Shown: positions 1 to 45,412 of the stretch, one piece after another
How the letters are laid out: each line of letters begins with the position of its first letter
Numbering within the stretch: position 1 is the first letter of the stretch
IMG/VR virus record: IMGVR_UViG_3300010375_000026
Location: 1 to 45,412 of that record
Direction: 5' to 3' (one strand)
DNA: 45,412 nt
From: a virus
The notes under the pieces: generated by a model
Databases searched by the model: none
Told to the model about the DNA's origin: nothing
The model's input: only the letters and a program-made list of their open reading frames with translations
Translations under genes and position numbers: made by a program

Positions 1-237
1 ATTAATAGGAATTGTGAGCGCGGTGCAACGGCAAATGGCAGTCCAATGAAGCACGGACGATTATAGACGGAACGTTTACATCACGGCGAGCGGTGCGAAG
101 GCGCGTGTTTACCCGCACGAAAGAGGGCCGGGCGGGGATTCGGGCGGGCACGGTGGACGCGTCATGGGAAACCGGGTATCCTTGCCGTCTTGCCAATGGT
201 GGGCGGCCGGTTTATCAGGGTCGGTTCACTGTCATAC
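1..237. other. host flank upstream of tRNA-Arg, no gene seen
   Basis: I see no convincing gene here on either strand. The short open frames lack a ribosome binding site and recognisable protein sequence. The stretch most likely holds the promoter of the tRNA-Arg gene that follows. Confidence 0.5.
190..218 (+). promoter_or_regulatory. candidate promoter of tRNA-Arg
   Basis: A TTGCCA box (190-195) is followed after 17 bases by TATCAG (213-218). This places a start about 10-15 bases before the mature tRNA 5' end at 238. The match is moderate and rests on position as much as on sequence. Confidence 0.3.
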
Positions 238-313
238 GCGCCCGTAGCTCAATGGATAGAGTACTGCCCTCCGAAGGCAGGGGTTGCTGGTTCGATCCCA
301 GCCGGGCGCGCCA
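238..313 (+). tRNA. tRNA-Arg (anticodon CCG)
   Basis: This is a complete 76-nt tRNA with encoded CCA. The acceptor strands GCGCCCG (238-244) and CGGGCGC (303-309) pair exactly, with discriminator G at 310 and CCA at 311-313. The anticodon stem CTGCC/GGCAG encloses a loop with CCG, which reads the Arg codon CGG. The T-arm GCTGG/CCAGC carries TTCGATC. The prophage is integrated at the 3' half of this gene, so everything from 262 on is supplied by the phage att core and the tRNA stays functional. Confidence 0.97.
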
Positions 314-315
314 AG
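262..315 (+). repeat. attL: left att site core (54-bp direct repeat)
   Basis: The 54 bases from the anticodon arm to two bases past the CCA end are identical to 42332-42385. The base before (G261 versus T42331) and the base after (T316 versus C42386) differ, which sets the limits. The core covers the anticodon arm, variable loop, T-arm and 3' acceptor strand, a usual target segment for tyrosine integrases. Confidence 0.95.
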
Positions 316-355
316 TCTTCTTGTAAAATCAAGCACTTACCGACGAAGTAGCCGA

Positions 356-464
356 TGCGCTACACTGCCGTCACGCCCATTTTCGGCCCGTTTCGCTGCC
401 TCAGTGTAGCCAGAATGTAGCCGTTGTAGCGGCGCGACAGGCTCAGCTACAGCACCGTTGTAGC
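356..464. repeat. integrase arm-type site cluster, left side
   Basis: The motif TGTAGCC recurs at 405-411, 416-422 and 458-464, with the near-copy TGTAGCG at 425-431 and inverted copies GCTACAC (about 358-364) and AGCTACA (about 445-451). The segment 405-424 closely matches the sequence beside the other att core (42257-42276). Repeats at both phage ends around the att core are what tyrosine integrases bind with their N-terminal domain. Binding itself is inferred. Confidence 0.6.
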
Positions 465-640
465 CGGACCCGGACCCAAATTTGATGCGCTTATCTGCGG
501 GCAGTTACGCCGCTCGCTCGCGCCCACGCTCCCCCGTGCGCCCACCTGCGCGCGTCTTTCCAGCAGCGGTGGATGGTACGCGTGCCTGTACGCGCGCGAA
601 TGCTCCTCTGCGTCGCCGATTGCCTGCCTTTCGAGGGCAG

Positions 641-646
641 TTGACA
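641..646 (+). promoter_or_regulatory. GGCAGTTGACA box, decayed early promoter
   Basis: A perfect TTGACA sits in the same GGCAGTTGACA context as the three early promoters further right, but no good -10 box lies 16-18 bases downstream. It is either a decayed copy or a binding site of another kind. Confidence 0.3.
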
Positions 647-872
647 GAACGCCTGTATGCCATGCCCGGCAAGGGTGACGAGAGGCGCTGTATGGCGCTG
701 GCCACACTCTGGCTACACTCGCCTATGCCCTGAGCCCACCAAGGGCGCTACGGGGCTCTATTCGTCTCTGCCTGCGATGTCTGCCTGTCCGGTGCGCCTG
801 ATGGTCGCAAAGCTGGTCGCTTGCTCGCAGGGCCGCATGCGTGTGCGTGTGGGCGGGCATCTGTCCTACTTT

Positions 873-898
873 GATTTCATGACCCTAAGCAGACACAA
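873..898 (+). promoter_or_regulatory. putative phage RNA polymerase promoter, left end
   Basis: The stretch contains TCATGACCCTAAGCAGAC preceded by GATT and followed by ACAA. It is identical over about 24 bases to the copies before the capsid and fibre genes. It would let the phage polymerase transcribe the early and replication genes from the left end. Confidence 0.75.
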
Positions 899-1100
899 GG
901 GCGTTGCATCTATTGCCAGCAGCCCAGCAGCAGCCCGCCCAGCGCGCAGCAGCCGGACTCCATCCAGCCCTGACGAGCAGCCCGGACAGATAGCTGTCTG
1001 CCCTGAGCCTAGGAATAGGCACGGGAAAGCCTAATGAAGCGCCGAGCGAGCAGCAGCCTGACAGACCTTACAGGCAGGCAACGGATACCCTGCGGAACAC

Positions 1101-1130
1101 TGTACATCCATACAGTACTCGCCGTAGAAT
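1101..1130 (+). promoter_or_regulatory. candidate sigma-70 promoter
   Basis: TGTACA (1101-1106) is separated by 18 bases from TAGAAT (1125-1130). The -10 box is the same hexamer as in the stronger promoter at 1334-1361; the -35 box is weak. Confidence 0.4.
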
Positions 1131-1234
1131 AGACACCCAGCGCACGCTACAGGCTGAGACACTCAGGCAATGACCGAGAGAACCCGCCGAGCGCTGATGA
1201 GGAAGGCCGAACGAATGGCTACATTAAAAGGCAG

Positions 1235-1263
1235 TTGACACAAGGCCGAAGTGTAGGCATGAT
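1235..1263 (+). promoter_or_regulatory. early sigma-70 promoter 1
   Basis: TTGACA (1235-1240), a 17-base spacer, then CATGAT (1258-1263). It shares the upstream block GGCTACA-N-AAAAGGCAG with the next two promoters, so these are repeated promoter modules like the tandem host-polymerase promoters of T7. Confidence 0.6.
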
Positions 1264-1333
1264 GGGAACCCTAGCAGCACGCAGCAGTAAGCGTGAGGCA
1301 GCCGAGCAAGATAACGGCTACAGCGAAAGGCAG

Positions 1334-1361
1334 TTGACAGAATCGCTGGAACGTGTAGAAT
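1334..1361 (+). promoter_or_regulatory. early sigma-70 promoter 2
   Basis: TTGACA (1334-1339), a 16-base spacer and TAGAAT (1356-1361). This is the best sigma-70 match in the left leader and lies 99 bases after promoter 1, in the same GGCTACA...AAAGGCAG context. Confidence 0.75.
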
Positions 1362-1456
1362 GCGAAGCACGCTGTAACGCAGCGCTGAACAGACGAACGC
1401 CTAGGCGATGAGCCAGCAAGTAGACAATGAGGCGCAGCGGCTACAGTAAAAGGCAG

Positions 1457-1485
1457 TTGACAAACGGTGATGCAGTCGGTAAGAT
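1457..1485 (+). promoter_or_regulatory. early sigma-70 promoter 3
   Basis: TTGACA (1457-1462), a 17-base spacer and TAAGAT (1480-1485), again preceded by GGCTACA and AAAAGGCAG. It lies 123 bases after promoter 2. Confidence 0.7.
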
Positions 1486-1834
1486 GCGAACCATGCTGAA
1501 ACGAAGCGAGAGCGACGATTCAGCGAGCAGTAGGAGTAGGACGAGTGGTCAGCGTAGCGCTGATGGCTCGGCGGAAGATTGGTTGAAGGTTGCGGATGTG
1601 AGTGTGTGCGTCATAGCACTACGAGCGGATGCTTCTGAATGCCTTCCGGATGCGAAGCGCTCTGTAACAATTTGCTTGATGGCCCGCGCCTAGCTACGGC
1701 CGACTTAATTGTCGGAAGAGAAGCGGCGGCGAACCATCAGATTCCTAGAGAATGACCTAGACACCGGCCATAGCTGAAGCGATCACGCAATGATCGCGCT
1801 TAGTATCTGGCTGCTGCTTCTAGGCTTTGACAGG

Positions 1835-1956
1835 GATTCATTAAGCGGCCTAGCGGCAGTCTAGCTAGGGACTACAGGCTCATCCGGTGACACCATAGAA
1901 ACGAACGGGCTGTGTGCGGTATGTGACGTGATGACGGCTCGGCCGCTTAATGAATC
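1835..1956. repeat. 16-bp perfect inverted repeat, operator candidate
   Basis: GATTCATTAAGCGGCC (1835-1850) returns as its exact reverse complement at 1941-1956, 90 bases apart. A related half-site, GGCCGACTTAAT, lies at 1698-1709 within a CCGAC/GTCGG dyad. The first arm starts three bases after a TTGACA (1827-1832), so it would fill the spacer of a promoter there, although the matching -10 box is poor. Repressor or activator binding is inferred. Confidence 0.5.
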
Positions 1957-1966
1957 TTTGTCTGAC

Positions 1967-2010
1967 ATTGCCTGAGCGTCGGCCACTGAGCGGGCGCTGA
2001 GGCAATTTTT
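1967..2010 (+). terminator. terminator or attenuator hairpin before first gene
   Basis: ATTGCCTGAGCG (1967-1978) can pair with CGCTGAGGCAAT (1995-2006) with one mismatch, and five T follow (2006-2010). It lies between the tandem early promoters and the first gene, so it could end a non-coding leader transcript unless antiterminated. Confidence 0.45.
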
Positions 2011-2025
2011 GACGCCTGCGTACCG

Positions 2026-2031
2026 TAGAAT
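2026..2031 (+). promoter_or_regulatory. candidate -10 box before first early gene
   Basis: TAGAAT lies 26 bases before the ATG at 2057, directly after the terminator-like hairpin. The only nearby -35-like hexamer, TTGACG (2009-2014), is just 11 bases away, too close for a normal promoter. A similar TAGAAT at 2686-2691 precedes the gene at 2719. Confidence 0.3.
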
Positions 2032-2056
2032 GCAGGTATTGACCATTGAGGCCACC

Positions 2057-2296
2057 ATGAAACTACGGAAGATCACCAACAACGCTCGCGAGCTGTCGCT
2101 TCCGGGTGGAGTTCGTGTCCTGTTCAGCTATGAAGATGCCGTCGCGGCTTACCATCCCGATATGGGCTGGATTAAGTCCTCGTCCGAAATGACGAAGGCG
2201 ACCGCGTTCGTCGTCAAGGAATGGCTGTACGAGCAAGATGCCGAGAACGTGCGCCCTGTCGATCAGGCCGTTCTCGATACCTTACTCGTGAAGTGA
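2057..2296 (+). CDS. early protein, DUF8033-like
   Basis: This 79-residue protein is the first confident gene of the early region. Its opening (KLRKITNNARELSLPGGVR, then VLFSYE and VAAY) matches a pattern I recall from many small phage proteins assigned to DUF8033; no function is known for that family. The start is ATG 2057 with GAGG five bases upstream, not the open frame further upstream. A terminator-like hairpin follows the stop, so it may be its own short transcript. It is soluble, without membrane segment or signal peptide. The family call is from memory of the motif and is moderately sure. Confidence 0.8.
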   Translation: MKLRKITNNARELSLPGGVRVLFSYEDAVAAYHPDMGWIKSSSEMTKATAFVVKEWLYEQDAENVRPVDQAVLDTLLVK

Positions 2297-2371
2297 GGTA
2301 CAGGCGACTCCGGAAGGATCGCTAGGACCGCCGAGAGGCGGGTGAACAGTGAGTGACTAGTCCGACGAGCG

Positions 2372-2397
2372 GCCGCCTATCGAGGTGGCTTTTCTTT
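2372..2397 (+). terminator. rho-independent terminator after first early gene
   Basis: GCCGCCT (2372-2378) pairs with AGGTGGC (2383-2389), with one G-T pair and a four-base loop, and TTTTCTTT follows. Confidence 0.5.
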
Positions 2398-2434
2398 GGC
2401 CTCTTATGCTCAGTAGTCCTTATCTGGAGTCGCT

Positions 2435-2623
2435 ATGCAAGACTGGAACGTGGCAGAGCGCGAGCGGCAAGTGCGTAGCGCTGACGCAACCGACGAACAG
2501 TGCTACCGGACGGGCTCGACGCATCGGGCCTACGAGTGGGCGCGCAGTCCTTGCGGCGCATGGTCTGAGCGTCAGGTAGCGTTGTACAACCTCGGTTTCG
2601 ACGGCGCAGCCTTTCCCGGCTAA
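2435..2623 (+). CDS. hypothetical small early protein
   Basis: This is a 62-residue protein of unknown function. ATG 2435 is preceded by GGAG (2426-2429) at a good distance, and the gene lies between a terminator and the next early genes. The sequence is polar and rich in Arg, Glu and Trp, with no recognised domain, membrane segment or cysteine cluster. Small unique proteins at the left end of T7-like phages often act on host targets, but nothing in this sequence shows a particular target. Confidence 0.6.
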   Translation: MQDWNVAERERQVRSADATDEQCYRTGSTHRAYEWARSPCGAWSERQVALYNLGFDGAAFPG

Positions 2624-2695
2624 ATAACTCAGCACAGGGTGACGACCCTACACGGCTCGTCGGCTCTTGCTTTCTGGCTGTAAGGTAGAATCGCG

Positions 2696-2715
2696 GGCTC
2701 CTTCTCACGGGAGCC
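2696..2715 (+). promoter_or_regulatory. hairpin covering a ribosome binding site
   Basis: GGCTCC (2696-2701) pairs exactly with GGAGCC (2710-2715). The right arm contains the GGAG that serves the ATG at 2719, so folding would hide that ribosome binding site. A TAGAAT (2686-2691) lies just upstream. Confidence 0.4.
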
Positions 2716-2718
2716 TGT

Positions 2719-2799
2719 ATGAAGAAGTTCGTTTGTTGGGCCATTCTCATTGGATGGCTCGGCCTCTGGCTGGTCGGCCTGCCCTCTATGGGGAGGTGA
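2719..2799 (+). CDS. 26-residue membrane peptide
   Basis: A very short frame encodes KK followed by an almost fully hydrophobic, Trp-rich segment (residues 4-23), so it would be a single-span inner-membrane peptide. GGAG (2710-2713) lies five bases before ATG 2719. Its stop overlaps the region holding the GGAGG of the next gene, which suggests coupled translation. Function unknown. The good ribosome binding site and clean hydrophobic helix argue that it is real; its size leaves doubt. Confidence 0.55.
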   Translation: MKKFVCWAILIGWLGLWLVGLPSMGR

Positions 2800-2802
2800 T
2801 CG

Positions 2803-3003
2803 ATGGTCAGAAATCTGTTGATCGGCCTTGTTTTCGGGTCCGCAGTCGGTGCGGGTGCTATGCGCTACTTCGACGCGGCTGCCGAGACGGAACACGCCTA
2901 CCGCATCGCGGTGTCGTGTCATGAGCTTGCGGCCAACCAATTTGGCACGAACTCGGCGCGATACGCGGCTTTTACGGCGGACTGCAAGCTCCGCTTTCAA
3001 TGA
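2803..3003 (+). CDS. small membrane or exported early protein
   Basis: This 66-residue protein starts with a hydrophobic, Gly/Ala-rich segment (about residues 4-19, NLLIGLVFGSAVGAGA) that could be a membrane anchor or signal sequence. A polar domain with two cysteines (near residues 39 and 61) follows; they could form a disulfide if exported. ATG 2803 is preceded by GGAGG (2792-2796), which overlaps the stop of the upstream peptide gene, so the pair is probably translated together. Function unknown. Confidence 0.65.
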   Translation: MVRNLLIGLVFGSAVGAGAMRYFDAAAETEHAYRIAVSCHELAANQFGTNSARYAAFTADCKLRFQ

Positions 3004-3086
3004 ATCATCCAGCTACAGGCTCGCTCGGCGGGCTTGTATCGGGCTGATTCGCCCGGTTGTATCTTCGACCCTTCAATTCACTGGAC

Positions 3087-3099
3087 GGCGCATGACGCC
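3087..3099 (+). repeat. GGCGCATGACGCC hairpin, copy 1
   Basis: A perfect 4-bp stem with loop CATGA lies 14 bases before the ATG at 3114. An identical 13-mer stands before the gene at 3686. Each copy contains an ATG that opens a 12-codon frame beginning Met-Thr-Pro and overlapping the start of the main gene. It could be an RNA-processing or translation-control element. Confidence 0.5.
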
Positions 3100-3113
3100 C
3101 GATAGGAGCCAAT

Positions 3114-3614
3114 ATGACGTACCTCTCTAATGCCGCAATGGACAAGGCAATCAAGTCCATCACCGCTCGCGGCGTGAAACTCCAGAATGACATCCAGCAA
3201 GTCGGCCTGTCGGCCATCAACGCGGTTGCTGAACACGGCAACACGTTCTATGTGAACAAGCTGTTCATCGCCGTCCGTGAATTGAAGGGTTCCCGCTCTG
3301 CCGCGCTGGCCGAGTGGTTCCTGCTGTACGGCAAGGTCAAGGCGAACACCGACCCGAAGACAAAGCTCGATACGCCGTTCGTGTTCGACCGTGAAGGCGC
3401 GGCCGACCTCGAAGAAGCCGCCCTGAATCCGTGGCACTCGCTCGGCAAGAAAGAGCGCGATCCGGACGAACTGTTCGACGTGAACGGCGCGGTGCGTTCG
3501 CTGCTGAGTAAGATCAAGAAAGCCGGCGCGAAGACGAACAACCCGGAGCTGACCAAGGCTCTGTTGGCTGTCGGCGATCTCGTCAAGTCCGAAGACGCAA
3601 AGTCCAAGGCGTAA
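3114..3614 (+). CDS. conserved phage early protein, unknown function
   Basis: This 166-residue protein begins MTYLSNAAMDKAIKSI and has the look of a protein family common in podoviruses and other small phages, but I know of no assigned role. It is soluble and mostly helical, with a Lys-rich C-terminus and no metal-binding motif. ATG 3114 has AGGAG (3104-3108) five bases upstream. A hairpin repeat shared with the next gene precedes it, hinting at common regulation. Codon use is typical for the phage. Confidence 0.75.
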   Translation: MTYLSNAAMDKAIKSITARGVKLQNDIQQVGLSAINAVAEHGNTFYVNKLFIAVRELKGSRSAALAEWFLLYGKVKANTDPKTKLDTPFVFDREGAADLEEAALNPWHSLGKKERDPDELFDVNGAVRSLLSKIKKAGAKTNNPELTKALLAVGDLVKSEDAKSKA

Positions 3615-3657
3615 GCCTCTCCTCGGCCGCTCGTCGGCCATCCCTCACTCATCGAAG

Positions 3658-3670
3658 GGCGCATGACGCC
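3658..3670 (+). repeat. GGCGCATGACGCC hairpin, copy 2
   Basis: This 13-mer is identical to 3087-3099 and lies 15 bases before the ATG at 3686. Like copy 1 it is followed by a GGAG ribosome binding site and contains an ATG opening a 12-codon frame that starts Met-Thr-Pro. Confidence 0.5.
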
Positions 3671-3685
3671 TGCCGGGAGCCTGCA

Positions 3686-4036
3686 ATGCAATTCCATCTG
3701 AACATCGGCCTCGCCCGCAATGACGGCAAGCCGGACAACACCATCCTGCATACCGTCGCGACCATGAATCGCTTCGGGCTTCTGCTGGTTGCCGGCGATA
3801 TTCAACAGTCCGCCACGGAGCAAACCCTGTGCGCCGCCGTGCGGTACACCGGCAAGCAGATTGTCACGCCCTTGCTTCATGCGCTCGCTAAGGAGCTAGG
3901 CCAAGACTGCATAGCTCAAGCATCTATCGACTGGCTCGGCAAGATCACCGGCTCGCTCGTCGGCCCCAATGCCGAGAAGTGGGGCGTATTTGATTCGAAG
4001 TACTTCCTTTTCCCTCGTCACTTGGAGGCAGCATGA
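3686..4036 (+). CDS. hypothetical early protein
   Basis: This 116-residue protein has no domain I recognise. Its middle (residues 27-45) is hydrophobic but broken by polar residues, so it is probably soluble. ATG 3686 is served by GGGAG about seven bases upstream. It opens a chain of short genes joined by 4-base ATGA overlaps that runs to 5478, so it is probably the first gene of one translationally coupled operon. Confidence 0.65.
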   Translation: MQFHLNIGLARNDGKPDNTILHTVATMNRFGLLLVAGDIQQSATEQTLCAAVRYTGKQIVTPLLHALAKELGQDCIAQASIDWLGKITGSLVGPNAEKWGVFDSKYFLFPRHLEAA

Positions 4037-4218
4037 GCATGACTCGTCAGCCCAATCTCAAGGCGCGCATCGCGCACAACCTCAAGACCCACACGATCAA
4101 CAAGCCGAACGGCAAGCGCATCACCGTGCCGTCGTCTGACAAGTACGTCGCCGAGCGCGTGCTCGGTAGCGCAATGGGGCTGGCCTTCGCTCAGGCACTC
4201 GTCGGGAGGATCGCATGA
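4033..4218 (+). CDS. hypothetical small basic protein
   Basis: This is a 61-residue protein of unknown function. The N-terminal half is strongly basic (many Lys, Arg and His), the rest Ala/Gly-rich and helical, so it could bind nucleic acid; that is a guess from charge. ATG 4033 overlaps the stop of the preceding gene by four bases and has GGAGG upstream. Confidence 0.6.
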   Translation: MSMTRQPNLKARIAHNLKTHTINKPNGKRITVPSSDKYVAERVLGSAMGLAFAQALVGRIA

Positions 4219-4424
4219 AGCGTTTCTACGACGTTTCGCCGACCGGCTCGCTCGTCCCGCTGAGCAAGCGCGCTGCGCTGGCTATCGACCCGACCATCGT
4301 GCCGCGTGCTCACCTCTCGCATGAGCCGATTCAGCGCGACCGCTCGCGCTCCAAGGAACACGTCACGAACGTTCGTCGCAAGCAGCGCGAAGCCAAACGC
4401 GGACTGGAGGCACTGTTCGCATGA
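4215..4424 (+). CDS. hypothetical small basic protein
   Basis: A 69-residue, Arg/Lys-rich protein of unknown function. The C-terminal third (RRKQREAKRGLEALF) looks like a basic helix. ATG 4215 overlaps the previous stop by four bases, and GGGAGG stands just upstream. No metal-binding residues or membrane segment are present. Confidence 0.6.
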   Translation: MKRFYDVSPTGSLVPLSKRAALAIDPTIVPRAHLSHEPIQRDRSRSKEHVTNVRRKQREAKRGLEALFA

Positions 4425-4696
4425 GCGAAGCCAAGTACACCGGCCATCTGCCGAACAGCGGCGGGCTGCAAGGGCACTCCATCGGCGACTCGTACCCGTT
4501 CGCTGTCGTCGGGTGTCAAGTCCTCATGCTGAGCGACACCGAGCGGACGAGTGAAGGCACCCGCTATTACGTGCTCGATTGCTCCACTGGCAAGCGCTAT
4601 GTACGCGGAGATGGTTGCACGTTCTTCCTCGCCGACATCGCTCACAAAATCGCCGATGCCTTTAAGCGCCTCGGCCCTGACCGTCCGGCCGTATGA
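4421..4696 (+). CDS. hypothetical early protein
   Basis: A 91-residue protein of unknown function, with predicted beta-rich middle (residues 25-70) containing the segment YYVLDCSTGKRY and three cysteines that are not arranged as a zinc site. ATG 4421 overlaps the upstream stop by four bases; GGAGG lies about 12 bases before. Coupled translation with its neighbours is likely. Confidence 0.6.
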   Translation: MSEAKYTGHLPNSGGLQGHSIGDSYPFAVVGCQVLMLSDTERTSEGTRYYVLDCSTGKRYVRGDGCTFFLADIAHKIADAFKRLGPDRPAV

Positions 4697-4827
4697 CGGC
4701 GGCACTCATCAGCCTTGCAGTCGGCCTCATTGCCGGCTGGCTGTGGGGTTACGACATCGGCTATTGGGATCGAGTCATCGACGCGAACTCGGCCCACCTT
4801 CGATCCAGAATCTACAAGGAGCAGTGA
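4693..4827 (+). CDS. 44-residue membrane protein
   Basis: A short gene filling the gap between two coupled genes. ATG 4693 overlaps the preceding stop (ATGA), and its own stop TGA (4825-4827) overlaps the next ATG (TGATG). The product has one hydrophobic span (residues 4-22, ALISLAVGLIAGWLWGYDI) followed by a polar tail. Its perfect fit in the overlap chain is the main evidence that it is real. Function unknown; a small inner-membrane protein acting on the host envelope is possible. Confidence 0.65.
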   Translation: MTAALISLAVGLIAGWLWGYDIGYWDRVIDANSAHLRSRIYKEQ

Positions 4828-5060
4828 TGCGCCAGAAATACCAGACGAACGTGCCCGAGCAGGGCAACCCGCACCACCCGTTCAGCGTGCAAGGCAAGGG
4901 CGACGGCTGGGCCGTGCTCGATGGCTCGACAGGTGGCTGGACTCGCACCTTCGACACGTACAAGGAGGCCGAGACGAAGGCCAAGGAACTGTTCGAGAAC
5001 AAGCAGCGCGAGGCAGCGGCCAGCGTGAAAGCCTTCTTCAACTCCCGGAGCGCAGCATGA
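4827..5060 (+). CDS. small protein with integrase-N-terminus-like segment
   Basis: This 77-residue protein reads W-AVLDGSTGGWTRT then FDTYKEAETKA, a strand-strand-helix pattern like the arm-binding (AP2-like) domain at the N-terminus of many tyrosine integrases. The integrase of this same prophage has FDTYKEAETWA at residues 28-38, and over about 30 bases the DNA differs at only two positions. The family assignment is inferred. It might bind the arm-type sites and act in excision or regulation, or the likeness may be a recombination scar. ATG 4827 overlaps the previous stop; AAGGAG lies at 4816-4821. Confidence 0.65.
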   Translation: MRQKYQTNVPEQGNPHHPFSVQGKGDGWAVLDGSTGGWTRTFDTYKEAETKAKELFENKQREAAASVKAFFNSRSAA

Positions 5061-5275
5061 TCGTAGTCCGCACCCTTTCGACCGTGGGCGGCATCCGCCC
5101 GGCCCGCCTCTACACCCGCCGCCTCGACCGCGCAGCGCGTGCTCGTGGCTATCGCAACGCGAAAGCGTGGGCGCTGGCAATCATCGAGAAGCAGCTCCGG
5201 GCGAAAGCTCTGGCGAACGACATCCGGCCGCGTGGCAAGTCGGCCTTCGCTGATCTCATGTTGGAGGCAGCGTGA
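5057..5275 (+). CDS. hypothetical small basic protein
   Basis: A 72-residue, strongly basic and helical protein of unknown function, rich in Arg and Ala. ATG 5057 overlaps the upstream stop by four bases with GGAG six bases before. The composition would suit nucleic-acid binding, but no helix-turn-helix or other motif can be named. Confidence 0.55.
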   Translation: MIVVRTLSTVGGIRPARLYTRRLDRAARARGYRNAKAWALAIIEKQLRAKALANDIRPRGKSAFADLMLEAA

Positions 5276-5478
5276 GAGAGCTGAAGATCGAACACCCGGA
5301 CTACGAGCTGACCGAGTACACGGGCACTGGCAACGGATGCCGAACGGCGTGCGTATTCTCGGCGGCACCGGGGTTGGGAGAGGAATGCAGAGCCCATGCC
5401 TGCTTCAGCGACACCCTGCCGGACGACCATCCGCTGCGCAATTCCGAGCGCCCGCTCGTATGGGTCCGAAAGGCGTAA
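5272..5478 (+). CDS. hypothetical small acidic protein
   Basis: A 68-residue acidic protein with four cysteines (two in CR-TACV and two in ECRAHACF), which might form a small metal site or disulfides. It starts at GTG 5272, overlapping the previous stop by four bases with GGAGG upstream. It is the last gene of the overlap chain; an 88-base gap follows. Function unknown. Confidence 0.55.
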   Translation: MRELKIEHPDYELTEYTGTGNGCRTACVFSAAPGLGEECRAHACFSDTLPDDHPLRNSERPLVWVRKA

Positions 5479-5566
5479 GCGCCAAACTGCCCGACTGCCG
5501 CGTGTTCATGTCAGGAGCGCGGCCCCCCGTCCTTCCATCAATCCGATTTCAAGGAGCATGACTCTT

Positions 5567-5839
5567 ATGAAGCTGTCCGCAATCATCACCGCAACCACCC
5601 GCAAGCTGCATGGCATCGCTGTCCGTGCTCATGTCGCAGCGCTGCGCCTCACGGTCGCCGCTGCCGACGCCGAGAAGCGCGTCGCCCTCAAGGCCGAGAC
5701 GGCGACCCGCAACTACGCGAAGCACACCGCCGACGTGGCGCGTGAATGCGAGCACCGCGCCGACCAAGCCATCCTCCACGCCAACAACGTCCGCACCGCT
5801 GCGGCTCAGGAAGCGGCGAGCCTCGGAGGTGCCCTGTAA
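5567..5839 (+). CDS. hypothetical Ala-rich coiled protein
   Basis: A 90-residue helical, Ala-rich protein, probably a coiled coil, of unknown function. ATG 5567 is preferred because AAGGAG (5551-5556) lies ten bases upstream; the in-frame ATG at 5558 is only one base from it. The stop overlaps the next start (TAATG). The N-terminal 20 residues contain a moderately hydrophobic stretch but not a clear membrane segment. Confidence 0.55.
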   Translation: MKLSAIITATTRKLHGIAVRAHVAALRLTVAAADAEKRVALKAETATRNYAKHTADVARECEHRADQAILHANNVRTAAAQEAASLGGAL

Positions 5840-6309
5840 TGGCGAAGTTCAAGAAGCGCGACAAGGTTCGCTGTATCGACAACTCCGGTGCCAGCCTGCT
5901 CACGCATGGCGCTGTCTACACAGTCACGGGGGCGGGCGTGAGCACCGCGCTCGGTGAATACGTCACGCTCGCAGAAGTCTCGCAACGCCCGCCGGCCGAG
6001 GGCTTCTTCGAGAGTCGCTTCGAGTTGGCACCTGCGGAATGCCGCCAGCCGGTCGAGCAGAACATCAGCACCGAGTTCGAAATTCGCTGGCACCGCACGA
6101 AGGAGACGGAATCGAGCGTGCCGATGAGCGGGCGTGTTATCAGCCGCCGAGCGACGCAGCAGCTTGCCGAGGACTTCATCACGCAGAACGCAGGTAACTA
6201 CGCGGCCGGCGAGTTCAGCATCACGCAGGTCACGGTGCTCAAGCGCGTCCAGCAGGTTCGCCGCGTGAAGCGTGTCCCGGTCACGACCTACAAGCTGGAG
6301 GACGCATGA
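5839..6309 (+). CDS. hypothetical protein, SH3-like N-terminus
   Basis: This 156-residue protein starts with basic KFKKRDKVRCID followed by short strands ending in FFESRFEL, which resembles small SH3/KOW-like barrels seen in many phage proteins. The second half (from about residue 75) is mixed and ends in a basic strand (VRRVKRVPVTTYKLEDA). Function unknown. ATG 5839 overlaps the upstream stop, with GGAGG about ten bases before. It lies between the small-gene block and the replication genes. Confidence 0.65.
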   Translation: MAKFKKRDKVRCIDNSGASLLTHGAVYTVTGAGVSTALGEYVTLAEVSQRPPAEGFFESRFELAPAECRQPVEQNISTEFEIRWHRTKETESSVPMSGRVISRRATQQLAEDFITQNAGNYAAGEFSITQVTVLKRVQQVRRVKRVPVTTYKLEDA

Positions 6310-6551
6310 CGACGAAGGTAACGGTCGAGTCGTACATGCGTGCTCACTTCCCGGCGTCGGCGATGAAGCTCACGGGCTTCGAGCTGGGACGGGCGGCAGC
6401 GGCGCGATGGCGCGAGCAGCATGACGGCGAGCAGCCCGAGCGTAAGCAGTCCGGCAAGAACTTCCGGGCGCAGTACGACGATACCTGGCTGAATCGCAAC
6501 GCCCAGCAGATCATCCAGCTCGCGAAGGAGCGGCGTAAGCCGAAGCACTGA
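6306..6551 (+). CDS. hypothetical protein upstream of primase
   Basis: An 81-residue helical, basic protein of unknown function. ATG 6306 overlaps the preceding stop (ATGA) and its stop overlaps the primase start (TGATG), so it is co-translated with the primase. That tie suggests a role in replication, but no domain supports it. Confidence 0.6.
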   Translation: MTTKVTVESYMRAHFPASAMKLTGFELGRAAAARWREQHDGEQPERKQSGKNFRAQYDDTWLNRNAQQIIQLAKERRKPKH

Positions 6552-7357
6552 TGGCGGAAGCGTGGCTACGTGCCGCGCAACGCCTCAAGCTCGGGCAGAA
6601 AGGCCGAGCATTCCACGGCTGTTCCGGGTCCAGCTCCGGACCCTCGCTGCTCATCAGTAACGACCGCGAGAAGTGGTCGGGCTGGTGCTTCCGCTGTCAC
6701 GAGACAGTGATCGAGTGGAAGCCGGTGGAGAGCTTCGCCGAGCGGGTCAAGCGTATGCGAGAGGAGCAGGCGGCTGATGAGGAAGCGGCAACGACCGCAT
6801 CCCCGCCTCAGCCTGCGAACTTCGACATCGAGACTTGGCCCATCGAGGCTCGCCTCTGGCTCCTCAAAGCGTCCGTGGGGCGCTCGGAAGTCGGCAGGCT
6901 AGGCGCGTACCACCATGCTCGTACGAACCGCGTGGTGCTCCCCGTTGTGGACGACGGACGCATCGTGTACTGGCAGGCTCGCTCAGTGGATGGGCGTGAG
7001 CCGAAGTACATCGGTGCGGCTATCGACAAACGGCACATCGTTGCGGCGTACGGGCATGGCGATCCAGTGCTCGTCGAGGACATCCTCTCTGCGTTTCGTG
7101 TCGGCGAATCCGGCGAAGCGCAGGGTATGGCGATCCTCGGCACGGCGCTGAACGATCGGGTACTCGCCCGGCTCATCCATCAGCAGCGTCCGGTCACGGT
7201 ATGGCTGGACCCGGATAGCGCGGGCCGCGAGGCGGCGCGCGGCATCGTCAAGAGACTGTCCCTCGTCGGACTGAATCATCGTCAGATCGTAACCCGCCGT
7301 GATCCAAAGCTACTAAGCAAAGGAGAGATCAAATCGCTATTGACTCCTCGCTCCTGA
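6551..7357 (+). CDS. DNA primase
   Basis: This 268-residue protein makes RNA primers for phage replication. The N-terminus has a reduced zinc-binding module (H22, C24, then C46 and C49 in CFRC). A TOPRIM catalytic domain follows, with E176 in VLVEDILSA and D220/D222 in WLDPDSAG. It lacks a helicase domain; that is the next gene, whereas T7 gp4 joins both. A separate primase and helicase is a trait of phiKMV-like phages. ATG 6551 overlaps the previous stop. Confidence 0.9.
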   Translation: MAEAWLRAAQRLKLGQKGRAFHGCSGSSSGPSLLISNDREKWSGWCFRCHETVIEWKPVESFAERVKRMREEQAADEEAATTASPPQPANFDIETWPIEARLWLLKASVGRSEVGRLGAYHHARTNRVVLPVVDDGRIVYWQARSVDGREPKYIGAAIDKRHIVAAYGHGDPVLVEDILSAFRVGESGEAQGMAILGTALNDRVLARLIHQQRPVTVWLDPDSAGREAARGIVKRLSLVGLNHRQIVTRRDPKLLSKGEIKSLLTPRS

Positions 7358-8598
7358 GACTTCTCAGGACGAGGGAGAACTACGAACGCCTCATCAACTT
7401 CGTGCCGCTGGACTCCTTGGAGGTGGCGACACGGACGCTGTTGAAGGACTACGGTAAGTTTCTCAAGGCCAACCCTGAGACGCAGGCCATCGAGCCCTCC
7501 GCGTTCCTGTCATTCTTCCTCGTATCCCATCCATCCCTCAAGCCCGAGGCTCAGGCGGTCTTCGCAGCCGCTATCAAGGACTCGGCCAATCCACCACCAC
7601 CCGGCACCGAAGACGGCATTCGTGATCGGCTCGTATCGCTGGCGACAGCGAGCAAGCTGCAAGCGCTGCTCGAAGGGTACAACGACGGCGAGGCAGACCT
7701 CACGATGGGCCTGCGTCAGCTCGCCGAGCAGCACGAGAACTGGACGCACCGACAGCGAAAGCACCCGAAGGTCAAGGACCGGATCGAGGACATGCTCGCG
7801 CTGGAGGAGAACGACACCGGCTTCCATTTCCGGCTGAACGTTCTGAACGAAGTGCTCAAGCCTCTGTGGGAAGGCGACTTCATCATCGTCGCCGCCCGCG
7901 TTGACAGCGGCAAGTCGACGTTCTTCGCGAGCGAGCTGACGTACATGGCCGAGCAGATACCGAAGCTGTACGGCGAGCGCGAGCGGCCGATCATCGTGTT
8001 CAACAACGAGGGTCCGGGCCGCAAGCTTCGGCACCGCATGTTCAACGCCGCGCTGGGCGTGGACAACGGCGGCCTCGTTGCCAAGTCGAAGGCGGGGACG
8101 GTCTACGAGGAGTATGTCTCGGCGACCGGCGACCGCATCATGATCTTCGATGTGCATGACTACACGATGGGGCAGCTCGAAGACATCGTGAAGGAGCTGG
8201 ACCCGTGCATCGTCGTCATCGACATGCTCGACAACGTGCAGGCTGACGTGAGCGTAGCAGCGAACGGCGGCACCCGCACCGACCAGCTTCTCGAATGGCT
8301 GTACCAGCGCGCCCGGATTTGGGCCGTGAAGTACCAGTGCGCAGTTATCGCTACGTCGCAGCTCAGCGGGGATGCGGACGGTGAGCTGTTCCCGAAGCTC
8401 TCCATGCTGGCGAACAGCAAGACAGGTAAGGCGGGTGCGGCGGATGCCGTCATCATGCTCGGCCGCAGCAACAACGTGGACTTGCAGAACACCCGGTTCA
8501 TAAGCACACCGAAGAACAAGAAGCGCCGTGACGGGGCACCTCAAGACCCGCGCCGCGAAGTCTCGTTCAAGGGATCGATAGCGAGGTTCGAGGATTGA
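7333..8598 (+). CDS. replicative DNA helicase (DnaB/T7 gp4-like)
   Basis: The protein is a hexameric RecA-fold helicase that unwinds the fork for the phage polymerase. Walker A is ARVDSGKST (coding about 7894-7920) and Walker B is IVVIDMLDN. The start is unclear. The first standard codon, GTG 7402, has no ribosome binding site, yet protein-like sequence (SLLRLLRTRENYERLINFVP) runs upstream in frame to about 7345. AGGAG (7321-7325) lies seven bases before ATC 7333 and thirteen before ATT 7339. I place the start at 7333 on the strength of that site; the stop overlaps the polymerase start. Confidence 0.85.
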   Translation: MAIDSSLLRLLRTRENYERLINFVPLDSLEVATRTLLKDYGKFLKANPETQAIEPSAFLSFFLVSHPSLKPEAQAVFAAAIKDSANPPPPGTEDGIRDRLVSLATASKLQALLEGYNDGEADLTMGLRQLAEQHENWTHRQRKHPKVKDRIEDMLALEENDTGFHFRLNVLNEVLKPLWEGDFIIVAARVDSGKSTFFASELTYMAEQIPKLYGERERPIIVFNNEGPGRKLRHRMFNAALGVDNGGLVAKSKAGTVYEEYVSATGDRIMIFDVHDYTMGQLEDIVKELDPCIVVIDMLDNVQADVSVAANGGTRTDQLLEWLYQRARIWAVKYQCAVIATSQLSGDADGELFPKLSMLANSKTGKAGAADAVIMLGRSNNVDLQNTRFISTPKNKKRRDGAPQDPRREVSFKGSIARFED

Positions 8599-11045
8599 AT
8601 CTGGTTAAGGTATGGGACTTGGAAACCTCCACGAAGGAGGAGTACAAGCGGGTAGCTAACGCATTCTGCCCCGACAACTACATCGTGGCGAACGCGCATC
8701 GAGCGTTCAAACTGGTCGGCTCGAAAATGGAGAAGCGAGACGCGGGCGTATTCGCGGCTTACTACCCGGATGCAGCCGGTGTCGATGCCGACCGCGAGGC
8801 GCGGATTCTGGCGTGCAAGCGAGCGCAGAACAACTGCTGGTTCGAGGAACTGCTCCAAGGCACGAAGTTGCTGGTCGGGCACAACATCAAGTTCGACGTG
8901 CTGTATGCACTCGGCAATCCGAACAGCAACCGCGAGGCGAACCGCAAGGCATGGATGAAGTGGGTCGCCGAAGGTGGCCTCGTGTGGGATACGCAGCTCG
9001 CCGAGTATCTGTTGAAGGGGCAGGCGCAGGAAGCGCACATGCTCGACCTCGGAACCACGGCAATCGAGCACGGCGGCAACGCCAAGCTGGACGAGGTGAA
9101 GCTGATGTGGGAGCAGGGCGTCGATACCATCGACATCCCCCGCGACAAGCTGATGGACTACCTCGTCGGCTTCTACAACGAATCCGGCCCGAACGCGGAG
9201 GAGTGGGAGCACGGCGACATCGGCAACACCGAGTTGATCTTCCGCAGCCAGTACCTCATCGCGAACAAGCGAGGCCAGCTTCGCTCGATCTTCATGAACA
9301 TGGGCGCGCTCATCTACACCATCGAGTGCGAGCTGAACGGCATGTTCGTGAACCAGACCCTCGCGAAGGAGCTGGCGAAGGAGGTCGAGGAGGAGCTGGC
9401 CGCGAAGCTGGTCGAGGTGAATAGCTACATCCCTGCTGACCTGCCGTTCGAGTTCAACTGGAACAGCCGCTTCCACAAGTCCGCGCTGATCTTCGGCGGG
9501 AATGTGAAGTACAAGGCACCGGCTCCGGTGCTGGATGCCGACGGCAATCTCCAGTACTACCAGAAGAAGGAGACGCATTACATCCTCGAAGACGGCAGCA
9601 CCGCCAGCTTCACCGAGGTCGAGGCGCACGGGCTGGTAGTCGCCACATACGCAGGCGGCAAGAACAAGGGCGAGCCGAAGACGAAGCAAGTCACCGTGCC
9701 CGACAAGGAGCGGGGGCCAAAGACTCGCATCGAAGACCACTTCTACACGTTCGTGGGTTACACCAAGGGCGACAAGAAGTGGGAGAGCAGCGAGCCGGGC
9801 GTGTACAGCACCGCAGGCGACGTGATCGAGGCGCTCGGCAATCGAGGCATCCCGTTCCTCGACGCGATGGCCCGTGTGCAGGCACTGACGAAAGACCTCG
9901 GCACGTACTTCATCCGCTACGACGAGAAGAAGAAGTGTCACGTCGGCATGCTGACGCTGGTACAGCTCGACAGCATCGTGCATCACATGTTGAACCACAC
10001 CAACACGGTGACGGGGCGGCTGTCGTCAAGCAACCCGAACCTCCAGAACCTGAGCAAAGGGCAGAAGTCCCGCGTGAAGGAGGTGTTCGAGTCGCGATGG
10101 GGCGAGGATGGCGTCATCATCCAGTCCGACTTCAGCTCGCTGGAGGTGTATGTCCAAGCGATTCTGACGAAGGCCGAGAAGCTGATCGAGGACTTGAAGT
10201 CCGGCAAGGACATGCACTGCGTTCGTCTCGCTGCGAAGGAAGGCAAGACGTACGAGGAAGTGTACGAGCTGTGTAAGGTCATTGCCGATCCTGAGTGGGA
10301 CTACAAGCGAACCGGTGCGAAGGTGTTCTCATTCCAGCGTGCTTACGGCGCAGGCAACAAGACCATCGCCGAGTCCACTGGCATGCCGCTGGAGGATGTC
10401 GAAGCGCTGGCGCAGGCCGAGGACGAGCGTTACCACGAAGTTCCCGCGTACTTCGCGGCATTGCACGAGCGGATCGCCGCGAGCCGCGAGCCCGCTGGCA
10501 TCTGGTTGAAGCATCCGGCGAACGGTGCCGACGTGCAGCTCGGCGTTGGTCACAGCCGTACGCCGGGGGGCAAGCTGTACACGTACAAGGAGACGCTCGC
10601 GCCGGACTTCCTCGTGAAGCGCGGCATCCTCCGAAACTTCATGCCGACCGAGGAGAAGAACTACGAGGTGCAGGGTGAAGGCGGTGAGATCGCCAAGGCT
10701 GGTATGTGGCTGACGGTGCGTGCGTTCTACACGTACGAGAACTTCAAGATGCTGGCGCTGCTGGTCAATCAGGTGCATGACGCTGAGTATGCCGACGCCC
10801 ACAAGAAGGTGGCGGTGAAGGCTGCGGCCCTGCTGCATGCCTGCATGTCCGAAGCGAGCAACTTCTTCTCGTGGTTCCTGCAATGGCCGATCCCGTTGCC
10901 CGTCCCTACGGACACGGTGTGGGGGCCGAACATGGGGACCGAGAACAAGATCGACGATCCCGAGTTCGAGGCGATGGTCGCCAAGGCCCGCCCGTGGCTT
11001 CGCAAGCAATTCATGAACGGCTACGTTCCGACATTTACCCACTAA
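8595..11045 (+). CDS. DNA polymerase, family A (T7 gp5-like)
   Basis: An 816-residue replicative polymerase with proofreading. The exonuclease domain shows D8/E10 in VWDLETST and the second motif HNIKFDVLYAL. Polymerase motif A is SDFSSLEV (D512), motif B starts at K576 and ends in RAYGAG, and motif C is QVHDAEYAD (D729). The usual HDE of motif C is HDA here, with Glu one residue later. The start is TTG 8595 overlapping the helicase stop, with GAGG just before; no other start fits. It is longer than T7 gp5 (704) and closer to phiKMV-type polymerases. Confidence 0.95.
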   Translation: MNLVKVWDLETSTKEEYKRVANAFCPDNYIVANAHRAFKLVGSKMEKRDAGVFAAYYPDAAGVDADREARILACKRAQNNCWFEELLQGTKLLVGHNIKFDVLYALGNPNSNREANRKAWMKWVAEGGLVWDTQLAEYLLKGQAQEAHMLDLGTTAIEHGGNAKLDEVKLMWEQGVDTIDIPRDKLMDYLVGFYNESGPNAEEWEHGDIGNTELIFRSQYLIANKRGQLRSIFMNMGALIYTIECELNGMFVNQTLAKELAKEVEEELAAKLVEVNSYIPADLPFEFNWNSRFHKSALIFGGNVKYKAPAPVLDADGNLQYYQKKETHYILEDGSTASFTEVEAHGLVVATYAGGKNKGEPKTKQVTVPDKERGPKTRIEDHFYTFVGYTKGDKKWESSEPGVYSTAGDVIEALGNRGIPFLDAMARVQALTKDLGTYFIRYDEKKKCHVGMLTLVQLDSIVHHMLNHTNTVTGRLSSSNPNLQNLSKGQKSRVKEVFESRWGEDGVIIQSDFSSLEVYVQAILTKAEKLIEDLKSGKDMHCVRLAAKEGKTYEEVYELCKVIADPEWDYKRTGAKVFSFQRAYGAGNKTIAESTGMPLEDVEALAQAEDERYHEVPAYFAALHERIAASREPAGIWLKHPANGADVQLGVGHSRTPGGKLYTYKETLAPDFLVKRGILRNFMPTEEKNYEVQGEGGEIAKAGMWLTVRAFYTYENFKMLALLVNQVHDAEYADAHKKVAVKAAALLHACMSEASNFFSWFLQWPIPLPVPTDTVWGPNMGTENKIDDPEFEAMVAKARPWLRKQFMNGYVPTFTH

Positions 11046-11065
11046 ATTAAGGAGAACTGACGCAT

Positions 11066-12055
11066 ATGACTTTCGATTTCGCAGCAGCTATCGCAGCAGC
11101 AGCCGAGACTTCCACCGACATGAACGTTGCCTCGGCGGGCGGCGGCGACTACGCCCCACCGGCTGAAGGTAAGGCTGGCCTGCGCTTCGTGGCCTACATC
11201 GAGATCGGTAAGCAGGAAGGCACGTATCAGGGCAAGCCGAAGGTGAGCGACAAGGTATTCCTCGTGTTCGAGCTGCACGGCCCGAAGTGGCCGCTGAACG
11301 ATAACGGCGAGCCGCAGCGCATCACGGTCGAAGTGAACAAGTCGCAGAACGAGAAGGCCGGGTTCTACAAGATGTTCAAGACCATGAACTACGAGGGCAA
11401 GGCGCGCATCTTCGCGCAGCTCCTCGGCGGCGACTTCTAAGGCAAGATCATCCACCGCAAGTACAAGAACAAGCGAGGCAAGGAGGTGACGGTTGCCGAG
11501 CTGTACGACAAGGTGAATCAGGTCTACACGATTGAAGCGCCGTTCATCGAGGACGAGGAGGGCAACACGAAGCGCCGCAACGTGCCGCCCGCTATCACGC
11601 CGATCAAGGTGTTCCTGTGGGACAACCCGAGCAAGGGCATGTGGGACTCGATCTACATCGATGGTGAATACCCGGAGCGCAAGGACGAGAAGACCGGCGA
11701 GGTGATTGCACCGGCCCGCTCGAAGAACAAGTTCCAGCTTGCCATCAAGGCCGCGAAGAACTTCAAGGGTTCGGCTATCGAGGCGTTGCTCGACGGCGTG
11801 GACGACGAGGCGCTGAACAGCGTGGGAAAAACGCCGGAGCAGGCCGTTGCCGAAAAGAAGGCCAAGAGCGCAGCAGCGAAGGCAAGCTCGTCTGCCGATG
11901 CCGTCGAGGCGCAGCAAGCGAGTTCGACGGCAAGTGCTCCTCCTGCCGAACCGGCGACGAGTGGCGAATCTTCGAGCGCCGCTTCCAAACTGCCCGGCCA
12001 GAATTCGGACCCGGCAGATGAGGACGAACTCGCGGACGACGACCTGCCGTTCTGA
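11066..12055 (+). pseudogene. ssDNA-binding protein gene with in-frame TAA
   Basis: Reading straight through gives one 329-residue protein (counting the stop position) of the T7-like phage single-stranded-DNA-binding class. It has an N-terminal globular part, a long Ala/Ser-rich linker and an acidic tail ending DDDLPF, the kind of tail that contacts polymerase and helicase. A TAA at 11438-11440 (codon 125, after GGDF) splits it into 11066-11440 and an open part running to 12055. The frame is unbroken on both sides and the protein pattern continues (GKIIHRKYKNKRG). The only later start-like codon, GTG 11486, directly abuts a GGAGG and is badly spaced. The first start, ATG 11066, has AAGGAG about 13 bases upstream. 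Confidence 0.85.
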
Positions 12056-13002
12056 TGTCATTCGCGGCTGAGATCGAAGCAGCCGCAGCCAAGGTCGAAG
12101 TAGATGCGATGTCCGACTCGGCGCAAGAGGTTGTGCCGGGCCGGACGCTTCACCTCGACGGCGACTATGCCGCGTACTTCTGCGCTGGTGGCAGCGAGAC
12201 GCAAGCGGCTACGGCACGCTTCATCACCGATCAGCGCATCGAGACAGCGACCCGCATGGCGGGCGCTACCCGGTGCGTCATCCACCTGACGCACGCCGCG
12301 TCGGACAAGGGCAAGCGGTTCCACGCGGCAACCGTGAAGCCGTACCAAGGACAGCGCCAAGGGCACAAGCCCGTGAACTGGCGATTCGTTCGTGAGTATC
12401 TGGAGCTGGCCCCGTACAAGCCTTGGGACAGGCGCTTGTGGCGCGACCGCGAAGCGGACGACGGCATGGGCCTCGCCTCGAACTGCATGAATCCGGTACG
12501 CGATGTGGTGATTCACACCCGAGACAAGGACATGCGGATGCTCCCCGGCACACACCTGACGTGGACAGACTACCTGCTCGTGCATGTGCCGCTCGGCGCG
12601 TACGAGGTAACCGGCGCGGACGGTCTGGTGTACGGGACGAAGTGGTTCTGGCTCCAGATGCTTCAGGGCGACACGGCTGACCACATCCCCGGACTGGAGA
12701 AGCATGAAGGTAAGAACTGCGGCGAAGCGACGGCAGCGGAGCTGCTGGCTGGAACGCGAAGCAATCTGGACGCGTACGAGGTTGTTCGCCAAGGCTATCG
12801 CGGGACGTACGGTGAGGAGTGGAGTGATCGTTTCGCTGAGCAGGCGAGCCTGCTTTGGATACGACGGACCGCATCCGCGCCGGTTCACGAGTTTCTGGTG
12901 GCGTGTCCACGGGATGCTGACCTCCTTGGTGGATGGCATCGACTTGTGGAACGCATTCAAACGAAGGAGGTAATCGCCCATGAGGCGACTCAGCAAGACT
13001 GA
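12055..13002 (+). CDS. 5'-3' exonuclease (FEN-like, T7 gp6-type role)
   Basis: A 315-residue nuclease of the 5'-nuclease/FEN superfamily. It likely removes primers and degrades host DNA, and helps phage recombination. Metal-binding motifs are visible in order: LDGDYAAYF (D35, D37), DREADDGMG, TRDKDMRML and the helix-hairpin-helix GDTADHIPGL. ATG 12055 overlaps the preceding stop (TGATG) without a clear ribosome binding site, so translation is probably coupled to the interrupted gene before it; ATG 12109 is a possible internal start. Confidence 0.9.
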   Translation: MSFAAEIEAAAAKVEVDAMSDSAQEVVPGRTLHLDGDYAAYFCAGGSETQAATARFITDQRIETATRMAGATRCVIHLTHAASDKGKRFHAATVKPYQGQRQGHKPVNWRFVREYLELAPYKPWDRRLWRDREADDGMGLASNCMNPVRDVVIHTRDKDMRMLPGTHLTWTDYLLVHVPLGAYEVTGADGLVYGTKWFWLQMLQGDTADHIPGLEKHEGKNCGEATAAELLAGTRSNLDAYEVVRQGYRGTYGEEWSDRFAEQASLLWIRRTASAPVHEFLVACPRDADLLGGWHRLVERIQTKEVIAHEATQQD

Positions 13003-13360
13003 GCTGACTGGCTACCGCAAGCGGTGGCAACGAGAGAAGCCGCACTGCCCGCTGTGCGAGCGGCTGATGGACGACGACACCGTGGTTGACCACGATCACC
13101 GCACCGGAGAGTGCCGAGCCGTGGTGTGCCGCTGGTGCAACGCGGTGCTCGGCAAGATCGAGAACTGGACGTTCCGCATCGGGCAGGGCGTGGACCCTGT
13201 GATGTTCCTCGGAAACGTCTATGCGTACCTGCACCCCGGCATGGGGCCGCGCAAGGGCGTCATCTACCCATCCCACAAGACCGAGGACGAGAAGCGCCTC
13301 GCACGTAAAAAGAAGGCACGCGTCGCCCGCGCCAAAGCCAAGCTCGCCAAGGAGGATTAA
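12980..13360 (+). CDS. endonuclease VII (Holliday-junction resolvase)
   Basis: A 126-residue HNH nuclease that cuts branched DNA before packaging, in the place of T7 gp3. The zinc site is C23/C26 and C50/C53, with the catalytic DHDH at 37-40 and N54 in RWCNAVLG, the typical T4 gp49-like signature. The C-terminus is strongly basic. ATG 12980 overlaps the exonuclease gene by 23 bases and has AAGGAGG at a suitable distance. Confidence 0.93.
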   Translation: MRRLSKTELTGYRKRWQREKPHCPLCERLMDDDTVVDHDHRTGECRAVVCRWCNAVLGKIENWTFRIGQGVDPVMFLGNVYAYLHPGMGPRKGVIYPSHKTEDEKRLARKKKARVARAKAKLAKED

Positions 13361-14559
13361 TGCAGGTTTCCCGTAAGGACTTCAGTGACCAAGAAATTCA
13401 GGATGCCTATGCAGAAGCCGAGGGGCGCATGGCTAAAGCCGCATCGCTGCTTACCGAGCTGGGCCGAGGTGCGGTCAGCCCGCAGCTTGCACGGTATTGG
13501 GTCAGCAAGCTCGATTCGACCGAACTGCCGCAGGCGCAGGATCGGGTCAAGGAGTTGGCTTCTCTCCGCAACACCCGCACGGAGAACAATCGGCTGCGTC
13601 GTGCACTGGATGAGGCGCTGGGCCGCATCGGTACTCGGGAAGCTCTCCTCGACGGCATCGAGGATGCGGTCCGCACGCTGAGCACGAAGCGCATCCCGCC
13701 TGTGAAGGCGAAGCGTGTGCCCCGTGGGGCGACGCCCCTGACAGTCGAGATTCTGCTCAGCGACTTGCAGATCGGCAAGCTCAGCGGGACGTACAACACG
13801 GACATCGCCTTCAACCGACTGCGCGCACTCGGCGAGGCGCTGCTGTTCCAGATCAAGCAGAAGATCGACTCGGGGTACAACGTCGAGCGGATCATCCTCG
13901 CCATCATCGGCGACATCATCGAGTCGGACAAGAAGCACGACAACAGCGCACGAGCTACCGACACCGGCACGGCGCAACAGATTCACGATGCGACGGTCGG
14001 CATCTTCGAGTTCATCCTCAAGCCGCTTGCGCAGCTTGGCATCCAGCTCGACGTGCCGTGCGTTACGGGCAATCACGATTGGGACGGCCACGGCATCACG
14101 CAGTTCCGGCCGGGCCGCGAGCAATTGAGCTACCCGCTGTACAAGGCGCTGGAGTTGCTCTGTCGCACGTCGCGCATGGGCCACGTGACCTTCGATATTC
14201 CGGATGGTGTGTTTACTACGGCGCACATCTACGGGCAGACGGTGCTGTACGAGCACGGCGTCGGCGTGAGCGTCACCGAGCAGGCGATGAAGGCGCACAA
14301 GATCAAGCGCAGCGAGCAGCTCGGCAAGTACATCACGTTCTTCCGCATGGGCGACAAGCACAACGTCTGCTCGTTCAACTCCGGGCAGTACGTCGTGAAC
14401 GGCGCGTTCTTCGGCAGCGACAACGAGGGCGTCGAGTACAGCTCCATCGCAGGCTTCTCGTCGGTGCCCGCGCAGTGGATGGGGTTCCACACGCCGCGCG
14501 ACGACTCGCGCTTCACGCTGTATGACAGCTTCGTCATTCAACTGGCCCACGTCAACTGA
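13360..14559 (+). CDS. metallophosphoesterase (putative DNA nuclease)
   Basis: A 399-residue protein of the calcineurin-like phosphoesterase fold, commonly found beside the replication genes of phiKMV-like phages. The N-terminal 60 residues look like a helix-turn-helix, followed by a coiled region. Metal ligands are D135 in LSDLQIG (Gln replaces the usual His), D185 in GDIIES and GNHD (237-240). Substrate unknown; DNA is likely given the neighbours. ATG 13360 overlaps the previous stop. Confidence 0.85.
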   Translation: MQVSRKDFSDQEIQDAYAEAEGRMAKAASLLTELGRGAVSPQLARYWVSKLDSTELPQAQDRVKELASLRNTRTENNRLRRALDEALGRIGTREALLDGIEDAVRTLSTKRIPPVKAKRVPRGATPLTVEILLSDLQIGKLSGTYNTDIAFNRLRALGEALLFQIKQKIDSGYNVERIILAIIGDIIESDKKHDNSARATDTGTAQQIHDATVGIFEFILKPLAQLGIQLDVPCVTGNHDWDGHGITQFRPGREQLSYPLYKALELLCRTSRMGHVTFDIPDGVFTTAHIYGQTVLYEHGVGVSVTEQAMKAHKIKRSEQLGKYITFFRMGDKHNVCSFNSGQYVVNGAFFGSDNEGVEYSSIAGFSSVPAQWMGFHTPRDDSRFTLYDSFVIQLAHVN

Positions 14560-14786
14560 TGAACAAGGTCGGGGCGCTGCAACACCTATCGAGCGAAGGC
14601 GGCGAGCTGGCGCAGGCCGCGATCAAGCTCATTCAAGGGAAGGGCAGCAGGAAGCTGCTCGAACAGGAACTCGGCGACGTGTTCGCGTTGGCCGAGCTTC
14701 TCATGGAACACCACGTCATTCGCAGCGAGAAGGTCCATGACCGGAAGCTCGTCAAGCGCAAAAGTTACGGGAGGATGTATGGCTAA
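14559..14786 (+). CDS. MazG-like NTP pyrophosphohydrolase-type protein
   Basis: A 75-residue all-helical protein with the metal-binding pattern of the MazG/dUTPase-like fold: EGGE (residues 13-16) and ELGD (37-40). Such proteins hydrolyse (d)NTPs to monophosphates and tune nucleotide pools. It is shorter than typical MazG domains (about 100), so activity is unproven. ATG 14559 overlaps the upstream stop, and the next gene starts within it. The kinase that follows also handles nucleotides. Confidence 0.65.
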   Translation: MNKVGALQHLSSEGGELAQAAIKLIQGKGSRKLLEQELGDVFALAELLMEHHVIRSEKVHDRKLVKRKSYGRMYG

Positions 14787-15489
14787 GGTAGTAGGAATCA
14801 TGGGGCTGGCTGGCGCTGGCAAGGACACCGTAGCGCAGATGATCCAGCGCGGCTTGGTCAGCGTTGGGCTCCAGCACGTCGCAATCGGCGGATTCGCGGA
14901 CTACCTGCGCGACATCGCAGATCACGTCGGACTGAATCCGTTCCGCCGCGAGACGAAGGAAACGCCGCATGTCGTCGGCCGCGACGAGTTCGAGAACCGA
15001 CTGTTCGATGCCATCGAGCACAAGTTCTGTCGTCTGCTCCCGATGAATGATCGGGCCGAGCTGTTCGCGTTTACCTACGACGACTGCGAGAAGTTCCTCA
15101 CGGACAAGAAGTCCACGTTCCCGTACTACCAGATCAGCCCGCGCCAGTTCATGCAGACCATCGGAAACGCCGGCCGCAAGGTTCGCGACGACTTCTGGAT
15201 CGAACTGGCCCGCGCTAAGTGGGACGCGCTGCCCGGCATCGTGCTGGTTACGGATTGCCGCTTCGAGAACGAGGCTGCTGTCGCCGACAAGATCATCCTC
15301 GTCCGCCGCCCGGATGTGCCGCCCGTCGCCGAGCACGTCAGCGAACAGCTCGCCGCTGCACTCACGGAAGGCGCGGTGACGATCCCCGGTATGGAACTCA
15401 TCGACAACGACGGCACGCTCGACGAGCTCGAAGTCGAGGTCTGCACGATGGCAACGTCGTACGCCGCTCTTTTTGCAACCACACGTTAA
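14779..15489 (+). CDS. deoxynucleoside monophosphate kinase
   Basis: A 236-residue P-loop kinase that would phosphorylate dNMPs from degraded host DNA. The P-loop GLAGAGKDT lies at residues 9-17, followed by the substrate-binding pattern seen in phage dNMP kinases (PRQFMQTIGNAGRK near residue 130, and TDCRFENEA). ATG 14779 is chosen because GGGAGG precedes it; the longer frame from 14737 has no such site. It overlaps the MazG-like gene by eight bases. Confidence 0.85.
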   Translation: MAKVVGIMGLAGAGKDTVAQMIQRGLVSVGLQHVAIGGFADYLRDIADHVGLNPFRRETKETPHVVGRDEFENRLFDAIEHKFCRLLPMNDRAELFAFTYDDCEKFLTDKKSTFPYYQISPRQFMQTIGNAGRKVRDDFWIELARAKWDALPGIVLVTDCRFENEAAVADKIILVRRPDVPPVAEHVSEQLAAALTEGAVTIPGMELIDNDGTLDELEVEVCTMATSYAALFATTR

Positions 15490-15502
15490 GGACTCCGATT
15501 CA

Positions 15503-16471
15503 ATGGCACGCTACCTCGTTCACAAGGCAGTCGAATTCTCCGCACTCTCCGCAGCACGCAAGAAGGCCATCGGCGCAGCGTCGATCAGCGACCTCGCTGG
15601 CAAGTACGACCTCCAGTACAAGTACGACGGCTGTAACGTCATCGTGAAGCTGCTGAACATGCAGCACTTCGAGATCATCAGCCGCACGGGTGAGAAGGTC
15701 CGCAGCATGGATCACGTCGGGCGTCGCCTGTTGAACCTGTTCCGTGACCTCCTCCAGCGCGGGCAGCAGTTCGCGGTGCTTGGTGAGGCATGGGCGCGTG
15801 GCTACCCGCAGAAGCGCATCTCGGGTTGGTTCCGCCGTCACGAGAACGCGCCTCATCTCCAGATGGCAGCGTTCGACCTGATTGCGCTGGAGGACTTCGA
15901 AGCAGGGAACTGCCCGCATCCGTTCTCGCGGCGCTATGAGACGCTGACCGTGTGGACCCGTGGCTTCACGGAGAGCGACACGGTGTTCCTCTGCCCGCTG
16001 CTCCTCGCTGGTTCGTACGGCGACCCGATGGACTTCGCCGACATGCTCTGTGCGTACGGTGACAAGCGCGCCTTCGACGGGGCAATCCTCCGCGATCCGA
16101 ACGCCCCGTGGAAGGCAGGCTCGGGCAGCGACGGCTCGATCATCAAAGCGAAGCCGCGAGTCACGTTCGACCTGCGCATCGTCGGCGTCGAAGAAGGAGA
16201 GGGCAAGTACGCGGGTACGACCGGCAAGGTGGTGCTCCAGTTCGCGGACGGCACGGTAGTCAAGGCCGCAGGCGGCACGGACGCCCAGCGCGCCGATTGG
16301 TGGAATGCACATCAGGCGTACTTGAGCGGCGATTTCAACGAGCTGGAGCTGGGCGACCGTTACATCACCGGCAAGATCGGCGAGGTGGCCTGCCTCGAAC
16401 GTCTGTCGAGCGGCGAGCTGCGCGAGCCCGTGTTCAAGGGCGTCCGATTCGACAAGGTGGACATCGACTAA
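15503..16471 (+). CDS. ATP-dependent DNA ligase
   Basis: A 322-residue ligase that seals nicks during phage replication. The adenylated lysine is K40 in KYDG. Other nucleotidyltransferase motifs follow (FAVLGEAW, then FDGAILRD and IIKAKP), and a C-terminal OB domain is suggested by residues 225-322. It is a compact ligase like that of T7 (359 residues). ATG 15503 is preferred, with AAGGA upstream, over the frame opening at 15473. Confidence 0.92.
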   Translation: MARYLVHKAVEFSALSAARKKAIGAASISDLAGKYDLQYKYDGCNVIVKLLNMQHFEIISRTGEKVRSMDHVGRRLLNLFRDLLQRGQQFAVLGEAWARGYPQKRISGWFRRHENAPHLQMAAFDLIALEDFEAGNCPHPFSRRYETLTVWTRGFTESDTVFLCPLLLAGSYGDPMDFADMLCAYGDKRAFDGAILRDPNAPWKAGSGSDGSIIKAKPRVTFDLRIVGVEEGEGKYAGTTGKVVLQFADGTVVKAAGGTDAQRADWWNAHQAYLSGDFNELELGDRYITGKIGEVACLERLSSGELREPVFKGVRFDKVDID

Positions 16472-18931
16472 TTGACTCAGCCGCGTACGCAGGTTGAGTT
16501 GGAGCGCGAGACTCGGGAAGCCGGAATGGCTCGCGCTGTGGCAATGATGGACAAGCGGGAGAAGGAAGGCCACGCAGATACCAACCCGTACGCGGCCGCC
16601 GTGTACCGGCGTTGGCTTCTCCCGCTGGCAGACGTGATCGAGGCCGACGTGCAGAGCACGGGTAAGGCCGGCCGCCGCGCAGCGCACGTTGCCCTGCTCA
16701 AGCCGTTGGACCCGCGCGCCGTGGCGCACATCGCGGTGCGCTCGGTGCTGGTCGAGATACTCCAGTCCGGACCCGGCAGCGTGCGTAACGTCGCTCGCAT
16801 GATCGGTCGCAGCGTCTACGGCGAACTGGTGCTGGCGACGTTCGAGCACCTCCAGCCGGAAATCTACTGGACCCTCATCAACAATCTGGAGAAGCGCCGC
16901 TCGTCCGCTGGGAACCACCGGGTCAACGTGATCCGGAACGCGGCGAACAGTCACGAGGTGGAGTTGCCGCAGTGGCTTCCGAGCGACCGCGAGCAGGTCG
17001 GGCTCTGGCTGATTGAGCAGCTCCGTTTGCTCGGCATGGTGGACATCCACAAACGCACTCACAAGGGCATGGGTCGGTCGATGGTGACGGAGATGGACAT
17101 CCATCTCACCGAAGTGGCGCAAGGCGTTGTGGGTTCCATACGCGAGACGGTGACGTACACGATGCCGTACAGCCTCCCGTTCATCGAACAGCCGCGTGAT
17201 TGGACAGCGATGTTCGAGGGCGGCTACCACACACCGGAGATGCAGCGGCAGTCACCGAGCTACGTGAACCTCGTGCGCAATCGCAACACCATGCAGCGCA
17301 TGAAGGAGGTGGACATGCCGCACGTCCGTGAGGCTATCAACCACCTCCAGTCCGTGAAGTGGCGCGTGAACAGGCAGGTGCTCGATGCCGTTCGGGACTG
17401 TGCTCGGCATGGCATCGACATGGACGAGATTCTGTCGCAGGCCGAGCTGCCGCGTCCACCGAAGCCCGAGTGGCTGACCGACGACATGAAGAAGGAGGAC
17501 ATGACCGGCGACGAGCTGGCCGAGTTCTCCGCATGGAAGCGCCGCATGGCGGACTGGCACACCGAGCGCAAGCTGCGCGGAACGAAGTGGGGCCGCTTCT
17601 ACACGGCGACCCGCATGGCCGAGAAGTTCAAGGACTATCCGGAAATCTACTTCATGTATCAGGCGGACTTCCGGGGCCGACTGTCCGCACAAACCACTGG
17701 CGTCTCGCCACAGGGCAGCGACCTCCAGAAAGCGCTGCTGCACTTCGCAGAAGGCAAACGGCTAGATACTCCTGACGCCGTGCGCTGGTTCAAGATCGCA
17801 GGAGCTAACCGTTTCGGAGTGGACAAGGTTCCCTTCGAAGATCGCATCGCATGGGTCCACAAGAATGAGCAATACATCCTTCAGTTCGCAGCCGATCCCG
17901 TCAGCAACCGAGGCTGGCAAGAAGCAGATTCGCCCCTTCAATTTCTGGCATGGTGCTTCGAGTACGCTGACTGGCGAGCAGCGCCAGCTACTTTCGAATC
18001 TCGGGTTGCGGTGGGGCTCGACGGTTCGTGCAATGGCCTACAGCACTTCTCGGCAATGCTGCGAGATTCTGTTGGCGGACGGGCGGTTAATCTCGTACCG
18101 AGTGATCGACCAAACGACATCTACCAACGCGTAGCCGATGTCGTAGCGCTCAAACTGTCCGACCCAAATCTGGTATTGCGACACGAGCGCGATTCTGTTT
18201 TCAAGGAGAAGTGGAAGGCTCACGGCATGAACCGCTCGATTGTGAAGCGGTCGGTCATGACGCTGCCGTATGGCTCCACTCGTTTCTCCTGCGCCGAGTT
18301 CATCGTAGCCGACTATCTCAGCAAGGGCGAGGCTACGGAGTTCGAGACTTCCGAGTATCGCCATGCCGCCGAGTTCCTGTCGCATCTCGTATGGGATGCG
18401 ATTGGAGAGGTTGTCATTGCGGCTGCTGCTGCAATGGCGTGGCTACAGCGTGCTGCGGGGCTGCTCATCAAGCGCGGCGGGCAACAGATCGAGTGGACCG
18501 CGCCCTCCGGGTTCGTGGTCGCGCAGGAATACAACGAGATCGAACTCGTGCGCGTGAACAGCAAGCTGCTCGGGCATACGATGATTAAGGTGTCGAACGG
18601 ATTCTCCGACTCGCCCAGCGCACATCGGCACAAGAACGGCATCGCGCCGAACTTCGTGCACAGCATGGACGCCGCTCATTTGACCTTGACCGTTCAGGAG
18701 TGCAAACGGCAGGGAGTCAGTTCGCTGGCGATGATTCACGACGACTACGGAACTCACGCGGCGGATACCGAGAAGCTCTACCGCGCTGTCCGTATGACCT
18801 TTGTGGAGATGTATGAAACGCATGATCCGCTCGCTGACTTCCGCGATCAGTTCGAAGACCTCCCGGCTTTGCCGAGCCGTGGTGATCTGTCTCTCGCTCA
18901 GGTTCAAGAGAGCCCGTTCTTCTTCGCTTGA
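16472..18931 (+). CDS. single-subunit DNA-dependent RNA polymerase (T7 gp1-like)
   Basis: An 819-residue phage RNA polymerase that transcribes late genes from its own promoters. Catalytic residues match T7: D517 in LDGSCNGLQHFSAML, K592 in KRSVMTLPYG with Y600, and H756-D757 in MIHDDYGTH. It ends in FFFA, like the FAFA foot of T7 RNAP. The start TTG 16472 directly follows the ligase stop, with AAGGTGG ten bases before; ATG 16526 is an alternative but would cut conserved sequence. Codon use between about 17757 and 18430 is less GC-rich at third positions than the rest, suggesting a recombined segment. No stop or frameshift is seen. Confidence 0.96.
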   Translation: MTQPRTQVELERETREAGMARAVAMMDKREKEGHADTNPYAAAVYRRWLLPLADVIEADVQSTGKAGRRAAHVALLKPLDPRAVAHIAVRSVLVEILQSGPGSVRNVARMIGRSVYGELVLATFEHLQPEIYWTLINNLEKRRSSAGNHRVNVIRNAANSHEVELPQWLPSDREQVGLWLIEQLRLLGMVDIHKRTHKGMGRSMVTEMDIHLTEVAQGVVGSIRETVTYTMPYSLPFIEQPRDWTAMFEGGYHTPEMQRQSPSYVNLVRNRNTMQRMKEVDMPHVREAINHLQSVKWRVNRQVLDAVRDCARHGIDMDEILSQAELPRPPKPEWLTDDMKKEDMTGDELAEFSAWKRRMADWHTERKLRGTKWGRFYTATRMAEKFKDYPEIYFMYQADFRGRLSAQTTGVSPQGSDLQKALLHFAEGKRLDTPDAVRWFKIAGANRFGVDKVPFEDRIAWVHKNEQYILQFAADPVSNRGWQEADSPLQFLAWCFEYADWRAAPATFESRVAVGLDGSCNGLQHFSAMLRDSVGGRAVNLVPSDRPNDIYQRVADVVALKLSDPNLVLRHERDSVFKEKWKAHGMNRSIVKRSVMTLPYGSTRFSCAEFIVADYLSKGEATEFETSEYRHAAEFLSHLVWDAIGEVVIAAAAAMAWLQRAAGLLIKRGGQQIEWTAPSGFVVAQEYNEIELVRVNSKLLGHTMIKVSNGFSDSPSAHRHKNGIAPNFVHSMDAAHLTLTVQECKRQGVSSLAMIHDDYGTHAADTEKLYRAVRMTFVEMYETHDPLADFRDQFEDLPALPSRGDLSLAQVQESPFFFA

Positions 18932-18970
18932 CGATTCTATGTCTGCTTACGGTCACGAAATTGGCGATTC

Positions 18971-18996
18971 GATTTCATGCCCCTCAGCAGACGCAC
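18971..18996 (+). promoter_or_regulatory. putative phage RNA polymerase promoter after RNAP gene
   Basis: The sequence TCATGCCCCTCAGCAGAC differs at two positions from the exact core of the other three copies and at one more just after it. It lies between the RNAP stop and the first virion-region gene, so it may be a weaker promoter. Confidence 0.65.
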
Positions 18997-19010
18997 AACA
19001 GGAGCCCGCA

Positions 19011-19181
19011 TTGAATCAAGTGGTAGTCCGCCTCGACGCGGAGATGCTGCGGCGGCTGGAGGAGCAACTCCCGAAGCCGCTGGTGAACTCGACGACCACG
19101 GACCTGATGGCCGGGTATGCACTCGGCGTGCAGGCTGTCCTTCAGAAACTCCGGGAGGGCTATGTCGTTAGCCGAGGCTAA
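19011..19181 (+). CDS. small conserved protein after RNAP
   Basis: This 56-residue protein (RLDAEMLRRLEEQLPKP, then TTTDLMAGYALGVQAVLQ) resembles a small family encoded just downstream of the RNA polymerase in several T7-like phages; its role is unknown. It is helical and soluble. I choose TTG 19011, with GGAG (19001-19004) six bases upstream, because the longer frame would start inside the RNAP gene and cross the promoter. It overlaps the next gene by 20 bases. Confidence 0.7.
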   Translation: MNQVVVRLDAEMLRRLEEQLPKPLVNSTTTDLMAGYALGVQAVLQKLREGYVVSRG

Positions 19182-19620
19182 GTGGAATGCGCAGTTCAAC
19201 GGCGATGACCGGGCTGCGATCAAAGCAGCGGTGTACCGGCAGTACGGCGATATGCAAGCGCCGGGCTCGAAAGCGTGGTTCGGGACGGTCGATCCCGAGC
19301 ATGTCTATCAAGTCATCTGCGGAAACAGCAGCCCGTTCGAATCCATCCTCCTGAACGGATACTTGCTCTGCCTGGTGTTGGACACGCCGTGGTGGTCGCC
19401 GGATAAGAGGCTTTTGCACGAACAGATGGTGCTCAAGATCGACCCGAGAGCGTGGAACTTCAGATCCGTGCTGCGTGCGCTTGTCGAACTCGGCAAGTCG
19501 GTAGGAGCAGCGGGCATCACGAGTGGAACGTCGCTCAGTGCGAACGACCGCAAGCTGGCTCGCGTCTACGAGCGGTTCGGATTCAGGACCGCAGCACACT
19601 CACTCTATCTGGAGCTTTGA
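19162..19620 (+). CDS. GNAT-like acetyltransferase, putative
   Basis: A 152-residue protein whose C-terminus (KLARVYERFGFRTAAHSLYLEL) resembles the last strand-helix-strand of GNAT acetyltransferases, a family seen at this position in phiKMV-like phages. The acetyl-CoA-binding loop is not obvious in the middle, so activity is uncertain. ATG 19162 has GGGAGG about six bases upstream; the stop directly abuts the next start. Confidence 0.6.
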   Translation: MSLAEAKWNAQFNGDDRAAIKAAVYRQYGDMQAPGSKAWFGTVDPEHVYQVICGNSSPFESILLNGYLLCLVLDTPWWSPDKRLLHEQMVLKIDPRAWNFRSVLRALVELGKSVGAAGITSGTSLSANDRKLARVYERFGFRTAAHSLYLEL

Positions 19621-20232
19621 ATGGGGAATTTATTCAGTAAGACCTTTGCGAACGCGCAGGCCGGCGCTGCCGCCACGCCATCTCCGCGCCCAACCACAGC
19701 GGCTGACATGATGTACAACGCCGTGCTGGGAAGTAAGGCGAAGGGGTGGGCGTCGTATCTAGGCGAGGACTTGCCGAAGGGTGAGACGGACAGCGGATAC
19801 ATGTCGGGGGAGCAGATCGGCGCACTCAAGACGCGCTACGAGACGAAGTACGCGGCCGATCAAGAGGCCGCAGCCGCGAAGGCGCGGCAGGACGCTCTCG
19901 ACAACGACCCGGCAGTGAAGTCGGCACGAGACGCAGCGACCCAAGCACAGGCCAATGCAGCGGCGCAGGCAGCCGCCGCTAAGCAGGCGGGCATCGATGC
20001 CGCCGATGCATCGGTGAACGCCGCCAACATGGCCGCGAACGGCGTCGCGCAGCGAGCCGCTGTGGCAGACCAAACCGGCGCGCAGGCAACTGACGCAGCG
20101 GCCTCTGTGGACACGAATGCGAACTCGCAGGGTGGCGGCTCGAACGATCCGCGACGCCGCTACATTGGTGCGGCGATGCCCTCTTCGAACGCAGCCGTGT
20201 CTCGCGGTGGCGCGGGTATCTCAATCTCGTAA
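19621..20232 (+). CDS. Ala-rich virion-region protein A
   Basis: A 203-residue protein, largely Ala/Gln/Asp-rich and coiled (residues 75-165). Its C-terminus (DPRRRYIGAA... GGAGISIS) is clearly related to that of the next gene (ALRRRYFQQA... GGSGITLS), and each has V-D-T-N/T-A-N-S about 15-20 residues before. The position before the portal and the GG-x-GI ending recall T7 gp7.3, a small virion protein. The likely role is an internal or tail-associated virion protein; this is inferred from position and motif. ATG 19621 abuts the previous stop, and GGAGC lies ten bases upstream. Confidence 0.65.
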   Translation: MGNLFSKTFANAQAGAAATPSPRPTTAADMMYNAVLGSKAKGWASYLGEDLPKGETDSGYMSGEQIGALKTRYETKYAADQEAAAAKARQDALDNDPAVKSARDAATQAQANAAAQAAAAKQAGIDAADASVNAANMAANGVAQRAAVADQTGAQATDAAASVDTNANSQGGGSNDPRRRYIGAAMPSSNAAVSRGGAGISIS

Positions 20233-20241
20233 GGAGGATTC

Positions 20242-20685
20242 ATGTGTGGATTTGTGAAAAGCATCGTGAACGGCTTGTTCGGGCAGGCGTCCCGCGACAC
20301 TGCCGACATGAGCGGCGTAGCCGAACAGACACGAGCCATTCAGGAGGCGGCTGAGCGACAAGCTCAAGCGACTCTTGCTGCCGCGCAATCGCAGAAGCAG
20401 GCAGCAGACGCAGCGGCGGCTGCACAGGCGCAGCAGGCTCAACAGTCGGCGCAGGCGGCAGCGCAGTCGCAGATGCAGTCGATCAACCAACAGCAGCTCA
20501 ACTCCAAGGCCGCTGCGGATGCACAGGAGGCAGCAGCGAAGACCGCCGCCGAGAACACGGTGAAGGTTGACACGACGGCGAACTCCGAGGACGAGCCGGA
20601 CAACGCAGCGCTGCGGCGGCGGTACTTCCAGCAAGCTCAAGCATCGCAGGCGACGAAGGGCGGCTCGGGGATCACGCTTAGCTGA
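20242..20685 (+). CDS. Ala/Gln-rich virion-region protein B
   Basis: A 147-residue paralogue of the preceding protein at its C-terminus, with an Ala/Gln-rich coiled middle and an MCGF N-terminus followed by an amphipathic helix. The N-terminal MC recalls internal virion proteins of T7-like phages, including the gp14-like protein at 27462. ATG 20242 has AAGGAGG seven bases upstream and the stop overlaps the portal start (TGATG). Function inferred as virion-associated. Confidence 0.65.
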   Translation: MCGFVKSIVNGLFGQASRDTADMSGVAEQTRAIQEAAERQAQATLAAAQSQKQAADAAAAAQAQQAQQSAQAAAQSQMQSINQQQLNSKAAADAQEAAAKTAAENTVKVDTTANSEDEPDNAALRRRYFQQAQASQATKGGSGITLS

Positions 20686-22244
20686 TGCAGTTCACGGCTG
20701 AGCAGGCGTGGGAGTCCCTCGCGGGGCTCCGCCGCCCACTCTTGACGCGATGTGAGAAATACAGCGCGTTCACCCTGCCGACGATCATCACGCCGCAGGG
20801 CTACAACGAGGAGCTTGAGGAGCTTCAGACCGACTTCCAATCGGTCGGCGCGCAGGGCGTGAACAACCTCGCGAACAAGCTGATGCTTGCGCTATTCGCG
20901 CCGAGCCGGCCGTTCTTCCGGTATCAGGTCGCGGCGTCTTTGATGGAGCAGCTCAAGCGGACGCTCAACGTCAAGGAGCAGGACTTGCAGGAGATGCTGG
21001 CTTAGGGCGAGCGGAACTGCATCCGTACGCTCGACGCGATGGGCGTACGGCCGAAGCTGTACGAAGCCATGAAGCACCTCATCATCACCGGGAACTGTCT
21101 GCTCATCCTTGGCGATGATCCCAAGGACACGCCGATGCGCGTGTTGTCGCTGAAGCGGTACGCCGTGAAGCGCAGCATGAGCGGCAGGCTCCTCCAGCTC
21201 ATCATCCACGAGACGGTGCGATTCGATGAGTTGGACGACGAGGTGCAGAAGATCGCGGCGCAGTCCAGCAGCCGGTACGCAAACGTTGATCCGAACGACC
21301 CTAATTCGTGCCCGGAGGTGAAGTACTTCACATGGGTGCGGTGGGACGGCATGGCGAACTACATCGTCACGCATCACGTTGACGACGTGGAGCTGCCTGC
21401 GGAATTCAGCGGCAAGTACACGGACCAAGACCTGCCGTACATCCCTCTGACGTGGGAACTGCACGACGACAACGACTACGGCACCGGGCTCGTGGAGCAG
21501 ATGGCAGGCGACCTTGCTGCGCTGTCGGCGCTTTCAGAGGCCGAAGTGAAGGGCGCAATCCTTGCATCGGAGTTCCGCTGGCTGGTGAATCCGGCAGGGC
21601 AGACCCGGCCCGAGGACATCGAAGACAGTGATAACGGTGCGGCGCTACCCGGCACGAAGGATGACGTTGTTCCGCTGAACAGCGGCACGGGTCAGGCGAT
21701 GCAGTACATCGACACGGTTGCGACGAAGTATGTGAACCGAATCGGGCGGAACTTCCTGCTCAGCTCCTCCATCGTCCGCGACGCAGAGCGCGTGACCGCC
21801 GAGGAGATTCGCATGCAGGCGAACGAGCTGGAGACGAGCCTCGGCGGAGTCTACTCGCGCCTCGCCGTCGATTTCCAGAAGCCGATGGCGTACTGGCTCA
21901 CTAAGCGTGCGGGCGTTCAGCTCGCAGGTAAGGACATCGAGCCGATGGTCATCACGGGGCTGGACGCCCTGAGCCGCAACGGCGACCTCGACAACCTCAA
22001 GCTCGCGCTGCAAGACCTCGCAGCCGTATCCGGCATGCCTCCGCAGGCTCTCGCCGTGCTGAACCTGACAGCCATCGCCAAGGCCATCTTCATGGGCCGA
22101 GGCGTGACGATGGCCGACTACGTGAAGTCGCAGGAGCAGCAAGCAGCAGACCTCCAGAACGAGAACGCAGCGGCGCTGGCGCAGCAGGTCGCGCGCCCCG
22201 TTGCACAAGCCGTCATGAGCGGCCAACCCAACCAACAAGGATAA
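20685..22244 (+). pseudogene. portal (head-tail connector) gene with in-frame TAG
   Basis: Reading through gives a 519-position portal protein of the T7 gp8 type, the dodecameric ring through which DNA enters and leaves the head. The conserved pattern SVGAQGVNNLANKLMLALFAP is near residue 50, and the family pattern HLIITGNCLLIL follows the break. A TAG at 21003-21005 (codon 107, after QEMLA) interrupts it. Both sides are in the same frame and the protein pattern continues at once (GERNCIRTLDAMG). A one-base change from CAG, AAG, GAG or TGG would explain it. ATG 21039 could restart translation but lacks a ribosome binding site. ATG 20685 overlaps the previous stop. Confidence 0.9.
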
Positions 22245-22250
22245 GGACAG

Positions 22251-23105
22251 ATGATTCGATTCGGTAAGCGCATGGTTCTCATGGATGAAGCAGTCGGCGA
22301 CGGCTCGGTGGTGTCGGCGGGCGGGGCAGGCGGCTTCGACATGAACGCCGACCAAGGCCCGGCTGCGGGCCAGCCTGTACAGATCAGCCTCGGCGCGACC
22401 TCGACGCAGCACACGCACGACGAGCAGAAGTCGCTCGAACTTGGCACGCAACTCGTGAACGAGGGCAACGGCTGGGTGGACCCGAGCAAGGGTGTCGTCT
22501 CGTACGAGAAGACCGGGGATGCCGCACTCGACATGGCGCTCGACTTCATCGGCAAGGCGGGCTACAGCCACTCGCACCCGGCCGTGCAGGCGGCGCTCTC
22601 GGGCAACTTCGACCTGCTCAGCGCGGAACTAGCGGCGAAGGGAATCACTGGCTGGGAGCAACACCTGGCCCTCGGTAAGAGCGCCTACGAGAAGCACTCG
22701 CAAGCAGAGTCGGCGAAGACAGAGGAGATCAAGCAGCTCTGCATCGGCGCGGCGGGTGACGAGAAGACGTGGGCCGACACGCTCGCGTGGGCCTCGGAGA
22801 ACGCGGACGCACACGAGAAGGAACCCATCAACGCTGCGCTGGCGCAAGGCGGCATTGTCGCCGAGGCAGTGGCGCAGTTCCTCGTGGGTGCATACCGCAA
22901 CGCCAGCGGCGTGACCATCGCGCCGCAGAAGTCCGCAGTGAATCCGAACGCAGCTTCGGCCCGTGCGGGTGCGCAGGGCGCAGGCCCGCTGTCCCCGGCG
23001 CAGTACGCGGCCGAGGTTGCAAAGCTGCGGCAGGGTGGCCGACAGGTTGAGGGCACCCGCGAGTACGCAGCACTCCAACAGCGCCGTTCGATGTATCGCG
23101 GCTAA
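22251..23105 (+). CDS. scaffolding protein
   Basis: A 284-residue acidic, Ala/Gly-rich protein between portal and capsid, the position of the T7 gp9 scaffold that guides procapsid assembly. The middle (residues 85-160) is helical, and the basic C-terminus (RQGGRQVEGTREYAALQQRR) fits the coat-binding end of scaffolds. The assignment rests mainly on position and composition. ATG 22251 has AAGGA eight bases upstream. Confidence 0.8.
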   Translation: MIRFGKRMVLMDEAVGDGSVVSAGGAGGFDMNADQGPAAGQPVQISLGATSTQHTHDEQKSLELGTQLVNEGNGWVDPSKGVVSYEKTGDAALDMALDFIGKAGYSHSHPAVQAALSGNFDLLSAELAAKGITGWEQHLALGKSAYEKHSQAESAKTEEIKQLCIGAAGDEKTWADTLAWASENADAHEKEPINAALAQGGIVAEAVAQFLVGAYRNASGVTIAPQKSAVNPNAASARAGAQGAGPLSPAQYAAEVAKLRQGGRQVEGTREYAALQQRRSMYRG

Positions 23106-23126
23106 TCACTAGCAACACCCTCTAAG

Positions 23127-23159
23127 AGGCCCGTCCAGCAAGCGCTCGCGGGCCTTTGT
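23127..23159 (+). terminator. terminator-like hairpin before capsid gene
   Basis: AGGCCCG (23127-23133) pairs with CGGGCCT (23149-23155) and a short T run (TTTGT) follows. It lies just upstream of the capsid promoter. Confidence 0.5.
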
Positions 23160-23172
23160 CATTTCTGCGGGC

Positions 23173-23198
23173 GATTTCATGACCCTAAGCAGACACAA
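23173..23198 (+). promoter_or_regulatory. putative phage RNA polymerase promoter before capsid
   Basis: A GATT followed by TCATGACCCTAAGCAGACAC, identical to the left-end copy. It lies 21 bases before the capsid ATG, with AGGAG in between, so the highest-demand gene has its own promoter. Confidence 0.8.
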
Positions 23199-23218
23199 CT
23201 CTACAACTTAGGAGAACT

Positions 23219-24232
23219 ATGGGACTTTCCATCGTCAACGTCTCGCGTCCGGGCGCGCAGCTCCAGACCGGCAACAACAACCAAATCGGCGCGGCACCGG
23301 CAGCGACGAACCCGCTCGCTCTCCACATCGAGGAGTACGGCGGCGTCGTCGAACACACCATCGCCCGCCGTTCCATCGTTCGCAACTTCGTCCCGGTTCG
23401 CAACGTGAAGGGCACCTCGACCGTCTCGAACTACCAAGTCGGCAAGTCCACGCTGGCGAAGGTCACGCCGGGTACTGAACCGGACGCAACCGTGAACGGT
23501 ACGCAGAAGGTCAAGCTGACCATCGACACGCTGGTGAATGCTCGCGCGGTCGTGCCGCTGCTGGACGACTTCCAGTCGAGCTACGACGCGCGCGCAGCAA
23601 TCGGCATGGAGCACGGTATCGAGATCGCGAAGTTCTTCGACCAGTCGTTCTTCATCCAAGCCGTCAAGGCCGCTGGAATCACCGATATGAGCCAGTACCC
23701 GGCAGGCTGGCAACCGGGCTCGTCGCAGACCTTCACGGCTGCTGGCGATGAGCTGGACCCGGTGAAGCTGGAGAGCAAGTTCCTCGACCTGTTCGCGCAG
23801 ATGGCGGACAAGGACGTGGACCCGCACGACGACGGCCTCGTCATCGTGACGCGCCCGAAGTACTTCTACACGCTGCTGAAGAACGATCGCCTCGTGGACC
23901 GAGAAATGATTACGTCGGATGGCACGACGATCAAGACGAAGGCGCTCTCGGTTGCGGGCGTCCCGATCTACTTCTCGAACAACCTGCCGAACACGAACGT
24001 CACCGGGCACTTCCTCTCGAACGCGGGTAACTCCAACGCGTACGACGGCGACTTCTCGAAGACGATCGCTTCGGTGTTCAGCCCGCGCGCTCTGCTCGCA
24101 GGCGAGACGATCCCGCTGACGCCGGATGTCTTCTACGACCCGCGCACGAAGATGTGGTTCATCGACGCGCACCTGTCGTTCGGCGTGACTCCGAACAACC
24201 CGGCCTTCGCGGGCGTCCTCAAGTCGGCATAA
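23219..24232 (+). CDS. major capsid protein
   Basis: A 337-residue capsid protein of the HK97-like fold used by T7-like phages. Recognisable features include the N-terminal arm, ALHIEEYGGVVEHTIARRSI, the GVPIYFSNNLP strand and the C-terminal A-domain. It lies after the scaffold, has its own promoter and AGGAG site, and is followed by the strongest terminator in the prophage, as gene 10 is in T7. No slippery site for a minor frameshifted form was noticed. Confidence 0.93.
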   Translation: MGLSIVNVSRPGAQLQTGNNNQIGAAPAATNPLALHIEEYGGVVEHTIARRSIVRNFVPVRNVKGTSTVSNYQVGKSTLAKVTPGTEPDATVNGTQKVKLTIDTLVNARAVVPLLDDFQSSYDARAAIGMEHGIEIAKFFDQSFFIQAVKAAGITDMSQYPAGWQPGSSQTFTAAGDELDPVKLESKFLDLFAQMADKDVDPHDDGLVIVTRPKYFYTLLKNDRLVDREMITSDGTTIKTKALSVAGVPIYFSNNLPNTNVTGHFLSNAGNSNAYDGDFSKTIASVFSPRALLAGETIPLTPDVFYDPRTKMWFIDAHLSFGVTPNNPAFAGVLKSA

Positions 24233-24242
24233 CCGACACCTC

Positions 24243-24276
24243 AGCCCCGGCTCTCACAAGGAGTCGGGGCTTTTTC
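24243..24276 (+). terminator. strong rho-independent terminator after capsid
   Basis: AGCCCCG (24243-24249) pairs with CGGGGCT (24265-24271), followed by TTTTT. It has the same position as the T-phi terminator of T7. Confidence 0.85.
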
Positions 24277-24289
24277 GTTAGGAGCTACG

Positions 24290-24901
24290 ATGCGACTTTC
24301 TCAACTTGATGTCGTCAACGCATGTCTCGCTACGATGGGCGAGAGTCCCCTCGTAGCCATTGACGACGATCATCCGTACGTGCAGGCCGCTCTGACGGCG
24401 CTGCGCAATTCCAACACCATCGTCCAGAGCGAGGGCTGGTGGTTCAACACGGACTACCAGAACATCACCATCGATCCGGGTACGGGCTTCGCGTACGCAC
24501 CCGCAGACGCGCTCTCCGTCGAAACTGCACGGGCCGCTGTAATCGCACGCGGCACTCGGCTGTACGACCAGATGCGCTCCGCGTACGACATGCGTCCGGC
24601 ATTTGGTGCGGGACCGATTCAGGCCGCGGTCATCCGCGAGGTGCCATTCGAAGACATTCCGACGATGGCACAACAAGCTATCTCAGCCCGTGCTCGTCTC
24701 GATTTCCAAGCGTCGTTCGATGGCGATGACAACAAGTACAGCAAGATCGGCGGTGAATACACGTTGGCTCACCGGCTGCTCAAGGCTGAGCACACGCGGC
24801 AGTCGCGGGTGAACTTCTTCGACTCGGTGTCGATGCAGGAGAAACTCCGCCTCATGCGGCCGATGTCGCGCGGGATGCGTGTCGGTCGGAGGGGCTGGTA
24901 A
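24290..24901 (+). CDS. tail tubular protein A (T7 gp11-like)
   Basis: A 203-residue adaptor that forms the ring between portal and nozzle. The typical opening (LSQLDVVNACLATMGESPL) and later GWWFNT and FEDIPTMAQQAI patterns match the gp11 family. ATG 24290 has AGGAG seven bases upstream, and the stop overlaps the next start (TAATG). Confidence 0.92.
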   Translation: MRLSQLDVVNACLATMGESPLVAIDDDHPYVQAALTALRNSNTIVQSEGWWFNTDYQNITIDPGTGFAYAPADALSVETARAAVIARGTRLYDQMRSAYDMRPAFGAGPIQAAVIREVPFEDIPTMAQQAISARARLDFQASFDGDDNKYSKIGGEYTLAHRLLKAEHTRQSRVNFFDSVSMQEKLRLMRPMSRGMRVGRRGW

Positions 24902-27462
24902 TGGCCAAGGTTGTCGGCTCGTACGCCAGCGTCACTCGCGGTGTCAGCGAACAGGTTCCGCAGGATCGACATCCCGGCCAGATGTGGGAGCAGGTGAACA
25001 TGGTTTCTGACCCGGTGGTGGGTTGCGCCCGCCGCCCCGGATCGCTCCTCAAAGACTACAAGGTGCTCGCGGCGGGGCATTCGCTGGACGGCCTCAAGGC
25101 CGACATCAGGATGTACCGCACGTTCACGTTCTTCCACAACAGCAAGGAGTACGCGCTCCTGTACCGGAGTGACGCTGCGGGGAGCCCGGCTGCGCTTCCG
25201 GCGTTCCTCTGCTACTGCAAGACGGACGCGCGCTTCCTGAACGTGGTACTCGCAGACCCTGACGGCATGGCCCCGTGGGTGACGGGCGGCGTCTCAGCGC
25301 TCTGCACGGTGGGTGACTACATTGCCATTGCGGCGAACAAGCTCGGACCCGGCTACAGCCTTGATGATCGATTCGCAGGTCACAACATGCACGGTGTCGC
25401 ATGGGTGCGCGGCGGCGCATACAGCCGCACGTACACATTGAAGATCACGCGCAGGTCTGACGGTGTGCAGTTCACTGCCGCCTACACGACGATGGCATCG
25501 AGCTATCCGTACCTGCTGAACACCTCGGACATTCCATCGTCTGCGCCGGACTACCAGAAGCAGATCAACGACCGTGTGAACGACTACAACTCGAAGGTGA
25601 ACCAGTGGATCGGCGACGCACAGGCCAGCATTCAGCCGCAGAACATCGCGGAGAAGCTCCGCGCCTCGCTGCAATCGCAGGGCTTCACGAACTGCGATCG
25701 ACGAGGCGGCACTGTCATCCTAGACAACATCAGCTTCATGTCGTGCGACGACGGTGGCGACGGAACCACGTTCCGCGCTGTGTTCAACACGCTAGACGAT
25801 GTTGGCAAGCTGAGTAGCATCCACTGGAACGACAAGCCTATCCAGATCAAGTCGAACATGCAGGTCGATCCGTACTACATGGTGTTCAAGACGGACACCG
25901 GTGAAGGATACGGAACGGGCAAGTGGGTAGAAGGCCCGGCGCAGGTAGTGCAACCGGGTCAGGTGTTCGCCATCGGCGGCATCACGAAGGACGGCAACAC
26001 GTTCGCCATCGGCTCTGGCCCGGCACAACTCAACGCGTATTCGACGGATTTCCAAGTACCGAAGTTTGCTGGCTCGGTGTGTGGAGACAAGGACCAAACG
26101 GGCGCAATCCCATACTTCTTTGGCAAGCGCATCAGCCTGCTGGCGATGTTTCAGGACCGCCTCGTTATCGTCTCGGACGGTACGGTGTTCATGTCACGCA
26201 CGGGCGACTACTTCAACTTCTTCCGGAAGACGATGCTGTCCGTGCATGACGACGATCCGATTCAAGCATACGCGCTCGGCGCGGCGGACGATGTGATTAC
26301 GCGATGCGTGACGTACAACAAGAACCTGTTCCTGTTCGGCGTGCGCAACCAGTACACGATCCCCGGAAACTCCGCAGCATCGCCTGCGACGATTACGATC
26401 TCGCCGGTAGCGTCCGAGCGCGACGCGATCCTTTGTCAGCCGGTGGTACACGGGAACATCGTCTTCTACGGCTCGCAGGTGGCGTCGAACGGTGATGTGC
26501 CGTACAGCGGCATCATCAACCAGTTCCAGCTCGGACTGTTTCAGGACATCCCTGAGACGTTCCAGATCAGCAAGCAGCTCTCCCGCTACATCAAGGGTCG
26601 CCCGACTGAGATGGCTACGGTGAGCGCGCCTCCTGCGCTACTGGTGCGTACTGACGGCTACGACAACGGGTTCTACGTGTACACGTACCTCGATGCTCCG
26701 GGCACGCAGCAGCGCGAGTTCGACTCGTGGAGCCGCTGGATGTTCAGCGATGCGCTCGGTGTGGTGGCGGGCGTTAGTTCGTACCAGCAGAAGCTCCTGT
26801 CGTTCTCCATCGCGCTCGATGCGAAGGCGGGGCAGGCGTCGAACATCGTCGTCATGTGTAACGAGTTCAGCCTGGACACGGCCGACCGGACCCGACCGTA
26901 CCTTGACGCGATGCGCCCAATGGATCAGGCAGGTCCGATTCTCACCAAGCTGAACACGTCAGGTATGTGGGACGACGCGTACGCCTCCATCGGGGCGGCG
27001 CACGCCGAGTTTCTGCTGAACGGTAGGCTGACTAGCTGGGCGAGCTTCACAGCGCAGTACCCGGCTATTCCGCCAGCGGACTATTGGGGCGGGTTCGACT
27101 ACCTGAGCTACGTTGTTCCGACACCGCCGTACGTGCGGGACTCGAACGACAAGGCCATCGTGAACGGGCGGCTCGTCATCAACAAGTACACCGTCAGCTT
27201 CACCGATAGCTCGGGTTGCGTGGTGGACATGATCGATAAGGCTGGGAACGAGCGGCACATCGTTAGCTACGCGGGACGGCAGGTCGGCCATTCGAACAAC
27301 CTCGTCGGGCGCGTACCGATCAGCACTACCAACTTCCCGGTTCCGGTGGGCCGCTCGAACATCGAGCACAAGGTCAAGTTCATGGCAAAGGTTGGCTTAC
27401 CCATGACCATCTCCGCGATTGAGTGGGTGGGCCAGTTCTTCACTTCAGGCAGGAGAGTCTAA
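24901..27462 (+). CDS. tail tubular protein B / nozzle (T7 gp12-like)
   Basis: An 853-residue tail nozzle protein. Conserved patterns at the N-terminus (GVSEQVPQDRHPGQMWEQVNMV, split here as seen around residues 15-35) and the RPTEMATV and WSRWMFSDA segments fit the gp12 family. It follows the adaptor directly and overlaps the next gene by one base. T7 gp12 has 794 residues, so the size is right. Confidence 0.92.
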   Translation: MAKVVGSYASVTRGVSEQVPQDRHPGQMWEQVNMVSDPVVGCARRPGSLLKDYKVLAAGHSLDGLKADIRMYRTFTFFHNSKEYALLYRSDAAGSPAALPAFLCYCKTDARFLNVVLADPDGMAPWVTGGVSALCTVGDYIAIAANKLGPGYSLDDRFAGHNMHGVAWVRGGAYSRTYTLKITRRSDGVQFTAAYTTMASSYPYLLNTSDIPSSAPDYQKQINDRVNDYNSKVNQWIGDAQASIQPQNIAEKLRASLQSQGFTNCDRRGGTVILDNISFMSCDDGGDGTTFRAVFNTLDDVGKLSSIHWNDKPIQIKSNMQVDPYYMVFKTDTGEGYGTGKWVEGPAQVVQPGQVFAIGGITKDGNTFAIGSGPAQLNAYSTDFQVPKFAGSVCGDKDQTGAIPYFFGKRISLLAMFQDRLVIVSDGTVFMSRTGDYFNFFRKTMLSVHDDDPIQAYALGAADDVITRCVTYNKNLFLFGVRNQYTIPGNSAASPATITISPVASERDAILCQPVVHGNIVFYGSQVASNGDVPYSGIINQFQLGLFQDIPETFQISKQLSRYIKGRPTEMATVSAPPALLVRTDGYDNGFYVYTYLDAPGTQQREFDSWSRWMFSDALGVVAGVSSYQQKLLSFSIALDAKAGQASNIVVMCNEFSLDTADRTRPYLDAMRPMDQAGPILTKLNTSGMWDDAYASIGAAHAEFLLNGRLTSWASFTAQYPAIPPADYWGGFDYLSYVVPTPPYVRDSNDKAIVNGRLVINKYTVSFTDSSGCVVDMIDKAGNERHIVSYAGRQVGHSNNLVGRVPISTTNFPVPVGRSNIEHKVKFMAKVGLPMTISAIEWVGQFFTSGRRV

Positions 27463-28385
27463 TGTGTTCCTTCCTTAACATGATCGTGGGTGCGGGCGTA
27501 GGCATGATGCAGGCCCGCATCCAGAACGCGCAGAACGACGCGCAATACAAGGTGGACTCCGCGAAGACTGACGCAGCGAACATGCTGTCGAAGGATTCAG
27601 CGGACAACAACAACATGATCCGCGAAGCGGGGAACGCGTTCCTCGCGGCGCAGGCCGCACTGTCGAACACGCAGCGCTCGATCAGCAACCAGAATCGCGC
27701 CATTGCCATCGGCGCGCAGACGAATGCGCAGGCGGTGAGCATGGCGCGGGCTCAGGAAGCGATGACGCGCGGTAGCGTGGAGCAGCAGATCGCGGCTGCT
27801 GGGGCACTCGGCGCTATGCGCGTCGAGGCCGCAGCGCGTGGTGCTGGCGGCACGTCCGCCGACATCATGCGCGCGACTATGCAGACCACAACTTCGCGCC
27901 TCACGGCGATGCAGGCCACGAAGGGCGCGCAGATGTCCTTCGATCAGGTAATGGCTTCGGCGGGGCTGAGATCGAACCTCATCACGTCGCAGGACTACGG
28001 GCAGACCGTAGCGGGCATGAACTACCAGAAGGACATCCCGCAAACTTTCATCGCGCCCGAGAAGATGCCTGACATCACGGCAGCTCAGGGTGCAGCGATG
28101 GGTGCTGTCGGCGGCGGTGCGTTCTCGATGTTCCGCAACATGGGAGGGGGCTCGGTGGGAGGCGGTGGCGTTGGACAAACGCCGGGCTACTCGTCGCAGT
28201 CGCTCCTGCAAGGGGTGAACAGCTTCGGCGATTCATGGGGCGCGGGCAGCGGCGGCTCGGCGTTCGGCGGCGCTGGCTCGTACAGCGGCCGTAACGACTA
28301 TGGGTTCACGCTCGGCGGAAACAGCGGTGGGTCGAACAGCGGTGGGTCGAACAGCAGCAATTCTTTCAACTTCGCACTCGAATAA
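27462..28385 (+). CDS. internal virion protein B (T7 gp14-like)
   Basis: A 307-residue protein of the internal core that enters the outer membrane during DNA ejection in T7. It begins MCSFLNMIVGAGVGMMQAR, with an N-terminal hydrophobic segment and a long coiled Ala/Gln-rich middle, like gp14. The C-terminal 60 residues are Gly/Ser-rich and end in short NSGGS repeats, coded by two exact 15-base repeats near 28321. The start is ATG 27462 with GGAGAG upstream, not the earlier frame inside the nozzle gene. Confidence 0.82.
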   Translation: MCSFLNMIVGAGVGMMQARIQNAQNDAQYKVDSAKTDAANMLSKDSADNNNMIREAGNAFLAAQAALSNTQRSISNQNRAIAIGAQTNAQAVSMARAQEAMTRGSVEQQIAAAGALGAMRVEAAARGAGGTSADIMRATMQTTTSRLTAMQATKGAQMSFDQVMASAGLRSNLITSQDYGQTVAGMNYQKDIPQTFIAPEKMPDITAAQGAAMGAVGGGAFSMFRNMGGGSVGGGGVGQTPGYSSQSLLQGVNSFGDSWGAGSGGSAFGGAGSYSGRNDYGFTLGGNSGGSNSGGSNSSNSFNFALE

Positions 28386-28394
28386 GGAGAGCAA

Positions 28395-30680
28395 ATGGCT
28401 AATGTGAACTTCAGCCTGTCCGGTGACGGCGGCGTAGTCACGCAACAGAGCACGTTCGGCGGCGGAGGTTCCAATAGCTTCTCGGGTGGACCGTCGGGTG
28501 CTGGACAATCCAGCGGCAGCATCGCGGCGGGCGGCAACGCACTGCAGTTCGCAGATGCCGCTGGTCGCCAGAGCATGCAGAACATTGACACGCTGAACAA
28601 GCTGGCTGGTGGGATGCTCCAGCCGTACATCGAGCGGCAGAAGAAGCTCCAGTACGCAGAGGGGATGGCCCAAGCGGCGCAGGGCAAGAGTCTGATCGAG
28701 ATCGAGAACGACCAGCCGTGGTACACGAGGCTGTTCGGCCCGGATGCCACAACGCAGGGTGCGCAGGCGTTCAACATGGCGGCGGCTATGCAGGACGCGC
28801 AGTCGCAGTTCATGCAGGCAATGCCGCAGCTCCGCGAGAAGTCACCGGATCAGGTGCGGCAGTACATCGTCAGCAAGATGGGCGAGGTGCAGCCATCCGG
28901 CGATCCGTACTTCGACGCTATGGTGCAGCAGGGGCTCGCCGAGCAGCTCCCGAAGATGCTCAGCGCGCACATGGGCCAGCACATGCAGTTCACGCAAGAG
29001 CAGGCGTACAACGGCTTCACGAACCTCGGCGCATCGGGTGGGCAGGCGCTTCAGGACACCATGAAGGCGAACAACAACCTGACGCCGGACTTAGTAGCGC
29101 AGGCCCATGCGGACTACACAAACCTGCTCATGAAGCCCGACAACATGACTACCGAGGCGTACCAGCGTGGCCTGCGGGATACCGTACTGAGTAACGCGCA
29201 GAACGGGAATTGGCAGGCGGTGAGGGCAATCAAGGACATGCCGGCGTGGCAGGAGATGCCGACGCAGATGAAGGACAACCTTGAGGTACAGGTGCCTCGT
29301 TTAGAGCAGGAGTGGGCGCTGAAGAACCCGGCCGCGCGGAACCTGTTCACCTCGCGGGCGGACCTCCAGTGGAGCCTGATGTCGGGTGCTACGGGCTTCG
29401 ACTCGTCGCCGGAAGGGCATGCCAAGCTTGACGCAGTGATGGACACGATGGAGGACTCGAACCGGCAGCTCAACGGCGACGCCACTGCGGTGTACAACAA
29501 CGCCCAGCGAGCGCAGATGCACAAGCTCCTCGACCAAGGGAACTCGAAGAAGCTCGCTCAGATGCAGAAGCTCCAGCTTCAGCAGCTCAACTACGATCAG
29601 GCAGTGGGGCTCGCGGCCGACGCGATGAACAACAACTCGTTCGCCAAATACGAGAACCTACCGTTCCCGTCAGGCTCGCGCGAGCAGGCGGCGGACACGC
29701 TGTTCTCTAAAGCGACGAGTCCTCAGTACGCGCAGCAGGCGGACGCTCAGAAGAACATGTGGGACAAGCTGAGCGCATCTGCGCACTACTCCAGCTACCA
29801 GTCCCCTGCACTGAAGCAGGTGATGTCCCAGCAGCTTCCGGTGCTCGTGTCGGGCAACGGGCCTGCAACCGAGGACATGCAGACAGCGTTGTTGTACGCG
29901 TCGAACCTTCTGCAAGGCCCGGGCGGCGCTGAGGCTGTCCAATCGTACGTCGGCTCGGACGCGCCAAAAGTGATCCAGCTCCTCAACAGCGGGGCGAACA
30001 TCATGGACCCGGAACAGCTCAAGCAGCAGCGCGAACTTATCGCGCGGGCGCAGGGCGTGACTGCTTCACCGCAGGACGTGAAGCTGGCGCAAGACACGGT
30101 GAGCAAGGCCGATCCCGGCTGGTTCAAGAAGATCATGCCGTGGGGTGGCAACGAAGCGCTAACGCCGTACAACCTGACGGACGGCAACAAGCAGCAACTC
30201 GCCGTTCATGTCGCGCCGATCATCGCGCAGTACAAGGCTGCGTACCACATGACTGACGACCAAGCCTCGCAGATGGCGCTGGGGCAGGTGATGAAGAACT
30301 CGGACTTCGTACCGGGTGCATTCATCCTGCACAACGCCGCGCTCGGGCAGACATCGTTCGCTGGTTCGGTGAACTCGAAGTATCCGGGTATGGGCGAGCA
30401 GACAACGGAGATTTACCAGAACGCGATGCAGTACGCCATCGATCAGGAGATCGAGAAGGCGGGCGGTGTGTCGAAGGACTGGAAGGTCACGTCCGGCGAG
30501 AACCTCGGCAACGGCTACATGACCCTGTTCATGACAGGTCCGAACGGCGCGCTGAAGCACATCAACATCACGGCGGACGCTGTAGGCCGCCGCATCCGCG
30601 ATACCTACGGCAACAAGCCGGAGCATCACGACCCCGACCTCGGGCTCTCCAGTAAGAACGCTTGGGGCTGGGGCTACTAA
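28395..30680 (+). CDS. internal virion protein C (T7 gp15-like)
   Basis: A 761-residue helical, Gln-rich protein in the position and size range of T7 gp15 (747), which with gp14 and gp16 forms the DNA-ejection channel. Sequence signature is weak, as usual for this family, so order and length carry the call. ATG 28395 has GGAGAG seven bases upstream. Confidence 0.82.
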   Translation: MANVNFSLSGDGGVVTQQSTFGGGGSNSFSGGPSGAGQSSGSIAAGGNALQFADAAGRQSMQNIDTLNKLAGGMLQPYIERQKKLQYAEGMAQAAQGKSLIEIENDQPWYTRLFGPDATTQGAQAFNMAAAMQDAQSQFMQAMPQLREKSPDQVRQYIVSKMGEVQPSGDPYFDAMVQQGLAEQLPKMLSAHMGQHMQFTQEQAYNGFTNLGASGGQALQDTMKANNNLTPDLVAQAHADYTNLLMKPDNMTTEAYQRGLRDTVLSNAQNGNWQAVRAIKDMPAWQEMPTQMKDNLEVQVPRLEQEWALKNPAARNLFTSRADLQWSLMSGATGFDSSPEGHAKLDAVMDTMEDSNRQLNGDATAVYNNAQRAQMHKLLDQGNSKKLAQMQKLQLQQLNYDQAVGLAADAMNNNSFAKYENLPFPSGSREQAADTLFSKATSPQYAQQADAQKNMWDKLSASAHYSSYQSPALKQVMSQQLPVLVSGNGPATEDMQTALLYASNLLQGPGGAEAVQSYVGSDAPKVIQLLNSGANIMDPEQLKQQRELIARAQGVTASPQDVKLAQDTVSKADPGWFKKIMPWGGNEALTPYNLTDGNKQQLAVHVAPIIAQYKAAYHMTDDQASQMALGQVMKNSDFVPGAFILHNAALGQTSFAGSVNSKYPGMGEQTTEIYQNAMQYAIDQEIEKAGGVSKDWKVTSGENLGNGYMTLFMTGPNGALKHINITADAVGRRIRDTYGNKPEHHDPDLGLSSKNAWGWGY

Positions 30681-30686
30681 GCGCGT

Positions 30687-30717
30687 AGCGGCAGCGGCTT
30701 CTAACGAGGCTGCTGCT
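30687..30717 (+). terminator. hairpin between gp15-like and gp16-like genes
   Basis: AGCGGCAGC (30687-30695) pairs with GCTGCTGCT (30709-30717), with one G-T pair. No real T run follows, so it may pause or process RNA rather than end it. Confidence 0.35.
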
Positions 30718-30747
30718 TCATACGCGTTCAACCTTTTAGGAGAACAC

Positions 30748-33700
30748 ATGAACTTCACGCAAGACCAGATGACTAAGCTCACGGAAAATGACCGCGCTAT
30801 TGGTGCGCCGCAGGGTGCGAGTGCGGCGCAGATTTGGCAGGAGTCGCGCAATGACCCGAACGCCGTGTCGCCGAAGGGTGCGCGTGGCTACGCTCAGGTC
30901 ATGCCGCAGACCCTGACGAAGGTTGAGGAAGCGCTGGGCCGTCGTCTCGATCCGTCGAACTTCGACGATTCGCTGCAAATCCAACGCTTCGTCATGACGC
31001 AGAACATGCAACGCATCGCCGTAGTTGCCGAAGCGTTGCGGGCGTACAACTCTGGCTGGAACCCGGAGAAGTGGAACAACGACGAGACGAACGCGTACGT
31101 GTCGGCGATCACTGGCGAGGACGGTGTATCGACCTCGGGCGTTCCGTTCGTGGCTCCGGGCATGGGTAAGGGGCACGGTATCGACCCGATGCAGACGCCG
31201 ATGATGAAGGCGTTGACGATGCGTCAGAATGCGCAGCTAGTGGCAGACACACTCATGGACGCCGCTGCCTTCGACAGCACGCCGCTGCGCAGCTCGTTAG
31301 ATAGCATGGGCCTCGAAGACACCGCGTATGCTGAGTCGGCGGCAGGTATCCGGGCACTGAGCGAGAAGACGGACTTCGCCGAGTCGTTCGTCCGTGCAGC
31401 GCATTGGGATACACTTGCGGGCCGTCTGCAAGATGCTTTTCAAGCAGGCGCGCCCGATCCGAACTGGAGAATGAGCGATGCTCAGAAACACTACGTGGCG
31501 ACGGAAGCGCCCGAAATTTGGGCTGACAACCACCTCCGCGATTACGTGGGCGGTGCGTTCTCGCAGGCCGACTACGAGCGCCGTCTCGGCATGGCGCAGC
31601 AACAGGCAGACTTCCAGCGCCGAGCCGCGCAAAGCGGCTGGACTTCCCCGGCCGGTCAGCTTCTCGCAGGTGCAGGCGATCCGGTCATGCTGGTCGCTAC
31701 GCTTGGCGCAGGATCAATTGCGAACGCGGCGCGTGCGGCATTCGCGGTTCGCGCGGCAGAGGGCGTAACCGGCGTCGTCAGCTCGATGGCAGAGGGCGCG
31801 GCGGGCAACATGCTCGCTGCACACGCCATCACGCGGATGGACAACGGCCGGGATAACTGGCCTGAGCTGTTCAGGCAGGGCGTGCTGGGCGCAATGCTCG
31901 GCGGGCTCGGGCATGCTGCGGGGCTCATGGGCGAGGTCCGGGCGAAGGCCGAACCGGAGGTCGGGGCGAAGCTGGATGGTCACGCACTCGATGCCCACAT
32001 CGCCGGGCAGAACGAGCGCATCGACGACATCATTGGCCGGGCGGCTGGAGAGGTCCGCTCGGAAGACCCGAACGCAGGCATCCATGACAGCGACCCGCTG
32101 GCAGACCACAAGATCGTAACCGAGTCGGAGACTCGCGCAGGCGACCACGGCGCGGGCGACTCGAAGATCGCGGACGCGGTGGACGAGTTCAAGGCTGAGC
32201 AGGCAGAGAAGGCCGAGGCAGAAGCGCGGGCCAAGGAAGTCGAGAAGCTGGAGCCGGCCGAGCGGCAGGCGGCGGAAGAAGGTGCGACCGACGACGCTAC
32301 GGAGCGTGACGTTGCAGCAGGCGCAGAAGATCGAGTGAATGGTGAATGGGCGGATGCCGAAGTTGCCCGCATGGGTAATGTTCGGGACGACATGCTCAGC
32401 GCGTCCGAGCGTGCACGAGGCGCATCCACGGATTCACACACGGAGCTGATGCGGCTGGCGACGGACGCAAAAGACCCGATGATTCGCGCGCTGGCGCGTC
32501 GCCTCATGGAGACGCAGGAAGGCCGCAGCGCTGCCCCGATCTTCGAGCATCCGGGCAGTGCGCAGAAGGGCGGCAACGCACGCAGCCATTACAACCCGGC
32601 AACCCACGAGATTCATACGTGGGCGCATGATGCGATCGACCATCCTACACACGCCGCGAAGCGCGCCGCAGGCCAGATGCCGCGCGGCGGGCTGAATCGA
32701 GACGAGATGATGCTGCACGAGATTGCGCATAGCGTCACGGCGCAGAAGATCGCGTACGGCAAGCGCATGCCGCAGTCCGCCCACGGCCAGCTCGTTGGTC
32801 AACTCGATAAGCTGCGCCAGCGTGCGTTGCGCGAGTACAAGGGCACGGATCACAACACGCGCTACTACTTGAAGAACGTGGACGAGTTCGTGGCCGGGCT
32901 GTACAGCGGACAGGGCGAATTCATCAACCACCTCAAGTCGCTCAAGGTCAAGAATGGGAACATTCTGTCGAAGACCGTTGACGCCGTTCGCGCGCTGCTG
33001 GGCCTGAAACCCGGCGACGTGAACATGCTGACGAAGGCGCTTGGATTGTCCGACCACCTCGTAAGCAAAAAGCTCCGGGCGGATATGCCACATGCCCGCC
33101 CGTCCGGGCACTCGGTCCTCACGGCTCCGGGCGTCGCGCGCGAAGACGTGCCGCTGGGCGCGCTCGCGCAGAAGATGGCGGACCAACTGCAGAACTGGAC
33201 GGAAGTGCTGCCGAAGGAGACGGAGAAGCTCCGCCGGAATGCCGCGACGTGGTACGACTCGATCCGTGGCAAGAAGATGGGCGCGGTCGGCAAGGCCGTA
33301 GCTGTGCTGGACTCGGTCGGCATGACGCTGGGCCGCTCGGCGAACAAGGACGTGCGTTACATCGCGTCCATGCTGGCCGAAGACCCGACCGGCGTGAACC
33401 GCCAGCACTCGTCGTCCGCCGCCATCGACAAGGTGATCCTTGCTTCGAACTGGCGCAAGCCGGTTGCCGAGGTGTGGCACCGCATCCTGCCGGAGCTGAT
33501 GACGAACGAGGAGCGGGTGCGCTGGTCGCAGGGCATCTTCGCGGGCGACGCTGAGAAGCGCATCTCGCGACTGGTGCAGGAGGAGCGACTGGCAAACCGC
33601 AACGCACGCCTGTCCGGCGAGGAGTACGTCTCGCAGGCTCACCCGCTCGTGAAGCAGATGGCGGCTGTCATCGATGGCATGTGGAAGGACATGACGGAGA

Positions 33701-35646
33701 TGGGGGCGAAGTACGGCGAGGCGAAGTCCACGGCTATCGGCAAGCGAGGCTGGCAGGGCTACTTGCCGTACGCGTGGGACTGGCGTGAGCTTCAATCGAT
33801 GTACAACGATCCGGCTCGCGCGAGCGAGTGGAATTCGTTCAAAGGCATGCTGCGCCAGCAGTACATGGCGAAGGTGATCGAGCCCGCGCTGGACAAGCTG
33901 AACAAGGTAGGCCCGGCCACGCAGGACGCAACGATGGAACTGCACCGGAAGGTCAGCGAGCAGGCTGCGAATCTCACGGATCGTTACCTGACGCAGATCA
34001 TCCGCGACCCGGACGCTCGCATTGCGGGCTCGGACGACCACTTCGGAGCGGTTGCAGCGGACATGCTCAAGGCGGACTACAAGGGCAAGAAGGTCACGGG
34101 TGTGATGGCGGACGACTTCAAGAAAGCACTCGTCGATGTCATCTCGGATCGTACCCGTACAGAGTTCGACCTGCTGGCCCGCCAGCCGGACGGCACGCGC
34201 CTGCTGGACTACATCGACACGGACATCGGCCGCATGGTGGAGGGGCAGTCCAGTGAGTTCGCTGGGCGCATCGCACTGGCTAAGCGTGGCCTGAAGGACG
34301 ACGCGCACTGGACCGCAATGAAGGACGCGCTCGTGTCCCGTGGTGCGAACCACGAGGAGATGAAGGCGCTGGACTTCCTGCACAAGAGTCTCACTGACCG
34401 CCTTGGCAACAAGGACAACGTGATTGCGCAGTTCCTCGCGCAGACGGCACACATGAGCATGATGGGGAAGCTGGGCTTCAACGCTCTGGCCGACTCCGCA
34501 TCGATCATCGCGTCGTCCGGTGTGAGCGGGATGTTCAAGGCCGTCTTCAACGGGATGGGGAAGGACACCGCGCTGATGAAGCAACTGAACCGCATGGCTT
34601 CATCGGCGATGGGGCTGGATCACCGTCTGCACTTCGGGGAGACGCGCGCGGGCGCTACGCTCAACCACACGGGCTCGGCACTTCAGGACTCGGCGATGTG
34701 GCGGCGGATTGGGTATCAGGGTATGGACATCGTAGGCAAGCTCTCGGGCGCGCACTACGTTGCCAAGGCTCTGCATCGCGGCTTCGTTCCGCTGCTGGCC
34801 GAAGACCTCGCGAAAGCGATCAGCGGCTCGACTATCGAGAACGGGGTCATCACGGGTACGGGGCATTCGCACCTGAACCCGGCTCGCCTCGTGGACTCGG
34901 GCCTGACGGCTGACCGTGTGGCCCGGATCAAGGAAGCCATCGCAACTCACGATGCCAACCGCAAGGATGGCGAGCTGTTCTCGTGGGACGCGTGGGACCG
35001 CACGCATCCGGGTGCAGCCGAGGACATGATCGGGGCTATCCACCGTGTTACCGGGCAGGCGCTTCAGCGTGCCTACATCGGCGAGACGCCGCGCTGGCTC
35101 AGCGAGGGCATCGTCGGGAAGTACGCGGGCCAGTTCAAGAAGTACGGCATCACGGCGCAGGAGAAGCAGCTCATGCGAAACGCGTTCATCGCAGACCGCA
35201 ACTCCGCGACGGGCTTCGTCATGGGTACGGCATGGGGTGCTGCCCTGTACTACACCAAGACGATGGCCTCGACGGCAGGCATGACGGACGCCCAGCGGGA
35301 GAAGTACGTCCGTGAGCACATGCACGGCATCCACCTCGCGAGCGGCATCGCAGTCATGACGAACGTTTCCGGGATGCTGGGCGACGGCCTCGACGCGGCG
35401 AATATCCTCATGGGCGGGCAGACGAACGCTGGCGGGTCGCCCATCGTAGCGCTCGGGCAGCTTCAGGCAATGTCCAAGGCGGCGGGCGCAGTCGGCGGCG
35501 CTGCCCTCGGCGTGCTGAACGGCGGCACGAACCCGCTGACGGACAAGCCGGTCAACTACGTCAAGAATGCTCGCACTGCAATGCGCGTCCTGCCGGGCGC
35601 GAACACCCTCATCGGCTCCGCACTCGCGAACGAGCTGAATCAGTAA
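30748..35646 (+). CDS. internal virion protein D with transglycosylase and zincin motifs (T7 gp16-like)
   Basis: At 1632 residues this is larger than T7 gp16 (1318). The N-terminus is a lytic transglycosylase domain (catalytic E32 in QESRNDP, then GARGYAQVMPQT and RAYNSG near residue 111) that opens peptidoglycan during ejection. A hydrophobic Ala-rich stretch is near 310-350, and a highly charged coiled segment spans about 480-530. In the middle HEIAH (657-661) followed by E713 in NVDEFVAGL is a zinc metallopeptidase signature, which T7 gp16 lacks. The rest is helical, as in ejection proteins. ATG 30748 has AGGAG upstream. Confidence 0.9.
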   Translation: MNFTQDQMTKLTENDRAIGAPQGASAAQIWQESRNDPNAVSPKGARGYAQVMPQTLTKVEEALGRRLDPSNFDDSLQIQRFVMTQNMQRIAVVAEALRAYNSGWNPEKWNNDETNAYVSAITGEDGVSTSGVPFVAPGMGKGHGIDPMQTPMMKALTMRQNAQLVADTLMDAAAFDSTPLRSSLDSMGLEDTAYAESAAGIRALSEKTDFAESFVRAAHWDTLAGRLQDAFQAGAPDPNWRMSDAQKHYVATEAPEIWADNHLRDYVGGAFSQADYERRLGMAQQQADFQRRAAQSGWTSPAGQLLAGAGDPVMLVATLGAGSIANAARAAFAVRAAEGVTGVVSSMAEGAAGNMLAAHAITRMDNGRDNWPELFRQGVLGAMLGGLGHAAGLMGEVRAKAEPEVGAKLDGHALDAHIAGQNERIDDIIGRAAGEVRSEDPNAGIHDSDPLADHKIVTESETRAGDHGAGDSKIADAVDEFKAEQAEKAEAEARAKEVEKLEPAERQAAEEGATDDATERDVAAGAEDRVNGEWADAEVARMGNVRDDMLSASERARGASTDSHTELMRLATDAKDPMIRALARRLMETQEGRSAAPIFEHPGSAQKGGNARSHYNPATHEIHTWAHDAIDHPTHAAKRAAGQMPRGGLNRDEMMLHEIAHSVTAQKIAYGKRMPQSAHGQLVGQLDKLRQRALREYKGTDHNTRYYLKNVDEFVAGLYSGQGEFINHLKSLKVKNGNILSKTVDAVRALLGLKPGDVNMLTKALGLSDHLVSKKLRADMPHARPSGHSVLTAPGVAREDVPLGALAQKMADQLQNWTEVLPKETEKLRRNAATWYDSIRGKKMGAVGKAVAVLDSVGMTLGRSANKDVRYIASMLAEDPTGVNRQHSSSAAIDKVILASNWRKPVAEVWHRILPELMTNEERVRWSQGIFAGDAEKRISRLVQEERLANRNARLSGEEYVSQAHPLVKQMAAVIDGMWKDMTEMGAKYGEAKSTAIGKRGWQGYLPYAWDWRELQSMYNDPARASEWNSFKGMLRQQYMAKVIEPALDKLNKVGPATQDATMELHRKVSEQAANLTDRYLTQIIRDPDARIAGSDDHFGAVAADMLKADYKGKKVTGVMADDFKKALVDVISDRTRTEFDLLARQPDGTRLLDYIDTDIGRMVEGQSSEFAGRIALAKRGLKDDAHWTAMKDALVSRGANHEEMKALDFLHKSLTDRLGNKDNVIAQFLAQTAHMSMMGKLGFNALADSASIIASSGVSGMFKAVFNGMGKDTALMKQLNRMASSAMGLDHRLHFGETRAGATLNHTGSALQDSAMWRRIGYQGMDIVGKLSGAHYVAKALHRGFVPLLAEDLAKAISGSTIENGVITGTGHSHLNPARLVDSGLTADRVARIKEAIATHDANRKDGELFSWDAWDRTHPGAAEDMIGAIHRVTGQALQRAYIGETPRWLSEGIVGKYAGQFKKYGITAQEKQLMRNAFIADRNSATGFVMGTAWGAALYYTKTMASTAGMTDAQREKYVREHMHGIHLASGIAVMTNVSGMLGDGLDAANILMGGQTNAGGSPIVALGQLQAMSKAAGAVGGAALGVLNGGTNPLTDKPVNYVKNARTAMRVLPGANTLIGSALANELNQ

Positions 35647-35653
35647 GCCGGAA

Positions 35654-35676
35654 CCCGCCCAGCCTAGCTGGGTGGG
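35654..35676 (+). terminator. hairpin before fibre promoter
   Basis: CCCGCCCAGC (35654-35663) pairs with GCTGGGTGGG (35667-35676) around a CTA loop, with one G-T pair. It lacks a T run but is very stable and sits directly before the phage promoter. Confidence 0.5.
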
Positions 35677-35682
35677 CCTCCG

Positions 35683-35708
35683 CAATTTCATGACCCTAAG
35701 CAGACACT
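35683..35708 (+). promoter_or_regulatory. putative phage RNA polymerase promoter before fibre
   Basis: A CAATT followed by TCATGACCCTAAGCAGACAC, identical in core to the left-end and capsid copies. It lies 17 bases before the fibre start and its GGAGG site. Confidence 0.8.
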
Positions 35709-35724
35709 AACAACAGGAGGTCAC

Positions 35725-37356
35725 ATGGCAGCGGACTACCTTGTCCCGTGGCTAAAAGCAGCGGGTCAGGATGGCCTGCGCAATTCGATGATGGTCGCCC
35801 AAGGCGATAACGTCACGAAGACATACACCTTCAACTTCGCTGGTGGGTACATCAGCAAGGATCACATCAAAGCGTACGTGTACGACGAGGTGGCGGGTAC
35901 GACAACGCCGCAGGTCATCACGCCCGCTATGTGGACTGGCCCGAGCCAGCTCACCTTCGGCACGGCATTCGCCGCCACACAGTTCCTCGTTATCTACCGG
36001 GACACGCCGAAAGACAAGCCGCTCTTGAGCTTTAAGAACGGCTCCATCATGAACGAGCCGAATCTCGACGAGATGGCCGAGCAGTCGGTCTTCTCGGCCG
36101 CTGAGACTCAGGACCGCTTCGACCTCGTGAACGACGGCTCCACGCTGGCGATCAACAACGCGGCTACGGCGCTGTCGCAGTCCAACAAAGCAGTCGCGGA
36201 TTCGGCGCAGGCGACACTCACGTCCGCCGCAGCCGAGTCTACGGCATCAGCGGCAAAATCGGTCGCGGACGCTGCAAGCGCCACCGCGAACGCTGCCAAC
36301 GATACGGCGAACGGCATCGATGCCAAAGCCACTACGGCGCTGAGCAATTCGAACAGCGCCGTCAGCACGGCGAATGCCGCCAGTGCGACGGCGAACGGCA
36401 TCGACGCGAAGGCGACCAAGGCGCAGTCCGATGCCGCCGCCGCCGTTGTGACGGCAAACGCGGCCAGCGCTACGGCGAGCGCTGCGAAGGCCACGGCTGA
36501 CGGGGTGGATGCCAAAGCTCAGAGCGCACTGGACACGGCGAACAACGCGGTTCAGAAGACTGGCGGTCGCGTGACCGGACCATTGACGCTAAGTTCGACT
36601 ACGAACTACAGCCGGACGGTATGGGACGCGAACGGCTACGCCCCGGCTGTGCAGGCCGATAAGGCGAGCAACCATATCGGCTTCGTGAATGCCGCCAACA
36701 CTGCCTACAACCTGTATGTGTTCGACGGTGGGCAAGTGGCAACGCGTGGGCCATTGACCGTAGGTGGCAACACGGTGGCAGGCGGGTCCAATGCGTCCCT
36801 TGTCAACAACGGTGACATTTGGGGCACCGCGTGGAACGGCGGTGGCTGGCTTAGTACCTACCTTGGCGGCAAGCTGAACGTTACAGGCGGCAACGTGAAC
36901 GGCCGCCTCAGCTGCACGTTGCAGGGCTGGCAGGCCGACTTGGCTCTGCATAACTGGCGGACTGGTCAAGACGCATGGGTGTACCTCCGGGCGCGAGACG
37001 GTGGTGGCCTCGACATCATCAACAGCGCCTACAACGCAGTGCCGTGGCAGGTGGATAACGGTGGGACTGTATGGCAGGCTGGCGCGTTGAATGTAGGTGC
37101 GGTGCGTTTCCAGACGGACGGGAACATCGTCGGCGGGAACATGCCGTGGGGCGACCTGTTTTCCGCGATCAACGTCAAGGTGAACAACGGGACACAAGCG
37201 ACACACCGCACGGGCGTCAACGAGTTCGCCTCGATCAACGTGGGCTATGCCGCCAACACTGCGGACGCAGGCTCGCCATGGGTTCTTATCGGAATGCGCT
37301 CACAAAATGGCTCTAACGTCACCTACCTGCGTGCTAACTGGCTCGCGGTAGGCTAA
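35725..37356 (+). CDS. tail fibre protein
   Basis: A 543-residue receptor-binding fibre. Residues 1-135 match the T7 gp17 N-terminal tail-attachment domain (YTFNFAGGYISKDHIKAYV, LVIYRDTP). Residues about 150-275 are Ala/Ser/Thr repeats with the unit TANGIDAKAT and SATA, probably a trimeric coiled shaft. The C-terminal half is Gly/Asn-rich beta sequence that would contact the host. It has its own phage promoter and a GGAGG site. The repeats could recombine and change shaft length. Confidence 0.9.
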   Translation: MAADYLVPWLKAAGQDGLRNSMMVAQGDNVTKTYTFNFAGGYISKDHIKAYVYDEVAGTTTPQVITPAMWTGPSQLTFGTAFAATQFLVIYRDTPKDKPLLSFKNGSIMNEPNLDEMAEQSVFSAAETQDRFDLVNDGSTLAINNAATALSQSNKAVADSAQATLTSAAAESTASAAKSVADAASATANAANDTANGIDAKATTALSNSNSAVSTANAASATANGIDAKATKAQSDAAAAVVTANAASATASAAKATADGVDAKAQSALDTANNAVQKTGGRVTGPLTLSSTTNYSRTVWDANGYAPAVQADKASNHIGFVNAANTAYNLYVFDGGQVATRGPLTVGGNTVAGGSNASLVNNGDIWGTAWNGGGWLSTYLGGKLNVTGGNVNGRLSCTLQGWQADLALHNWRTGQDAWVYLRARDGGGLDIINSAYNAVPWQVDNGGTVWQAGALNVGAVRFQTDGNIVGGNMPWGDLFSAINVKVNNGTQATHRTGVNEFASINVGYAANTADAGSPWVLIGMRSQNGSNVTYLRANWLAVG

Positions 37357-37364
37357 GGAGAAAT

Positions 37365-37769
37365 ATGGCATACACGCATGAGCACATGGTGTTCACGCTC
37401 ATGGAAATGTATCCGCACCTATCTCACTGGAAAGACTACAAGGTGGCACACCCGTGCTGCCCCGTGTCCGGTGAGCAGAACGCCGATCCTTGGATCGTTG
37501 AATGGACGGCCCCGGATGTCAAGCCGAAGGCCGAATGGGTGCTGGATTACTTCCAAGGGCATGAGGAAGAAATCTGCGCGAAGCTCGCTCGATACCATCG
37601 GGACGACAAGCTGCGGTTTAGCGACCAGTTCGCTTCACTACCGAGTGACGCTCCGCCGTATCTTGTGGATCGCCACGCGAAGATCGTGGAATATCGCGCG
37701 AAGCTGCGCAACATCGAAAACCTACCCGGCTGGCCTCTCGAAGTGGAGTGGCCGGAATTTCCAAAATAG
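37365..37769 (+). CDS. protein after fibre, possible fibre chaperone
   Basis: A 134-residue protein of unknown function directly after the fibre gene, a usual place for fibre-assembly chaperones. It is rich in Trp, Pro and aromatic residues (WIVEWTAPDVKPKAEWVLDYF), with no clear domain match. ATG 37365 has AGGAG upstream. It ends in TAG, so TAG is used as a real stop in this phage, which matters for the portal gene. Confidence 0.65.
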   Translation: MAYTHEHMVFTLMEMYPHLSHWKDYKVAHPCCPVSGEQNADPWIVEWTAPDVKPKAEWVLDYFQGHEEEICAKLARYHRDDKLRFSDQFASLPSDAPPYLVDRHAKIVEYRAKLRNIENLPGWPLEVEWPEFPK

Positions 37770-37777
37770 GAGAACGA

Positions 37778-37966
37778 ATGAACGGCCGCGAAGTAGCATC
37801 GGCAGTAGTTCAAGCTGCACCTCCGGTCTACACAAGCGGCTCGCTCATTCTAGGGCATCCGCTCTCGGACTGGATCATGTATGGCACGGGCATCTACCTC
37901 GTGCTGCAATTCATTGTCATCGCACCGAAGGTGTACCGAACCCTAGCCGGGAAGGAGAAGAAGTGA
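37778..37966 (+). CDS. holin candidate, single-span membrane protein
   Basis: A 62-residue protein with a short polar N-terminus, a hydrophobic segment (about residues 22-50, with HPLSDWIMYGTGIYLVLQFIV) and a basic tail (RTLAGKEKK). The pattern ...SDWI-YGT-IY-VLQ- resembles small holins of T7-like phages. It would form lesions in the inner membrane, and it lies next to the terminase genes as the T7 holin does. ATG 37778 has AGGAG seven bases upstream; the stop overlaps the next start. Confidence 0.72.
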   Translation: MNGREVASAVVQAAPPVYTSGSLILGHPLSDWIMYGTGIYLVLQFIVIAPKVYRTLAGKEKK

Positions 37967-38277
37967 GCAAGACCGCCAGCACCGAATCGCTGGCGGAACT
38001 GCATGCGCTCGTGGCTGAGACGTTCAAGACGCTCGTTCAAGACGCCGACCTCTGCAACGCCGCCATCCTCGGCGCGGCAACTAAATTCCTGAAGGACAAC
38101 AATATCACGGCAGTCGTGGAAGACAACACGGCTCTGTCCGAGATGCAGAAGAAGATTCAGGAGATGCAGGCGCGGCGCAAGCAGCGCAATGTGGTTCCGC
38201 TGGTTCCGCAATCCACCGTATCTGACGACGAGGCGCAAGCCGCCGTCGAGCAAGCCATCGCAATGAATGGCTCGTGA
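37963..38277 (+). CDS. small terminase subunit (T7 gp18-like)
   Basis: A 104-residue helical protein directly before the large terminase, which is the place of the DNA-recognition subunit of the packaging motor. The pattern AAILGAATKFLKDNNI fits the gp18 family. It starts at GTG 37963, overlapping the holin stop, with GGAG nine bases before. The long frame starting at 37378 is a different frame running through upstream genes and is not the gene. Confidence 0.88.
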   Translation: MSKTASTESLAELHALVAETFKTLVQDADLCNAAILGAATKFLKDNNITAVVEDNTALSEMQKKIQEMQARRKQRNVVPLVPQSTVSDDEAQAAVEQAIAMNGS

Positions 38278-40063
38278 GTCCGTTGAACTAGCCGTACAGC
38301 GGATCGAGCAGCTCACCCTCCTACAAGAAGCCTACCCTCACTTTGTCCCGTTCTGCGAAGACGGGATGATCGAACTCGGCTTCTCGCTCTCGGAGGTGCA
38401 AGCTGACATCGCTGAGTTCCTTGAGTACGGTCCGCACTACCTGATGGTGCAGGCCCAACGGGGTCAGGCGAAGACCACCATCTGCGCTCTGTTCGCAGTC
38501 TGGTGTCTCATCCACGACCCGAAGTTCCGCGTGCTGATTATCTCGGCGGGCGGCACTCAGGCGAACGAAATCTCGACCCTCATCGTCCGCGTCATCATGA
38601 CGATGGACATCCTTGAATGCCTTCGCCCCGACCGCAACGCGGGCGACCGAACCTCGGTCGAGGCATTCGATGTGCATCACACCCTCAAGGGTCTGGACAA
38701 GTCGCCATCGGTGGCGTGCGTCGGCGTCACCGGCAACCTGCAGGGTAAGCGTGCCGACCTACTTATCGCGGACGACATTGAGAGTGCGAAGAACTCCCTG
38801 ACGGAGCACCAACGTCAGGCATTGCTTCAACTGACGCGGGACTTCCCGTCCATCTGCTCGACCGGGCGAATCGTGTACCTCGGCACGCCGCAGTCGATCA
38901 ACTCCATCTACAACACGCTGCCGGGACGTGGCTACACCGTCCGCATCTGGCCGGGACGCTACCCGACCGTGGCGCAGATGGAGAACTACGGCGACATGTT
39001 GGCCCCGCTCATCCTGCGGCGCATCGTTGCGAACCCGTCGCTCCAGACCGGAGGCGGGATGCTGGGCGACCAAGGCCAGCCCGTAGACCCGGAACTGCCC
39101 GCAGGCGTCGAGAGCTTCCTCGCGAAGAAGGAGCACGACCAAGGCCCGGCGTACTTCCAGCTCCAGCACATGCTGAACACGAAGCTGGCGGACTCGGAGC
39201 GCTTCCCGCTGCGCCTCGCCAAGATCATGACGATGCGCTTCGCGGAACTGTTTCCCCTCGGCATTACACCGGGGCTGCTCGCGCACGAGACGATCAAGTA
39301 CCAAGTCAACGGCACGACGTACACGATGGGTATCCCATCCAGCGTCGAGCGCGACCGCGCGCCACTGCAAGGCATCGTCATGTACGTGGACCCGGCAGGC
39401 GGCGGCAAGAATGGCGACGAGACGGGCTACGCCGTCGTCGGCTTCCTGAACGGCACGTTGTTCGTGGCGGAAGTCGGCGGCATCAAGGGCGGCTTCGACC
39501 CGGAGGGCTTCAAGTTCCTCGCGGGCATCGCGCGTAAGTGGAGGGTGAACCGAATCCTTGTCGAGAAGAACTTCGGCAACGGTGCATACCTGCACTCGTG
39601 GCTACCGATCCTTCGCGCCGAATACCCGCAGACCGTAGGCGACGGCTGCGCCATCGAGGAGACGTGGGAATCCGGCCAGAAGGAGCTGCGGATCATCGAC
39701 GTGTTGGAGCCGATCATCGCTCGCGGCTCGCTCGTGTTCAACGACGACATCCCGCGCGACGAGGAGAAGTCCCTCCAACGCTACCCGGTAGAGAAGCGCC
39801 CTAGCTACTCACTGCTCCACCAGATCGCGCACATCACGCGCGACAAGAACGCCCTTCAGCACGACGACCGACTGGACGCCCTCGCAGGCGCATGCCGGTA
39901 TTGGGTCGAGCAGATGGGCGTCAATCAGGAACGCGCAATCGAGCGCCTGCGCGAGCAGGAGTTCAACGACTGGATCAAGAACCCCCTGTCGCGCGTGGAC
40001 TACCGAACCAACCCAACTGGACGCCGAAGCGGCGGCTCAGCCTTCAACAAATACCGGAGGTAA
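38267..40063 (+). CDS. large terminase subunit (T7 gp19-like)
   Basis: A 598-residue ATPase-nuclease that packages DNA. Walker A-like AQRGQAKTT is at residues 63-71 and Walker B LLIADD at 165-170. The nuclease domain has MYVDPAGGGKNGDETGYAVVG (first Asp) and HDDRLDALAGA. The C-terminus is short and basic. ATG 38267 overlaps the small subunit by 11 bases. Its close likeness to T7 gp19 suggests packaging from concatemers with direct terminal repeats. Confidence 0.95.
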   Translation: MARESVELAVQRIEQLTLLQEAYPHFVPFCEDGMIELGFSLSEVQADIAEFLEYGPHYLMVQAQRGQAKTTICALFAVWCLIHDPKFRVLIISAGGTQANEISTLIVRVIMTMDILECLRPDRNAGDRTSVEAFDVHHTLKGLDKSPSVACVGVTGNLQGKRADLLIADDIESAKNSLTEHQRQALLQLTRDFPSICSTGRIVYLGTPQSINSIYNTLPGRGYTVRIWPGRYPTVAQMENYGDMLAPLILRRIVANPSLQTGGGMLGDQGQPVDPELPAGVESFLAKKEHDQGPAYFQLQHMLNTKLADSERFPLRLAKIMTMRFAELFPLGITPGLLAHETIKYQVNGTTYTMGIPSSVERDRAPLQGIVMYVDPAGGGKNGDETGYAVVGFLNGTLFVAEVGGIKGGFDPEGFKFLAGIARKWRVNRILVEKNFGNGAYLHSWLPILRAEYPQTVGDGCAIEETWESGQKELRIIDVLEPIIARGSLVFNDDIPRDEEKSLQRYPVEKRPSYSLLHQIAHITRDKNALQHDDRLDALAGACRYWVEQMGVNQERAIERLREQEFNDWIKNPLSRVDYRTNPTGRRSGGSAFNKYRR

Positions 40064-40066
40064 CTC

Positions 40067-40285
40067 ATGCTTGTAACCGATCTACCGAACATTCGCGAGG
40101 TGTACGGCCAAGGCGACGACCTGCGCTGGGACACATCGCAAGCCGTCACTCGCGTCGAAGAAGCAGCCGCGCGAGGTGCGGGTGGCGTCACATCCGCAGC
40201 GACCTTGCGGGACTTCTTCATTGCTGCTGCGAACGCCGCACACGCGGCGACGGGCGATATGCTCAAGACGGTGAAGCTCGCCTGA
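40067..40285 (+). CDS. hypothetical protein in lysis region
   Basis: A 72-residue protein of unknown function, soluble and Ala-rich in its second half. ATG 40067 has GGAGG eight bases upstream and the stop overlaps the lysozyme start (TGATG), so it belongs to the packaging/lysis transcript. It lacks a membrane span and so is not a holin by sequence. Confidence 0.65.
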   Translation: MLVTDLPNIREVYGQGDDLRWDTSQAVTRVEEAAARGAGGVTSAATLRDFFIAAANAAHAATGDMLKTVKLA

Positions 40286-40740
40286 TGGCACGCGTTAGCG
40301 CTGCCGTGATTGCGGCGGCGCTGGCGATCAGCGTCCCGCTCACGCTCACCTACGAGGGCACCCGTACCACGGCTTACCTTGACCCGGTAGGCATCCCCAC
40401 GGCCTGCACCGGACATACCGGAGCCGATGTGCGGGTAGGGCGAGTGTACTCGCCGGCCCAATGCACGACCCTGCTGAACGCGGACTCCGCCGAGGCGATG
40501 GGTGCGGTGCTCGACCTGACTACCGGCCCGATTAACGCGAACGAGCTGGCCGCATACACCGACTTCGTGTTCAACGTCGGGCGGGGCAACTTCGCCAAAT
40601 CGACGCTTCGCAAGAAGTTCAACGCGGGCGATCACCGAGGTGCCTGCGAGGAGCTGAAGAAGTGGGTCTACGCTAAGGGCGCGAAGCTGCGCGGGCTGGT
40701 GCTGCGCCGTCAGGCCGAATACGAGGTATGCACTCAATGA
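40285..40740 (+). CDS. SAR endolysin (GH24 lysozyme)
   Basis: A 151-residue muramidase that cleaves peptidoglycan at lysis. The catalytic triad is E24, D33 and T39, with the same spacing as T4 lysozyme. Residues 4-22 ([19 protein letters not shown]) are a weakly hydrophobic, Ala-rich signal-arrest-release segment, so it is likely exported by Sec and held in the membrane until holin or depolarisation frees it. C41 next to the active site could take part in disulfide control, as in some SAR lysozymes. ATG 40285 overlaps the upstream stop. Confidence 0.93.
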
Positions 40741-41072
40741 CCGACCGGATTATCGCCGTACTGCTGGGCCTGCTCCTCGTGGGCGGACTCAGCTTCACTG
40801 CCTACACCGAACACAGCCGTGCTCAGGCAGCCGAGGCGAAGGTGGAGGGACTGACGACCGCATTGGCGGCTTCTCAGGCTGCTCTGGATGCCTACGCCAC
40901 TTCCGCTCGCGCTGCTGCTACCCGAGCCAGCACCAACCAAACGAGAGTCACCAATGCCCTACAAACGCATCCTGACTGGACTCGCACTTCTGTCCCTGAC
41001 GATGTTTGGGACAGCCTGTACGGCAACCGCCCCGGTGCGGCCAGCGGCAGCGCTGCTCCAGCCGTGCGCTGA
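40737..41072 (+). CDS. inner-membrane spanin (Rz-like)
   Basis: A 111-residue protein with an N-terminal membrane helix (residues 5-24) and a periplasmic Ala-rich coiled coil, the i-spanin architecture that fuses inner and outer membranes at lysis. ATG 40737 overlaps the lysozyme stop by four bases. The o-spanin gene starts inside it in another frame. Confidence 0.88.
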
Positions 41073-41190
41073 GCCTGCACCTCCGACCGACCGTACCCTC
41101 GGCGGGCTCGTCCAGTCCGTCCACGATTACCAGACAGCGCTGGATTTCTGTAACGCGCAGCTCGATGCGCTGCGCGCCTTCTTCAAGTAA
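40954..41190 (+). CDS. outer-membrane lipoprotein spanin (Rz1-like)
   Basis: A 78-residue lipoprotein partly nested in the Rz-like gene in a different frame. The signal peptide ([19 protein letters not shown]) ends in a lipobox with Cys 22 (FGTAC), and Pro-rich segments follow, as is usual for Rz1. ATG 40954 is chosen because it gives a proper signal peptide; the frame is open further upstream. Its stop directly abuts the integrase stop on the other strand. Confidence 0.88.
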
Positions 41191-42228
41191 TCAGCCCAGC
41201 TTCTTCGCCAAGTCCTTCGCCTTGAGGTGCGTGTACCGGCGCATCATGGCGTTGGTCTTGTGCCCCGTGACGGACATCACCTCCGTCTCGATCAGCCCCT
41301 TCTCGAACAGCCGACTCGTGGCCTCATGCCGCGTGTCATGGAACCGTACACCTTCGATCCCGGCCCGCTTACGCAGTCGGGCGAATGCCTGCTTCACTGC
41401 CGACGCCGTGAGATCAGGGAACACGCGGCCCTTACGCTTCGCCGGGGCCGGCTCGATGCCGGTCAGCACCTCGTATGCTCGGGTGGACAGAGGTACGCCG
41501 CGCATCTCGTCCGTCTTCGTCGAGCCCCACCGCAGGATCACGACCCGATCCTCCAGGTCGACATTCTCCCATTCCAGCTCACGGGCTTCGCCTTGGCGCA
41601 TGCCTGTCTCGATGCACAGCTCGATCAGCGGGGCCATCCACGTCACGCGGCCCTTGGTGGCAGCAGCGAGTAGCTTCTGCTCCTCGTCGCCATCCACCCG
41701 TCGGTCACGCGGCGCGGCGTTCTTCGGCCGGCGCACGTCGGACACCGGGTTCGTAGGCGTCCCCATGCCCCATTCTGTCCGGGCAATCTCAAGGACGTGG
41801 TGCAGCAAGTTCAGCTCTCGGTTGACGGTATCGCCGGACACCGGGCGAGCTTCCTTGCCCCGCTTCCCGTTCGTGCCTTCGACGCCCTCCAGCCGCCTGT
41901 CGCGCCAGTTCGCGATGATGGCGGGTGTGAGCTTCCCGACCGCATACTCAGCCATGCTGTCCCGCTGGATGGCCTTGAGCCGCCACTCCTCAGAATCGCT
42001 ACCCTTCTTCTCAGGCGTGACCTTTTCCAGATACGTGCCAATTACGTCCTTCAGCAGCACGCCGCCTTCCAGATGGGAGAACCGATCGCTGTTCATCCGG
42101 GCTTCCACGTCGGTCGCCCATGTCTCGGCTTCCTTGTAGGTGTCGAAGGTCTGAATCTGCTGAGGGAAGCCCTTCTTGCGGACCATCGCCGTCCACTTGC
42201 CGCTCTTGCGCTGCTGGATTGTAGCCAT
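41191..42228 (-). CDS. tyrosine site-specific integrase
   Basis: A 345-residue recombinase that inserts and, with a helper, excises the prophage. Catalytic residues are R211 (GMRQGE), K238, H297-x-x-R300 (HDTRHE), H323 (TGHKT) and Y332 (RRYTH). Residues 1-45 form an AP2-like arm-binding domain, with FDTYKEAET at 28-36. It is the only minus-strand gene of the prophage and lies beside the right att core. A good sigma-70 promoter reads into it, and GGAG lies five bases before ATG. Confidence 0.97.
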   Translation of the reverse strand: MATIQQRKSGKWTAMVRKKGFPQQIQTFDTYKEAETWATDVEARMNSDRFSHLEGGVLLKDVIGTYLEKVTPEKKGSDSEEWRLKAIQRDSMAEYAVGKLTPAIIANWRDRRLEGVEGTNGKRGKEARPVSGDTVNRELNLLHHVLEIARTEWGMGTPTNPVSDVRRPKNAAPRDRRVDGDEEQKLLAAATKGRVTWMAPLIELCIETGMRQGEARELEWENVDLEDRVVILRWGSTKTDEMRGVPLSTRAYEVLTGIEPAPAKRKGRVFPDLTASAVKQAFARLRKRAGIEGVRFHDTRHEATSRLFEKGLIETEVMSVTGHKTNAMMRRYTHLKAKDLAKKLG

Positions 42229-42254
42229 GCTGACTCCGGGATAAGATGCAACTC

Positions 42255-42282
42255 ATTGTAGCCAGAGTGCAGCCGGTGTCAA
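42255..42282 (-). promoter_or_regulatory. integrase promoter (sigma-70)
   Basis: On the minus strand TTGACA (42282-42277), a 16-base spacer and TACAAT (42260-42255) lead into the integrase start at 42228. The -10 box overlaps an arm-type TTGTAGCC site and the -35 box overlaps the tRNA D-arm remnant, so bound integrase would block its own promoter. Confidence 0.8.
42256..42274. repeat. integrase arm-type sites, right side
   Basis: TTGTAGCC (42256-42263) and GTGCAGCC (42267-42274) repeat the spacing and sequence of the left cluster at 405-422 (TGTAGCCAGA, then TGTAGCCG). They lie inside the integrase promoter. Confidence 0.6.
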
Positions 42283-42331
42283 TGGATAGAGTTCGAGGCG
42301 CCCGCGTAGCAAGGCGAAGCGGGCGGCGATT
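42279..42331. repeat. tRNA D-arm remnant plus 39-base hairpin insert
   Basis: TCAATGGATAGAGT (42279-42292) is identical to bases 249-262 of the tRNA gene. In the tRNA the att core follows directly; here a 39-base insert (42293-42331) comes between. The insert holds a perfect CGCCCGC/GCGGGCG hairpin, and GCGCCCG within it equals the tRNA 5' acceptor strand. Confidence 0.7.
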
Positions 42332-42385
42332 TACTGCCCTCCGAAGGCAGGGGTTGCTGGTTCGATCCCAGCCGGGCGCGCCAAG
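42332..42385 (+). repeat. attR: right att site core (54-bp direct repeat)
   Basis: An exact copy of 262-315: the anticodon arm, T-arm and 3' acceptor strand of tRNA-Arg plus CCA and two further bases. This is the displaced 3' end of the original host gene and does not by itself form a tRNA. Confidence 0.95.
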
Positions 42386-42624
42386 CCTGCCTGATTCCAG
42401 GCACCGAACTTCCCGATCCGTTTGTCCCGAATTCGCTGAAGCGCTGAATTGCGCGATCGGCTGAGTCCGTATGGCTCTCGATATCGCGTCGTCTCGTCAG
42501 CTCCGTGGCATCCACCGCCCGTTTCCCGCGCCGGTTCGCTGCCGCGCCGTCATGCGAGAATTCCCCACCGACAACTCCAAGCGTCGATCGCGGCGGCCGT
42601 CCGCGCATCGCGCCGACTCTCCCG
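42386..42624. other. host intergenic stretch, no gene seen
   Basis: No supported gene. Open frames run through it into the next gene but show no protein-like pattern or ribosome binding site. Confidence 0.4.
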
Positions 42625-44211
42625 ATGGCAGCCATCCCGTCTCTCCCGAGCGCACGCGATGCCCGCGCGCTGACCGATGCGCAGCAGGCGCTCCTCACGC
42701 GCCTGCTCGCCTATTCCCCCGACGACCCGCACGCCCTGCTGCCCTACAGCCGCCGCCTCGCCGAAGCGGAAGGCTGGACGCATGCGCACGCATTGGCCGT
42801 GATCGACGAATACAAGCGCTTCGCGTTTCTCGCGCAGGCAGCCGGACACCCGGTCACACCGTCGATCGCGGTCGATGCCGCATGGCATTTCCACCTGCAA
42901 TACACGCTCGAATACTGGGACGTGTTCTGCGCCGGCGTGCTGCGCGCGCCGCTGCATCACATGCCCGGCACCGGCGCGCCGGACGAAGCCGCCGTGTACG
43001 CGCGGTGCTACCAGGACACGCTCGACAGCTATCGCCGCCTGTTCGGCTGCGAACCGCCCGCGTCGATCTGGCCGCGTCCCGAACCTCGACCCACCGACGC
43101 CGGAACACCGCACACGAATGCAACGAAGGCAGCGCCAGGCACGAACAGGCCGACGGAACCGCCGTCCGCCGCCATTCCGGCAGGCCGCCGCATCTGGCGC
43201 GACCGCCTGCCGAAGGCCATCGTGCCGGCCGCCGCCGCGAGCGTCATCGCGACCGCCGCATCGGCGCGCGATTTCGATGTCCTGAACTACACGGGGCCGC
43301 AGTTTCTCGCGTTCTATCTGCCGGTCTGCATCGTCGCGCTGCTGCTGATCGTGGTGCTGCAGCAGATCGAATACCGCTGCCGGCGCCGACGCGCACAAGC
43401 CTTCTCGTCGGTCTTGACGGCCGAGGAGGCCGCCTATCTGATGGGCGACGAATCGCGGGCCGTGCAGGTCGCGACGCTGTCGCTCGTTCAGGCGGGCGCG
43501 ATCGACCTGTCGATGGGCGGGCGGATGGGCGCGCGCGTGCGCAGCGTCGATCCGACGCGGGGTGGTGCGTATGCGGACGAGTGCGCGTGGCTGGCCGCGC
43601 TACCGGACGGCGAGGCCAGCTTCGGCGCGTTTCGTCAGTTGCTTGCGCGACGCGTGTCCGATTACGCGAACGCGCTGCGCGGGCGTAGGGGCGCGTGGCT
43701 GTGGGAAGCGGGCGAGATGCGGGCAGCACGAATGGGTTCGCGCGCGATCGCGCTGGCCGTGCTCGGCACGGGCGCGGCGAAACTCGCGGTCGGGCTGAGC
43801 CGCGGACGGCCGGTGCTGCTGCTCGTGATCAGCATGGCCGTGTTTGCAATCGCGTACCGGATCGTCACGCGACGCCTGACGGGATTCGGGCGCGGCGGCC
43901 TGACGGTCGGTGCGAGAGCTGCGCTCGCCGAACACCAGCGCGCACGCCGTGACGAGCCCGATTCACCGGACGCGGTGCTATGGGCAACCGCATTGTTCGG
44001 CGCGGGCGCGCTGGCCGGCACCGCGTGGGCCGCGCATTCGATGGCGCTGATGGAGCCGCCGCCGGTGCCGCCCATGGCCGCGCGCGGCGGCGGCTCGTCC
44101 GGTTCCACGTCCAGCTCCTCCGACTCGAGCTCGAATTGCTCGTCGTCGAGTTCATGCAGCTCCAGCTCGTGCAGCTCGAGCAGTTGCGGCGGGTGTTCGT
44201 CGAGCAGCTGA
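42625..44211 (+). CDS. GRDP-like / TIGR04222-like membrane protein with Ser/Cys-rich tail
   Basis: A 528-residue host protein. Residues about 55-142 resemble the glycine-rich-domain-protein-like (GRDP) domain, with the motif VDAAWHFHLQYTLEYW at 83-98. A membrane span (about residues 222-245) follows, then a region like TIGR04222 with two further hydrophobic stretches. The last 45 residues are almost only Ser, Cys and Gly, as reported for TIGR04222 proteins. Function unknown. ATG 42625 is chosen because the protein pattern starts there; no clear ribosome binding site is visible. It converges with the next gene. Confidence 0.8.
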   Translation: MAAIPSLPSARDARALTDAQQALLTRLLAYSPDDPHALLPYSRRLAEAEGWTHAHALAVIDEYKRFAFLAQAAGHPVTPSIAVDAAWHFHLQYTLEYWDVFCAGVLRAPLHHMPGTGAPDEAAVYARCYQDTLDSYRRLFGCEPPASIWPRPEPRPTDAGTPHTNATKAAPGTNRPTEPPSAAIPAGRRIWRDRLPKAIVPAAAASVIATAASARDFDVLNYTGPQFLAFYLPVCIVALLLIVVLQQIEYRCRRRRAQAFSSVLTAEEAAYLMGDESRAVQVATLSLVQAGAIDLSMGGRMGARVRSVDPTRGGAYADECAWLAALPDGEASFGAFRQLLARRVSDYANALRGRRGAWLWEAGEMRAARMGSRAIALAVLGTGAAKLAVGLSRGRPVLLLVISMAVFAIAYRIVTRRLTGFGRGGLTVGARAALAEHQRARRDEPDSPDAVLWATALFGAGALAGTAWAAHSMALMEPPPVPPMAARGGGSSGSTSSSSDSSSNCSSSSSCSSSSCSSSSCGGCSSSS

Positions 44212-44238
44212 CGCACGAAGCTCCGTGCGCGGCCATCG

Positions 44239-45412
44239 TCAATCGATCGCGGCGTCCGCGATCGCCGTTTCCGGCGCGCTGGCGCCAATCTCCATGTCCG
44301 CCGCGTCGATGATCGCGACCCAGTCGAATGCGGGCATCGCGGCCAGCTGGTCGGCGGTGGCCGCATACTCCTGCGCCGACGTACTCAGGTAGCGCAGCCG
44401 CTCCGTCCACTCGGGCAACGGTCCGGGCGACGTCGTCAGCACGACGCTCAGCAGATCGCGCTCGCCACGCGCCGCGACGATGCGCAGCGCGGCCTGCACG
44501 CGTTCGGCGTCGCCGGCGGCGTCGAGGATCAGCGCACCGGGAATCGGCGCATCCCGCGGCGGCAACCGCACCGCCGTGCCTTCACGTTCGGCGCACATCC
44601 GGTAGATCTCGCGAATCAGCGGCAGCCGCGCCTGCAGCGCGTCGTGCTTGCGCACGCGTGCCTGCGCGGTACGCGCGATCCGCCGGCGCAGCGCCGGCTG
44701 CGTGACCACGCGCTCGAGCGCGTCGTCCCAGGCGTGCGCGGTATCGCCGGCAAGCAATGCGTCGTCGCCGTCGGTCAGCGTGATGCGCAGGGCCGGCCGG
44801 TCGCTCGCGACGACGGCGATGCCGGCGGCCGCGAATTCCTGCCGCTGGATCACGCTGGCCGCGCCGTCGTCGGTATCCGCGAGCGGCATCAGCGCGACGT
44901 CCCAGTCGAGCGCGCGCAATTGCTGCGCGTAGGCGCGGTATCCGTCGGGCGCGGGCCGGAACTCGGCCGCCGGATGATCCACCCAGCCGGCCGGTACCTG
45001 GGCGCCGAGGAACTGCACGGCGATGCGGCCGGCATGACGCTCGCAAAGCGCGCGCAGCGCGGCGTCCACCGGCGCGAAGTTGGCCGGCAGCAGCGATGCG
45101 CCGGCGACGCCGATCGTCACGCGTGCATCGCCGCGTGCGGGCACCGCGCGCAGGAACAGGTCGAGATCGACGCTGTCGGGCAGCACGAACACGTTCGGAT
45201 TCCACGGCCGGTACTGGCGTGCGAGATCCGGCGTCGGGACGATGATCGCGTGCGCATTGCCGAGCGTGAACGCGATGCCGGTCCACGTCGAGTCGGCCTG
45301 CGTCGTCGGCTGCGCGGCGAGCGGAAGATCGGTCGCGTAGATCACGGGCTTGTCGAACTCGAAGATCGCGCTCAGCGCCTTGAGCGGCAGCAGGCCCGGC
45401 GTGTGGCGATCG
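44239..45412 (-). CDS. glycosyltransferase family protein, 5' end cut by window
   Basis: At least 390 residues, still open at the window edge, so the true start lies beyond 45412. Segments such as HAIIVPTPDLARQY, FVLPDSVDLDLF and, later, EFAAAGIAVVASDRPALR fit the sugar-nucleotide-binding half of group 1 (GT-B) glycosyltransferases. The C-terminal 100 residues look like a separate alpha/beta domain. Substrate unknown; such genes usually act in surface polysaccharide or glycoprotein synthesis. Strong Burkholderia-like codon bias. Confidence 0.75.
   Translation of the reverse strand, partial: DRHTPGLLPLKALSAIFEFDKPVIYATDLPLAAQPTTQADSTWTGIAFTLGNAHAIIVPTPDLARQYRPWNPNVFVLPDSVDLDLFLRAVPARGDARVTIGVAGASLLPANFAPVDAALRALCERHAGRIAVQFLGAQVPAGWVDHPAAEFRPAPDGYRAYAQQLRALDWDVALMPLADTDDGAASVIQRQEFAAAGIAVVASDRPALRITLTDGDDALLAGDTAHAWDDALERVVTQPALRRRIARTAQARVRKHDALQARLPLIREIYRMCAEREGTAVRLPPRDAPIPGALILDAAGDAERVQAALRIVAARGERDLLSVVLTTSPGPLPEWTERLRYLSTSAQEYAATADQLAAMPAFDWVAIIDAADMEIGASAPETAIADAAID

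Follow-up and report, generated by a model that had tools for sequence, protein, structure and literature searches.

Several phages that combine a T7-like genome with functions for integration have been described. Paku (MZ326863) is a free phage for which lysogeny was merely suggested; its att core is annotated as tRNA-Ser, and its termini could not be determined by its authors (PMC9022590). AMP1 is a Burkholderia phage distantly related to T7 whose integrase adjoins an incomplete tRNA gene. AMP1 was not itself seen to integrate; ten related putative prophages are reported to be flanked by tRNA repeats, and the authors write that the maintenance of a prophage with a T7-like genome is not understood (PMC8917201). 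Promoter operators are not mentioned in the available sections of that report. The early gene P007 of the present element was considered as a candidate counterpart of AMP1 ORF3; the S-CAM1 gene that bears the number 70 is much too long for the "ORF70" to which the AMP1 authors refer. LUZ100, Pasto and HTVC019P are reported to pair a T7-like RNA polymerase with a tyrosine integrase, and in LUZ100 and Pasto int lies beside a regulator (MarR-like in LUZ100, helix-turn-helix in Pasto) upstream of the RNA polymerase (PMC10134795). The temperate T7-like type is thus already known, and the original prediction, according to which such members are rarely described, is outdated in view of these three reports. 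What is new in the element described here is that a heptamer from its attachment region also stands at the early promoters and at the int promoter. This bears on the question, raised in the original prediction, of how a phage that transcribes itself is controlled in the lysogen.

The window, by which we mean the whole stretch of 45,412 nucleotides analysed, comes from a virus record. Judged from its sequence, the segment from 262 to 42331 is a 42,070-bp phiKMV/T7-like prophage of Burkholderia. It is almost certainly a temperate, Paku-like phage of the phiKMV/T7 type, inserted by its own integrase into a Burkholderia tRNA-Arg(CCG) gene. The gene map and the attachment cores are as follows.

238 to 313, plus strand: host tRNA-Arg(CCG), integration target, intact (ARAGORN; Rfam tRNA, 66.7 bits)
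262 to 315, plus strand: attL core, 54 bp, exact repeat, 3' part of tRNA-Arg(CCG)
873 to 898, plus strand: putative promoter for the phage RNA polymerase, a 26-bp repeat with more copies at 18971, 23173 and 35684
2057 to 2296, plus strand: conserved early gene P007, 79 aa, phrog_5643, no assigned function
6551 to 11045, plus strand: primase, helicase and DNA polymerase (profile matches; homology to annotated Paku genes)
11066 to 12055, plus strand: counterpart of Paku gene 26, phrog_862, in-frame stop at 11438
16472 to 18931, plus strand: single-subunit RNA polymerase, 819 aa, phrog_414
20685 to 22244, plus strand: portal (head-tail connector) gene, in-frame stop at 21003
22251 to 24232, plus strand: scaffold and major capsid
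24290 to 37356, plus strand: tail tubes, internal virion proteins and tail fibre
37778 to 41190, plus strand: holin, small and large terminase, endolysin and spanins
41191 to 42228, minus strand: tyrosine integrase, 345 aa
42332 to 42385, plus strand: attR core, 54 bp, exact repeat, empty site in relatives

The T7-like plan with a phage RNA polymerase was recognised correctly in the original prediction. The single-subunit T7-type polymerase matches phrog_414 with an E value of 1.5e-298, its gene lies downstream of the DNA-metabolism genes in a phiKMV-like order, and the structural genes are T7-like and run in one direction. The phrog_862 gene is, in our reading of its place and acidic tail, a probable ssDNA-binding protein. 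The genome is collinear with that of Paku (RNA polymerase 98.0%, integrase 96.8% and large terminase 98.8%) and has the same attP core, whereas the C-terminal part of the tail fibre and the chaperone are unlike those of Paku. JG068 has the same gene plan, with phage promoters at matching places (PMC3765740): four of its six annotated phage promoters correspond to the positions of the 26-bp repeats, which are found at the left end, after the polymerase, before the capsid and before the tail fibre. Unlike the window element, JG068 is virulent and has neither an integrase nor the operator heptamer. A terminal repeat was not found in the Paku record, and direct terminal repeats are not visible in a prophage.

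The description of the element as a full prophage holds for its gene content; two genes, the portal gene included, carry in-frame stops, and the copy in the window may therefore be defective, its induction and infectivity being doubtful. Both genes are intact in Paku, and prophages of other genomes likewise lack these stops. Because two of its genes are broken, the stability of this copy tells little about repression. The stops are what one would expect if a broken lytic-type phage had integrated by chance and had no lysogeny control at all. We regard this as extremely improbable, since the integrase, the att sites and the operators are conserved and co-vary across a clade that includes the free phage Paku and the stop-free prophages of other genomes.

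The integrase matches phrog_1 (E 2e-56) and PF00589 (E 6.9e-28). Its presence had been claimed before, and the minus strand is a correction to that claim; int is also the only annotated opposite-strand gene in Paku. In contrast to the arrangement in LUZ100 and Pasto, it lies at the far right end, far from the RNA polymerase, and no regulator of the kind found there was seen among the early ORFs tested. The integrase occupies the same position in Paku and in a clade of relatives (a comparison from which 6 of 30 records, L009, L010, L011, L012, L014 and L017, were left out), which argues that it belongs to the phage and not to an unrelated inserted element. The integrase used as the sole query against viral contigs gave no matches, nor did the RNA polymerase against genome contigs or the right flank against plasmids. 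The RNA polymerase was found in none of 25 genomes with the tRNA pattern, a set that held no positive control.

The duplication of part of a tRNA gene, 54 bp in length, is an exact repeat (262 to 315 and 42332 to 42385), and the tRNA-Arg(CCG) itself is intact. The joined attP was found in the sequence of Paku, which has the core in a single copy flanked by sequence that matches both inner ends of the prophage (window 262 to 507 aligns to Paku 42482 to 42727, window 508 onwards to Paku 1 onwards, and window 42388 to Paku 42538); the repeat is thus not due to chance. In the stretches of related genomes examined, the tRNA is present once and the phage is absent. This result and the placement of the integrase both run counter to the refuting conditions named in the original prediction. 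When the two flanks of the window are joined, they align without a break across the junction to an empty site in B. metallica (L077), at 72% over 3,436 columns, and they match B. latens (L081) at 92.7% over 354 columns. A search for partial tRNAs with Rfam returned nothing beyond the intact tRNA, apart from a single weak match on that tRNA that is put down to chance. We rejected the "tRNA-Asn" called by ARAGORN at 42298 to 42383 as a gene, as we read it as the attR hybrid. A 3' part of a tRNA lies upstream of an integrase in 17 of the 17 integrase-bearing elements with sequence past the gene (15 elements plus G428 and G431; G008 and G010, whose sequence ends at the integrase and has no att side, were excluded). 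The background rate of this pattern elsewhere in ten of these genomes is 3 in 833,504 strand-bases.

The arm-type sites that had been proposed are borne out by copies of the heptamer GGCTACA, which are arm-type-like and recur around attP.

405 to 422, minus strand: two GGCTACA, 11 bp apart (405 and 416), arm-type-like, attL side
459 to 465, minus strand: GGCTACA, arm-type-like, attL side
711 to 717, plus strand: GGCTACA between attL and the early promoters
42220 to 42226, minus strand: GGCTACA at the int start codon
42255 to 42282, minus strand: predicted int promoter, -35 TTGACA at 42282 to 42277 and -10 TACAAT at 42260 to 42255 (our reading of the sequence)

The sixth copy, at 42257 to 42263, lies partly over the -10 box of the int promoter predicted here. 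An att heptamer overlaps the likely int -10 box in 7 of the 14 elements examined; the int promoters of six others have no detectable -35 box, and that of G431 has only TTGACT. In a test requiring a heptamer to occur three times at att, 11 of 15 clade elements score, and G078, G063, G194 and G431 do not, which counts against the reading put forward below.

The same heptamer begins 18 bp before the -35 box at all three strong-looking early promoters of the window element.

1217 to 1262, plus strand: early host promoter 1, GGCTACA at 1217 to 1223, -35 TTGACA at 1235
1316 to 1361, plus strand: early host promoter 2, GGCTACA at 1316 to 1322, -35 TTGACA at 1334
1439 to 1484, plus strand: early host promoter 3, GGCTACA at 1439 to 1445, -35 TTGACA at 1457

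Paku has GGCTACA at attP and at two of its three early promoters, the third carrying the variant GGATACA. Among the relatives the heptamer varies, and it changes jointly at attP and at the promoters in seven lineages, so that in sequence the promoter and att heptamers are coupled. Comparing the heptamer ahead of the -35 box with the element's own att region, in representatives of seven lineages, gives 30, 60, 58 and 31 matches at offsets -19 to -16, against a mean of 3.0 and a maximum of 15 outside offsets -20 to -14. The observed total of promoter/att matches was reached by the true pairing alone, that is, by one of 5,040 permutations, and this outcome did not change with 6-mers, with 8-mers or when the int-proximal 120 bp were omitted. 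Across 14 elements, 39 of 54 early TTGACA sites are preceded at this position by the att heptamer of the same element or by a variant form. A core-type half-site, GGCAG, abuts the -35 box in the window and in Paku; we make no claim for it, as it is present in just 16 of 39 promoters.

In a control set of unrelated integrase loci, the att heptamer was found at 1 of 140 TTGACA sites and in 1 of 37 loci. These 37 remained from 80 after removal of 10 T7-like loci and 33 with less than 600 bp upstream, and a repeated heptamer was missing from 7 of the 37. No consistent box was seen in five integrase-less relatives that have TTGACA promoters, although two promoters of one of them (G006, which we take to be Ralstonia phage RSB1) share two overlapping 7-mers. 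Seven such controls had been chosen, none of which yielded an integrase with Paku as the positive control; Percy and KSC have no TTGACA in the stretch examined. Scott, whose stretch has no early region, was not used. The coupling has exceptions within the group. The distant relative G431 (RNA polymerase 54%) breaks the rule, with the att-side motif at neither of its two TTGACA promoters, and the promoters of G021 match the att side of G022 (22) better than their own (14). A TTGACA early promoter was not found in G194, nor in the contigs of G015 and G018; G430 has no att side, and G429, whose polymerase score equals that of G194, was set aside. In Pasto, all five genomic copies of TGGCACA lie beside tRNA-Leu, before the RNA polymerase operon. 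They fall within 271 bp and may all be arm sites, which we offer only as a lead; the first 9.4 kb of Pasto contain just one TTGACA.

The protein that best fits the role of heptamer binder is the integrase, with some other early proteins remaining candidates. Its catalytic residues are all present (R211, H297/R300, H323 and Y332). Its N-terminus is predicted to form three strands and a helix, as in arm-binding domains; for residues 1 to 50 this likeness rests on the predicted secondary structure and on two PDB matches to lambda integrase that start at residue 2, most PDB matches of the model spanning residues 52 to 345. Between the window, with GGCTACA, and G078, with GGAGACA, the integrases are 59% identical (52% in the first 60 residues), whereas the early proteins P007, P012, P013 and P014 are 96 to 99% identical despite the different heptamers. 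P007 was considered as the binder and rejected, because at 99% identity it hardly changes between phages whose heptamers differ. On the basis of this anatomy and the co-variation, the integrase probably reads GGCTACA at attP through its N-terminal arm-binding domain.

Alternatively, a separate small directionality factor could recognise the heptamer in both places, attP and the early promoters, and act as both excisionase and regulator, with the integrase using other arm sites. Apl of phage 186 is reported to play both roles and to use direct repeats spaced by one turn of the helix (PMC7498355), and the layout of the sites, with many copies in tandem at about 11 bp, would suit such a dual factor of the Apl/Cox type. 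P016, P019 and P020 do differ between the window and G078 (71, 78 and 65%), P017 was not found in G078, and a short stretch of P020 matches a DNA-binding family (E 0.0002). However, no match to P016, P017 or P019 was detected in G024, nor one to P016 in G022, both of which show the coupling, and P020 is just 71% identical between the window and Paku although these share the heptamer. No match to excisionase or helix-turn-helix families was found among the early ORFs tested, ten on each strand, and the heptamers flank the core on either side as well as overlying the int promoter. A separate factor is therefore unlikely, if still worth serious consideration.

From the coupling we infer binding and repression at these sites. 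The chances are about even that the integrase, bound at the heptamers, silences the early promoters and limits its own synthesis. Through its arm-binding domain it would repress its own gene as well as the early promoters. Once these were shut, the phage RNA polymerase would not be made and the four phage promoters would stay silent, giving a stable prophage that needs no repressor of the CI or MarR type. In a fresh infection no integrase would yet be present and the early promoters would fire, so that lysogeny would follow only where the integrase accumulates first. It is a tentative proposal that a catalytically complete integrase doubles in this way as the lysogenic repressor, integration and silencing being the work of one protein with no dedicated repressor. 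Both halves have partial precedents. In KplE1, IntS represses its own gene from an integrase site overlapping the int promoter, an overlap that in the window element is a prediction; the available portions of that paper do not mention early lytic promoters as a target (PMC2951348). In SPbeta, the repressor MrpR has the tyrosine-recombinase fold, acts in lysogeny and is associated with a repeated element (PMC10516654), and the integrase model has a weak Foldseek match to it; MrpR has lost recombinase function, whereas the window integrase keeps its catalytic residues and appears to integrate the phage.

The position of the promoter site, upstream of the -35 box, speaks against repression, as activators also act there. 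The heptamer could accordingly aid transcription as an activator site or upstream element, with one binder that activates in early infection, and a site beginning 16 to 19 bp upstream of the -35 box would be usable in this way. We consider this distinctly unlikely, because the promoters, whose -35 boxes are complete, have to be active before phage proteins exist, and because the site covers the likely int -10 box in seven elements, which points to repression.

Another early product, of the AMP1 ORF3/ORF14 type or an unrecognised repressor, might instead restrain lytic growth, with the heptamers serving recombination alone. Mutations in ORF3 and ORF14 of AMP1 are reported to accompany relief of a growth block at 25 degrees, and a mutant without most of the integrase and att retains cold-sensitive growth (PMC8917201); at least one restraint on the lytic growth of AMP1 is thus independent of the integrase, which is dispensable for it. 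The AMP1 authors found the block seemingly not linked to lysogeny under their conditions (PMC8917201), and the fixed promoter position of the att heptamer in seven lineages would be left unexplained. For these reasons we hold this alternative to be improbable.

Repression by the integrase may have a further stage in G078 and G063, where a second integrase with its own tandem motif adjoins the att core. The first integrase is intact in both, and it is the motif overlying its promoter that recurs at the early promoters, which favours the first integrase as the binder. The dN/dS of the first integrase of G078 against that of G010 favours retained function, although it may reflect the time before this integrase lost its att core; the changes between G078 and G063 (dN 0.005, dS 0.008) are too few for a verdict. 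One possible, rather speculative extension of the integrase-as-repressor reading is that the second integrase took over attachment and the first was kept solely as a regulator, a step towards recombinase-fold repressors like MrpR.

If the integrase does act as the repressor, this would explain how a self-transcribing phage stays silent in the lysogen, and it would show a route from recombinase to repressor. An att heptamer before the early -35 box would then be a sequence sign of temperate T7-like phages in which no repressor is recognisable, and such a sign would be useful in choosing phages for therapy.

The viral sequence of 45,412 bases holds a phage of 42,070 bp between exact repeats, and its main features are:

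238-313, intact tRNA-Arg(CCG), the 3' part of which is the left repeat
262-315 and 42332-42385, left and right copies of the 54-bp exact repeat
16472-18931, rightward, single-subunit RNA polymerase
41191-42228, leftward, tyrosine integrase at the right end

The integrase is the one leftward gene of this layout; the rightward genes encode DNA metabolism, the RNA polymerase, a T7-like head, tail, packaging and lysis. The free Burkholderia phage Paku aligns with the window in eight blocks of 80-99% identity. In Paku the att core is single, at 42482, and both inner prophage ends are joined around it. The tRNA-Ser annotated in Paku (42469-42533 of stretch L004) lies on this core, a 3' part of tRNA-Arg(CCG), and its position is that of attP. 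The exact tRNA repeat, the integrase and the joined attP of Paku thus bear out the original prediction of an integrated temperate T7-like phage. B. metallica and B. latens have the tRNA site in its empty form, without the phage. When joined, the window flanks align unbroken through the site of B. metallica (72% over 3,436 columns) and across that of B. latens (92.7% over 354 columns). A 79-base pattern (the tRNA and three bases) was found in 25 stretches in genome_contigs, 19 of them titled Burkholderia; the left flank matches 19 of the 25 loci, 15 of these nearly at full length with 87-94% identity. These matches point to a Burkholderia as host, probably one of the cepacia complex. A host glycosyltransferase-like gene (PF13524) lies beyond attR at 44239-45345.

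Two genes of the window contain one in-frame stop each: the portal gene (20685-22244) at 21003 and the counterpart of Paku gene 26 (11066-12055) at 11438. Neither gene has an internal stop in five other elements (G078, G063, G194, G010 and G008; the exception is the G010 portal match, which ends with a stop at its very end), so copies with intact reading frames exist elsewhere. The stops may mark a defective phage or may be mistakes in the record, sequencing error and true damage being indistinguishable here. Gene 26 falls in phrog_862, a family of unknown function; from its place and acidic tail we take it to be an ssDNA-binding protein. Between window and Paku the tail-fibre N-terminal part is 81% identical, whereas its C-terminal part and the next gene, a fibre chaperone, differ (window 35725-37769), a difference that by sequence comparison is a module swap.

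Polymerase and terminase searches yielded 30 IMG/VR records, of which 24 were then searched with the integrase; a relative of it was present in 12. The polymerase was matched in 3 of 65 Burkholderia genomes (two at 82-84%) and in 9 of 398 genomes of an evenly drawn family sample. Three of the nine matches reach at least 60%, and these elements sit between tRNA repeats: G078 (65 bp, tRNA-Arg(UCU)), G063 (57 bp, tRNA-Arg(UCU)) and G194 (49 bp, tRNA-Val(CAC)). Wherever sequence beyond the integrase was examined (17 elements, 15 in the main set plus G428 and G431), an integrase has the 3' part of a tRNA upstream of it:

Arg(CCG): window, Paku, G011, G012, G021
Arg(UCU)-like: G078, G063, G431
Val(CAC)-like: G194, G022, G020, G024, G014, G015, G017, G018, G428

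Elsewhere in ten of these genomes the same pattern occurs 3 times per 833,504 strand-bases. No integrase was found in phage JG068 or in G006. Distant T7-type RNA polymerase loci of 31-36% identity, some below full length, occur in Burkholderiaceae (G078:C2:1665480-1667072, G086:C4:857949-859322, G218, G314, G300, G416 and G130) and perhaps represent another prophage group.

In the window, the heptamer GGCTACA flanks the core of the joined attP on both sides, with two copies 11 bp apart. Three early promoters carry the same heptamer (1217, 1316 and 1439), in each case beginning 18 bp upstream of the -35 TTGACA, and six further copies are scattered over the remaining 40 kb. Other elements have their own heptamers:

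CGAGACA: G011, G012
GGGACAG: G022
CGGGACA: G020
GGGTACA: G024
GGAGACA: G014, G017, G078, G063
AGGGACA/GGGACAG: G021

The motif stands at 39 of 54 early TTGACA sites among 14 elements, with none at the two sites of G431. When heptamers were chosen from att alone, at least one top-repeated heptamer was found 16-20 bp before TTGACA in 9 of the 12 elements with TTGACA promoters; in Paku a CG repeat ranks top, with GGCTACA still present four times, and the att regions of G078 and G063 have no heptamer repeated three times. In an offset scan of seven lineage representatives (-60 to +40 relative to TTGACA), matches of promoter heptamers to their own att numbered 30, 60, 58 and 31 at -19, -18, -17 and -16, against a background outside -20 to -14 of 3.0 on average and 15 at most. 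In a 7 by 7 permutation of promoters against att regions, the diagonal total of 179 was reached by one of 5,040 permutations, the true pairing (mean permutation 43), and neither the use of 6- or 8-mers nor the removal of the att side's first 120 bp altered the outcome. G022 and G021 are not independent of each other in this test, because their heptamers are related and the G021 promoters match the att side of G022 (22) above their own (14). At 37 unrelated integrase loci a repeated att heptamer occupied the promoter place in 1 of 140 TTGACA sites; within the clade the figures were 29 of 84 sites for eleven elements and, for the four others (G078, G063, G194 and G431), 0 of 35. Among seven integrase-less relatives, five with TTGACA promoters, we found no common promoter box except two overlapping 7-mers common to two G006 promoters. 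As a sequence pattern, the coupling of att heptamer and early promoters is well supported in the nearer clade.

Anatomically, a motif in the arms of attP is a site for integrase or excisionase. The window and G078 differ in heptamer, yet their DNA polymerases and early proteins P007, P012, P013 and P014 are 95-99% identical; their integrases share 59% (52% in the first 60 residues). The window and Paku have the same heptamer and integrases 97% identical. A separate small factor could follow the heptamer as well, and P016 (71%) and P019 (78%) have also diverged from G078, where P017 has no match. However, no match was detected for P016 in G022 and G024, for P017 in G011, G020 and G024, or for P019 in G024, and P020, at 65% to G078, is also no more than 71% identical to Paku. 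By this comparison the integrase is the best candidate binder found in all, though not the sole one. Its predicted structure (mean pLDDT 78.8, pTM 0.48; residues 1-40 at 86-92) places three strands and a helix ahead of the core-binding and catalytic parts, and is best matched by the lambda and Tn1549 integrases. The conserved 79-aa early gene at 2057-2296 (P007; phrog_5643, unknown function) has relatives in cyanophages and large enterobacterial phages.

In the window the predicted int promoter consists of TTGACA and TACAAT separated by 16 bp, and GGCTACA overlaps its -10. A similar overlap is readable in 7 of 14 elements (window, Paku, G078, G063, G011, G012 and G021); in the other seven, no -35 box was found in six and only TTGACT in G431. 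The prophages of G078 and G063 (L101-L106) each carry two tyrosine integrases in a row. The second, 39% identical to that of the window, lies at the tRNA-Arg(UCU) core with its own tandem arm-type-like motif, GTGTGACT. The first (59%) adjoins no core, but its frame is intact, its catalytic residues are present and its promoter has GGAGACA over the -10; the early promoters likewise bear GGAGACA, not the motif of the second integrase. Against G010 the first integrase has dN 0.13 and dS 1.13, values that may partly cover time before core loss; changes between G078 and G063 are too few. That it persists next to the newcomer, and that the promoters retain its sites, points most readily to a regulatory role.

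The heptamer sites, their places and their co-variation are evident in the sequences, and they would fit an integrase that binds the heptamers at att and promoters, represses the early promoters and so silences the prophage. Activation from the same sites is the alternative; we prefer repression, since these promoters possess complete -35 boxes and have to be active ahead of all phage protein synthesis, and since the same site covers the likely int -10.

Temperate life had already been suggested for Paku from its integrase (PMC9022590). The paper on AMP1 describes ten AMP1-related putative prophages that sit between tRNA repeats, and its authors state that prophage maintenance is not understood (PMC8917201). 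As a prophage, the element adds a member to a known group, and both its integrated state and its empty site are now demonstrated. A MarR gene adjoining int in T7-like phages is described in the LUZ100 paper (PMC10134795, citing Boeckman et al. 2022); in Pasto and HTVC019P int lies beside a regulator gene ahead of the polymerase, unlike the window int. Two further papers describe the KplE1 integrase as controlling its own gene (PMC2951348) and MrpR as a recombinase-fold repressor (PMC10516654). For an integrase acting on early lytic promoters we found no precedent in the literature searched, whose coverage leaves out most subscription journals. The regulatory arrangement is a new variant whose mechanism is putative and whose sequence pattern is well supported within the nearer clade. 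The genome of Rhizobium phage Pasto has five copies of TGGCACA, all within L210 8644-8914, between tRNA-Leu and the RNA polymerase operon, and by this placement the design of an att motif at lytic promoters may extend beyond this clade.

Follow-up and report, generated by a model that had tools for sequence, protein, structure and literature searches.

An integrated Paku-like Burkholderia prophage with two in-frame nonsense codons, probably at an early stage of decay

The window, which is the whole stretch of DNA analysed here (a viral record, 45,412 bases long), is a prophage of the family Autographiviridae integrated in a Burkholderia chromosome; its sister is Burkholderia phage Paku. Two of its genes are interrupted by in-frame stop codons: a TAG in the portal gene and a TAA, newly found here, in the homologue of Paku_026, which probably encodes a single-stranded DNA-binding (ssDNA-binding) protein. 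The early decay of a formerly temperate Paku-like prophage, now defective through two recent nonsense substitutions, is a highly probable explanation.

Results

Prophage setting and attachment sites

The window is recognized as an integrated prophage because it has an integrase, attachment repeats at a tRNA-Arg gene and Burkholderia-like flanks. The features concerned are:

238-313, plus strand: tRNA-Arg(CCG), the left attachment site, with the attachment core from 262 (ARAGORN, Rfam)
41191-42228, minus strand: tyrosine integrase (Pfam PF00589, E 6.9e-28; 96.8% identity to Paku_055)
42332-42393, plus strand: right attachment repeat, with a 54-bp core identical to Paku 42482-42535

The direct repeat is 62 nt long (262-323 and 42332-42393, 95% identical), and its left copy lies inside the tRNA-Arg(CCG). 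In Paku, the 54-bp core adjoins the integrase gene. The left-end 240 bases of the window are 90-97% identical to Burkholderia chromosomes, and the right-end 3 kb are about 71-79% identical to other Burkholderia; no match to the right flank was found among plasmids. Thus the window has a single-subunit RNA polymerase (98.2% to Paku_033), an integrase, attachment repeats and host DNA outside of them, as is characteristic of an integrated temperate autographivirus.

Two apparent tRNA genes were rejected. The "tRNA-Asn" that ARAGORN places at 42298-42383, a candidate tRNA or suppressor, is the attachment repeat, and the "tRNA-Ser" annotated in Paku (L023 42469-42533) is a tRNA-Arg attachment fragment.

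Two Burkholderia chromosomes (L118 in G047 and L121 in G028) also harbour Paku-like prophages, in which two integrase genes lie side by side. These two integrases show about 59% and 39% identity to that of the window. The attachment core of the window is absent from the stretches read, and these prophages therefore likely have another integration site.

A TAG codon interrupts the portal gene

20685-22244, plus strand: portal (head-tail connector) gene (Pfam PF12236, PHROG 449), 519 codons, interrupted at codon 107
21003-21005, plus strand: in-frame TAG, codon 107 of the portal gene; a sense codon in all relatives compared

The portal frame begins with the ATG at 20685 and runs for 106 codons to the TAG, after which 412 further codons lead to the TAA stop at 22242-22244. 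An earlier note on this DNA had placed the TAG in frame within the portal gene, and both the frame and the portal-family homology on either side agree with this. Taken singly, the two halves match PF12236 (3-109, E 6.9e-14, and 104-484, E 6e-38) as well as the PHROG 449 head-tail adaptor (6-109 and 112-512), and the profile positions matched are consecutive with both Pfam and PHROG. Since both halves thus belong to the head-tail connector family and follow on from one another in the profiles, this is one gene with an internal stop, and a chance adjacency of two unrelated open reading frames is excluded. With an X at the stop, the match to PF12236 is full-length (4-474, E 1.3e-56). Matches to solved portals reach E 2.9e-53, and the amino acid identity to Paku_038 is 98.3% over the full length. 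The portal of the window is thus a broken member of the Autographiviridae portal family, with the full-length profile match of that family but with its reading frame interrupted at codon 107. It was also said earlier that the frame goes on at once after the TAG with HLIITGNCL. The frame does continue; however, the residues directly after the TAG are GERNCIRTLDAMG, which are conserved in close relatives too, and HLIITGNCL is situated 24 codons further on.

An in-frame ATG is present 11 codons past the TAG, at 21039, and a second polypeptide might start there, the portal then consisting of two functional chains. However, no Shine-Dalgarno-like sequence precedes 21039, none of the relatives has a split portal, and the solved portal homologues are single chains of ~500 residues. 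A split portal is therefore hardly credible.

The comparison with close phages that the earlier note had proposed shows a sense codon at the TAG column in 23 of 23 related records (Paku, 20 IMG/VR loci and two Burkholderia genomes); no relative shares the TAG. The codon in Paku is GAG. Thus one substitution separates the TAG from the codon of the closest relatives, and the single base change suggested previously is sufficient. In the 20 IMG/VR relatives the column has E in the nearest and in several others, and T, V, L or M elsewhere. A portal search of 65 Burkholderia genomes detected two close portals, 97-98% identical to that of the window, both intact and both with GAG. A first portal scan of genome contigs had shown no match; because the later genus-wide Burkholderia search gave these two, the empty scan is no evidence of absence. 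The 24 nt spanning the TAG, searched as an exact string, gave no hit in an IMG/VR scan that may omit the record of the window itself and near copies. It should be noted that two kinds of stops seen in relatives were rejected as lesions: the stop at codon 518 of the portal of one relative (G002) is most likely the natural gene end, and the stops that tblastn shows at codons 9-10 of the ligase in relatives are most likely due to the longer start that was chosen for the window open reading frame.

A second in-frame stop in the Paku_026 homologue

11066-12055, plus strand: Paku_026 homologue (PHROG 862), putative ssDNA-binding protein, interrupted at codon 125
11438-11440, plus strand: second in-frame stop, TAA, codon 125 of this gene; sense codons in relatives

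The TAA was found by mapping all 55 Paku proteins onto the window. The corresponding codon is Gln (CAA) in the three nearest relatives (Paku, G001 and G002), Arg in the two Burkholderia genome copies, and a sense codon in other relatives. The homologues in six further viral records are open and without stops, and among the relatives compared the TAA is unique to the window record.

PHROG 862 is annotated as of unknown function and has relatives in 950 phage records. In the window, the gene is located between the DNA polymerase and exonuclease genes. Gene 026 has no match in Pfam, and a sequence search of the PDB gave nothing useful. An AlphaFold2 model of the protein (mean pLDDT 71) weakly resembles OB-fold ssDNA-binding proteins; its best PDB structure matches are SSB/OB proteins, at weak scores (Foldseek E about 3e-3; PrgE, Z 6.7). 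In addition, the protein has an acidic C-terminal tail that ends in DDDLPF and resembles the acidic C-terminal tip of bacterial SSB. From the model and the tail, the product is a putative ssDNA-binding protein, and the TAA falls within the OB-like domain of the model.

Each of the two lesions is a single substitution seen in no other record, and both genes are otherwise flawless in frame, length and constraint. The same would be seen if one or both stops were wrong bases in a draft contig, from sequencing or assembly error, and the prophage intact. The error rate of finished contigs is usually about 1e-5 or lower, and 3-4% of random coding substitutions create a stop; two stop-making errors in 42 kb would be improbable at such rates. 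Error is thus an unlikely source of the stops, which are probably real in the organism.

Stop codon usage, tRNAs and recoding

37767-37769, plus strand: TAG terminator of the fibre-assembly chaperone open reading frame (37365-37769), the only TAG terminator among 48 open reading frames

The 48 open reading frames of the window end in TGA (26), TAA (21) or TAG (1), and two internal stops occur across them, the portal TAG and the gene 026 TAA. The one TAG terminator confirms an earlier reading of 37767-37769 as a true stop. A search with ARAGORN and Rfam shows no suppressor tRNA in the window, where the only real tRNA is the tRNA-Arg(CCG). A phage using code 15, in which TAG encodes Gln, has many in-frame TAGs and avoids TAG as a terminator; the window has one of each. 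Recoding is disfavoured because two different stops are found in two unrelated genes, 21 genes end in TAA and one in TAG, and no suppressor tRNA is present in the window. TAG reassignment, which the earlier note held to be unlikely, was therefore rejected, and the in-frame TAA strengthens that judgement. The same note had regarded the TAG as an isolated peculiarity of a phage that might be functional. The codon is real, but the second in-frame stop had been missed, and this second stop fits ordinary prophage decay better.

A functional role for readthrough should also be considered, whereby a host suppressor tRNA or weak natural readthrough would yield enough full-length portal and ssDNA-binding protein. 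An ochre suppressor reads both TAA and TAG. Purifying selection is seen around both stops, and an inserted residue might be tolerated in the portal, where relatives have E, T, V, L or M. It has been argued that bacteria widely read through in-frame stops that are young (PMC7918605). However, the window itself has no suppressor tRNA, and an ochre suppressor would extend 22 of its 48 open reading frames, those with a TAA or TAG terminator. The stops are conserved in no relative, so that there is no sign of selection for their retention, and the period before the mutations is enough to account for the constraint in full. Functional readthrough is thus very improbable. Readthrough of the TAG alone is not expected to give a working phage, because gene 026 also carries a nonsense codon. 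Still more doubtful is an arrangement in which two essential genes are kept behind stops and virion production is tied to the translational state of the host, through an ochre or amber suppressor or leaky termination.

Selection and age of the lesions

The conserved genes of the window keep a single frame along their length when aligned to relatives, and ~11,800 other conserved codons show no stop and no frameshift. The small early hypothetical genes of the left 6 kb are too variable to judge, and the matches to Paku ORFs 002, 004 and 015 in this part of the window are all broken or partial. Changes in the window were counted at codons that are the same in Paku and in G001 (IMGVR_UViG_2808606905_000006). 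Over all genes, 630 of these changes are synonymous, 146 nonsynonymous and 2 nonsense, with a dN/dS-like ratio of 0.067; the portal has 28, 3 and 1, respectively. Thus both interrupted genes show strong past purifying selection, over nearly the whole time since divergence.

Two nonsense changes arising neutrally would be accompanied by ~15 synonymous changes, or 2-3% of those seen, a rough figure that is based on two events. Because the neutral share is so small, the lesions are young, and because they are young the dN/dS signal is uninformative on present function. In-frame stops are reported to be commonest in mobilome genes and mostly young or short-lived (PMC7918605).

The absence of any frameshift from the conserved codons is a counterpoint to neutral decay, which would be expected to produce frameshifts a few times more often than nonsense codons. 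Counts in PMC5854121 give a Vibrio indel rate of 0.16-0.27 per substitution. By a crude reckoning from the Vibrio rates, two nonsense codons with zero frameshifts would have a probability of roughly 3-6%, a mild tension with neutral decay.

A proposed course of early decay

In the decay proposed here, an integrated Paku-like prophage would no longer be selected for virion production, and loss of function would follow. A recent nonsense substitution (TAG) would have hit the portal gene, and a second (TAA) would have cut a replication-module gene, probably that of the ssDNA-binding protein. T7-type phages require the portal. With translation of the portal ending after 106 residues, neither a portal ring nor DNA packaging would be expected, and the function of both genes is probably abolished. 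Because the lysis genes are intact, induction could still lyse the cell, but infectious particles would be few or none unless the lacking proteins came from a related phage.

Promoter-like elements and the fibre module

A 23-nt element, ATTTCATGACCCTAAGCAGACAC, has five copies in the window with 0-3 mismatches, where none are expected by chance:

874-896, 18972-18994, 23174-23196 and 35685-35707, plus strand: ATTTCATGACCCTAAGCAGACAC copies
18939-18961, minus strand: ATTTCATGACCCTAAGCAGACAC copy in the opposite direction, just after the RNA polymerase gene

These are likely phage RNA polymerase promoters. Three 29-nt repeats at 1217-1485, each with a TTGACA-type sigma-70-like promoter, resemble a strong early promoter cluster. 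The fibre C-terminus and chaperone (35725-37769) show 37% and 33% identity to Paku, and 83% and 63% to IMGVR_UViG_2808606867_000001; from these identities the two appear to be a swapped receptor-binding module.

Comparison with known systems

Paku (MZ326863; Autographiviridae, Okabevirinae) is a plaque-forming isolate with a tyrosine integrase (PMC9022590). It has the same gene order as the window, a closely similar integrase and the same attachment core, with 91% nucleotide identity across the central 24 kb (10 to 34 kb). Paku differs as a plaque-forming phage whose portal and 026 genes are intact; its fibre C-terminus and chaperone are of another type, and several early genes differ. Other temperate T7-like phages, LUZ100, Pasto and HTVC019P, compared by the text of PMC10134795, likewise combine a T7-type genome with a tyrosine integrase and with either a tRNA attachment site or the remnant of a tRNA. 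In LUZ100 the integrase is near the RNA polymerase and the tRNA is tRNA-Leu, whereas the window has its integrase at the right end and uses tRNA-Arg(CCG).

Stop-recoding phages (code 15, crAss-like and others; PMC9523058, PMC10607447) also show in-frame TAG in late structural genes; in phAss-1, TAG is present in 41 ORFs (PMC10607447). The window differs in having one TAG instead of dozens, no suppressor tRNA within it, and an in-frame TAA besides.

In state, the window resembles defective (cryptic) prophages, which are integrated and have essential genes inactivated by nonsense mutation. At the sequence level the window has lesions of this loss-of-function kind, two nonsense codons in essential genes that are absent from relatives. 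It differs from them in its very early stage, with nearly all genes intact and no core-gene deletions seen. The kind of lesion is ordinary. An in-frame stop, however striking in a virion gene, may reflect nothing more than early prophage decay, and one should look for a second lesion, with another stop codon, before proposing recoding. The prophage itself is new and, as a temperate autographivirus, mildly unusual, and it adds an integrated example, with a tRNA-Arg attachment site, to the unusual temperate Paku-like autographiviruses.
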